Source of the DNA: Pseudofrankia coriaricola
Lineage (GTDB): Bacteria > Actinomycetota > Actinomycetes > Frankiales > Frankiaceae
Length of the DNA stretch: 44,186 nucleotides
Direction of reading: 5' to 3'
Assembly: GCF_001854805.1 (NCBI RefSeq)
Contig: NZ_MBLO01000049.1
Location: forward strand, 1 to 44,186
This document shows positions 1 through 44,186 of the stretch, piece after piece; positions within the stretch are counted from its first letter, which is position 1, and each line of letters opens with the position of its first letter. The position numbers and the translations under genes were made by a program. The notes beneath the pieces are model-generated. The model worked only from the letters and a program-made list of their open reading frames with translations, was not told the origin of the DNA and did not search any database.

Positions 1-105
1 GCCCCGCCCACCAGCACCAACCCGCGCCCTGGAACCACCGGAAACCCTCAGCACGACCTACCGGTCGCTACCAAGCAAACTTGCCGCAGCCCTGGCTATA
101 CCCCA

Positions 106-317
106 GCGGCATCGCCACGCGCGGGGATCTTCCCTTCCTGCACGGCGTGACCATGCCGCACGGTTCGTCGTCCCCGCCCGCGCGGGGATCTCTTCCGGCT
201 TGATCCATCGCCGTCGCCGTCTTGGGGTCGTCCCCGCCCGCGCCGGGGATCTTCCCGTCTGGCTGGGCACCTCGATCGAGACCGACCGGTCGTCCCCGCA
301 CGCGCGGAGATCCGCCT
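106..317. CRISPR. Decayed type I-E-like CRISPR remnant, 4 repeats
   Basis: Four copies of a roughly 29-nt repeat start near 106, 167, 227 and 289, a period of 60-62 nt, leaving spacers of 31-32 nt (135-166, 196-226, 257-288). The best copy (167-195) begins GTCGTCCCCGCCCGCGCGG and then GGATC. CCCCGC and GCGGGG can form the hairpin typical of type I-E repeats. The first copy keeps only its 3' half (118-134), the third has one extra base, and the last carries substitutions. The 29/32 geometry fits type I-E. No cas gene lies in the window, so this is either an orphan remnant or the end of an array extending leftward. Confidence 0.72.
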
Positions 318-630
318 TATGGCGTGTGGCGGTTGGTGGTCTGGATCGTCCGGCCCGTCGGCGTGGAGCCTTCTGTGCTCGGAGTGGGGCCGATTGTTCG
401 GTGACTCCCGATGTCAGGCGCGTGTGCCGTTAGTGGTTGGATGTGCGAGTCAACATCGATGTGTGGGGCGTGATGGTCGATGCGGCTTTGGGTGTGGTGT
501 GGGGGAAGTCGAGCGAAGGGGCGACGGCGCTATTCGATCTGTCCTCGCCACGGAACGCGTGGGTGGACCACGACGCGAGGGCGGGCTGGCCATCGGAATG
601 GTCCGATGGCCTGCCCCCCGGTCGGAACGA
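318..630. other. No gene seen between the CRISPR remnant and IS110-A
   Basis: I see no convincing coding sequence here. Short open frames exist in several frames, as expected at this GC content, but none resembles a known family or has a good ribosome binding site. The right part probably belongs to the 5' non-coding end of IS110-A, because the better-defined IS110-B has about 347 bp upstream of its transposase start. The left boundary of IS110-A cannot be fixed from sequence alone. Confidence 0.4.
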
Positions 631-790
631 GGGTTAGTAGTCCGTGCGCCTGACGGCGCACCCTGATCGGGTGAAAACTGTCTGTGGATCGTCCGGCTGA
701 CGTCGTGTCGACTTGGCGCGTTCCGGAGCCCGTGGGTTAGTAGGACGCTGGGGATCTGATCGACAGGCACCCGGAACTGTTGCCTCGAGC
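631..790 (+). ncRNA. Candidate bridge RNA region of IS110-A
   Basis: IS110-group elements encode a bridge RNA in the non-coding end upstream of the transposase. Here two imperfect direct copies of a module beginning GGGTTAGTAG occur at 631 and 734, 103 nt apart. Each is followed by inverted-repeat-rich sequence ending near GGGTGAAAACTG (about 669) or CACCCGGAACTG (about 768). Two similar structured modules upstream of the transposase is what a target-binding loop plus donor-binding loop would look like. This is inference: no fold was computed and the ends are approximate. Confidence 0.3.
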
Positions 791-867
791 ACGTGAATCA
801 GACTCTTTGACCTGGTAGATCCCCGCCGGGCGGTCCGCTCCGGTCGGGACCAGGCGGGAGGTGCCAC

Positions 868-1067
868 GTGGACGACGTGGTGCATGAGCGGTGCGCGGGC
901 ATCGACATCAGCAAGGGCGACGTGAAGGTCTGCGTTCGGCTGCCAGGGACGGGCCGGCGCAGGAAGAGCGAGGTCCGGACGTTCTCGACGATGACCCGGG
1001 ATCTGCTGGTGATGCGGGACTGGCTGCTCGCCGAACGGGTCACGGTGGTCGGGATGGAGGCGACCCC
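868..1067 (+). pseudogene. IS110-A transposase, N-terminal fragment
   Basis: N-terminal part of a DEDD (RuvC-like) IS110-family transposase. The start is GTG at 868 behind GGGAGG. The first catalytic Asp lies in GIDISKGDVKVCVRLP, and the catalytic Glu in VVGMEATP at the very end of the fragment, where a 239-bp insertion interrupts the codon after the MEAT motif. The gene continues at 1307-1406 (GAYWKPVFYLLE to GRKTD) and 18083-19053. Joining the pieces gives 200 + 100 nt, with the frame preserved into the third fragment. Both insertions are therefore base-exact and the gene was complete before them. Confidence 0.9.
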
Positions 1068-1306
1068 GGTTATCTGTAGTTTTCAAGATCGAATCTAGGG
1101 TTTTTGCAGGTCATGGCTGTCACGGACGCGTACGCCATGGGAGGGACAAAAGCAGCACCGAGGAGCGACGAGCGCCAGACCCGCTGTCGGCTCGGCTGTC
1201 CCCATGACGGACGGTCGCCGGATAACCCGTACGCCACGGCCGAGGAGGCGGACAAATCGGCCCGTCGACCGCCGTCGCGGACGGCCCCGCGGCGACGCCT
1301 GATTAC
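1068..1306 (+). mobile_element. 239-bp miniature (non-autonomous) Tn554-like element
   Basis: This insert begins GGTTATCTGTAG and ends GCGACGCCTGATTAC, like the intact Tn554-like transposon at 4460-8581. The first 63 bases match that transposon at 58 positions, and the last 35 at 32. It has both ends and no recombinase gene, so it is an internally deleted or MITE-like relative that the intact tnpABC proteins could mobilise. There is no target duplication: removing it restores ACC CCC GGC (Thr-Pro-Gly) in the IS110-A frame. Copies of CGTCACGGACG-like motifs near both ends may be recombinase arm-binding sites. Confidence 0.88.
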
Positions 1307-1406
1307 CGGCGCCTACTGGAAGCCAGTGTTCTACCTGCTCGAACACGACCTGGAGTGCTGGCTGCTCAACGCCCGACACATGAAGACGGTCCCCGGGCGC
1401 AAGACC
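1307..1406 (+). pseudogene. IS110-A transposase, middle fragment
   Basis: Continuation of the gene begun at 868: GAYWKPVFYLLE through LNARHMKTVPGRK, ending inside the KTD motif that supplies a catalytic Asp in IS110 transposases. The frame is broken by element 1 (1407-18082) and resumes at 18083 with GAC GTG CTG GAC (D-V-L-D). Confidence 0.9.
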
Positions 1407-1455
1407 GACCCGTTGACCGAACTAGCGGCACGTTCTGTAGTGGGATGCTCGCGCT

Positions 1456-2610
1456 GTGGTGGTTGGCCCGCTAGGTTCGCTGCTCGTGATCAACGAGGGC
1501 GAGGTGCCGCGGGACCTGGCGCGGCTGGTGGTGCCGTTGCTGGGTGGGTTGGAGTCGACTGGGGATCTGTTCGCGCCGTATCGGCTGGTTGACGGTGATG
1601 GCCGGCCGGTGGCGCCGGTCGCGGCGTTCTTCGCCGAGCTGGCGGCCTGCGGGCGGCCGGCGACGACGCAGCGGTCGTATGGGATGGATCTGCTGCGCTG
1701 GTTCCGGTTCCTGTGGGCGGTCGGAGTCGACTGGGACCAGGCGACCCGGGTCGAGGCGCGGGACTTCGTGCGGTGGCTGCAGGTGACGGTGAAACCGGCG
1801 CGGCCGCACTGGCGTGACCCGTCGGGCGACCCGCCGTCGCGGGACCGGGCTGCGGCTGGTCGGGTCAACGCGGTGACCGGCAAGCCGTCGCGGGGTGATC
1901 GGTATGAGGCGTCGACGGTGGCGCACTGCGAGAGCGTGCTGCGCGGCTTCTACGACTTCCATCTGGAGGCGGGGACGGGGCCGATGCTCAATCCGTTCCC
2001 GCTGGCGCGGCATGCCCGGCCTGGTCGGGCGCATGCGCATCACAACCCGATGGAGCCGTTCGACCGGGGCCGTCGTGGCCGGTATCGGCCGAAGGTGGTG
2101 ACGCGGGCCCCGCGCAGCATCCCGGACGACCGGTTCGACGCGCTGTTCGCCCGGCTGGGGTCACATCGTGACCGGGCGCTGGTCGCGTTCTGGGTCTCGA
2201 CCGGCGCGCGGGCCAGCGAACTGCTCGGTGCCACGGTCGGCGATGTCGACCCGGGCCAGCAGCTGATCACGGTGATGCGCAAGGGCACCCGCGTGCTGCA
2301 GCCGTTGCCGGCGGCCCCGAATGCGTTCGTGTGGCTGCGCCTCTATCAGGCGCAGTTGTTCGGGCTGGTGCCGGCGGGCCGGGACGAGCCGTTGTGGCGG
2401 ACGTTGCGCCGCCCGTTGCGGCCGCTCGGCTATGACGCGACGCGGGCGATGTTCACCCGGGCCAACGCCGGGCTGGACGCGAACTGGACGCTGCATGATC
2501 TTCGCCATACGGCGGCATACCGGATGGCACGCGATCCCGGGATGCCGTTGACCGATATCCAGTGGGTGCTCGGCCACGCACATCTGTCGACCACGCAGCG
2601 CTACTTGAAC
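1456..2610 (+). pseudogene. Element 1 tnpA-like tyrosine recombinase, 5' fragment
   Basis: Tyrosine recombinase with a SAM-like N-terminal core-binding domain (about residues 55-180) and catalytic domain (about 215-385). Catalytic residues visible are Arg in STGARASELLG, Lys in VMRKGTRVLQ, HDLRH, GHAHLSTTQ and the Tyr in QRYLN. The reading frame is lost after the Tyr. The missing C-terminal tail (VPEDVIAGVLAFHARQRD...) is found at 10575-10712, so the gene was split by about 8 kb. The closest relative in the window is the 418-aa recombinase at 16323-17579, which shares motifs and length. The start at 1456 is a guess; upstream is element end. Confidence 0.88.
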
Positions 2611-2965
2611 CAACCCTCGGGAATTGCGCCAGGCGGGCGAGAACCCGCAGGTGGGCAGGTCAGCCGGCGTGCGGAATGGTGCGGGACGGCCGGCCGGGGA
2701 CGCCGCCTGACCAGGGTGTTCTCTCGCGATCTTCTTTCTGATGCGTGATCCACCCGTCAGACCTAAATTCGCCAGTAGGGCCACTGGAGATCGTCTGGGG
2801 CTTCTCGGTTTGATCGAGGCCGGGTTGGGGACCGTTTCTCGGTTTTGGGGCAGGGTGAGGGTCCGGATGCGCTCCGGGACAGCGGGTCCGGGTCCTGTCG
2901 GGGCCGCGATGGTGACCGTGGGCGGGGTGGTGCGCCGGAGACACGGGGTGGTGGCGTGCTGACTG

Positions 2966-3268
2966 TCAGGTGGCTGGGATAGGGGTCGCGGCGCGTAGTG
3001 CGGCGAGGGTCCTGGTGAGCAGGTCACCGCGGCCGGGCGGCAGCCGCAGGAGGAGCTGTCCGGCGTGGCGGACGAGCCGGCCGGGGACCAGGAGCAGGTC
3101 GTGGCGGAAGCGGGCGGCGTGCGCGCGGCCGGCGTGCTGGTCGTAGCCGGAGATGGCCTGGAGCAGCGCGGAGATCCAGCCGGCGAGGACCGCTGCCCAC
3201 ATCCAGACCTGGTTGATCGTCGGGTCGGCGGACGGGAGGTGGCGCAGCCCGGCTCCGAGCTTGTGTTC
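2966..3268 (-). pseudogene. IS1380 element 1 transposase, C-terminal fragment
   Basis: C-terminal 100 residues of the DDE transposase whose N-terminal part lies at 9157-10320. It begins EHKLGAGLRHLPSAD and continues through MWAAVLAGWISALLQ to a stop at 2966. The junction with the upstream half is exact: 388 codons ending IETRIK plus 101 codons starting EHKLG. The split lies inside the YREK catalytic signature, between the Glu and the Lys. Confidence 0.9.
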
Positions 3269-3374
3269 CTGGTCCGAAATTGGGTCGCAACGTGGGCAGG
3301 CTCGCGCCCACCCGCGGTGACCACGCTGGGACGGGCTGCTGAGGGGGCCGACCCTGCTGGGATGGGTGTTGTAC

Positions 3375-3410
3375 GGCGCCGGCCGCGCTGGGACGGGCGC
3401 GGCCGGCGCC
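3375..3410. terminator. Perfect 14-bp hairpin after the IS110-B transposase
   Basis: GGCGCCGGCCGCGC (3375-3388) and its exact reverse complement (3397-3410) enclose the 8-nt loop TGGGACGG. It lies a few bases past the minus-strand stop at 3413. Without a clear T-run it could be a Rho-independent-like terminator, an mRNA-stabilising stem, or a structural part of the IS110 right end. Confidence 0.6.
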
Positions 3411-3412
3411 GA

Positions 3413-4459
3413 TCAGGTGGCGGCGGGGGTGAGGGTGACGATGAAGCCCTGGGCTTCGAGGGCGTGGACGTGGGTGCGCCGGACGCGGTTGGGGTCGATC
3501 CGGCGGTCGAAGTAGTCGGGGCCGAGGTCGTGGAAGTGGGCGTCGGGGTCGGCGAGCAGGTGCCAGACGATGGTCAGGATGGAGCGGCCGACGGCGACGA
3601 TGGCTTTCTTCTTGCCGCGGCGGGTGAGGCGGCGGTAGCGGGCGCCGAGGAAGGTGTTGGTCCTGCCGGCGGTGACGGCGGCTTCGCCGAGGGTGCGGGC
3701 GAGGTAGCGGTTGCCCTTGCCGGTGGAGTTGCGGCCTTTGCGTCGGCCGGCGGACTCGGACGTGATGGGGGTGAACTTCGCCCAGGAGGCGAGGTGGCCG
3801 GCGGTCGGGAAGCGGGTCGCGTCAGCGCCGATCTCGGCGATCAGGACGTGGGCGCTGTCGGGTCCGATGCCGGGGATCTCGTCGAGCCGGGCGACCAGGT
3901 CCGCATACGGCGCGACCGCCGCCTCGATCTTTTTCTCGAGGTCGGTGATGTCGGCGGTGGTGGCGTCGATGCGGGCGAGCATCCGGCGCAGCAGGTAGGC
4001 GTGGTGGTCGGTGAACTCGCCGACGAACGCCTCCTCAAGGTCGGGGATCTTGCGGCGCATCCGGGTGCGGGCGAACTGGGCGAGCCGCTTCGGGTCGCGC
4101 TCGCCGGCGACCAGGGCGGCGAGCATGGACCGACCGGAGGCCCCGAACATGTCGGAGGCGACCGTGCCCAGCTTGATCTGGGCATCCTCGAGCAGTTTCT
4201 CGACGCGGTTCATCTCCGCGGTGCGCACGTTGACGAGGTCGGTGCGATAGCGGGTCAGGTCACGCAGCCGGCGCAGGTCGGCCGGCGGGACGAAGCTGGG
4301 CCGGATCATCTGCCGTTCGGCGACCTTGCACAGCCAGACAGCGTCGATCGAGTCCGTTTTGGGCCTTCCGGGCAGGTGTCTGACGTCGCGGGCGTTGACC
4401 AGCCATGTCTCGAAGCCGGCGGCTTCCAGGACGTAGAACGGCGAGCGCCAGTAGTCCCC
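3413..4459 (-). pseudogene. IS110-B transposase, C-terminal fragment (349 codons)
   Basis: IS110-family transposase from GDYWRSPFYVLEAAGF through the KTD motif (GRPKTDSIDAVWL, catalytic Asp residues), a helical middle, and the C-terminal transposase_20 domain (LDEIPGIGPDSAHVLIAEIGAD, LASWAKFTP, RNSTGKGNRYLARTL, LGARYRRLTRRGKKKA). It joins the 76-codon 5' fragment at 8582-8809 exactly in frame (ATG GAG GCG ACG TCC / GGG GAC TAC TGG). IS110-B is therefore undamaged apart from the inserted transposon, and precise excision would restore a 424-aa protein. Confidence 0.93.
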
Positions 4460-4663
4460 GGTTATCTGTAGTTTTCAAGATCGAAGCTAGCGTTTTGGCA
4501 GGTCAGGGCCGTCACGGACGCGCCCGCGACGGGGCGGGTCGGCTCGGCCGGATCAGTGTGTGCGGACCCGGGGTTTGGCGCCGAGGCAGGGGCAGCGCCG
4601 CGTGGGGTTGTCCGGCGCCGCGCTGGGGGCGGTCGTCACGTGACGACTGTGTCCGGGTGGCGC

Positions 4664-5089
4664 TCACGGGTCGTTGGGGCTGGTGTTGGTGCCGGCCGTG
4701 GCGTTGGGGCCGAGGCGGCGGCGGAGTAGCAGGTTCTCCCCGTGGGCTGCGGCGAGCGCCTCGTTCAGCGCGGTGATCTCGGCGCGGTGGCGGGCCTTGA
4801 GTTCGCTGAGCTGCGCGGTCAGTGTCCGCACGATGTTGCTCGGCTGGTCCGGTTCCGCCGGTCGGGATGGCTGGGCGGTCTGCGCCTCGCGCAACTGCTC
4901 GATCCGGCTGCGCAGGCCGGTGTGTCGATAGAGGAAGTCCAGGGAGACCCCGGATCTGGCGGCCAGGCCGCGGAAGGTGACCGGCTCGCCGGCGGCGCGC
5001 ATCTCCTCGAGCGTCTTTTCGGCTCTGGTCACGGCGGTGGCGGTGCGCGTCGCGGTGGCCCTGCGCAGGTTGTCGAGGTTACCGGCCAT
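4664..5089 (-). CDS. tnpC: TnpC-like small accessory protein (DUF6262-like)
   Basis: A 141-aa basic protein, third gene of the transposon, starting 11 nt inside the end of tnpB, so probably translationally coupled. Residues about 35-68 (FRGLAARSGVSLDFLYRHTG) look like a helix-turn-helix. Residues about 85-125 (LTAQLSELKARHRAEITALN...) form a predicted coiled coil, and the tail is polar. In Tn554, tnpC is a small DNA-binding accessory protein that affects the efficiency and orientation of insertion, and this protein matches it in position and size. The family name DUF6262 is from memory and not checked. No truncation is seen. Confidence 0.82.
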   Translation of the reverse strand: MAGNLDNLRRATATRTATAVTRAEKTLEEMRAAGEPVTFRGLAARSGVSLDFLYRHTGLRSRIEQLREAQTAQPSRPAEPDQPSNIVRTLTAQLSELKARHRAEITALNEALAAAHGENLLLRRRLGPNATAGTNTSPNDP

Positions 5090-7247
5090 CGGGCTGGCCC
5101 CGTCCCAGGTCGCCGGTCGCGCGGCGGGCCGCGGCGTCGGTGCGGGCGACGACCCCGGCGCCGCGGACCGGCTGCCCCTGCGCGGCGGTGTCGGCGTCGA
5201 GGGCGGCGATGACCGCTCCGAGGGCGGCCGCCTCGCGGTGACGGCCGGCGAGCCAGACGTTGTCGGTGCCCATCGGGGCGCCGGTGCGGGCGGTGAACGC
5301 TGCCTGGCGGGTGTCGATGAGGGTCAGGGTGCGGCGGTGCTGGGCGCGCAGTTCGGGCAGGAACGTCGCGTCGGTGGTGAACTTGTCGCACGTCAGGCAG
5401 GCGTTCCCCCGGTCGCAGGACTGCCGTGGTGGCAGCAGGCAGTAGCCGTTCGGCAGGATCCGGTCGGTGCGGCTGTCGAGATGCAGCAGGTCGTAGAGAT
5501 CGGCCGCCGGCATGGCGAGCTCGCGGGCGTCGGCTGTGCGCTTGCGGTAGCGCAGGAACTCCGCCTCGTGGGTCTCGGTGAGGGTCTTCGCGTAGTGCAT
5601 CGTCATTGTCGGTGACAGATGTCCGAGGTAGCGCTGCACGACGTGGATTGGCACCCCGGCGTTGAGCAGGCTGGTCGCCTTCGTGTGCCTGAAGCGGTGC
5701 GTGCGCTGGAAGTCGACCAGACGGCCGACGTCGTCGCGGATATCGAGCCGGCGGGCCATCTCGGTGAGCATCCGGTGCAGGGTGCTCGACACGTAGGGCC
5801 GGTTGCCGTGGCGGTTCATCTTCTCGCCCAGGAACAGGTAACGCGGCGTCGCTCCCGGCGCGCCGTGGCGAGCGATCCATCCGGACGCCCATTCCTGTTG
5901 CGCGCGGATGATCGTCACGATCTCGCGGTCGACCAGGACCGTGTCCGGCGCACCGTCGATCTTGGTCTGTTGGTAGCGGAGCCGGGCGGCGAACGCGTCT
6001 GGCTCCTCGTCGGACGGCACCTGCGTGGCGAGCGCGCAGAGCGGGTCGTGGTCGAGCAGGAGCAGTTCGCTGATCCGCCGGCCGAGCCGGGTCTGCAGCA
6101 TCATGATCCGCATGGCCTGCTCGTCGCCGAACCCGCCGTTGGCCACCGGATCGCCGAGCATCCCGATGCTGGCCATGATCTGCGTGAACGCGGCCTCGGG
6201 GATGACGTTTTGCTCGGTGTCGCGGTGTGTCACGGGACGGGGGATCTCGCCGCGCCGGTAGAACGCCGCATGCTGCGGTCCGAGGCGCAGCCAGCCTGGG
6301 TCGCCCAGTGTCGCCGCGGCCTCGTGTTTGTGGTCGTGCATGAAGGCGTAGAGCTGCTCGACGGAGATCAGCAGGATCTTCATGTGGTTCGCGGACAGCG
6401 GCTGTCCCTCGGTCGGCCCGCGGCTGGCCCGTGAGGCACGGACGTGGCCGAGGTAGTCGAGCATGAGGGCCCGCACCCCCTCCGGCGTGTCGGCCAGGTG
6501 CATGGGACGCCCGCCGCGGCTCGCGAGGAACGCGTCGAACATGGTCATGGCGAACACCCGCTGGCCGACGGTCGACCATCGCAGCGCCCCGGTCTCGAGA
6601 CTGATCTTGCAGTACCACTGCAGGCCGAGGCGCAGCCGGGGCGCGCTGACGCGCTGGAAGTAGATCGCCTCACGGCCCTGGGGCTCGTGCGCGCGCAGCG
6701 GGATGCGGGGATCCTCGACCGGGTTCCAGGACTCCCGCTGCCACCAGGGTCTGGTGTCGTAGGCGAGGGCGAGCAGCCGCAGGAACCGCACCAAGGTCTC
6801 CCGCACGGTCTGCGTCGAGCGCGCGGTCGGCAGCCTGCCCTTGCGCCGGTGGACCGCCAACGAGAACTGCTGGCACCAGTCCCGCGCCGGCAGGTCCATC
6901 AGCGAGACGGGGCCGCGAGCGCCGAGGTCGGCGACGGCCTCGGCGAGGCGGCGGGTCAGCATCGCTACCCCCGGTAGCGCGATCTTCCCGCCCAGCTCGA
7001 TCACCCGCAGACAGCACCAGGTCAGCTCGCGGCCCATCGGCTCGGGCAGTCTCTCGACGAGGATCGCGTTGCTCGGGGCGGCCGCGGTGAACGCGTCGCG
7101 GTAGCGCTCGGGCGCCGTCGCCGCCGACAGCCGGCCCAGCCGCAGGTCATCAGGAACCGTCGCCCACAGCTGGTCCAGGATCACGGGGTCATAACCGCAC
7201 CCCGCGGCGGCCAGGTTGTCCATGACTTCCTCGACCGTGATGTTCAC
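5079..7247 (-). CDS. tnpB: TnpB-like tyrosine recombinase
   Basis: About 722 aa, the larger of the two Tn554-type recombinases. The start chosen is GTG at 7247, whose bases overlap the tnpA stop (GTGA), giving VNITVEEVMDNL. The catalytic set is visible: Arg in LGRRISELLLLDH, Lys in RYQQTKIDG, HRFRHTKATSLL (His-x-x-Arg), RYLGHLSPTM (His) and the nucleophile Tyr in MHYAKTL. A C-terminal cysteine cluster (CLLPP...CDRGNACLTC) is a likely zinc site. It acts with TnpA in cutting and rejoining the element at its target. The 3' end overlaps tnpC by 11 nt. Confidence 0.92.
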   Translation of the reverse strand: MNITVEEVMDNLAAAGCGYDPVILDQLWATVPDDLRLGRLSAATAPERYRDAFTAAAPSNAILVERLPEPMGRELTWCCLRVIELGGKIALPGVAMLTRRLAEAVADLGARGPVSLMDLPARDWCQQFSLAVHRRKGRLPTARSTQTVRETLVRFLRLLALAYDTRPWWQRESWNPVEDPRIPLRAHEPQGREAIYFQRVSAPRLRLGLQWYCKISLETGALRWSTVGQRVFAMTMFDAFLASRGGRPMHLADTPEGVRALMLDYLGHVRASRASRGPTEGQPLSANHMKILLISVEQLYAFMHDHKHEAAATLGDPGWLRLGPQHAAFYRRGEIPRPVTHRDTEQNVIPEAAFTQIMASIGMLGDPVANGGFGDEQAMRIMMLQTRLGRRISELLLLDHDPLCALATQVPSDEEPDAFAARLRYQQTKIDGAPDTVLVDREIVTIIRAQQEWASGWIARHGAPGATPRYLFLGEKMNRHGNRPYVSSTLHRMLTEMARRLDIRDDVGRLVDFQRTHRFRHTKATSLLNAGVPIHVVQRYLGHLSPTMTMHYAKTLTETHEAEFLRYRKRTADARELAMPAADLYDLLHLDSRTDRILPNGYCLLPPRQSCDRGNACLTCDKFTTDATFLPELRAQHRRTLTLIDTRQAAFTARTGAPMGTDNVWLAGRHREAAALGAVIAALDADTAAQGQPVRGAGVVARTDAAARRATGDLGRGQPDGR

Positions 7248-8518
7248 GAGCACGGTCCGATCTGCCCGCCGCCGGCCACGGCCTGGGGGCGCCAGCCCGC
7301 GGTGAACGCCCGCCAACTCGCCGCTGCTCTCGCATCGGCATCCTCGGTCACGTGGGCGTAGATCTCCAGCGTGGTCTGCACGTCGGCGTGGCCGAGCCGG
7401 CGGGACACGACATGCACCGGCACCCCTGCCAGCAGCAGGGCGGTGGCATGCGAGTGGCGCAGCCAGTGGGGCGCCCAGCCCGTCGGGACCTTCCCGGCGA
7501 GGTCGCGACGCAGCCGGCGGACCAGGTCATAGACCGTCTCCGGTCGCCACGGCGCGAACCGCGTCCCGCCCGCGAGGTTCACGAACACCGGCGCCGTGTC
7601 CAGATCGGCCACTGCCTGGTCGACGCCGGCGTCGCACAGCTGCCAGAGGTACTCGCCATAGAGCCGGTCGAGCGCGTCCGACACATAGATCCGCCGGTAG
7701 CGGCCGCCCTTGACCCGGACCCGGTGCGGATGCTCCCGCGGGACGACCTCGAGGAACGGGGTGTCGCCGCGGCCGGTGTGCCAGTCCCGGTGCTGCAGAC
7801 CCAGCGCCTCACCCAGGCGCAGGCCGCTCTCCGCCAGCAGCGACCACAGCAGCCGGTCACGCGCCTGCCCCCGCCACCTGCCCGTGGCCGCGTCGAACGT
7901 CGCGCACGTATCGCAGATCAGCTCGATCTGCGACGGCGTGAGCACCGGTGGTGCCTGCCGCGACGGGGTGCGGACCCGCACGACCGCCCGCTCCCGGCCA
8001 CGCCTGCGGGCGACGTGCTCGAGCATCGGCCGGTAGGCCGCCCGCCCGCCGTGCACCAGCCGAACGAGGTCGCCGCCCAGCGGCACGCCGTTGAGCTCGT
8101 GGTAGCGGTAGCAGGACGTCATAGCCCGCAGCCGGTTCGCGACCGTCGACTCGGCGACCCGCGCGGCCCGCGGCTCGATCGACACCACATCCGGCCCGTC
8201 CCCGCAGCGCAGCCACGTCAGAAACCCGCCTACCCCCGCCAGCGTCACCGCGTCCCAGGCCAAGCCGAACACCGCCAGATAGCTCCACCACAGCGCGAGC
8301 GCCCGCGCATACGAGCGCACCGTGTTCGGCGAGGAGCCCTGCGCCCGCAGGTACTCCAGGAACTCCTCCGCCGGCCCGACCACCCGGTAGTCCGGCCCGA
8401 GCACCGTCCAGCTCGTCGCGCCGTCCGGCAGCACGAGCCGCTGCGTCCGACACGGCTCCCCAACGTCTGTCACGTCTCGTAACGTAGCGACTACAGATTC
8501 GCCGTCCGTGACCGACAC
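7244..8518 (-). CDS. tnpA: TnpA-like tyrosine recombinase
   Basis: A 424-aa tyrosine recombinase and the first gene of the transposon, starting about 60 bp inside the right end. N-terminal core-binding domain (about residues 48-150, with LRAQGSSPNTVRSYARAL) and catalytic domain (about 190-400). Active-site residues: Arg in ESGLRLGEALG, Lys in RVKGGRYR, HWLRHSHATALL, RRLGHADVQTT and Tyr in EIYAHVT. It ends TCGTGA, overlapping the GTG of tnpB. The promoter probably lies in 8519-8581, so the terminal sequence and transcription start are close together. Confidence 0.93.
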   Translation of the reverse strand: MSVTDGESVVATLRDVTDVGEPCRTQRLVLPDGATSWTVLGPDYRVVGPAEEFLEYLRAQGSSPNTVRSYARALALWWSYLAVFGLAWDAVTLAGVGGFLTWLRCGDGPDVVSIEPRAARVAESTVANRLRAMTSCYRYHELNGVPLGGDLVRLVHGGRAAYRPMLEHVARRRGRERAVVRVRTPSRQAPPVLTPSQIELICDTCATFDAATGRWRGQARDRLLWSLLAESGLRLGEALGLQHRDWHTGRGDTPFLEVVPREHPHRVRVKGGRYRRIYVSDALDRLYGEYLWQLCDAGVDQAVADLDTAPVFVNLAGGTRFAPWRPETVYDLVRRLRRDLAGKVPTGWAPHWLRHSHATALLLAGVPVHVVSRRLGHADVQTTLEIYAHVTEDADARAAASWRAFTAGWRPQAVAGGGQIGPCS

Positions 8519-8581
8519 GCCGGACCGATTCCCGACCTGTCAACCTCCGTCACGGACGGCCTCACGGCGACGCCTGATTAC

Positions 8582-8809
8582 GGACGTCGCCTCCATGATC
8601 ACTCTGGTGACGCCGAGGGTGCGCAGGTGGTCGGCCATCCCGACCAGCGAGCGGGTCATGGTCGGGTAGGTGGCGACCTCCTGGAGCCGTCGGCCCGGCC
8701 GGTCGTCGTCGGGGACCCGTACACAGCAGGTCAACTCCGCCTTGCCGATGTCCAGCGCGGCGATCCGTTGGATGATCTCTTCGGTTTCCTGGGTCTCCTT
8801 CAGCACCAC
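8582..8809 (-). pseudogene. IS110-B transposase, N-terminal fragment (76 codons)
   Basis: Starts at GTG 8809 behind GGGAGG. Contains IAALDIGKAELTCCVRVP, with the first catalytic Asp, and ends VTRVIMEATS, with the catalytic Glu, exactly at the Tn554-like insertion. The rest of the gene is at 3413-4459. Confidence 0.92.
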
Positions 8810-8929
8810 GGGGTGCCTCCCGTCTCCGGTGGGTCCGGACAGGTGGCTGCCCGCAGGAGCCGCGGGGCAGGATCGAATCTGGTCCTCGTGCTCGTGGCAC
8901 ACGGAAGGGCCCACAGGTGCGGCTCCCAG

Positions 8930-9125
8930 CGCCCGACTTGATCACGGCCTGAAGCGACCACGGAACCTCGACGTCGGCGGGCAGCCGCCAGAATCGTCAA
9001 CCTGCACCGGGCCCCCATCAGGAACGCTGGAACGCCGGCGCACACCGAGCCCACAGCTGCCTCCAGCCCGAGACCCGAAGCGATCACCACAACCCCGGCA
9101 GCGGGCTGCCGCCAGAAATTTCAGC
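8930..9125 (-). ncRNA. Candidate bridge RNA of IS110-B
   Basis: Between the IS110-B left boundary (9156) and its transposase start (8809) lie two imperfect copies of a 45-47-nt module, at 9074-9118 and 8948-8994, 126 nt apart. On the minus strand both open TTCTGGCGGC, contain a GC hairpin, and end near GTGGT(G)(A)TCGCTTC(G/A)GG. A bridge RNA with two related loops would have this layout. The 9-mer GACTTGATC at 8935-8943 also spans the left element/target junction (9155-9163), as a target guide would. The ends of the RNA are guesses; only the repeat and the match are observed. Confidence 0.42.
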
Positions 9126-9156
9126 CCGGAACGGGCTTCCCCAAGGGAACGGGGGA

Positions 9157-10320
9157 CTTGATCCGTGTTTCGATGTCGGCGCGGCCGCGGAACCACCACT
9201 CGACGGCGACGATGCCGCCTGGCTCGTCCGCGGGCAGCGAGGTGACGAGGAAGCTGACCGCCCAGCTGTGGTCGATCATGCCGTCGAGCAGGAGCTGGCG
9301 CTGGCCGGGCACGAGCGTGCGTCCCCGCCGCGAGCGCGGGTCGGCGGAGACCTCGCCGGCGGCGACCTTCACCCGGCGCACGATCGTGTAGGTCCCGGGC
9401 GGGGCGCCCTCGGGGGCGTGGTCGCCGGCGGCGACCTGCGCGCCGCGCATGTCACGGGCCTCGACCCACCGGTCCTCGGGGATCTGGGCGTAGGCCCGCC
9501 ACAGCGCGGCGCTGCGCGGCGCGGAGATCGCGAAGTCGCCGCCCGCGGCGACGACGGCCCGCATGAACGCGGTCGAGTAGAACCCGCTGTCCGCACGGAC
9601 GACCGGTGGGGCGCACACCGCGTCGGGCAGCACCGAAAGCGCCCGGCGCAGCAGGGCGATGACGTGCGGACGCGGGTCCTGGTTACCGGCGAGCAGATCG
9701 GCGGCCAGGGTCAGCCCGGTGCGCGCCCAGCTGACCAGCAGCGGCCGGCCCGCTCGCCTGCCGTCATGGGTAAAGGCGACTCCGCGCTTCTTGCGGCCGT
9801 AGACCTCCACGTCGGAGGAGTCGCAGTCCAGCACCGGGCGTCCGGTGACCAGCTCGGCGCGCCGCTGCGCAGGCAGCAGGCGCATCATCCGCCTGGCGAT
9901 CACAGCCAGCCCGCGTTCGATCCCGGCGAGCTGCGGCGGTCCGAACCGCCCGGCGAGCCGGGCCGCGGTCCGCGACGGAGCGCACGGCACCGGCGCCAGC
10001 CACGCCCCCGCCCGGTCCGCCCGGGACCGGTCCAGCCCGACCAGCGCCGACTCGCCCTGCAGCTGGCTGCTCGCCATCCCGACGAGCAACTCGGCGCCAG
10101 TCAGCCCCCGGTCGCGCTGCTTGATCGGGCCGATCCCGTCGTCGAGCGCGCCGACAACACCGAGCCGATCGACGAGCTCGGTCACCGCGACCAGCCCCGC
10201 GGCCCCCGTCACCGTCGGGTCGACAGGACCGATCCGGACCAGCGGACGGCGCCCGAGCCGGGGCACTGGACCGCCCGCGGAGGGCTTCCCTGATGATCTG
10301 CTGCCGCGTAGAGTCGTCAC
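9157..10320 (-). pseudogene. IS1380 element 1 transposase, N-terminal fragment (388 codons)
   Basis: DDE transposase of the IS1380 family starting at GTG 10320. Landmarks are GLVAVTELVDRLGVV near the N terminus, the first Asp in VLDCDSSDVEVYG, the second Asp in VVRADSGFYSTAFM, and the YREK region VEWWFRGRADIETRIK at the break. IS110-B then interrupts it, and the last 100 codons are at 2966-3268. No other lesion is visible, so loss of IS110-B would restore a 488-aa enzyme. Confidence 0.9.
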
Positions 10321-10574
10321 CCGTCAGGTGCCTTTCGCCTGGGACATCGGTCTGGTGTGAGAACCCCGATTCTCCCTGCGCGGCAGGCACCTGTTCTCTT
10401 ATAACGATCTACAAGACCCCAACATCAACGCCCTACTGGCGGATGTAGGTCAGACGGCCGCGATAGCTGGTGGGCACTTTTCAAAGCGCATCGAGGAAAA
10501 GGGCGGGTCATCCTGGGCGAAATCGGGCGCCTCGGGAGGGCATTCGGACGGTTCCAATAACCGACTGTGCCATT

Positions 10575-10712
10575 ACGGTGCCCGAGGATGTGATCGCCGG
10601 TGTGCTGGCCTTCCACGCTCGCCAGCGTGACCGTGCGCCGGCGGCGCGGCCAGCGGCCGGATACCGGGCGGAGAGCCTGCGGGTCCTGTTCGGCGAGGAC
10701 GGCCAGTCGTGA
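10575..10712 (+). pseudogene. Element 1 tnpA-like recombinase, 3' fragment
   Basis: In-frame C-terminal tail TVPEDVIAGVLAFHARQRD... to the stop at 10710-10712. It aligns with the tail of the 418-aa relative (TPDEVIAHVLAHHERQRA, then PGYRPEVLATLFG). It overlaps the GTG start of the tnpB-like gene by 4 nt, as the intact relatives do, which shows it is the displaced end of the gene begun at 1456. Confidence 0.88.
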
Positions 10713-12925
10713 CCACCGGCACCGGACAGCCGGCCGCGCCGCCGCGCGCGGCGGCGCCGGCGCCGGGCCGGGCGGCGGCCAAGGCGACCGGGGCGCGGCT
10801 GCTGGCCGCGTTCCCGCCCCGGCCGGTCGTGTCACAGTGGCCGGCGACGCAGGCCGGCCGCACCGAGGTACTGGCCCGGGTGCTCGCGGCGCCGTTCGCT
10901 CTGGACAGTCCCGCCAGCCAGCAGACCCGCCGGCTGGGGGTGCTGGCGGTGCTGAGCTGGCTGCAGATCCAGGCCGGGGACAGCTGGCAGCAACGCTGGC
11001 AGGCCAGCGGCGCTGAGGACCTGCTCGACTGGCGGAACGCGGTCACCGCCGGCCCGCGGGGGCAGCTGCCGCACCTCGGTCCCGGGCTGCTGGTCCTGGT
11101 CTGCGCCGATGTGATCCGGCCCGGTCTCGGCTTTCTGCTGCGGTTCGCCCCGGCCCGGCGCGGGCTCGCCGCCGAGATGGCCCGCACCCGTGACCCCGTC
11201 ACGTTCGCCGCGTTCGACCAGCTGTGCGCGCAGGGCCAGGTGGGGCTGCAGACCGGGCAGCAGGCACTGGGCCGCATCGCGGTCATCATGGCCGCCAAGG
11301 GCGGGCCGGCGGACGCGGTGCGCGTCGGTGACTGCGTCGAGCTCCTGCAGGCCGCCGCGGACCTGCGTGTCTCCTCGGGTTCCGAGGCGCACGCGCACAG
11401 CCCGCTGTTCTACCAGCTGCTGCGCCGCCATGGGGTGCTGGGCGAGGACGCGCCCGCGGCGATCGAGATGTTCTCCGGACGTGGGCAGCCCAGCTGCGAG
11501 CAGCTGATCGACCGTTACCGGATCGCGTGCCGTCCGGTGCGTGACGTGCTGGTGGACTACCTGCGCGAACGCCAGCCGTCGGTGGACTTCTCCTCCCTGC
11601 AGCGCTTCGCCTACCTGCTCGGCAAGCTGTTCTGGGCCGATCTGGAAGCCCACCACCCGGGCCTCGACTCGCTGAAACTGCCCCGCGACGTCGCGGCCGC
11701 GTGGAAGCAACGGGTGATGACCCGCACCCGTGCCACGACCACCCCCGACGGCGAGCAGGCCGAGGTCGTCTCGACGCGGCTGGACGGGCGCAGCGTGCTG
11801 TCCGCGGTGCGTGCCTTCTACCTCGACCTCGCCGAGTGGGCCGACGACGACCCGGCCCGCTGGGGCCCGTGGGCGGTGCGCTGCCCGGTGGCCGCCAGCG
11901 ACGTCTCGCACAAGAAGGACCGGTCCCAGCGCAAGGCCCGCATGGACCAACGCACCCGCGAACGGCTGCCGGTCCTGCCCGCGCTGGCCGCCTGGGTCGA
12001 GACCGAACGCGCCCGCACCGCCGCACTGCTCGCCGCCGCCGAGGCCACCCCGCCCGGCGAACTGTTCACCGCCGCCGGCTCCGAGACGCTGCGCCGGACG
12101 GTGATGAGCACCCTGACCACCGGCCGCCTCTGGGCCGAACCGTCCGGCGGCGGCCGACGCCGGGACCTCACCTTCGAAGAACACCGCGGCTTCTGGACCT
12201 GGGCGACGGTCGAAGTGCTCCGCCACAGCGGCATACGGATCGAGGAGCTCACCGAGCTGTCGCACCACAGCCTGATCCAGTACCGGCTGCCCGAGGGCGG
12301 GCAGCTGATCCCCCTGCTGCAGATCGCCCCCTCCAAGACCGACACCGAACGGCTGCTGGTCATCTCACCCGAGCTGGCCGACGTCCTGTCGACCATCGTC
12401 GCCCGCATCCGCGGCGGCGGATCACGAGTGCCGCTGGTGGTCTCCTACGACAAGAACGAGCGCGTCTACAACGCGCCGATGCCGCTGCTGTTCCAATGGC
12501 GCCGACGCCTGGAGAACCGGCCCGTCACCGAGACCTCGCTGCGCGGCTACCTCGATGACGCGCTCACCGCGCTCGGCATCAAAGACGCCTCCGGCCAGCA
12601 GCTGCGCTACACCTTCCACGACTTCCGCAGGCTGTTCATCACCGACGCGATCCTGCACGGCATGCCGCCACACATCGCCCAGCTCGTCGCCGGCCACCGC
12701 GACATCAACACCACCATGGGCTACAAGGCCGTCTACCCCGAAGAAGTGATCAACGGACATCGGGCGTTCCTTGCCCGTCGCCGCGCGCTACGGCCCAGCG
12801 AGGAATACCGCACCCCCACCGACGAGGAATGGAACCAGTTCACCGGCCACTTCGAGCACCGCAAGGTCTCCGTCGGCGACTGCGGCCGCTCCTACGACAC
12901 GCCCTGCATCCACGAGCACAGCTGC
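10709..12925 (+). pseudogene. Element 1 tnpB-like tyrosine recombinase, 5' fragment (739 codons)
   Basis: Starts GTG at 10709, overlapping the tnpA-like stop. The N-terminal part resembles the 799-aa relative at 13927-16326. The catalytic part has Arg in SGIRIEELTELSHHS, Lys in APSKTDTERLLV, HDFRRLFITDAI, LVAGHRDINTT and the Tyr in MGYKAVYPEEV. The fragment ends inside the C-terminal cysteine motif (CGRSYDTPCIHEHSC), where element 2 inserted. The remaining 93 codons are at 17748-18029; together they would encode 832 aa. Confidence 0.9.
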
Positions 12926-13040
12926 TTAACCGAAATGATCTTGCTGTCCTCGTGGGCCGCCTTCCCTGGGAGGACCGCTCACGGAGAGTACGCACATCAG
13001 ATTGCCGTCGCTCGGGCTTCGGGCGTGTCGCGGGAGCGGC

Positions 13041-13901
13041 TCATGGATCGTGGCGGTTGCCCGAGTTCGGATCGTGGTTGGCGTAGGTCACGGCGAGGTT
13101 GACCGCGGGTCGGTAGGCCTCGACTTGGTCCGGTGTCCACCCGGTGGGTCCGAAGGCCGCCTCGTGGGTGGCGATCCGGTAGATCAGGGCTCGGACGAGC
13201 ATCTGACCCCAGGCTGGCAGGTGCGCCCATCGGGCAGCGAGGTCGGGTGAGGCTCCGTACCAGCACAACGCGTCGGCGACCGCGACGGCCGAGGCCCAGG
13301 ACGCGGGGCGCCAGTACGCGGGCCAGTCGATGATCGCCGGTGGCAGCCCGGCGGCGAACAGTACGTTGCCCGGCAGATCGCCGTGCACCACCTGCGGGGT
13401 GAGGTCGACCGGACGGCGGCTGCGTGCCAGTGGTGCCAGCAGGTCCAGGGCCGCCGGGCAGCCACGGACCGGGAGTTCTTCCCACGCGACCCTGTCCCCA
13501 TAAGCCCACGGGTCGTCGCGGAGGTCCAGGAACGCCGGCCGGGGCAGGTCCGCGATTGCCGCGTGGAAGGCCGCCCCGGCGCGGAGCACGTCGTCTTGCC
13601 GGCTGACGTCTGGCTCGCCCGCAACGAGTTGGCACGCCTCCCAGCCGTGGGCCACCCATGCCCCGTCCAGCGTCTGGACGGGGCGGGCAACGCGGAACTC
13701 GGTGGCGTCCGGCAGGCCGGTGAGCACCTCGGCTCGCCAGAGCGTTTCCGCCAGGAGCTCCACCGGTTTGAGGACGAGCTGGCCAGCTCGCCAGGTCCCA
13801 CCTTGGCCGCCGGGCAGTACGACCGGGTCGTCCGCGACGCCGAATGCCGCCAGCACGGCATCTGACGGGCTCGCGACCGGAGAGTTCACATCCAAGATCA
13901 T
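13041..13901 (-). CDS. TIGR02569-like aminoglycoside-phosphotransferase-fold protein
   Basis: 286 aa, ATG at 13901, 25 nt after the end of the tnpB-like gene. It has the kinase-like fold of the APH/choline kinase superfamily: a nucleotide-binding start with GGQGGTWRAG and Lys45 (LVLKPVE), the catalytic loop HGDLPGN (His163, Asp165, Asn169), and a metal-binding Asp182 in IIDWPAY where kinases usually have DFG-like sequence. It resembles the actinobacterial family I know as TIGR02569, whose substrate is unknown to me. Its position inside a Tn554-like element suggests it travels as cargo, so antibiotic phosphorylation is possible but unproven. An upstream frame runs into tnpB, so internal starts are also possible. 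Confidence 0.8.
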   Translation of the reverse strand: MILDVNSPVASPSDAVLAAFGVADDPVVLPGGQGGTWRAGQLVLKPVELLAETLWRAEVLTGLPDATEFRVARPVQTLDGAWVAHGWEACQLVAGEPDVSRQDDVLRAGAAFHAAIADLPRPAFLDLRDDPWAYGDRVAWEELPVRGCPAALDLLAPLARSRRPVDLTPQVVHGDLPGNVLFAAGLPPAIIDWPAYWRPASWASAVAVADALCWYGASPDLAARWAHLPAWGQMLVRALIYRIATHEAAFGPTGWTPDQVEAYRPAVNLAVTYANHDPNSGNRHDP

Positions 13902-13926
13902 AATCTGATGGGTGGCGCCTCTGGGG

Positions 13927-16326
13927 TCAGGCCCTTGTCTGCTCCGCTCGTCCGGCGGCCGAACGCAGGTCGGGCATGCCCAGGTGGACGGCGGCAACGC
14001 GGGCAGTCTCGCGCATGGTCGCGAGTTTCTGCTCTGCGGCTGCCAGGGTGGTCTGGATCGCGGCGACCTCGCCGAGCCATCCCTGTTCTTTGGCCTCTTG
14101 GAGCCGGTCGAGGAGATTGGTGCGGATCCCTTCCAGTCGCGGCATCTGATCGGGGTCGACCCGGAGCAGCGGGCACCTGACACACGCGTTTTCGTGCGCG
14201 CAGGGGGTTCCGTGGTCACGGCCGCAGGTCCCGAGGGCGACTTTCCGTAGTTCGAAATGGGCGAGGAACTCGTCCCATTCCTGGGTGGTGATGTCGCGGT
14301 ATTCCTCGCTGGGCCGCTCGGCGCGGCGGCGGGCGATGAAAGCCCGGTGGTGGGATATCACGTCCTCGGGGTAGATCGCGGCGTAGCCCATTGTCGTGTC
14401 CACGGTGGAGTGACCGCAGACCTTGGCGGCGATGTGCGGAGGCAGTCCGGAGCGGATGGCGTCGGTGACGAAGATCCTGCGGAAGTCGTGGGGCCGCCAT
14501 TCCAACGGCTGGTCTCCTGCGGTGATCTGGGCGGCCTGTGAGGTTGCGACGAGGCACTCTCGGATGTAGCTGCGGGTGAGAGGACGGTCTTCGGTGCCGT
14601 ACCGCCGCTGGAACAGGAACGGCATCGGCGGGCTCCAGGTCTGCTCGAACACGTCGTAGGCGCAGACCAGCGGCAGGGCCGCTTTCCCGCCACGGACCCG
14701 GAAGATGATCGTAGTCAGGACGTCGGCGAGCTCGGGCGAAACCAGAAGCAGCCGCTCGGCGTCGGTCTTGGACGGGGCGACCTGCAGCATCGGCACGACC
14801 TCGCCGGTGGTGGGCAGCGTGTAGGCGACGAAACTGTGGTGGGTGAGCTCGAGCATCTCCTCGATGCGGATCCCGGTGTGCCGCAAGACTTCCACCGTCG
14901 CCCACGACCAGAACGCCGCCGACTCCTCGTGGGTGAGGTCCCGCCGCCTGCTCGTGGCCAGGTCCACGGCATAGACCCGGCCGGACTCACCCTGGCGGCA
15001 ACGTCGGAACTGCTGACCGCCCCCGTTGAACCGCCCCTCGGCGGCGGTCGCCTTGGCGGTGTTCACACGCTGCTCGGCGTCCTTGTGCTGCTGTTCGACG
15101 GCCCGTAGCAGCGCCGGCAGCAGGGGCAGTTGGGTCCTGGTGCGCTGATCCATCCGCGACTTGACCCGTGACTTGAATTTCTTCTGCGTCACCTCGGCCG
15201 CTTTGATCGGGCACGGCGCGACCCACGTCGCCCACCGGGAGGGATCGTCGGCGGCCCATCGGGCGATGTCCTCGTAGAAGGCCCGGACGAATACCAGCTC
15301 GCTGCGGTAGTTCACGCGGGGGCGTACCGGCCGGCCGTCGGCGTCCCGGATGTGGGCCAGCCGTTCTTTCCATGCCTGCGCGACCTCGGGGGCCAGCCGT
15401 AGCGAGTCGATGCCGGGATGGTGGGTCTCCAGGTCGCGCCAGAACAGTCTGCAAAGGTTGCGGGCGATGGAACGCAGCGAGGTGTGGTCGAGGTCGGGTG
15501 CCCGCTCGGTGAGGTACTCGACCAACAGGTCGCGGACGGGCCGGCACTCGATGCCGTAGCCGTCGACGATCTGTTCGATGCTGCGACGGCCGTCGAGCCG
15601 CAGCACTCGCAACCGCTCCGGTGCCGCGGCCGGAAGCACGCCGGTCTTTTTCAGCAACGCGTAGAACAGCGGCCTTCCCGCGCTGCCCCGGAAATGGTGC
15701 TCCTGCAGAGCTCTGGTCAGCTCGACACAGTCGCCGAGAGTGATGTCGCTGACGAGGCCGCCCTTGCGGACCAGGATCCAGGTGACTTTGTTCAGGGCGT
15801 CCGACCTCGCCCAGCCGGCGGCGTGGTCGGCGCGGAGGCCGAGGCGCTGGAAGCCGTCGGGGTCGATAGCCGCCCGAGCCTCGGCGAGCATCAGCGCCTG
15901 GCGTTGCCGCAGCAGCCACGGGTAGCTGGGACGGACGACCTGCCCGGCGACCAGGAGCGCCACCCCGCAGCACAGTTCGTCACGATGATGGCGTCGAGCC
16001 GGGGCGCACCCCTTCAGCGGCAGGTCAGCCCAGCTGGAACCGGCGGTGTCCGCCCCGCTGGCCAGCCACCGCTCCTGCCAACTGTCCCCGGGCTGGCCCT
16101 CGAGCCAGTCCAGGACCCTGTTCAGGCCACGCCGCCGGGTCTTGTCGCGGGTGCGGCCCGCGCTCGGTTCGGTGAACAGACCAAGCAGCCGCTCGACCAG
16201 GGCCTCCCGGCTCTGGCGGGTCTGCCACCAGCTCTGCTCGCAGGGCCGCAGGTCCAGTTCAGCCGGCCGTCCCACCTCGACGGTGCTGGTCTTCGCGACC
16301 GTGGCGGCAGGCGCCGCGACGGTCAT
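13927..16326 (-). CDS. Element 2 tnpB-like tyrosine recombinase
   Basis: 799 aa, intact. It starts at ATG 16326, overlapping the tnpA-like stop by 4 nt (ATGA). Catalytic residues: Arg in HTGIRIEEMLELTHHS, Lys in APSKTDAERLLLV, HDFRRIFVTDAI, KVCGHSTVDTT and Tyr in MGYAAIYPEDV. The C-terminal motif CGRDHGTPCAHENACVRCP is a likely zinc knuckle, followed by a coiled-coil-like tail (LLDRLQEAKEQGW...). It is the closest relative of the broken gene at 10709, into whose matching cysteine motif element 2 inserted. It probably works with the 418-aa partner as an obligate pair. Confidence 0.92.
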   Translation of the reverse strand: MTVAAPAATVAKTSTVEVGRPAELDLRPCEQSWWQTRQSREALVERLLGLFTEPSAGRTRDKTRRRGLNRVLDWLEGQPGDSWQERWLASGADTAGSSWADLPLKGCAPARRHHRDELCCGVALLVAGQVVRPSYPWLLRQRQALMLAEARAAIDPDGFQRLGLRADHAAGWARSDALNKVTWILVRKGGLVSDITLGDCVELTRALQEHHFRGSAGRPLFYALLKKTGVLPAAAPERLRVLRLDGRRSIEQIVDGYGIECRPVRDLLVEYLTERAPDLDHTSLRSIARNLCRLFWRDLETHHPGIDSLRLAPEVAQAWKERLAHIRDADGRPVRPRVNYRSELVFVRAFYEDIARWAADDPSRWATWVAPCPIKAAEVTQKKFKSRVKSRMDQRTRTQLPLLPALLRAVEQQHKDAEQRVNTAKATAAEGRFNGGGQQFRRCRQGESGRVYAVDLATSRRRDLTHEESAAFWSWATVEVLRHTGIRIEEMLELTHHSFVAYTLPTTGEVVPMLQVAPSKTDAERLLLVSPELADVLTTIIFRVRGGKAALPLVCAYDVFEQTWSPPMPFLFQRRYGTEDRPLTRSYIRECLVATSQAAQITAGDQPLEWRPHDFRRIFVTDAIRSGLPPHIAAKVCGHSTVDTTMGYAAIYPEDVISHHRAFIARRRAERPSEEYRDITTQEWDEFLAHFELRKVALGTCGRDHGTPCAHENACVRCPLLRVDPDQMPRLEGIRTNLLDRLQEAKEQGWLGEVAAIQTTLAAAEQKLATMRETARVAAVHLGMPDLRSAAGRAEQTRA

Positions 16327-17579
16327 CGGGTTCCCCCGCCGGAGGCCGTCGTGCCGAACAACGTAGCGAGCACCTCGGGCCGGTAGCCAGGCGCTGGCGG
16401 CGCCGGTGGCCGCTCCCGCTGAGCGCGCTGCCGCTCGTGATGGGCCAGGACATGAGCGATGACCTCGTCAGGGGTCGGCGCGATGTAGATCTCAGTGGTG
16501 GAGATGTGGGCGTGCCCGAGGACCCATTGGACGTCGGCCAAGGTCAGGTTCGGGTCGCGGACCATCCGCTTGGCGGCGCTGTGCCGCAGGTCGTGCAACG
16601 TCCAGTTCGCGCCGAGAACACGGTTGGCTCGGGTGAACAGCATCCGGGCCGCGTCGTAGGCCAGCGGCCGGAACGGGCGGCGCAGCGTCCACCACAACGG
16701 CTCGTCCGACCCCCAGGGGACCAGGTCCCGCATCTGTTGCTGGTAGAGCCGCAGCCACACGAACGCGTCCGACGACGCTGGGAGCCGCTGCAGTGCCCGG
16801 CTGCCCTTGCGGACCACACCGATCACCTGGTCCTCCGGGGTCACCTGCCCCTGACAGACGCCGAGCAGCTCCGAGGCGCGGGCGCCGGTGGAGACGTAGA
16901 ACGCGACCAGAGCCCGGTCCCGGTTGCACGACAGGGCCGCGAACAGGTCGTTGAACGCCTGGTCGGGAATGCTTCGCGGGGCCGGTTTGGGCTCCTTGGG
17001 CTGGTAGACGGCCCGCCGCGACGGCCGCCGGAACGGCTCCATCGGATTGCGGTGGGCGCCCAGCCGTCCGTCCTCCATGCCCCCGGCCTGCGGGAACGGG
17101 TTGACCAGCGGCCGGCCGTGCATCTCCCGGTGGTACTCGTAGAACGACCGGATCACCGCACGCGCGTGCCGCCTGGTCCGCGCAGCGTAGTTCTCCCCGG
17201 GCGTCGCCTTCCCAGTCACCGGATTCACCCAGCCCGGGACAGGCGCATCACCGCGACGCTGCCGCGGCGGCTTCTTGACGGTCTTCAGCCACAGGGCGAA
17301 GTCCCGCGCCTCGGCGCGACCGGCACGATGCCACGGCACCTCCACCGCCTGCAAGAACCGGAACCACATCAACAACTCGTAGGCATAGGACCGCAGCGAC
17401 GCCGGGCTGGCGTCGTCAGCGAGCATGTGATGCAGGAATTCGGCGACCGCCGGCACCTCGACACCCTCGCCGTCCACAACACGGAACGGCAGCAGCGGAT
17501 CAGCGGTCTCCTCAACCCGGCCGACCCTCGCAATCTGCAGCAATGCAACATTTCGAACCGTCGTGCTGCGTTCCGACAC
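16323..17579 (-). CDS. Element 2 tnpA-like tyrosine recombinase
   Basis: 418 aa, GTG start at 17579 (VSERSTTVRN). N-terminal core-binding domain about residues 45-165, catalytic domain about 205-375. Active-site residues: Arg in STGARASELLGV, Lys in VVRKGSRALQ, HDLRHSAAKRM, VLGHAHISTTE and Tyr in EIYIAP. It ends in a proline-rich tail and overlaps the tnpB-like start. Upstream 17580-17747 is the element end and presumably its promoter. Confidence 0.92.
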   Translation of the reverse strand: MSERSTTVRNVALLQIARVGRVEETADPLLPFRVVDGEGVEVPAVAEFLHHMLADDASPASLRSYAYELLMWFRFLQAVEVPWHRAGRAEARDFALWLKTVKKPPRQRRGDAPVPGWVNPVTGKATPGENYAARTRRHARAVIRSFYEYHREMHGRPLVNPFPQAGGMEDGRLGAHRNPMEPFRRPSRRAVYQPKEPKPAPRSIPDQAFNDLFAALSCNRDRALVAFYVSTGARASELLGVCQGQVTPEDQVIGVVRKGSRALQRLPASSDAFVWLRLYQQQMRDLVPWGSDEPLWWTLRRPFRPLAYDAARMLFTRANRVLGANWTLHDLRHSAAKRMVRDPNLTLADVQWVLGHAHISTTEIYIAPTPDEVIAHVLAHHERQRAQRERPPAPPAPGYRPEVLATLFGTTASGGGTR

Positions 17580-17747
17580 CCGCGCCTCCGCAAGCCGCCA
17601 TAGTCGACGACACGCGATGACAGCAGATCCGCGCCATCACAGGGAGTAATCTCAAACCGACCCAGGGCCCAGACCAGCCGCAGAGGCACTGTCCGTCGAC
17701 CTCGGCAGGAGTCCAGGAAGCCGCCCAGTTGGTTCGGTCAACGGGAC

Positions 17748-18029
17748 CTACGCTGCCCGCTCCTACGGCCAGACCCGGCCGCCCGCGACCGTCTTCTCCA
17801 CATCCGCGACAACCTCGTCGCCCGCATCGCCGAAGCCGAAACCCACCACTGGCTCGGCGAAGCCGAAGGACTCAAGGTCAGCCTCGCCGGCGCCCAGGCC
17901 AAGCTTGCCCAGATAAACCAGATCATCAACCACCGCCGACAGACCGTGCAGCTGGGCATCCCCACCTTCGCCGAGGCCGCCGGCCGCGCCAGCACAAGCC
18001 CACCACCCGCAAACCAGGTCAATCCATGA
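17748..18029 (+). pseudogene. Element 1 tnpB-like recombinase, 3' fragment
   Basis: Begins CTA CGC TGC CCG (L-R-C-P), completing the Cys motif cut at 12925, then LLRPDPAARDRLLHIRDN and a coiled-coil-like stretch to the stop at 18027-18029. The frame matches the upstream fragment exactly. The C-terminal organisation mirrors the intact 799-aa relative. Confidence 0.9.
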
Positions 18030-18082
18030 CCCGTCATATCGCTCAAAACGACTATTCCCCAGACATTTTCTAGTTCGGAGAA

Positions 18083-19053
18083 GACGTGCTGGACTCCGAG
18101 TGGATCTGCCGACTCATCGAGCATGGCCTGGCCCGTCCCTCGTTCGTACCCCCGGAGCCGATCCGTCAGTTGCGTGACCTGACCCGCTATCGCACCGAGA
18201 TCGTCCGGGAGCGGACCCGGGAGGCGCAGCGGCTCGAGAAGCTCCTCGAGGACGCCGGGGTCAAGCTGTCCCTGATCGTCTCCGACCTGCTCGGGGTCTC
18301 CGCCCGCGCGATGCTCGAGGCGCTGATCGCCGGCGAACGCGACGGCCAGGTGTTGGCCGAGCTCGCGCTGGGCTCCATGCGCCGCAAGCGGCCGATCCTC
18401 GCCGACGCGCTGACCGGCCACTTCGGTGAGCATCACGCGTTCCTTGCCCGCACGATGCTCGACCGCATCGACGCCTGCCGCACCACCGAGGCACGCCTCG
18501 ACGCCCAGATCGACGAACAGGTCCGGCCCTTTCGCCGTCAACTCGAACTGATCGAGACCGTGCCCGGCGCGAGCCGGCGCACCGCGCAGGTCATCCTCGC
18601 CGAGATCGGCGCCGACCCGGCACGGTTCCCCTCGCCGGCCGCGCTGGCGTCCTGGGCAGGGATGTGCCCGGGCAACAACCAGTCCGGAGCCACCGCCCGC
18701 AACGGGCCGACCCGCCACGGCGACCCCTGGCTCAAGGCCGCCCTCGGCCAGGTCGCCGTTTCCGCCGGCCGCACGAAGGCACGAAGGGGACCTACCTCGC
18801 GGCCCGGTACCGGCGGATCGCCGCCCGCCGCGGCAAGAAACGGGCACTGGTCGCTGTCGGCCACTCCGTTCTCACCTCCGTCTGGCACATGCTCACCACG
18901 GACCTGCCCTACCAGGACCTCGGCCCCGACCACTTCGTCAATCGCCTCGACGACCGGGGCAAGGCCCGCTCCGCCCGCCGACTCGTTGACCAGCTCACCC
19001 AACTCGGCTACCACGTCACCCTCCAGCCCGCCCCCGTACCGACACCTGGGTGA
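18083..19053 (+). pseudogene. IS110-A transposase, C-terminal fragment with frameshift
   Basis: Resumes the IS110-A transposase: DVLDSEWICRLIEHGLARPS (catalytic Asp region), LTRYRTEIVRERTREAQRLE, LIETVPGASRRTAQVILAE, LASWAGMCPGNNQS. At 18771-18786 the 8-mer GCACGAAG is duplicated in tandem, shifting the frame at GRTK. The expected continuation (GTYLAARYRRIAARRGKKRA...) is in another frame and runs to the stop near 19051. The duplication is a separate inactivating lesion, so this copy is dead even without the inserts. Confidence 0.9.
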
Positions 19054-19085
19054 CGAAACAGGGGACGACTCACTGGGTTTTCGAA

Positions 19086-20426
19086 TCAGTCGGCGATCGG
19101 GGTATTTCCGAGAACCGCGTACGCGGCAGGCCGGCCGTCGTCGTCGAGAGTGGTGGTCAGGCCGCCGAGAACGCAGACGGCGGGCTGGCCGGGGATGGCC
19201 TTGCCATTGCAGCGGAACTTCAGGCCGCCGGCGCCGGGAAGCTCGGTCTCCTTCATTGCCTTGATCGTCGTGGTGAGGGACGCCGGGGTGATGTCGCCCG
19301 AGATGCCCTGTGCCGCAGCTTGGAAGCCAGACATAATCATGAACATGAGCATGCTGTCCTGGAAGCTGAGGTCGATGTCCTCGCCGTAGGTCTCGGCGAC
19401 CGTGGTGTAGAGGCGCATCGACGGGCTGTCGGGACCGACCGGCGCGATTGCGCTGATGACCGTGCCGTTCAGCGTGCTGCCGGAGACGGATTTCCGGGTG
19501 GAGTCGGTGATGCACTGGGAGATGGCGCTGATCGTGCCGGTGAAGCCGACGGCCTTGAGGCCGTTTATCGCGCTGATGCAGAACGTGTCGTTGCCGATGA
19601 TGAACACCTGGTCGGAGCCGTTCGATCCGACCCGCTGCATCTGCGGGGTCATGTCGGCGGTGCCGGGCGCGACCCGGACGAGTTCGTAGCCGATGCCGGC
19701 CTTCTCGAACAGCGGCGGCGCGACCTCCTGGGCGGAGTGCAGAGCGGCGGGGACGTCGATGACGATGGCCGTGACCTTCTTGTTGCCTTTGTCCTTGGCC
19801 ACCTGGATGGGCAGGTCGATGATCGGGAAGGTCGGGTTGGCCAGGCTGAAGGTCGTTGGGCTGGCGAGTAGCTCGGGGTCGGCCGATCCGGAGAGCATCA
19901 CGGGGATCTTGGCTTCGTTCAGCGGCTCCCAGGCCGCCTCGACGACGCCGGAGGTGCCGATCAGGACGGCGGACACACCCTTCGTCACCATCTCATTGCC
20001 ACAATCGGAAGCCTTGGACAGGTCACCGAGCGTCTCACAGATGGTGATTTCGATCGGGTGACCGCCGAGGCCGCCCTTGTGCTCGTTCAGGTACTTCGCG
20101 GTGGCCTCGGCGACCCTGTTGTCGTTCGTGTGGTCGGCCGTCGGGCTGGCACCATCCGTGATGACCCCGAGCGTGACCGGCGCGCCGGTCGCCCTTTCGA
20201 CTGGGCCCAGCACCTCGGCGGTGCTCGCGGTGCCGGTCGTCGGCGCGGGTTCGTCCCGGTCACCGGATCCGCCACCGCAGGCCGAGACCAGGGCCACGCT
20301 CGCGGCAAGGACAGCGGCGCCAACCAGTCGTAATCCGGTCGGGCGGGTGCCTGGCCGCGCGGATGGGCCGGACCGAGACGGCCGGGCGTCCATCTGCCGG
20401 CCGACGGGCTTCGAGTGGTGCAACAT
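19086..20426 (-). CDS. Lipoprotein periplasmic ligand-binding protein (branched-chain amino acid type)
   Basis: 446 aa from ATG 20426, preceded by GAGGAG. The signal peptide has a hydrophobic core about residues 33-48 and a lipobox LVSAC, giving a lipidated Cys50; a GGGSG linker follows. The rest is a type I periplasmic binding fold of the Leu/Ile/Val (LivJ-like) class, with VTLGVITDGASPTADHT, GLGGHPIEITICET and VSAVLIGTSGVVEAAW. It would capture a small ligand outside the membrane for an ABC transporter, but no permease or ATPase gene is in the window. It is the last gene of the minus-strand cluster, behind a strong terminator and probably with its own promoter. Its end lies just outside IS110-A. 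Confidence 0.88.
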   Translation of the reverse strand: MLHHSKPVGRQMDARPSRSGPSARPGTRPTGLRLVGAAVLAASVALVSACGGGSGDRDEPAPTTGTASTAEVLGPVERATGAPVTLGVITDGASPTADHTNDNRVAEATAKYLNEHKGGLGGHPIEITICETLGDLSKASDCGNEMVTKGVSAVLIGTSGVVEAAWEPLNEAKIPVMLSGSADPELLASPTTFSLANPTFPIIDLPIQVAKDKGNKKVTAIVIDVPAALHSAQEVAPPLFEKAGIGYELVRVAPGTADMTPQMQRVGSNGSDQVFIIGNDTFCISAINGLKAVGFTGTISAISQCITDSTRKSVSGSTLNGTVISAIAPVGPDSPSMRLYTTVAETYGEDIDLSFQDSMLMFMIMSGFQAAAQGISGDITPASLTTTIKAMKETELPGAGGLKFRCNGKAIPGQPAVCVLGGLTTTLDDDGRPAAYAVLGNTPIAD

Positions 20427-20624
20427 ATCTCCTCGCTCTCGTCGCCTGACGTTTCTGTGACTGAGAGGTACGCCGCGTACAGTGGGCCGGAAATTCTGGC
20501 GCGTCGTACGGACCGGCTTTAATCCGTGTGCGCTAAATGTGGAAGATCGCTCTGGAGGGCAATGGAGTGAAGCTTCGCCTTCGCGCCCTCGTCGGGCCTG
20601 CGCTCGATCGGTCTGGCGCATGAA

Positions 20625-20637
20625 GTGTCATTGACAC
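20625..20637. promoter_or_regulatory. Palindromic operator candidate upstream of the lipoprotein gene
   Basis: GTGTCATTGACAC has perfect 6-bp arms around one base and lies about 200 bp upstream of the lipoprotein start, after the terminator of the preceding gene. A related sequence, AGTGTCAATGAAA then AGTGTCA, lies just upstream of the TetR gene (26711-26730). That pattern suggests a shared TetR-family operator. Confidence 0.5.
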
Positions 20638-20718
20638 CCGGCGCGGGCTTCGGAATCCTCGCCCTTGATCAAACCACGTCGAGAATGCCGCGGCTGACGG
20701 CTGTGTTCCGGCCGGTTG

Positions 20719-20756
20719 GCCGGCGTGCCCGCCTGCGAGCGGGCGGGCACGCCGGC
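20719..20756. terminator. Strong hairpin terminator
   Basis: A perfect 15-bp stem, GCCGGCGTGCCCGCC (20719-20733) with its complement at 20742-20756, encloses an 8-nt loop. It lies about 90 bp past the minus-strand stop of the 135-aa gene (20843) and separates that operon from the lipoprotein gene. There is no long T-tract, as is common in high-GC actinobacteria. Confidence 0.7.
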
Positions 20757-20842
20757 GGCTGCCACGACGGTGTCCTCGCGATCCGGCCCTGCCGGCCGCC
20801 AGCGGCGGGCTAGACGGCCTCGCGGCCGGGAGGATGCCGCGG

Positions 20843-21250
20843 CTACTTGCCCGCGGTCGAGTTCTGCGCGTCCAGCTCCTGCTGGATCCGGACGAGCTCG
20901 CGGAATCCGATCTTGTCATAGCCAGGGCGCGGCTGTACACCCCACTGGTCGCCCGAGGTCTCCGGGTTGCCCTTGACCGGCTCTCCGCCGAACGGCGGGC
21001 TGTTGATGGGGTACGAGTCCTCGCAGGTCTGCTCCGGGTCGGAGTACTGCACCTTGGTGAGACCGTCGCAGATCTCCTGGATCGATAGTGTCGGCCAGCC
21101 AAGCCAGATCAGGGTGAACGGCGTAACCAGCGCCCCCTCGATCACGAGCCCGATCAGGAGCACCCAGCACACGCGCCGAATGACGGTGTGCATGCGGGAA
21201 TGTTCCGCCGACGTGCCGAGGGGGAGGTCCTTAGCCTCAGTCTTGCTCAC
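20843..21250 (-). CDS. Membrane-anchored protein of unknown function (135 aa)
   Basis: GTG start at 21250 behind AAGGAG. One N-terminal membrane helix (about residues 26-50, VCWVLLIGLVIEGALVTPFT...) is followed by a probable extracytoplasmic domain of about 85 residues with two cysteines (EICDG, QTCED) and many prolines and glycines. I do not recognise the family. It is the last gene of a run with a polytopic membrane protein, a 39-aa membrane peptide and a NorQ-like ATPase, so it may be a subunit of the same membrane complex. The terminator at 20719-20756 ends the run. Confidence 0.75.
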   Translation of the reverse strand: MSKTEAKDLPLGTSAEHSRMHTVIRRVCWVLLIGLVIEGALVTPFTLIWLGWPTLSIQEICDGLTKVQYSDPEQTCEDSYPINSPPFGGEPVKGNPETSGDQWGVQPRPGYDKIGFRELVRIQQELDAQNSTAGK

Positions 21251-21286
21251 GGATTGCTCCTTCGGCCGGCCACGGCCGGCCCATAC

Positions 21287-22042
21287 TCAGTCGGAGAAGA
21301 TCTCGCGATTGACGGTATGTAGATAAGGGATGGCCAGGAATGGCGTGATATAGAAGATGTCGAACAGCCACCAGCCGATCACCGGGAGCAGAACGCCCGA
21401 GAACCGGAGGTCGGCGTACATCGTCATGTTGAACACGTAGCCGACCCAGATGACCACGCCGAACCAGCAGGTGATGATCATCCACTGGTGGCCCCAGCGC
21501 TTCATCTGCAGCAGGCCGATGCACGCCGCCATCCGCATGGGGAAGACGGTCAGCACGCAGGCGATCTCCCAGGCCTTCTCTCCTGGCGCGCTGGCTCCGC
21601 CCAGCCCGAGTTCGTTGTAGTGCCAGAAGTAACCGGCGTCGAAGATGCTGCCCCAGCCCATCATGAACGTCCGGTAGATCAGCGCATGGTTGGCCATCAG
21701 GTCCAACGCCCAGCCGAAGCTGTTGATCGCGGCGTCGAGGAAGACCATGTAGCCGATCAACGTGACGATCATCGGACGAACGGTGAGACCGGCGCGCGAG
21801 GCCTTGCGCAGCAGCGCCAGGCCTCGGAAGAACAGTGGCAGGCCGATGATGCCCGGCAGCGTCATCCCCATCAGCACGGTGCCCGCGATGAGCCATTTGT
21901 CGGCTTGGCGTTGGGCCTTCCGGCTCTCCTCGAGATGGTCCTCGTAGGAGACCGAGCTGTCGGGGCCGGCTTCGATCGCCGCGCCGTTCGCCGCGCCGGC
22001 CAGCGCCGGCGTCGGCGGGCGCTTCATCAAAGGAAGTCTCAC
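21287..22042 (-). CDS. Polytopic membrane protein of unknown function (251 aa)
   Basis: GTG start at 22042, six bases after the stop of the 39-aa gene, whose stop overlaps the AGGAG ribosome site. A cytoplasmic-looking N-terminal arm (about 1-48) is followed by five or six hydrophobic segments near residues 50-72, 91-107, 110-128, 159-177, 188-206 and 216-240. Possible metal ligands within or next to the helices are His119, Asp135, His141, Glu144 (FWHYNEL), His185 and His242. The family is not recognised. Being coupled to NorQ/NorD-like genes, which in known systems mature metal enzymes, it is my best candidate for the catalytic subunit of a membrane metalloenzyme. That role is inference. Confidence 0.75.
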   Translation of the reverse strand: MRLPLMKRPPTPALAGAANGAAIEAGPDSSVSYEDHLEESRKAQRQADKWLIAGTVLMGMTLPGIIGLPLFFRGLALLRKASRAGLTVRPMIVTLIGYMVFLDAAINSFGWALDLMANHALIYRTFMMGWGSIFDAGYFWHYNELGLGGASAPGEKAWEIACVLTVFPMRMAACIGLLQMKRWGHQWMIITCWFGVVIWVGYVFNMTMYADLRFSGVLLPVIGWWLFDIFYITPFLAIPYLHTVNREIFSD

Positions 22043-22048
22043 GGTCTC

Positions 22049-22168
22049 CTACCAGTTCCTCTGCGAGTACATGTAGAGCTGGACGCCGATGATCGCGGCC
22101 AGGTATCCGTAGATGGCGATCTGGAAGACCATCAGGGCTCGTCGCCGCTGTCGGTCGCGTACGTCCAT
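22049..22168 (-). CDS. 39-aa single-span membrane peptide
   Basis: ATG at 22168, 23 nt after the ATPase stop; TAG at 22049. A basic N terminus (DRQRRRR-like) precedes one membrane helix (MVFQIAIYGYLAAIIGVQL) and a short polar end (YSQRNW). This is the architecture of a small accessory subunit of a membrane complex. Tight spacing to genes on both sides, with the ribosome site of the next gene overlapping its stop, supports translation. No family recognised. Confidence 0.72.
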   Translation of the reverse strand: MDVRDRQRRRALMVFQIAIYGYLAAIIGVQLYMYSQRNW

Positions 22169-22191
22169 GGCGAATGCCTCCAGGTATGTGG

Positions 22192-22986
22192 TCAGGCCGG
22201 GACGCCGGCCGGTAGCAGGCAGGCTGCCGCGACCTCCCGCAGGCCTTCGGTGACGGCCCCGTCGGTGCTCAGCGGCGCGAGAATGCTCGCCTCGGCGGCG
22301 GCCTTCTCGTCCGTTCCGGCGGCGATGAGCTGCGCCGCGGTCACGAGCGTTCGGGTCGAGGGCGGCTCGAAATGAAACACGGACTCGGCCGTACGGATGG
22401 TGGTCGCGCAGCGGACCAGCCGACTCGCGACTTCTGCGGTGACACCCGACTCGGCCACGACGACCTCAGCCTCGCGATCGGGTGGCAGATAGCTCATCGG
22501 GAGCGTGACGAAACGCTGTCGGAAGGACGGCTTTAGATCCTTCAGGGAACTGCGGTAGGCCGGGTTGTAGGAGCACACCAGCATGAAGGTGTCGGGTGCC
22601 TCCACCACCTCGCCGGACCGGTCAAGATACAGAGTGCGCCGGTGGTCCGTGAGCGAGTGGAGGACCGCCAGCGAGTCGTGGCGGGCCTCGACCACCTCGT
22701 CGAGGTAGCAGATCGCGCCGTCCTTGACCGCCCTGGTGAGTGGGCCGTCGGTCCAGACGACATCGCCGCCCAGGACGACGAACCGGCCGACCAGGTCGGC
22801 ACTGGTGAGGTCGTCGTGGCAGCTGATGGTGACGACGGGACGGTCCAGCCGGGCGCCCATGTGCTCGACGAGCCGGGTCTTGCCGCAACCTGTCGGCCCC
22901 GTGAGCATCACCGGCAGGCGCCTGCTGAATGCGTGCTCGAAAAGCGTCACCTCACTACCAATGGCCTGGTAGTCGTGGGCGGCCAT
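22192..22986 (-). CDS. NorQ/CbbQ-like AAA+ ATPase
   Basis: 264 aa, ATG at 22986. A MoxR-class AAA+ protein of the CbbQ/NirQ/NorQ group: Walker A GPTGCGKT (residues 30-37), Walker B AICYLDEVVE (Asp96, Glu97), and a sensor-like VCSYNPAYRSS. Length matches the family (about 260-270). In characterised systems such ATPases form rings and, with a VWA partner, remodel or load metal into a client enzyme (NorB, Rubisco). The VWA partner is encoded just upstream (24235-25767), now separated by an IS630 insertion. The client is probably one of the membrane proteins downstream. Confidence 0.93.
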   Translation of the reverse strand: MAAHDYQAIGSEVTLFEHAFSRRLPVMLTGPTGCGKTRLVEHMGARLDRPVVTISCHDDLTSADLVGRFVVLGGDVVWTDGPLTRAVKDGAICYLDEVVEARHDSLAVLHSLTDHRRTLYLDRSGEVVEAPDTFMLVCSYNPAYRSSLKDLKPSFRQRFVTLPMSYLPPDREAEVVVAESGVTAEVASRLVRCATTIRTAESVFHFEPPSTRTLVTAAQLIAAGTDEKAAAEASILAPLSTDGAVTEGLREVAAACLLPAGVPA

Positions 22987-23064
22987 CTGACCTCCGAAAA
23001 GATGTGAAAATAGGCGACCGGCGGCCGCGGAAAAATGTGGAATGAATGGCCGGGCGTGAGTCTA

Positions 23065-24235
23065 GTGTCATGTGATTCTGTGTCCTTTACATCCTCCGGC
23101 CTTCGACTGGAGTGATCTTGTGGAGTTGGGTGCTGAACAGCGGGCCGAACTGGTGGCACTGGTCAACAGTCGGGACGTTGTGGCGAACGTGGCGACGCGG
23201 GTGCGGATCGTGCTGCGGCACGCCGACGGGCTGGCGAAGCGGCGGATCGTGGAGTTGGCGGGGGTGTCGCGGCCGACGGTGGATCTGTGGCTTCGCCGCT
23301 ACGAGACCGACGGGGTAGCCGGCCTGGTCGACCGGCCGCGGGGAGCCGGGTGTGAGCAGGTGCCCGCCTCGGTGCGGGCGCGGATCGTGGCGCTGACCCG
23401 GGCCACGCCGCCGGCGGAAACCGGGCTTTCGCACTGGTCGAGCCGCGAGTTGGCCACGTACGTCAGCCGGACCGGCGGTGTCCGCGTGTCCTGGCACTAC
23501 GTCGCGAAGGTCTGGCGCGCCGAAGGGCTGCGCCCGCACCGACAAGGCACGTTCGAGCTGTCCCGCGACCCGGAGTTCGCCACCAAGGTCGCCGACATCG
23601 TCGGGCTCTACCTCGACCCGCCCGGCGGGGCGGTCGTGCTCTGCGTGGACGAGAAGACCCAGGTCCAAGCCCTCGACCGCACCCAGCCGCTGCTGCCGAT
23701 CAGCTTCGGGCGCACTGAGAAACGCACCCACGACTACGTCCGTCACGGCACGACGAACCTGTTCGCCGCCCTGGACGCCGCCACCGGCCAGGTCTACGGG
23801 GAGTGCCGCCCAGTCCGTGACGGCGCCGCGTTCCTTGCCTTCCTGACCAAGGCGGTCGCCCCGCACGCCGGCCGCGAGATCCACATCGTCCTGGACAACC
23901 TCTCGACCCACACCACCCCGGACGTGAACGCCTGGCTCGAGGCCAACCCGCACGTCCACTTCCACTTCACCCCGGTCGGCTCGTCCTGGATCAACCAGAT
24001 CGAGATCTGGTTCGGGATCATCACCCGGCAGGCGATCCGCCGCGGCACCTTCCCGTCCGTCCACGCCCTGACCCGCCAGATCCGCGACTACATCACCCAC
24101 TGGAACACCGACGCCGAACCGTTCACCTGGACCGCCACCGCCGACGAGATCCTTGCCAAGGTCCGTCTCACCCAGACCAGCATCCGGAAACTCGTCGCCA
24201 ACAACCGACGGTAAGCAAACAGAATCACGAGACAC
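23065..24235 (+). mobile_element. IS630-family element, complete
   Basis: Imperfect inverted ends begin GTGTC (23065) and end GACAC (24235), flanked by TA at 23063-23064 and 24236-24237, the classic IS630 target duplication. Including TA, 18 of the terminal 20 bases match. It holds one intact transposase gene. It sits exactly on the TAG stop of the VWA gene, leaving the stop intact, and separates that gene from the ATPase gene that would otherwise follow directly. Confidence 0.93.
23120..24214 (+). CDS. IS630-family transposase
   Basis: About 364 aa from GTG 23120, chosen because GGAG lies 7 nt upstream; the frame is open back to 23072, inside the inverted repeat. An N-terminal helix-turn-helix pair (RRIVELAGVSRPTVDLWLRRY) precedes a DDE domain with Asp in CVDEKTQVQA, Asp in IVLDNLSTHT and Glu in INQIEIWFG. 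It cuts and pastes the element at TA dinucleotides. The gene is undamaged and the ends are well preserved, so recent activity is likely. Confidence 0.94.
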   Translation: MELGAEQRAELVALVNSRDVVANVATRVRIVLRHADGLAKRRIVELAGVSRPTVDLWLRRYETDGVAGLVDRPRGAGCEQVPASVRARIVALTRATPPAETGLSHWSSRELATYVSRTGGVRVSWHYVAKVWRAEGLRPHRQGTFELSRDPEFATKVADIVGLYLDPPGGAVVLCVDEKTQVQALDRTQPLLPISFGRTEKRTHDYVRHGTTNLFAALDAATGQVYGECRPVRDGAAFLAFLTKAVAPHAGREIHIVLDNLSTHTTPDVNAWLEANPHVHFHFTPVGSSWINQIEIWFGIITRQAIRRGTFPSVHALTRQIRDYITHWNTDAEPFTWTATADEILAKVRLTQTSIRKLVANNRR

Positions 24236-25767
24236 TAGGCGGCGACCAGTTCGCGGTGAACGTGCGCCAGTGCCCGGGGGAGTTCTTCCACCCGGAGAAT
24301 CCGCCGCGAACGGCGGGGTCCGAATACCTCTGGCAGCGGGTCCACCCGCGTGCGCCCGACGCCGAGGTAGTACACCGAGACCCCCGCCTCCTCGGCTTCC
24401 TCGACCGCGTGGGCGACGTCGGCCCACGCGTACCGGCCCTCGTATCCCTCATCGGACATCAGGCCGTCGCCGATCACGATCAGCAGGCGCCGTTCGGAGG
24501 GCTGCGCGAGCAGCCGGTTCGTCAGGTGTCTTAGTGGGGCTCCGAGCCTCGTGTAGCCGCCGGCGACCAGGCCGAGGCCACTGGGCGCGACGAACCGGCG
24601 GTCGGTGAAGTCCTTGAGACAGCGGACCTCGACCCGGTGACGAGTGCTGCCCGAGAACACGAAGACGCCGTGGCGTTCGCAGGCCTGCACCATCGCCGCG
24701 GACAGCGCATCGGCGCAGGCGAGTTCCAGCCGGAACACCAGCCCGTGTTGGGCACCCATAGACGAACTGCCGTCGAGGAGCAGCGCGGTGCTGACGTCCC
24801 GCTGACCGGGCCGTAGGTCCCGAAACACTCGCCCCGCGGAGGCGTCGCCCGCGGCTGTGGCGACGTGATGGGAGACATAGGCATCGATGTCGAGGTCCGA
24901 GCCGTCTTCCAACCGGTTCCTAAGGGCGCGGTGGGTGTGTTCCTCAAACCAGCGCCGTACGTCCGCGGGGGCGTGAATCGCCTGCGCGGGTCGGGCCGGG
25001 TGCCGGCGCTCGAGAACGGCGACGTGATCGGGTAGAAACTGCTGTGTCCAGAAATTCCACTCTGGATAGGGAACGCCAACCCGAGCGTCCGGACGGACCT
25101 CGACGTCCTCCTCCTCCGGCCTGCTCGGCGGTGGGATGTTGGGATTCTTGAGGCCTCCCTCCCCTCCCACCGGAATGGCGTAGAACCGGTAGGAGTCCTT
25201 GCGCCTGGTACTCCACGGCACCCTGCCGTACCGGCGCCGAGCGGAGACGGCCAGACCGTTGGGCACCACGGCGTCCATCGAGAGTTGACCGAGTAGCGGA
25301 TGTGGGGTCAACTCATGGTGGGACCTGGCCAGGTTCACCGCGCACCTGAGAATGGTCGGGCCGTCGAGCCCACCGTGGAGGACCTCGAGATCGGGAAGAA
25401 CGCGTCGCAGTTCGGGCATCAGCCCCGGCCAGTGGGCGCTGACCCAGCCCATCGCGACCCCACCCTCCACGAGGGCCAATGCCCTGAGCTCTCGCGGCGC
25501 GAGCTTGTGAAGTAGGTAGCCGGCGATACGGTCCTTGGACGGAGAACACTGCAGCGCGACGCCGCAGGTCAGCGTCCGGACCGTCCAGCCGCGCGAGGGA
25601 GCCGGATGAGGGACGTTCACGACAGAGCGGCCTGAACCCAGCCCGAAGGTCCGGCGTTCACCGGAGACAAGCCGCGCCCCCTGGCGACGCCCTTCGGAGA
25701 ATGCGACGGCAGCCAGCGAACATCTTTGCTCCACCCATAACGCCGAGCCGCTGGCGGGCTCGGTCAT
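24235..25767 (-). CDS. NorD/CbbO-like von Willebrand factor A domain protein
   Basis: 510 aa, ATG at 25767 overlapping the 41-aa gene's stop (ATGA). The N-terminal 300 residues have no obvious motif. The C-terminal VWA domain carries the MIDAS sequence LLLDGSSSMG (Asp332), then GGYTRLGAPLRH and LIVIGDGLMSDEG, which supply further metal-ion ligands. Proteins of this type bind the NorQ/CbbQ ring and recruit it to a client enzyme. The stop codon is the IS630 target site, so the protein is unchanged but transcription into the ATPase gene may be affected. Confidence 0.9.
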   Translation of the reverse strand: MTEPASGSALWVEQRCSLAAVAFSEGRRQGARLVSGERRTFGLGSGRSVVNVPHPAPSRGWTVRTLTCGVALQCSPSKDRIAGYLLHKLAPRELRALALVEGGVAMGWVSAHWPGLMPELRRVLPDLEVLHGGLDGPTILRCAVNLARSHHELTPHPLLGQLSMDAVVPNGLAVSARRRYGRVPWSTRRKDSYRFYAIPVGGEGGLKNPNIPPPSRPEEEDVEVRPDARVGVPYPEWNFWTQQFLPDHVAVLERRHPARPAQAIHAPADVRRWFEEHTHRALRNRLEDGSDLDIDAYVSHHVATAAGDASAGRVFRDLRPGQRDVSTALLLDGSSSMGAQHGLVFRLELACADALSAAMVQACERHGVFVFSGSTRHRVEVRCLKDFTDRRFVAPSGLGLVAGGYTRLGAPLRHLTNRLLAQPSERRLLIVIGDGLMSDEGYEGRYAWADVAHAVEEAEEAGVSVYYLGVGRTRVDPLPEVFGPRRSRRILRVEELPRALAHVHRELVAA

Positions 25768-25889
25768 TGCCGGCTACCCACAGGCCAGAACTGGTGGGCC
25801 ATCGGCCTGCCAACGGATCGCGGCCGCGAGTGAATTTCCGTCGGTAACGATCGGTCAGGCAGGCGGTGGCCGTCGTACGGAATGTCCAT
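25764..25889 (-). CDS. 41-aa peptide of unknown function
   Basis: ATG at 25889 overlaps the 32-aa gene's TGA (TGATG), and its own TGA overlaps the VWA start (ATGA). It is polar and Arg/Pro-rich (MDIPYDGHRLPDRSLPTE...), with no membrane span. Coupling on both sides supports translation, but it could instead be a leader whose main role is ribosome hand-over. No family recognised. Confidence 0.55.
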   Translation of the reverse strand: MDIPYDGHRLPDRSLPTEIHSRPRSVGRPMAHQFWPVGSRQ

Positions 25890-25987
25890 CAGAAGGTTCC
25901 GATGCGGCTCATGATGTAGTGCCAGAAAAACAGAAGGCCGGCGACGAGGGCCCACGCCGCGCCGAAGCGCAGTAGGTCCACGAGCAT
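25889..25987 (-). CDS. 32-aa single-span membrane peptide
   Basis: ATG at 25987 behind GGGAGG. A single hydrophobic helix (about residues 9-26, GAAWALVAGLLFFWHYIM) precedes a short basic end (SRIGTF). Like the 39-aa peptide downstream, it looks like a tiny subunit of a membrane complex; the helix carries FWHY, also present in the 251-aa protein. It opens the coupled run of 32-aa, 41-aa and VWA genes. It follows the TetR gene by 87 nt. Confidence 0.7.
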   Translation of the reverse strand: MLVDLLRFGAAWALVAGLLFFWHYIMSRIGTF

Positions 25988-26074
25988 GACGACACCTCCC
26001 GGGTAATCGATCCGGGCAAATATTGGACAGTGGAAATGCGGAGATCTGTAGCTTTCGACCTCGCGGAAGAGGCC

Positions 26075-26683
26075 TCAGCGCGCCTCGAGGCCGCGGAGCA
26101 CAGTGGCCACGAAATTCTGCAGAATGGTGGTGCGGTCAGACTGGGAGCCGGTGACCGCGATCAGCAGCCCGTACAGCCCGACCAGGAAGAAGAAAGCACT
26201 GTGTCTGACGTCCGCCTCGGGGTATATCTCGCCCCGGTCCCGCGCCTGCTCGATCGCCTGGATGACGAGGATGATGACGGGGTACTCGGTCCAGTCGGCG
26301 GACGTGGGGCGGGCGGGGGAGAAATGGTAGGCGAGCACATCCCGGAATAGCGCCTTGTCGAGTCGTTGTTCGATCGCGGTGACCAAACGGACCACCTCGT
26401 CGAACACGGCTGGCAGGTCCCGAGGCGACGCGAGGAACCGGGACAGCTGTTTCGCCATCCGCTCCTGCTCGCTGTGGTCCAGCTCGGCGAGAACATGCTC
26501 CTTCGTCGGGAAATGAAAGTAGAAGGTGCCCCGCGCCACCCCCGCCGCCGTGGCGATGGCGCCAATGTCCGCTTCGGCCATACCAGAACGCTTGTACTCG
26601 GCAATGGCTGCGTCGAACACCCGCTGGCGCGTCTCGAGCCGCTGCGCCTCGCGAGCGTGTGGCTTGGTCCGCTCCTCCAGCAT
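26075..26683 (-). CDS. TetR-family transcriptional regulator
   Basis: 202 aa, ATG at 26683. The N-terminal TetR helix-turn-helix (about residues 17-63) reads TRQRVFDAAIAEYKRSGMAE... GVARGTFYFHFPTKEHVL. The C-terminal ligand domain is helical. It lies just upstream of the membrane-complex genes on the same strand and probably regulates them and itself. Repeated AGTGTCA motifs at 26711-26730 directly upstream are the likely autoregulatory operator, related to the palindrome before the lipoprotein gene. Confidence 0.93.
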   Translation of the reverse strand: MLEERTKPHAREAQRLETRQRVFDAAIAEYKRSGMAEADIGAIATAAGVARGTFYFHFPTKEHVLAELDHSEQERMAKQLSRFLASPRDLPAVFDEVVRLVTAIEQRLDKALFRDVLAYHFSPARPTSADWTEYPVIILVIQAIEQARDRGEIYPEADVRHSAFFFLVGLYGLLIAVTGSQSDRTTILQNFVATVLRGLEAR

Positions 26684-26710
26684 GAGATCTTTCTACCGCG
26701 CTCGCTGGCG

Positions 26711-26730
26711 AGTGTCAATGAAAAGTGTCA
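26711..26730. promoter_or_regulatory. Operator candidate upstream of tetR
   Basis: AGTGTCA occurs at 26711-26717 and 26724-26730, the first followed by ATGAAA to give a half-degenerate version of the palindrome GTGTCATTGACAC at 20625. It lies 28 bp before the TetR start. The remaining sequence to 27005, about 275 bp, contains no gene I can support. Confidence 0.5.
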
Positions 26731-27005
26731 GCCAAACTGAGACGGGGGCGGTCCGGCTGGCCGCCGTGCCCGCGGGACGGCCAGGACGTCCACGCAGGTC
26801 AGCGCCCGCGCCGTCCGTCTTGTCCCGCTGACGGTATCCCTTCAGACCTTCGCTGTGCGCACAGCCTCCCGCCCTGCGCCGCCGTGACCCGACCCGCGGC
26901 ATCTGGTGGGTCCCTGCTCCGACGCATCGTCCGCCTGGGCGAATCGGACGAGATCCGTGGGCCGGCCTGCCGGACGGTTCGCGACGGCGGCGCAGGGCGG
27001 ATGGT

Positions 27006-27746
27006 TCACGGGAGCGATGCGGTCGTGCCACCGTCGATCGGGATGATCGCGCCGTTGATGAAGCTGGCACGATCGGAGGCGAGGAAGAGCGCGAGCTCCG
27101 CCACCTCCTCCGGCCGGCCGGCGCGCCGCATCGGCGAGCTCGCCACCAGCTGGGGGAACCTCTCGACGGCCTCGGCCGACAGCTCGGTCACGATGAAGCC
27201 GGGACAGATCGCGTTGGCGCGGATCCCCTTTGGTCCGTACTCCACGGCGGCGGCCTTGGTGAAGGCGTTCACCCCTGCCTTCGCGGCCGAGTAGGCGCTT
27301 ACCTGTCGCTGGGAAGCGTTGATGCTGCCCGTCGAGGACCAGTTGATGATGGAGCCGCCGCCGGTGGGGAGCATCGCCCTGATGGCGTGCTTGGTGCCCA
27401 GCAGCACGCCGCGCAGGTCCACGTCCATGATCCGGTCGTACTCGGCCATGGTGATCTCGGCGAGCGGCTGCGCGCCCCCGACGCCGGCGACGTTGAGTAC
27501 GGCGCTCAGGGCGCCGAACTCCGCGAGGGCGGCCTGGAACATCGTCTCGACATCGGACTCGAGGGACACGTCGCAGTGAAACGGTACGACCGCGTCGCCC
27601 AGTTCGGCCGCCGTCTCCTTCTCCCGTTCGCTGATGTCCGCGGCTAACACCCTCGCTCCTTCGCGCACGAAGAGCCTCGTGGCCTCCCTCCCCATTCCGG
27701 AGCCGGCTCCGGTGATGACGGCCGTCTTACCGTCCAACTGTCCCAT
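27006..27746 (-). CDS. Short-chain dehydrogenase/reductase (SDR)
   Basis: 246 aa, ATG at 27746 behind GAGGAGG. Classical SDR: cofactor motif TGAGSGMG (residues about 13-20), NVAG in the middle, active-site Ser in INWSSTGS and YSAAK (about 156-160), and a C-terminal PGFIVTEL. The fingerprint of a full-length NAD(P)-dependent alcohol dehydrogenase or ketoreductase is complete. It follows the P450 gene by 75 nt on the same strand. The pair suggests hydroxylation of a substrate, then oxidation of the alcohol. Confidence 0.94.
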   Translation of the reverse strand: MGQLDGKTAVITGAGSGMGREATRLFVREGARVLAADISEREKETAAELGDAVVPFHCDVSLESDVETMFQAALAEFGALSAVLNVAGVGGAQPLAEITMAEYDRIMDVDLRGVLLGTKHAIRAMLPTGGGSIINWSSTGSINASQRQVSAYSAAKAGVNAFTKAAAVEYGPKGIRANAICPGFIVTELSAEAVERFPQLVASSPMRRAGRPEEVAELALFLASDRASFINGAIIPIDGGTTASLP

Positions 27747-27821
27747 GCGTCCTCCTCTTCAACCTGGTCGCTCTACTCCCGACCAGCGTCTGTGCCCGCC
27801 CGCCGACGTCGCCCGGGCCGG

Positions 27822-29027
27822 CTACCCGACGACGAGCGGCAGGGTTTCCCAGCCCCGGACGGACGACGTCTGCGCGAGCTTCGCGCCCGACCAGTCGACG
27901 TCCCAGTCGGGGAAGCGACGCAACAACTCATCCAGCGCGACTCGTCCCTCCAGGCGGGCGAGCGCCGCGCCCAGGCAGTAGTGACCACCGAGCCCGAAGG
28001 TCATCAACTGGCCGATCTTCCGGTGGATGTCGAAACGATCCGGGTCGGTATATCGGCGCGGGTCACGGTTTGCGGCGGCCAGCATGAACATCGTGGCGCT
28101 TCCAGCGGGAATCGTCTGCCCGTGGAACTCGACGTCCGTGGCGGTGTAGCGGGCCATGAACGGGCCGGGCGGCTCGTAGCGAAGGATCTCCTCGATCGCG
28201 TTGGGGATCAGGTTCGGGTTGGCGGCGAGCTCGCGTCGCGCGTCGGGATTCCGGGCGAGGAGAGCTCCGATCCAGCCGACCAGCCGGCCGGTCGTCTCGT
28301 TCCCGGCACCGGCGACGACCGTGACGTAGGTCAGCACCTCGTCTCGCGTCAGCGTCCGGACCACGCCGTTCTCGTCGGTGAACTCGGCGTTCAGCAGGTC
28401 AGTCATGAGGTCGTTCGACGGGTGGTCGCGTCGCCAGTCGATGTAGTCGGCGAAGACTCCGCTGTCGATCATCACGCCCTCCGAGAGGTCCATCCGCCCG
28501 CCGGACTCGGTGCGCAGCTTCTCGTCCGTGAGGTCGCGGATACCCGCCTGGTCGGCCTCCGGAATGCCGAGGAGCATGCCGATGACCCGCATCGGCATCT
28601 CCGCGCCCAAGGCCGCGATCAGGTCAAAGTCGGTGACTCCGGCCAACGGGTCGAGAATGCGCGCGCAGAACTCCCGAACCCGCGGCTCGAGTTCGCCTAT
28701 CCGGCGAGGGGTGAAGACCCTGACGAGCAGCTTGCGGTGGATGTCGTGCATGGGTGGGTCTTCGAAGATCAAAGTGCCAGGCGGGATCTCCATACCAGAC
28801 TGGATGATGTCGAGGATGTTGCCCCGGGAGTTCTGGAAGGTCTGCCAGTCCGGCAGGCCGCGCTCGCAGTCCGCATACCGGCTGAGCGCATAGAAGTTGT
28901 ACTTCTCGTTGTAGTAGACCGGGGCCTCCTCCCGCATCTGGTTAAAGACCGGGTAGGGATCCGTATTGAAACTACCGTCATAAGGGTCCCAGTAGGCAGG
29001 ACTGTTGGCGCCCAATGCATCCTCCAA
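27822..29027 (-). CDS. Cytochrome P450
   Basis: 401 aa, a soluble bacterial class P450. The I-helix oxygen-binding motif is AGAGNETTG, the K-helix ExxR is in EEILRYEPP, and the heme-ligand loop is FGLGGHYCLGAALARLE. All are intact and the length is typical. The only in-frame start before the conserved N terminus is TTG 29027 (followed by EDALGANSPAYWD), because a TAG lies just upstream; the ribosome site is weak. It needs ferredoxin partners, none of which are in the window. Probably cotranscribed with the SDR gene. Confidence 0.94.
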   Translation of the reverse strand: MEDALGANSPAYWDPYDGSFNTDPYPVFNQMREEAPVYYNEKYNFYALSRYADCERGLPDWQTFQNSRGNILDIIQSGMEIPPGTLIFEDPPMHDIHRKLLVRVFTPRRIGELEPRVREFCARILDPLAGVTDFDLIAALGAEMPMRVIGMLLGIPEADQAGIRDLTDEKLRTESGGRMDLSEGVMIDSGVFADYIDWRRDHPSNDLMTDLLNAEFTDENGVVRTLTRDEVLTYVTVVAGAGNETTGRLVGWIGALLARNPDARRELAANPNLIPNAIEEILRYEPPGPFMARYTATDVEFHGQTIPAGSATMFMLAAANRDPRRYTDPDRFDIHRKIGQLMTFGLGGHYCLGAALARLEGRVALDELLRRFPDWDVDWSGAKLAQTSSVRGWETLPLVVG

Positions 29028-30002
29028 GTGGACCTGCTAGTCGGATGTTGTTTCCCGGCAGCGGTGAAGGTTGTTCCGTGAACCAATAGACTGAGTGGGT
29101 ATCCGCGCACGAGGAGCGTGCGCCAGGCGGGACCGGAATACCGGAGACCGGGTCGGTTCGTGCGGGTCGGCCGCTGTTTTTTCGGCTCGAAGATCGGCGG
29201 AAAGCCCAGGCGGCCGACGCGTGGACAAGCGCGTCCGCGTGTAGGCAAGAGGAGGTCGACGCCGGTCTTGGTCGTCGCGGCCATGGCGGCGGTCAGCTTG
29301 CTGCGGCGGGGAGGCAGGTGCGTCGCTCGGGTCCGCTGTCCGGTGGGCGTCGTGCCCATGCGAACGGCCTGCTGCCCTCAGCGCCGGACGGGATGGCGAT
29401 TGCTGGGTGGGGTGGCATAGAAGGACCTGCCTTGGTGGATGTCCAAGGCTGTCGGCGAGGCGGCCCGGCACGGGCCCGTCAGCCTTCCTACGAGGTGCCA
29501 GCCGGCGGACCAGCGACCTCGGCGTCCAGAACTATACCACTAGGTCTAGTTTTGTCGATAATCTCCTGCTCGTGGTGCCGACACGCGTCCGGTCTGGCGC
29601 GGTCGACGGCGGTTGGCGGCCAGTTGGCTGCGCGGATTGGGTTGCCTGGTGGCGGGCATCCCGGCTACCCGCGGGTGGCCCTCGCCTGTTCCTCCGCCGG
29701 AGGGCGATCTCGGCCTGGTCCGGTCGCTGTGCTCGCCTGACGCCGCCGGCCTGCCTTGGCGAGCTGGTGCGCCAGAACTAGACCCGTCGGTATGGTTGTG
29801 GCACTCTGGCGCCCGAGGCGCGGGGCAGGCGCCGGGATGACCTGCTCAAGGACGGCAGATCGACATCCATCTACGTGCCGATCCGGCGTGGATCCGGTTT
29901 GGGTACTTGCCGTGGCGCCGGCAGGGAGATGGCGTCCGTCGGCGGCCATTGGGTCGATCATGCCGTTGTGGATCGTGTTTGTTGGAGAAGCGGGAGAGAG
30001 CC
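29028..30002. other. 975-bp intergenic region without a supported gene
   Basis: This lies between the minus-strand P450 and the plus-strand dioxygenase. Open frames here lack family resemblance and good ribosome sites. It must contain both divergent promoters. The only structured site I see is a CTAG-type palindrome at 29539-29550. The length is unusual for this gene-dense region, so a decayed gene cannot be excluded. Confidence 0.5.
29539..29550. promoter_or_regulatory. CTAG-type palindrome, operator candidate
   Basis: ACTAGGTCTAGT has two perfect 5-bp arms around GT and is followed by TTTG. The string GTCTAGTTTT here also occurs in the operator candidate before luxE (42122-42141), so one TetR-family repressor might bind both. 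The local sequence is AT-rich compared with its surroundings, as promoters here tend to be. Confidence 0.45.
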
Positions 30003-30836
30003 ATGGCCGTGTCTGTCACTCCGGTGAGTCGGGGGGTCGGCGTCGAGATCTCGGGCCGTAGTGGGCCGGAGCTGGCGACTCCGCAGGTCGCCGCCGAGGT
30101 GCGCGAGTACCTCGACGAGTACGGTGTCGTGATCTACCGCGAGGCGCGGATCGGTGACGCCGACCTGGTGGCGCTGTCCCGGATGCTCGGTGAGGTGATC
30201 GTCGCGCCGATGGGCGGAGAGGAGGACTTCCCGGAGGTGTCGACGATCTCGCTGGACCCGGCGCAGAGCACGCTGGCGGCGTACCGGGCGGGTACGTTCT
30301 TCTGGCATATCGACGGGGCGAACGACCTGGTGCCGCAGAAGGCGACGTTGCTGACCGCGCTGGAGGTCGCGACCGAGGGTGGGGACACCGAGTTCGCCAA
30401 CCTCTACGCCGCCTACGAGGCGCTGTCCGCGCAGGAGAGGGCCACGTTGGCCGAGCTGCGGGTGGTGCACAGCTTCGCGGCCACCCAGCGGCTGTCCAAC
30501 CCGGACGCGTCGGCGAAGATGCGGGCCGCGTGGGACAAGGTGCCGTCGCGGGAGCATCCGCTGGTGTGGACCCGGCGCAGCGGACGCAAGTCGCTGCTGG
30601 TCGGCGCGACGGCCGATCATGTGGTTGGCCTGGCGGCCGAGGAGAGCCGCGCGCTGCTGGACCGGCTGCTCGCGTGGGCGACCCAGCCGGAGTTCTCGCT
30701 GCGTCACCACTGGCACGACGGCGACCTGGTGATCTGGGACAACACCGGCATCCTGCACCGCGCCCAGCCGTATACGGCCGCGTCTCGCCGCCTGATGCAC
30801 CGCACTACCCTCGTCGGTGAAGAAGCTGTCGCCTAA
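30003..30836 (+). CDS. TauD/TfdA-family 2-oxoglutarate-dependent dioxygenase
   Basis: 277 aa, ATG at 30003 behind GGGAGAGAG. The iron-binding facial triad is visible as WHIDG (His102, Asp104) and the distal His252 in GILHRAQPY, with the 2-oxoglutarate-binding Arg shortly after (SRRLMHRTT). Such enzymes hydroxylate small molecules using Fe(II), oxygen and 2-oxoglutarate; the substrate cannot be told. Only the TAA stop is touched by the neighbouring IS1380 insertion: the CTAA target duplication includes it, so the protein is intact. Any native downstream gene has been separated from it. Confidence 0.93.
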   Translation: MAVSVTPVSRGVGVEISGRSGPELATPQVAAEVREYLDEYGVVIYREARIGDADLVALSRMLGEVIVAPMGGEEDFPEVSTISLDPAQSTLAAYRAGTFFWHIDGANDLVPQKATLLTALEVATEGGDTEFANLYAAYEALSAQERATLAELRVVHSFAATQRLSNPDASAKMRAAWDKVPSREHPLVWTRRSGRKSLLVGATADHVVGLAAEESRALLDRLLAWATQPEFSLRHHWHDGDLVIWDNTGILHRAQPYTAASRRLMHRTTLVGEEAVA

Positions 30837-30957
30837 CCTCGGGCTTTCACCGGGGTGATCGTCTGTTGGGTGGCTGGAAATAGGAAAGTGCCCCTGAGCT
30901 GGGAGGATTGGGCTTGCTGAGGGCCTGATCGATCCCGTACCAAGGAGCACCTTCGCG

Positions 30958-32031
30958 GTGAAGCCTACCGGTGTGTATCCGTCTGTCTGCGTCGATGCCG
31001 CTGGGCGCGGTGTCGTGTCGTCGGCGGGTGGGGTGTTGCTGACGGAGACGGTCCGGGTGTCCGGGCTGGGTGCGGCGTTGTCGGAGGCTTTGGCGCCGTG
31101 GCGGGCGCCGACGGCGGTGCACGACCCGGCGAAGGTGCTGACGGATCTGGCGGTCAGTCTCGCGCTGGGCGGTGACTGCCTCGCCGACGTCGCGTTGCTG
31201 CGGGTGGAGCCGGAGCTGTTCGGGCTGGTGGCCTCGGACCCGACGGTGTCACGGACGGTCGACCGGCTCGCGGCCGACGTCGAGAAGGTGCTGGCGGCGG
31301 TGTTCCGAGCGTTGGCGGGCGCGCGGGAACGGGTCTGGACGCTCGCCGGGGTGCACGCTCCAGGCCACGCGGCCAGCGTCGCCGACCCGCTGGTCGTGGA
31401 CTTGGACGCGACCCTGGTCACCGCGCACTCGGAGAAGGAACAGGCCGCGCCGACGTTCAAACGGGGTTTCGGGTTCCACCCGCTGTTCGGGTTCGTCGAC
31501 CACGGCCCCGACGGCACCGGGGAGCCGGCGGCGGTGCTGCTGCGCCGCGGGAACGCCGGGTCGAATACGGCCGCCGACCACATCACCGTGGCCAAAGACG
31601 CACTCGCCGGGCTGTCGCGGCGGCTGCGCCGGGGCCGTTCGGTGCTGGTCCGCACCGACGGCGCCGGCGGCACGCACGACTTCCTCACCTGGCTACACGG
31701 CCGCCGGCTGTCGTACTCGGTCGGGTTCACCCTTACCGATGACCACGCCGAGATCATCATGAAGCTGCCGACCGCGGCGTGGACTGCGGCCTACGACGCC
31801 GACGGCCTGCCCCGGCCCGGAGCCTGGATCGCGGAGCTCACCGGCCTGCTCGACCTGTCCGGCTGGCCGCCGGGGATGCGGGTGATCGTGCGCAAGGAAC
31901 GGCCACACCCCGGCGCGCAGCTGCGGATCACCGACGTTGACGGCAACCGGATCACCGCGTTCGCTACCAACAGCCGCCGCGGCCAGCTCGCCGCGTTGGA
32001 GCTGCGTCACCGCCGCCGGGCCCGCTGCGAG
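30958..32031 (+). pseudogene. IS1380 element 2 transposase, N-terminal fragment (358 codons)
   Basis: DDE transposase beginning MKPTGVYPSVCVDAAG. First Asp in LVVDLDATLVTAHSEKE, second Asp in LVRTDGAGGTHDF, then the YREK region LELRHRRRARCE, broken directly after the catalytic Glu. The rest is at 34603-34915. The serine-recombinase insertion is exact: GAG ends at 32031 and GAC resumes at 34603. Confidence 0.92.
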
Positions 32032-32051
32032 AGGAGCAAGCCGCAGTGCTG

Positions 32052-34271
32052 TTATAACTGCGACTCGCTGGCATCGTGGGTGTTTCCTTCCGGTTCTGTG
32101 TTCATGTCGGTGTTCGTGGTGGCCTGCTGGTTGGCCAGCCAGGGCCGGCGGGTGTGTCCCCCGTTGGGCATCAGGTGCAGGGCGCGGAGCCGTTCGACCT
32201 CGGCGGGGTCGGCGTGCAGGACCCATCTGCGGGGGGCGTCGGGGTGGCGGTGGGCGTCCACCCAGCCGCGGCCGATCCAGGTGTAGAGGGTGACCTGGGG
32301 CATGTCGAGTTCGCGGGCGAGGTCGGCCAGCCACCACTTGTGCTCGCCCAGCGGCGGGCTGGTGTGGCGCTGGGTGGCTGGTTCGGTCAGGCCGAGGGTG
32401 CCCATCAGGTCGCGGACTGCCTGCGGTCCGAAGCAGGCCCGCCTCTTGGGCGGGCGGAAGCCCTCCCGGTTCAGGCAGTCGGCGATCTGGGTGGCGTTCT
32501 GCCCGGCGGCCGCGAGCTCGCGGACCCGCGCGGCCAGCTGCGGGTAGTAGCTGAGCTGGGTCAGGCGGGCCACCGGCCGCACCACCTCGCCGTCGCTGCG
32601 GTGGCCCCCGGCCCAGGTCACCTGCACCTTCACCTTCTCGCTGGTATCGAGGACCTCCACGCGGACCTGCTCGACGAGCAGGCGCAGCAGCTGTTTGCGG
32701 TCGGCGTCGGCGGTGGTGGGCGCGTGCCACAGCGCGGGGATGTCGGCGGCCAGGGCGCGGATGTGCTCGCGTTCGGCTGCGGTGAGGGTGCGCGGGCGGG
32801 CCGCGGCGAAGCGGTCGTACTCCTCACCCAGGCGTTGGCGCTCGGCCAGCGCAGCCTCCCAGTCCCTCTCCAGCTGGCGCACGACCAGCCGGTTCTCCGG
32901 CTCGGCCAGCTGGTACTGGCGGCGGGCCCGGTCGGCGACGTAGTCAGCCCGCTCCAGGCGCTGCCGCCAGATCCGGTCCACCTGCGCCCGCTGCGCCTCG
33001 ACCTGCTCGGCCGCCGCCAGGGAGACCTCGAGTGCGGCCGGGGCCACGGCTGCCAGCAGCAGCGCGGTGACGTAGGCGTCCACGCAGCCGCCGGCCAGCT
33101 GCTGGCACCGCTCGGCACCATATTCGATCTTGTCGCGGGAGCAGACGTAGACCGGCTGCTGCCTGCTGCCCGGCCCCCGCCGGTAGTGCGCCGCCATCTT
33201 CCTGCCGCAGCGGGCGCAGACCACCAGCCCGCTCAGCAGGGCCGGGCCGTTACGCGCCGCGCCCATGCTGCGCGCCCAGGACCGGTTGGCGTCCAATCGC
33301 TGCATGTTCCGCTCGTACTGCTCGACGCTGATGTAGGACGGCAGCACCCCGGGCAGGTAGGCCACCCAGTCCTCGCGGGGCTGGCGTACCCGCCCGGTGT
33401 CCGGCCGCCCGGCCTGCCGCCGCCGGGGGTCCAGGCCGGTGCGGCCGTAGGCATAGATACCAGCGTAGGCCGGGTGGTGGAGCATGTTCTGGATCCCGGC
33501 CCGGCTGGGCCGGCGCCAGGTCAGCTCCCCGCGCCGGGGCCCGTGGTGCAGACGCCCCCCGACCTGGATGTGGTTGTCGGCCAGGTAGGCCAGCACCGCG
33601 TTCACCGTGCCGAGCCGCTCGAACAGCTCGAACACCAGGCGCACCACGGCCTGGACCTGCTCGTCGGGGTCGAGCACCACCTCCCCCGAGAGGCGGCGCA
33701 CATACCCGGCCGGCAGCTCCAGCGCCAGTTCCCCGCGCCGGGCCTTGTTCACCCGCCCGGACGACATCCGCTGCCGGATCAGGTAGAGCTCGGCCTGGCT
33801 GATCGTCCCCTTCAGCCCCAGCAGCAGTCGGTCGTTGTGGTCGTTGTGGTCGTTGGGGTCGTAGACCCCGTCCGTATCAGCCAGCAGCGTCCCCGACAGA
33901 GCGCACAGCTCGAGCAGCTGGTGCCACTCCCGGCCGCCGCGGGCCAGCCGGGACATCTCCGCGCCCACCACGATGCCGACGTGGCCCAACCCGACCTCGG
34001 CGACCAGCCGGGCGAACCCCGGCCGGTCGGCCACCCCCGACGCCGAGCACCCCAAATCGTCGTCGATGACCAGTACCCGCGACCGGTCCCACCCCAGCGC
34101 CACCGCCCGCTCGGCCAGCCCGTACTGCACCCGGGTCGACTCGGTGTTGCGCTCGACCTGCGCGAGGGTGGACTGGCGGACATACACCGCCGCGAGAAGA
34201 TCACAGTGCCGCGGCTGCACCTTGCCGTGCACCCGCTCCCACGGCAGGGCCGCCGTGCTCACCCCGCTCAC
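32052..34271 (-). CDS. Large serine recombinase
   Basis: 739 aa. N-terminal resolvase domain with the nucleophile Ser34 (VYVRQSTLAQ) and conserved Arg residues (EMSRLARGG; YLIRQRMSSG). Then the recombinase domain (about residues 185-330, GYVRRLSGEVVLDPDE... MLHHPAYAGIYAYGR), a zinc ribbon (CARCGRKM ... VCSRDKIEYGAERC) and a long coiled-coil-bearing C terminus with two helix-turn-helix-like stretches (NATQIADCLNREGFRPP; DLARELDMPQVTLYTW). A 9-bp tandem repeat (33831-33857) encodes NDHNDHND in the catalytic domain. The start overlaps the 94-aa gene by 4 nt. It catalyses integration and perhaps excision of the element. Confidence 0.94.
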   Translation of the reverse strand: MSGVSTAALPWERVHGKVQPRHCDLLAAVYVRQSTLAQVERNTESTRVQYGLAERAVALGWDRSRVLVIDDDLGCSASGVADRPGFARLVAEVGLGHVGIVVGAEMSRLARGGREWHQLLELCALSGTLLADTDGVYDPNDHNDHNDRLLLGLKGTISQAELYLIRQRMSSGRVNKARRGELALELPAGYVRRLSGEVVLDPDEQVQAVVRLVFELFERLGTVNAVLAYLADNHIQVGGRLHHGPRRGELTWRRPSRAGIQNMLHHPAYAGIYAYGRTGLDPRRRQAGRPDTGRVRQPREDWVAYLPGVLPSYISVEQYERNMQRLDANRSWARSMGAARNGPALLSGLVVCARCGRKMAAHYRRGPGSRQQPVYVCSRDKIEYGAERCQQLAGGCVDAYVTALLLAAVAPAALEVSLAAAEQVEAQRAQVDRIWRQRLERADYVADRARRQYQLAEPENRLVVRQLERDWEAALAERQRLGEEYDRFAAARPRTLTAAEREHIRALAADIPALWHAPTTADADRKQLLRLLVEQVRVEVLDTSEKVKVQVTWAGGHRSDGEVVRPVARLTQLSYYPQLAARVRELAAAGQNATQIADCLNREGFRPPKRRACFGPQAVRDLMGTLGLTEPATQRHTSPPLGEHKWWLADLARELDMPQVTLYTWIGRGWVDAHRHPDAPRRWVLHADPAEVERLRALHLMPNGGHTRRPWLANQQATTNTDMNTEPEGNTHDASESQL

Positions 34272-34552
34272 CCCCGCTCCCGCCGCTCGTCGGTGCCGAC
34301 CCTGCCACCGCCCGCTCGACCAGCAGGCCCAGCAGGCGCCGCACGGCCAGCCGGTTCACCTCCGGGAACGCCCCCCACGGTGGGACGACAACCGCCGGGC
34401 CCGCCACCCCGGGGGGACAGCTGTGTTTCCTGACATCGCAACAAACCTCCCGGTTCTTCGTCATTTTCTTCGTCGATCTGCGCATCCCGCAGCCGTCGGA
34501 CGGCCGCTACCAGCGCCAACAGGGCGTCTACCCCGATCACGGGAGCGCTCAT
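34268..34552 (-). CDS. 94-aa companion protein of the serine recombinase
   Basis: ATG at 34552 behind GGAGGGA; its stop overlaps the recombinase start, so the genes are coupled. The N terminus is helical with an acidic stretch (VAAVRRLRDAQIDEENDEE) and the C terminus is low-complexity Gly/Pro/Arg. I recognise no family. Location and coupling suggest a recombination directionality factor or regulator, which is inference only. Confidence 0.6.
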   Translation of the reverse strand: MSAPVIGVDALLALVAAVRRLRDAQIDEENDEEPGGLLRCQETQLSPRGGGPGGCRPTVGGVPGGEPAGRAAPAGPAGRAGGGRVGTDERRERG

Positions 34553-34602
34553 TCCCTCCACTCCCGAAGAATTTATGCGTGCAGTGCGGCTTGCTCTTCG
34601 AG

Positions 34603-34915
34603 GACCGCATCCGCGGCGCCAAGGACACCGGCCTGAGGAACCTGCCCGCTGCACGACTTCGCCGCCAACCAGATCTGGTGCGCGATCGTCGCGCTCGCCT
34701 GCACACTGATCGCCTGGGCGCAGATGCTCGCCCTCGCCGAGGGCGACGCGCGGCGATGGGAACCGAAACGGCTGCGCCACCGGCTGTTCTGGCTCGCCGG
34801 CCGGCTCGCCCGCCACGCGCGGCGCACCGTGCTACACCTGCCCACGCACCACCCCTGGGCACCACTGGCCATCGCCGCGATCAACCGGCTACGCGCCCTG
34901 CCCACCCCCGGATAG
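34603..34915 (+). pseudogene. IS1380 element 2 transposase, C-terminal fragment with frameshift
   Basis: Continues DRIRGAKDTGLRNLP, then one extra C in the CCC near 34645 shifts the frame. The expected LHDFAANQIWCAIVALAC... RRTVLHLPTHHPWAPL runs in another frame to the stop at 34913-34915. The transposase is therefore dead independently of the inserted serine-recombinase element. Confidence 0.88.
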
Positions 34916-35349
34916 CCGGGGCCACCGACCTCCCCGACCCACCGACCCGAAGGACCCCACCCGGACGTGGACCGGGCGCCCACCCCGCGCGACAACGGGG
35001 CACCCGGCCACGACCCGAACCAGCCGAGGCCCACAACTCAACATCAACAACGTCGGGAAGGCACCCCGCGCTCATCCACCACCGAGACGTGAAAGATCGA
35101 GGCTAACGGCGGCTTCAGACAGAGCGCCCTTGGCCTTGAGCGAGGCAGCGGGCGCATCCGCGCGCGGCAGTAGGTCTTGCACATCGCTATCAGTGAGTTC
35201 CGTTAGCACGCCCGTCCCGCAGGCCCGGCCTCGACGCAAGAGGAGGCATGGCCTGCAATCTCGACCTGGACTAACTGATCTCTGTCGATTGCCACCCCCT
35301 CCAGTCGCCCTCTGCGTCGGTCGACCGGGTACCGAATGGCCGCCCATTT

Positions 35350-36345
<996 letters not shown>

Positions 36346-36466
36346 TGGGACAGGCACCAGACCGCGACCGGACGACATCACGCTGTCCTGCCACGATCAT
36401 TGTCGGCACCAGACAAGATTGTCATGCCGGGCGGGGGAGCCCGGAGTGGTATCCCGACAGAGCTCA

Positions 36467-36481
36467 CCCCGACCGTCGGGG
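36467..36481. terminator. Short GC hairpin, possible terminator
   Basis: CCCCGA-CCG-TCGGGG gives a 6-bp stem in the 240-bp gap between the aldehyde dehydrogenase remnant and the convergent dehydrogenase gene, so it could serve either strand. It is weak evidence by itself. Confidence 0.35.
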
Positions 36482-36588
36482 CGGGTCAATGACCTCTGCC
36501 GCAGGCGGTCCGGACAGACCGCCACGATCTCGGTCGTCGTCCAGCGCTGCACAGCCGGCGGCCAGAGCAGCGACAGGCGACGCGGCGA

Positions 36589-37497
36589 TCAACCCTTCGT
36601 TCTCGGCGTGGGTCTACTGTTCGCCGCGTCCCCCGCGCTGCCCGCTTCGATGAACGGATAGATGCGGGTGAAATCGACGTTCGGTTCGGTGGCGGCAAAG
36701 CGCTGCCACAGATCGGAGGTCACCCGCCCGACGGCGTCTGGAGTAGCGGCGTTGTGGACCTCGGCCAAGTAGAGGCGGACATCCTTGGCCATGAGGGTGT
36801 TGGCGAAGCCGGAGCCGTAGCGGCCAGTGAGGACCTCACTTGGGAACTTGTCGTCCGTGGCGCCGTTGCGGCCGCTGGAGGTGTTGAGGACCTCGATCAT
36901 GGTCTTCATGTCGAGACCTGCTCGGACGCCGAACGTGACGGCCTCGCTGGTTGCCGCCAGCGCCGTGGCGGCGAGGAAGTTGTTCGCCAGCTTGAGCGCT
37001 TGGCCCAGCCCCGGCCGGTCACCGACCCGGCGGATCTTGTCTGACAGTCCGGCCAGGACCGGTCGTACGGCGGCCACCGCCATGTCCGAGCCGGCGTACA
37101 TGACAGCGAGCCGCCGGGCCTTCGCGCCAGCAACACCACCAGAGACTGGCGCGTCGACATAGTCGATGCCTGCCGCGGCAAGCAACTCGGCGATGCGGCC
37201 CGCAGCGGTGACACCGATCGTCGAAGTGTCAATCACGTGGCGGAGACGGCGATCGACGACACTGGCAAGCCCGGCGGCGACCTCCTCACAGACGGCGCCA
37301 TCAGGCAGGCTGAGCACGACGACGTCGGCCTCGCGGGCCACGTCGGCGACATCGACGGCGATGCGAGAGCCCTGCGGCGCTCGATCTGGGCCGGCCACGT
37401 CGAAAGAGACGACGTCGAAGCCGTATGCGACGAGATTGCCCGCGAGCGCGCCGCCCATGTTGCCGAGCCCGATGAAGCCAACGACGGGGGTGGCCAC
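36589..37497 (-). CDS. 3-hydroxyisobutyrate-dehydrogenase-like NAD(P) oxidoreductase
   Basis: 302 aa, GTG at 37497, three bases after the stop of the upstream carboxymuconolactone-decarboxylase-like gene. N-terminal Rossmann motif [13 protein letters not shown] (residues 7-19), substrate-binding [11 protein letters not shown] in the middle and catalytic Lys in [12 protein letters not shown]. Members of the family oxidise beta-hydroxy acids or reduce semialdehydes (HIBADH, tartronate semialdehyde reductase, GLYR). The exact substrate is not decidable. Confidence 0.9.
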
Positions 37498-37500
37498 TTG

Positions 37501-37923
37501 TCAGACCGCCCTGGTGGGCGTCGACTGGCGGTTTGGCCCGGCGGGGGCCTCGGCGGCACGTGCCGCGCGCACCCCGCGAAGGACGCGGCGGGCGGAGATT
37601 GCCGCGGGGGCGCCGCAGTAGGCCGCGACCTGGAAGAGCAACTCGTCGAGTTCGGCGTCGGACACCCCGGTGCGTGCCTGGGCACTGGCATGCAGCCGGA
37701 ACTCCTCCAGCCGGCCCAGCGCCGCGGTCATCGCCAGCACCAGCAGGCTGCGGTCCCTGGTAGACAGCTCGCCGCCCCGGGTCCACACGCCCCAGGCCTG
37801 GCGGGTGATGTGATCCTGGAACTCCTGCGCGATCGGCTCGGTCTCACCGATCTGTCGATCAACGTAGTCGTCGCCCAACGTGGCCCGGCGCAACGCATAC
37901 GCGGCCTCAAGCGCATAGTCCAC
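37501..37923 (-). CDS. Carboxymuconolactone-decarboxylase-family protein
   Basis: 140 aa, single CMD/AhpD-like helical domain: TRGGELSTRDRSLLVLAMTAALGRLEEF and HASAQARTGVSDAELDELL, typical of the PcaC-type subgroup, which acts on gamma-carboxymuconolactone or related lactones. There is no CxxC pair of the AhpD peroxidase type. Its tail is Arg/Pro-rich. It is coupled to the downstream dehydrogenase, suggesting one catabolic step pair. The gap 37924-38085 before it on this strand holds no gene. Confidence 0.88.
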   Translation of the reverse strand: MDYALEAAYALRRATLGDDYVDRQIGETEPIAQEFQDHITRQAWGVWTRGGELSTRDRSLLVLAMTAALGRLEEFRLHASAQARTGVSDAELDELLFQVAAYCGAPAAISARRVLRGVRAARAAEAPAGPNRQSTPTRAV

Positions 37924-38085
37924 AGTCGTACTCCCTATTTCGAGAAGACAGCGACATCGACGTCGGAATGCTCGGCGGCCGGAACATCACCAACCAATGA
38001 CGTCGCAGGAACCACTAACTGACCTCGCGGTCGGCTCAGCGTCGGCGCGGGCGGGATGACCTCGTACCAGACCCGCGCCGACGAC

Positions 38086-39222
38086 TCACTCCGGCTGGAC
38101 CGCTATGGAGGCGAGAGTGGGGCAGCGGTCGCGGAGGAACTCGTGGGGGTAGCCGAGGCGGATCGCGGTGGCCGCGTCGAGGGCGGCGAGCTGCGCCGGG
38201 GACAGAGCAAGGCGCGCGGCGCCGAGGCCGTCGCGCAGCTGCCGCGCGCTGCTCGCGCCGAGGACCGGGAGGAGGCCGTGGGCTCTGACCCACGCGATCG
38301 CCACCCGCGCCGGCGTCGTGTCCAGCTCGGCGGCCACCTTGCCCAGCGCCTCGGCGGCCCGTGCCTGCGCGGCCGGCACCGCGTCGCCGTCCGGCGCCCG
38401 CCTGGCGAGGCGGCCGCGGGCGAGCGGGCTCCAGGCCGCCACCGCCAGGCCGAGCGCGTCGGCCATCGGCAGCAGGTCCCGGTCGGCCGTCCGCGCGAGC
38501 AGTGAGTACTCCACCTGCACCGCGGCGAGTGGCGTCCAGCCGCGCAGCGACGCGACCGTCGCCGCCCGCGACACCACCCAGGCGGGCATGTTGCTCACCC
38601 CGATGGCGAGCACCTTGCCCGCGCGGACCAGGTCGTCGAGCGCGCGCAGCGTCTCCTCGACCGGGGTGTTGCGGTCCCAGGCGTGCGTCCAGAGCAGGTC
38701 GAGGTGGTCGGTGCCGAGGCGGCGCAGCGTGGTCTCGACCGTGCGCCGCAGGGCCTTGCGGCCAGAGCCGCCCGAGTTCGGGTCGGCGGGGTCGGTCGGC
38801 AGCGTGAACTTCGAGGCGACGACGACCTCGTCGCGTTCGCCCGCGACGAGCCGGCCGACGATCTGTTCGCTCTCGCCGGCGGCGTAGTTGTTCGCCGTGT
38901 CCACGAAGTTCCCGCCGGCCTCTCGGAAGGCGGCGTAGATCTCGCGGCAGACGCGCTCCTGCGATCCCCAGCCGGCCCGGGTGCCGAATGTCATGGTGCC
39001 GAGGGCCAGCTCGCTGACCCGGATGCCGGAGCGGCCGAGCACCCGTTGGCGCAGCGTCGTGGCGTCCCCGTGCACCCAGGCAGGCGGCGGCACCGCCGCG
39101 GCTGACGGCACCCCCTTCGCCGGGGCCGCCGGATCCGAGTGAGCCCGAGCCCCAGCCCTGGCCGTGGTTTCGGAACCGGCCTCGGCGCTGGAGCCGTTCG
39201 GCGTCGCGCTAGGCGTCGTCAT
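38086..39222 (-). CDS. Aldo/keto reductase
   Basis: 378 aa with ATG at 39222, overlapping the luxC stop by 14 nt, so translation is probably coupled. Residues 1-55 are a low-complexity Ala/Pro/Ser extension. The TIM-barrel follows with LGTMTFGT, catalytic Asp and Tyr in FVDTANNYAAGESE, Lys in VVASKFTLP and His in LLWTHAWD. NADPH binding is indicated by LPVLGASSARQL. In this operon it could reduce the aldehyde made by LuxC to an alcohol. A later internal start lacking the extension is possible. Confidence 0.9.
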   Translation of the reverse strand: MTTPSATPNGSSAEAGSETTARAGARAHSDPAAPAKGVPSAAAVPPPAWVHGDATTLRQRVLGRSGIRVSELALGTMTFGTRAGWGSQERVCREIYAAFREAGGNFVDTANNYAAGESEQIVGRLVAGERDEVVVASKFTLPTDPADPNSGGSGRKALRRTVETTLRRLGTDHLDLLWTHAWDRNTPVEETLRALDDLVRAGKVLAIGVSNMPAWVVSRAATVASLRGWTPLAAVQVEYSLLARTADRDLLPMADALGLAVAAWSPLARGRLARRAPDGDAVPAAQARAAEALGKVAAELDTTPARVAIAWVRAHGLLPVLGASSARQLRDGLGAARLALSPAQLAALDAATAIRLGYPHEFLRDRCPTLASIAVQPE

Positions 39223-40681
39223 CGGCCACCCAGTTGACGAACCGGTGCAGCGGGTACATGCCGTCGTGCGGGTTACCCATGGTACCGGTCATGGCGCTGC
39301 CGAGCCTGACGACCCGCTGCACGCCCGCCGTGGCGAGCAGGTCGCGAATCTCGGCCTTGCGTTCCGGAGGGTAGACGCCGACGGTCTGCGTCGCCACGTT
39401 CGCGAACTGCGTCGCCTCCCGCAGGGAGGCGACCGGGACGACGTTGACGGTCTTGTTCGTCGGGTGGAAATCGACCAGCTCGGGGGAGCGGACGACGAGG
39501 CCGGAGCCGTCGTACTCCCCCCAGATCCGGTAGTCCGGCTCGAGGAACCGCATGCCCTCGACGGCCTCGCGGATGTCGCTCGGGGTGGAGGGGCCGACGG
39601 CGCTGGCGAACTCGCGGTCGACGTTCAGCCGTTCGCGCAGCAGCGCGCAGAACCGGTCGAGGCGCGCCAGCTGCTCGTCGTCGTCGAGGTCGCACTCGAC
39701 GGCGATGTGCCGGGCGGCGAGGCAGGCGTCCTGGTTGAAGACTGTCGAGTCGGTCGCGGCGAGTTCGGCGACCTCGCGCATGGTCGCCTCGTCGGCGAGC
39801 GCCTCCCGCCCGATGATCGCCATGGAGACCTTCGGGTCGAAGGCGACCAGGTGGAAGCCCGGCCCGGTGTACTTGATGACGTTGTTGATCGCGGCGCCGC
39901 CACCCCAGCCGATGATTTTGTCGAAGTACTGGGCCCGGTAGAGGACGTTCTCCACCTTGGCGTCGCCGCCGCGCCAGTACACCGCCGACATGGAGCGCAG
40001 CACCGGGTGCTGCGGGTCGAGGTCGGCCATCGTGCGCAGCACGGCGACGGTGGTGAACGGGTCGGCCGACGGCAGCTTGAACACGTTGATGGCCTTGACC
40101 AGTGCCGCGTCGGCGATGGAGGTCATGGCGCCGGACGGGGAGTTGCCGGCGAGCATGTGCACGAGCCGCGGTGGGAAGGCGCGGACCCGGGTCGTGCGGC
40201 CGTGCGGGTCGGTGTGCTCGACCCAGCCGTCGAGGACCCGGGGGTCGCGGAACGTCTTCTCCAGACGGAACTGGATGGCCTGGCGGGTGAGGAACTGGCC
40301 GGGCCGGCGGAAGGTGTTCTCGATCATCCGCCGGGGCATCTGGCTGACCTGCGCGGTGAGTTCGAGGGACTCCTGCAGGTAGGGGTTGCGCCCGAGCTCC
40401 AGGTGCTGGGCGACCTCGACCAGGTAGTCGATGATGTCGGTCAGCGAGACGTCGAAGGCGGGGCCCTGCTCGGTGCGTGGGGTGATCAGTTCGTTGAAGT
40501 TGATCCGCGACGTGACGAACGGGACGTCGAAGTCGCGCGAGGCGTACTCGACGTCCTCGCCCCAGACGACCCTGCCGCGGATGACGTGCGGGACCTTCAG
40601 TTTCTTCGGCCTGGCCGGCCCGGACGGCGCGAGGCCGGGCGAGGGAGACACCGTGGCGGCGGTGGGTTCGGTGATGGTCAT
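39209..40681 (-). CDS. luxC: LuxC-family acyl-CoA/acyl-protein reductase
   Basis: 490 aa, ATG at 40681, 11 nt after the luxE stop. It belongs to the aldehyde dehydrogenase superfamily: N-terminal LuxC region, glycine-containing cofactor segment (LAGNSPSGAMTSIADAALVK), and nucleophile Cys310 in VFNQDACLAARH. It ends GNPHDGMYPLHRFVNW. LuxC reduces an activated acyl group to an aldehyde with NADPH, receiving it from the acyl-protein synthetase LuxE. No luciferase luxA/B or thioesterase luxD is present, so the aldehyde is not for light emission. The stop overlaps the aldo/keto reductase start. Confidence 0.92.
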   Translation of the reverse strand: MTITEPTAATVSPSPGLAPSGPARPKKLKVPHVIRGRVVWGEDVEYASRDFDVPFVTSRINFNELITPRTEQGPAFDVSLTDIIDYLVEVAQHLELGRNPYLQESLELTAQVSQMPRRMIENTFRRPGQFLTRQAIQFRLEKTFRDPRVLDGWVEHTDPHGRTTRVRAFPPRLVHMLAGNSPSGAMTSIADAALVKAINVFKLPSADPFTTVAVLRTMADLDPQHPVLRSMSAVYWRGGDAKVENVLYRAQYFDKIIGWGGGAAINNVIKYTGPGFHLVAFDPKVSMAIIGREALADEATMREVAELAATDSTVFNQDACLAARHIAVECDLDDDEQLARLDRFCALLRERLNVDREFASAVGPSTPSDIREAVEGMRFLEPDYRIWGEYDGSGLVVRSPELVDFHPTNKTVNVVPVASLREATQFANVATQTVGVYPPERKAEIRDLLATAGVQRVVRLGSAMTGTMGNPHDGMYPLHRFVNWVADDDA

Positions 40682-40692
40682 GTGCCGCTCCC

Positions 40693-42000
40693 TCAGTTGT
40701 CGATGAAGCCGCGGACGTAGGCGTCCATAGTGCCGGCACAGGTGATCTTGTCGCCGTCCGGAAGGTCCTTGTACCGGGTGATGTCCTCGAAGACGGTGGG
40801 TCCTTCCTTGCCGCACGGGCAGCCGCCCAGGTCGGCGGTGATCTTGTCGCCGCTGATGGTGCCGCCCCAGCGGCCGTCGACCGAAAAGTCGAAGAACGCG
40901 GCCCGGCCCTCGACCTGGCCGTCGGAGGTCGGCGCGAGCGCCTCGCCGTTCTTGTCGAGCACGAGCAGGACCAGACCCGGCGGCACGTGATAGCGCCCCT
41001 GGCGGCATTTCACGCTGCGCAGGTTGACCTCCTGCATCGCGTAGTAGTGCAGGAAGCGGCCCGGCTGGATGTTGAGCAGTTCGAAGATCCGTTCGCGGTA
41101 GTCCGGCGGCAGGGTCATGCCCTTCAGGCCGCCGGCGACCTGAAGGCCGTTGGCACCGGTGATGTCGCCGGGCTCGACACCCTTCTCCCGCAGGATCTCG
41201 TTGAGCCGGTAGAGCATCGGGAACATCGAGTTGAAGAAGATGTTCGCGTCCTTGTGGGCGATGACCTGCTCGGCCAGGTACCGCAGCCGCTCCTCGACGT
41301 CGGCCTGCCTGGCCGCGCCCTCGGTCTCGAAGGCGGCGACCTCCTGCGGAGAGGCGGCGCCGTCCGCGATCGCCCGGCGCATCGCGCCGAGACGCGCCAT
41401 GTACTTGTGGTGGTCGGTGACCGGCTTCGATTCCGGCAGCGGGAGCGCGTCGTCGCGGCGGTAGTTGTTCAGGAAGACGTCGCGGATGTACATCGCGGAG
41501 CTGATGCCCGTGTCCGGGCCGACCGGGACGACGTGCCAGACCTTCGCCGGCGGCATGCCGAGCCAGGCCAGGCTGTCGAGCAGGTTCTGGCCGGAGGCCT
41601 CCCGGTCGGTGACGGTCTTGTTGAGGAACGACGCCTTGCCGGACGTGCCCGACGAGCTGGAGACGAGGTGGCCGTGCTCCTCGAGCCGGGCGATCCAGCC
41701 GTCGAGGTCCTCGACGCCCGTCACGTCGACGTCGACCCGGTAGGTCGAGACCGAGTCGAGCCACCGGCGCAACTGCTTCCACCGCCCCTTCGAGACGATC
41801 GACTCCGGGTAGCTCTTGTAGGTCGTGTGCGGGAACAGCAGCCCGACCATGTCCTCGACCGAGCGGATCTGTTCGATGCCCTCGGCCTTCGCGCGCTGCG
41901 CGAGCACCGGCACCTGTGCCCGGCGCTCCTGGAACCGGGCGTCGAGCGCCGCCACGGTCGCCGGTGCCAGGCCGGCCTGCTGGCTGGTAGTCACGGACAT
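40693..42000 (-). CDS. luxE: LuxE-family acyl-protein synthetase
   Basis: 435 aa, ATG at 42000. An adenylate-forming enzyme of the LuxE/PaaK type: the phosphate loop SSSSGTSGKA is at residues 114-123, and aromatic and acidic motifs follow (FHYYAMQEVNLRS; GKEGPTVFEDITRYKD). It would activate a carboxylic acid with ATP and pass the acyl group to LuxC. It is the first gene of the luxE-luxC-aldo/keto reductase operon, reading away from a TetR-type repressor fragment. Substrate unknown. Confidence 0.9.
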   Translation of the reverse strand: MSVTTSQQAGLAPATVAALDARFQERRAQVPVLAQRAKAEGIEQIRSVEDMVGLLFPHTTYKSYPESIVSKGRWKQLRRWLDSVSTYRVDVDVTGVEDLDGWIARLEEHGHLVSSSSGTSGKASFLNKTVTDREASGQNLLDSLAWLGMPPAKVWHVVPVGPDTGISSAMYIRDVFLNNYRRDDALPLPESKPVTDHHKYMARLGAMRRAIADGAASPQEVAAFETEGAARQADVEERLRYLAEQVIAHKDANIFFNSMFPMLYRLNEILREKGVEPGDITGANGLQVAGGLKGMTLPPDYRERIFELLNIQPGRFLHYYAMQEVNLRSVKCRQGRYHVPPGLVLLVLDKNGEALAPTSDGQVEGRAAFFDFSVDGRWGGTISGDKITADLGGCPCGKEGPTVFEDITRYKDLPDGDKITCAGTMDAYVRGFIDN

Positions 42001-42121
42001 GACGCCCCTCTTCTGCGATGGGTGCTGGGAGGTCTGTGGAGGTCGGCGCCCGGGGTGACGGGGCCGCCTCCTCGCCTCGCGCGACGGGCACGCAGCCGTC
42101 GACGCTTTTACTACACCGGTC

Positions 42122-42141
42122 AGTCTAGTTTTAACCAGACT
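42122..42141. promoter_or_regulatory. Operator candidate in the luxE/tetR divergent promoter
   Basis: AGTCTAGTTTTAACCAGACT matches its own reverse complement at 16 of 20 positions and is AT-rich relative to the surroundings. A second GTCTAGTTG lies at 42147-42155. The position between luxE (start 42000) and the TetR gene (start 42177) is what a TetR repressor of both would require. The motif recurs at 29539. Confidence 0.62.
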
Positions 42142-42176
42142 TCCGCGTCTAGTTGTTGCGTCCCTCTGCCAGACTG

Positions 42177-42353
42177 ATGGTCATGACGTCGCCCGCTGAG
42201 ACGAGGCCGCACCGCGGTGGCCGGCCCACCCGGGAGCAGGCGGCCCGCCTCGACCTGGACGTGCGCGAGCACGCGCTGCGGCTGTTCCTCGACCACGGTT
42301 ACGAGGGCACGTCGATGGAGGCGATCACCCAGGCCGCGGGCACGACCAAGGCC
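42177..42353 (+). pseudogene. TetR-family regulator, cut off by IS insertion
   Basis: Only the DNA-binding domain remains: RGGRPTREQAARLDLDVREH, FLDHGYEGTSMEAITQAAGTTKA, then a TAG at 42354 at the junction with the IS4-like element. The recognition helix is cut just before its usual LYxRF-type ending, and the ligand domain is absent from the window. The gene faced luxE across a shared promoter and probably repressed it. A start at 42183 is equally possible. The truncation likely leaves the luxE operon without this repressor. Confidence 0.88.
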
Positions 42354-43484
42354 TAGCTGGCATGAGGGGCAGCAGCGCGTTCTCCAGGGCGAGCAGTCCA
42401 CGGCGCATCGTGTGGACCCCGTCGTGGGGTCTGCGCCGTGTTTCGCCTTCTGGAGCTCCCTCATGGTTGCGGGTTCCTGCTTGTCGAACCATCAGCTGCG
42501 GTCTGCGACGGCTGCGCCGGGCGGTGTGCTGGCGCGGGTGTATCCGCCGGAGCTGGTGGATCGGGTGCTGGAAGAGACGGACACGGTGGAGGTCCGGCGT
42601 CGGTTGTTGCCGTCGCGGCTGGTGGTGTACTTCGTGCTGGCGTTGTGGCTGTTCCGGGGCGGAACCGTGGCTATGTGCAGGTGCTGGTGCGCCTGGTCGA
42701 CGGGCTGCACTTCCAGTCGCGGGCGGCGGCGCTGGTGGAGGGCCGGCCGGCGGACCGGTCGTGGTCGCTGCCGGCGGGTCCGTCGCTGGGCGAGGCGCGG
42801 GCGCGGGTCGGGGCCGATCCGGTGCGGATGCTGTTCGAGCACGCGGCGGGGCCGGTCGGGGTGGACGGGCAGGCGGGGGTGTTCCTGCACGGGCACCGCC
42901 TTGTCCAGATCGACGGGTCGACCTCGAATGTGCCGGACACGGAGGCCAACCGGGCCTTCTTCGGCGGGCCGTCGAACGCCGCGGGGCCGTCGCCGTTCCC
43001 GAAGGTCCGCTGGGTCATCGCCGCCGAGGCCGGCACCCAGGCGCTGCTCGGGGCGTCGTTCGGCCCGTGGACGACCGGCGAGCAGCCACTGGCCCGGGAC
43101 CTGCTGTGCCACTTGGCCCCGGGGATGATCACGCTCGCGGACCGCGACTTCCTGTCCCACCGGCTCGCGTCCGACCTCGCCGCGACCGGGGCGCACTTCC
43201 TGTGGCGGGCGAAGGCGAGTTTCGCGCTCACCCCGGTCCAGGTCCTCGACGACGGCACCCACCTCGCCGAGCTGAAACCGGCCCGCGCCGCGGACGGGCC
43301 GCCGCTGACCGTGCGGGTCATCGAGTACACCGTGCACTCCACGACCGCCGACGGCGAGACCACCTCGGAGCTGTTCTGCCTGGTCACCGACCTGGTCGAC
43401 CCCGAACAGTGGCCGATGCTCGACCTGGCGTGCGCCTACCCCGCCCGCTGGCCGGTCGAGATCGGCTACGCACAGTGCATCTGA
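42354..43484 (+). mobile_element. IS4-like element, 3'-truncated
   Basis: Begins at the break in the TetR gene and carries a frameshifted transposase that stops abruptly at 43484, where unrelated sequence leading into an ISAs1 transposase begins. No matching right end was found in the window. A strong two-part hairpin (42399-42440: CACGGCGCA with TGCGCCGTG, and GACCCC with GGGGTC inside) precedes the transposase start. Some IS elements use such a stem to block translation of read-through transcripts. Confidence 0.75.
42463..43484 (+). pseudogene. IS4-family transposase, frameshifted and truncated
   Basis: The N-terminal domain reads ARVYPPELVDRVLEETDTVE and SRLVVYFVLALWLFRG. A missing C near 42660 then shifts the frame, and the protein continues NRGYVQVLVRLVDGLHF in the next frame. 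First Asp in VQIDGSTSNVPDT, second Asp in ITLADRDFLSHRLA. It ends RWPVEIGYAQCI, so the catalytic Glu/YREK region and the C terminus are lost. It is inactive for two separate reasons. Confidence 0.88.
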
Positions 43485-43701
43485 AAATGGCGGCGCTGGG
43501 GCGAGCGGGCCGATAATCAGTGTGGATGCGTTGCTGCGGCTGGCGGCTTTGGTCGGTCGGATGGTGGATCGTGGAGGATGGTGGGGCGCGGCTGGCCCTG
43601 ACCCTGGCTGCGGGAGGAGTCGGTCGATGTCGATGCAGCCGCGTCCGTGGCCGCGGGTTCCTGAGCAGACCGCGGCGGTGGCCTGTGCGGCCAGGGTGCC
43701 G

Positions 43702-44186
43702 TCAAAGTCCCTTTTCGCTGATCAGGCCGATGATCTGGAGGACGCGTTCGGGCTGGCGGGCGGTGGCTCGCATGGCTTTGGCGATGCTGTCGTGGCCGGT
43801 GAGGCGTAGCGCGCTGATGGCGGTGTCGCGGGCGATCGCCCAGGCCAGGGGCGCGTTGCCGGTGCGGACGGTGTGGCGGTCCTCGTCGAGGACGCGGTCG
43901 CGGACGTGGTGGACCGCTTCGACCGTCCAGTGCCCGCGTGCCCGTGCCGCGAGGTCCCGTGGGTGGGCCTGTTCGGCGGGCAGGCTGGTGACCAGGTAGA
44001 ACACCTCCTCGGACAGGGCCGGTTTCGAGGTGACGGTCTTCTTGCGCCGGGTGCGCCGGCGCAGCTCGACGACCTGTTTCGTGCCCCAGAAGCCGACGAG
44101 TTTCGGTGTGGTGACGGTCAGTGCCTTCAGCGAGCGGGCCTCGATCCGGCCGTGGGCCTTCTCGACCGTCGTGACCAGGTCCGGTG
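43702..44186 (-). CDS. ISAs1-family transposase, C-terminal part, runs off the window
   Basis: The frame is open from the window edge to the stop at 43702-43704. Motifs read EKAHGRIEARSLKALTV, FWGTKQVVELRRRTRR, then ARGHWTVEAVHHVRDRVLDED, with the catalytic Glu region, and APLAWAIARDTAISALRL. These are typical of the ISAs1 (DDE) family. The N-terminal part lies beyond 44186. The 217 bp between 43485 and 43701 should contain its right end and hold no gene I can support. Confidence 0.9.
   Translation of the reverse strand, partial: PDLVTTVEKAHGRIEARSLKALTVTTPKLVGFWGTKQVVELRRRTRRKKTVTSKPALSEEVFYLVTSLPAEQAHPRDLAARARGHWTVEAVHHVRDRVLDEDRHTVRTGNAPLAWAIARDTAISALRLTGHDSIAKAMRATARQPERVLQIIGLISEKGL

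Follow-up and report, generated by a model that had tools for sequence, protein, structure and literature searches.

The stretch of DNA analysed here (the window; 44,186 nt of a Pseudofrankia coriaricola contig) carries mobile elements inserted one into another (Table 1). An initial annotation had described a nested tower whose split genes rejoin in frame. Judged from the sequence, the tower at 632-19089 is genuine, and the pieces of its split genes are collinear with single genes elsewhere. The gene pieces were searched separately, without joining, and "in frame" was therefore assessed only as collinearity.

Table 1. Layers of the tower and their genes, with positions in the window (a slash in a motif marks the insertion point)
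Feature	Position	Strand	Remarks
IS110-A, tower base	about 632-19089	+	transposase split into 868-1065, 1305-1409 and 18083-19053
MITE-1	1066-1304	+	239 bp without a recognised gene; follows codon T66 in the IS110-A transposase gene (MEAT/GSYW)
Element 1	1407-18085	+	two-recombinase, Tn554-related; about 3.9 kb without its inserts
Element 1 tnpA, piece 1	1456-2611	+	PF00589; 1486-2610 80% to L047 TnpA residues 1-376
Element 1 tnpA, piece 2	10576-10712	+	10578-10703 62% to L047 TnpA residues 378-419
Element 1 tnpB, piece 1	10709-12925	+	PF00589; 78% to L047 TnpB residues 1-736
Element 1 tnpB, piece 2	17748-18029	+	17748-18002 71% to L047 TnpB residues 737-821
Mini-element X, part 1	2612-2762	+	X, 271 bp; in element 1 tnpA directly after STTQRYLN/
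Mini-element X, part 2	10449-10575	+	separated from part 1 by IS1380
IS1380 family element in X	2756-10455	-	PF13701; GTCAGAC at 2756-2762 and 10449-10455
IS1380 transposase, N-terminal piece	9157-10320	-	PF13701
IS1380 transposase, C-terminal piece	2966-3270	-	DNA collinearity with L187
IS110-B in IS1380 transposase gene	3270-9157	-	PF02371; junction from L187
Tn554-like element, innermost layer	4460-8581	-	in IS110-B after codon matching T66 (MEAT/)
Tn554-like TnpA, 424 aa	7244-8518	-	PF00589; 68.6% to Rhodococcus opacus plasmid ORFs
Tn554-like TnpB, 745 aa	5079-7316	-	PF00589
Tn554-like TnpC-type protein, DUF6262, 141 aa	4664-5089	-	PF19776
Element 2, uninterrupted	12924-17747	-	sits at the CxHEHxC motif of element 1 tnpB and runs against that gene
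Element 2 TnpA, 418 aa	16323-17579	-	PF00589, PF02899
Element 2 TnpB, 799 aa	13927-16326	-	PF00589
Element 2 passenger, TIGR02569 family protein	13041-13892	-	NCBIfam 143.4 bits, cut-off 136.75

The DEDD RuvC-like and Transposase_20 domains of the IS110 family were found in IS110-A and IS110-B. IS110-A is identified by PF02371 and PF01548, by NF033542 above its cut-off on the third piece and by an alignment with IS621. An earlier stage of the tower, which the annotation had proposed to seek in other strains, is present in the congener G004 as two uninterrupted copies (L228 and L229; 93-97% identity). The transposase pieces correspond to residues 1-66 (868-1065), 66-99 (1305-1406) and 100-419 (18083-19050) of an intact G004 copy and are 94-98% identical to it. 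Collinearity thus holds, but the pieces do not make a single complete frame, as had been claimed, because an 8-bp tandem duplication near 18780 shifts the frame relative to G004. The annotation's limits are corrected to about 632 and 19089 for the element as a whole, and the end of the first piece and the start of the second had each been placed 2 bp off. The miniature element already noted in the outer shell, MITE-1, is a relative of the Tn554-like element: the ends of the two match, with 88% identity over 74 bp at one and 86% over 49 bp at the other. Element 1 lies at the GAC codon of D100 with GAC at both ends (left end GTTGACCGAACTA, right end TAGTTCGGAGAA). The sites of MITE-1 and element 1 are empty in G004, and the empty sites show 3-bp overlaps. 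The MEAT motif of IS110-A aligns with the E60 motif of IS621, and D100 with D102. Two relatives of element 1, L047 and L133, also lie in IS110 genes at the codon matching D100 and form one TnpA clade with it (SH-aLRT 100). Collinear homologues, which the annotation had proposed to seek, were found at protein level in G004 for IS110-A and IS110-B and in L047 for tnpA and tnpB.

Element 2 has a match in Frankia torreyi (L062; 96.3% over 4,826 bp), which lies at the same tnpB motif in a different outer element and in the opposite orientation. Among the TnpB flanks, 23 extend as far as the end of the element, and all of them but L100 stop at CxHEHxC; these 22 divide into 13 in one orientation and 9 in the opposite one. 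We had expected no part of TnpB to be more conserved than this site, but 9-residue windows there rank only about 165-241 of 793. The motif is conserved well, not exceptionally.

Both parts of X occur as one uninterrupted, 100% identical copy in a contig of the same genome (C163). We take STTQRYLN, read by eye, to be the catalytic-Tyr motif of TnpA. X or X-like ends adjoin the end motif of tyrosine recombinases in four further genes, one annotated as such (L256) and three identified by eye (L185, L257 and L258). The nesting order had been given correctly except that IS1380 was placed directly in element 1 tnpA; X lies between them, and with this layer added the relative chronology of the insertions holds. 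Compared with the empty site of L185, the IS1380 junction shows an overlap of 7 bp, and the element has the DDE_Tnp_1_4 transposase, terminal repeats (read by eye only) and short duplication of its family. Its proposed rejoining stands at the DNA level, where the counterparts of 10455-9157 and 3270-2754 follow each other directly in L187 (79% and 77%), but the C-terminal piece gave no protein match to the L187 ORF used. IS110-B aligned at G004 protein residues 7-66 (8585-8770) and 67-413 (3422-4459), and PF01548 scored 23.7 on its piece, below the cut-off of 29. With respect to the transposase gene, the Tn554-like element within it runs the opposite way to MITE-1.

Elements 1 and 2 and the Tn554-like element are members of a known actinobacterial class related to Tn554. 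Adjacent short and long tyrosine recombinase genes, each with PF00589, were found in the Tn554-like element, element 2 and, in pieces, element 1. A TnpC partner (DUF6262) was recognised in the Tn554-like element and none in elements 1 and 2, as in the Famint36/41 group of PMC3414803. Site-specific insertion, a trait of Tn554 relatives, was found for the clade of elements 1 and 2, and for the Tn554-like element it draws on two insertions in the window, its own and that of MITE-1. Another trait of the class is a 6-bp footprint carried from the donor to the new site; the overlaps on the empty G004 sites measure 3 bp. As set out in sections of PMC3414803 (Van Houdt et al. 2012), Tn554 of Staphylococcus and its actinobacterial relatives have the same short and abnormally long tyrosine recombinases with an optional TnpC. 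RHA1 pRHL2 (NC_008270), listed there among the actinobacterial transposons, was one of our matches (H65, 59% to element 1 TnpA). The Tn554 section of that paper supposes that several attB sites are possible, and this section gives no target genes or motif rule. RIT elements also carry tyrosine recombinases in a row, but have three genes whereas two were recognised per element here; one RIT type is reported inside the transposase gene of a Tn6049-related transposon, in a part of PMC3414803. The SE elements of Gammaproteobacteria, as described in parts of PMC10214605, likewise have an ordinary and a large tyrosine recombinase and target specificity, with a 6-bp footprint, but differ in their extra Tfp and Srap genes, other hosts and few selected locations. 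GInt islands are also site-specific with several recombinases, and in different hosts diverged GInts occupy ssb genes that are related to one another (PMC5385486, in part). They differ in having a four-gene operon and cargo, and the corresponding sections do not describe transposases as targets. No account of a target rule based on motif codons of other recombinases was found in the open-access literature searched.

Five of the seven tower insertions lie at codons of conserved recombinase motifs: two at the catalytic-Glu motif of IS110, and one each at a catalytic-Asp codon of IS110, at the Cys/His motif in a TnpB of the Tn554 type and at the catalytic-Tyr motif in a TnpA. No such target rule is seen in this window for the insertion of IS1380 into X or for that of IS110-B into the IS1380 transposase gene. 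Relatives of elements 1, 2 and X from other genera occupy the same motifs, and the window insertions of MITE-1 and the Tn554-like element, from which the IS110 MEAT target was read, agree in site with each other. The annotation had the order of successive insertions but missed their probable cause, the targeting of motif codons.

Flanks of the element 1/2 family were classified for the best 80 of 344 matches, a sample biased towards element 2. The targets were genes for mobile-element enzymes in 54 cases and other genes in 16, with 10 lacking a target call; recombinase targeting is therefore predominant in the sampled clade without being a rule. By the criteria used, 16 of 88 loci yielded the far half of the target and so had the target gene on both sides; in 14 of these, a TTCRG-type right end lay no more than 26 nt from the far boundary. 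On the TnpA tree the target label changed 26 times (minimum 24; shuffled mean 48.0), and none of 200 shuffles was as low. The tree had 94 rows, 20 without a label. Flawed rows were kept: L068 contained four stops, L066 had a very long branch and, like L071, an unusual letter composition, and L059 and L071 were placed deep in the tree, probably as frame-shifted translations. Target names were given by eye or from weak matches for L065 (Tn3), L077 (ISKra4), L090 (A24), L104 (endonuclease VII) and L095 and L123 (DUF317), and by eye for the NlpC/P60, PCMT and LanC genes. L054 is annotated as DUF6192; PF01478 was below cut-off in L091, and L125 (IS1380) had an E value of 0.0057. The similarly weak IstA call in L051 is backed by an istB annotated nearby, and L109, with a match that stops 199 nt before the element, takes its name from L051. 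The TnpB matches of L069 and L110 end 33-40 nt short. L053, read by eye as a TnpC target, had no NCBIfam match, and L132, considered TniB-like, matched a different ATPase model; both were counted among the 10 without a call.

We consider it likely, with a probability of about 85%, that most of the tower was the work of site-specific transposons related to Tn554, with attachment sites at conserved motif codons. The boundaries, the empty sites, the recurrence of sites among relatives of elements 1, 2 and X and the agreement of targets with the TnpA tree, on which this reading draws, were observed directly. Such transposons would encode two tyrosine recombinases, one short and one long, and in some cases TnpC. 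Each lineage would be tied to a single conserved protein motif and insert at its codons; in this window the motif always belongs to the recombinase of another mobile element. The target of element 1 would be the third catalytic Asp of IS110, that of both MITE-1 and the Tn554-like element the IS110 catalytic-Glu motif, and that of element 2 the Cys/His motif of Tn554-type TnpB. X would be a deletion derivative of an autonomous relative and enter the catalytic-Tyr motif of tyrosine recombinases. TnpA and TnpB presumably recognise these sites directly, and MITE-1 and X would be mobilised by the recombinases of their relatives. Such a site would be common to many diverged elements and seldom needed by the host, from which we infer a selective advantage of motif targeting. 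Each insertion would also bring a new carrier that may hold the target of another lineage, and nesting is then expected.

The elements might instead recognise a short DNA sequence that is merely frequent in some motifs; each would then not be bound to one gene family, and any gene with a comparable sequence would be usable. L098 fits this explanation, as it lies in a GGDEF gene and its closest relatives by TnpA lie in DUF317 genes, but most multi-member target groups comprise one or few clades of the TnpA tree, and we regard it as very improbable. We give equally little credence to unselective insertion with survival only in dispensable DNA. Transposase genes are indeed dispensable, the region is dense in mobile elements, and IS1380 and IS110-B would fit. 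However, the recurrence at the level of motifs already contradicts it, with single-motif precision across diverged genes and in both orientations and with targets that follow TnpA phylogeny. Genome G026 has identical copies (4319/4319) at one motif of two different NlpC/P60-like genes whose 300-bp flanks match at 156 positions only, and a random-cut control gave 110/1360 against 36/80. Wrong joining of repeats in this fragmented draft of 280 contigs, in which X and an IS1380 end are repeated, is hardly credible, because every split-gene junction resumes at the right residue or base beyond the insert, overlaps on empty sites are small and regular, and junctions of these kinds are also present in other genomes.

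Motif-codon targeting may extend further. We see about an even chance that Actinobacteria hold a guild of hyperparasitic transposons that use essential-motif codons of other elements' recombinases as attachment sites and spread by riding and disabling competitors, and that its lineages have reached different motifs of IS110, Tn3, IS21, IS256, IS1380, reverse-transcriptase and tyrosine-recombinase genes; its members may be natural suppressors of insertion sequences. The tower would become a testable rule of which element enters which, to the codon. It suggests how a site-specific transposon can gain many targets at low host cost, would give a cause for some broken transposase genes in actinobacterial genomes, and, for the study of how specificity evolves, supplies natural collections of tyrosine recombinases that have known, divergent target sequences.

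Relatives of the Tn554-like TnpA at E 1e-40 among 35 genomes of the order were limited to the window's own and that of G010 (40% identity); at E 1e-80, 8 of 393 in the class sample were found, the window's own included. Against the proposed targeting of recombinase motifs, the nearest relatives of the element (68-69%) lie in a DUF4193 gene (annotated in L044, by eye in L043) rather than in a transposase target, and more distant ones lie in genes judged by eye to be SRAP and HNH genes (L045-L046).

The pieces of each broken gene in the nested tower of mobile elements were searched separately. Element 1 is related to Tn554 and encodes a short TnpA and a long TnpB tyrosine recombinase; its TnpA and TnpB pieces were each collinear with a single gene of Rhodococcus qingshengii (L047; residues 1–376 + 378–419 and 1–736 + 737–821, respectively). 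The IS1380 pieces were collinear with the copy L187 at the DNA level, and the IS110-B pieces with a protein of the congener genome G004 (7–66 + 67–413). The initial annotation suggested a search for earlier stages of the tower, and G004 carries the IS110-A base twice without inserts (L228 and L229). In L228 the three window segments of IS110-A are contiguous with 3-bp overlaps (97%, 93% and 94% identity), and the transposase pieces correspond to residues 1–66, 66–99 and 100–419 of the G004 protein. The proposal that the split pieces rejoin into single genes was borne out at the level of collinearity, but a rejoined IS110-A gene would not be complete because an 8-bp tandem duplication, compared with G004, shifts the frame. 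The layers were nested as proposed, except that layer X, between element 1 tnpA and IS1380, had been overlooked. The two halves of X (271 bp) lie outside both tnpA and IS1380, save a duplicated GTCAGAC, and X is present uninterrupted and 100% identical in contig C163 of the same genome. About 95 bp of the IS1380 end has 96–97% copies on five other contigs of this genome (C234, C126, C148, C52 and C46), possibly a miniature relative.

Elements of the tower and other features in the window
Feature	Window coordinates	Holds
IS110-A	631-1065, 1305-1409, 18083-19093	MITE-1, element 1
MITE-1	1066-1304	
Element 1		element 2 (in tnpB), X (in tnpA)
X	2612-2762, 10449-10575	IS1380
IS1380		IS110-B
IS1380 end with copies elsewhere	10360-10455	
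IS110-B		Tn554-like element
Element 2 passenger gene	13041-13892	
Degenerate repeats	107-316	
Periplasmic binding protein gene	19086-20621	
Large serine recombinase gene	32052-34271	

Five of the seven insertion points lie at recombinase motifs. In the numbering of the G004 IS110-A protein, MITE-1 is directly after T66 (motif MEATGSYW), whereas element 1 occupies D100 (motif KTDVLD). When the protein was aligned with IS621, MEAT corresponded to the E60 motif and KTD to D102 (E 2.2e-10 for the whole match, only 11.7 bits for that stretch alone); in IS621, mutating E60, D102 or D105 is reported to abolish recombination (PMC11208158). The Tn554-like element in IS110-B follows the same T66 codon as MITE-1, in the opposite orientation. 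Element 2 was inserted in TnpB at CIHEHxC, and X in TnpA directly after STTQRYLN, which we take to be the tyrosine-recombinase active-site motif.

A TnpA scan with 14 aligned sequences as query yielded 344 confirmed candidates, the best 80 of which provided 77 loci, and 15 plasmid loci brought the set to 92. Of these 92 loci, 86 carry the left end GTTGACYGAACTA (allowing up to 2 mismatches over 12 bases), and 80 of the 86 had a flank of at least 100 nt. Flanks were assigned by sequence search, Pfam, NCBIfam and record annotation, some by eye, and the tally is our own and includes weak matches. In this sample, 54/80 flanks lay in mobile-element enzyme genes (TnpB 25, Tn3 11, IS110 6, IS21 3, IS1380 2, IS256 2, ISKra4 2, reverse transcriptase 2, TnsA-like 1), 16 lay in other genes (DUF317 3, Ku 2, CpaF-type ATPase 2, prepilin peptidase 2, endonuclease VII 2, GGDEF 1, NUDIX 1, DUF6624 1, TrmB-like 1, DUF6192 1) and 10 had no assignment. 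The share of recombinase targets applies to the sampled clade; some relatives of the Tn554-like lineage of the window have other targets.

In 36/80 cases the match of the flank to a reference recombinase came to 6 nt or less from the end of the element, compared with 110/1360 random cuts, taken in 68 of the 80 loci; two of the hits are circular, since the Tn3 (L050) and IstA (L051) references were drawn from tested loci. In this test 22/23 TnpB flanks ended at the same motif. By the criteria used, the far half of the target gene was recovered beyond the element in only 16/88 loci (the 86 and the two window elements); contig ends and insert length restrict recovery. A TTCRG-type right end was at the boundary or within 26 nt of it in 14 of these 16, whereas the 55 nt inspected in L068 and L069 contained no such end.

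Related elements occur at other places. Element 2 shares 96.3% identity over 4,826 bp with a Frankia torreyi element (L062). That element occupies the same motif in the tnpB of a different outer element, its orientation with respect to tnpB being the reverse of that in the window. This outer element (L237) is itself at a PCMT-like gene (by eye), forming a two-storey nest. X-like ends were found in seven plasmid records of Streptomyces and Pseudonocardia, five of which were examined, three with left ends (L256, L257, L258) and two with right ends (L259, L260). The three left ends adjoin different reading frames, each ending at a tyrosine-recombinase-like motif, and TnpA/TnpB-type genes are near the end in L257. 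In L233, L234 and L240, elements of the same family interrupt a WGG motif of NlpC/P60-like genes (by eye), and those of L233 and L234 are identical across the 4,319 bp compared.

On a quick TnpA tree (94 rows, 74 labelled, 25 target labels), the labels required 26 changes, compared with a least possible 24 and a shuffle mean of 48.0 (0/200 shuffles as low), a result to which near-copies among the rows contribute. Element 1 clustered with two other IS110-KTD elements (SH-aLRT 100). TnpB-motif targeting required four changes, and IS1380 and Ku two each; therefore, targets changed or recurred.

Van Houdt et al. 2012 (PMC3414803) described this class of elements; their section on Tn554 gives no targets. 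Searches of a library that lacks most subscription papers showed no statement of a motif-codon target rule, which is weak evidence that the rule may be new. The recombinases may have a role in insertion, and the elements may derive some benefit.

The host assembly is an 11.2-Mb draft of 280 contigs, and the order-level search covered 35 genomes, all coded under one family. A Pfam and NCBIfam scan of part of the window ORFs recognised no drug-resistance genes. The element 2 passenger is a TIGR02569 family protein, a family without known function (NCBIfam). Adjoining IS110-A are three degenerate 21-nt repeats at about 60-bp spacing, with perhaps a fourth seen by eye, which look like the terminal part of a type I-E-like CRISPR array. 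For the periplasmic binding protein gene adjoining the tower there are ten matches elsewhere in its own genome (80–85% DNA identity). Outside the tower, the large serine recombinase gene (Resolvase, Recombinase and zinc ribbon) perhaps marks another integrated element.
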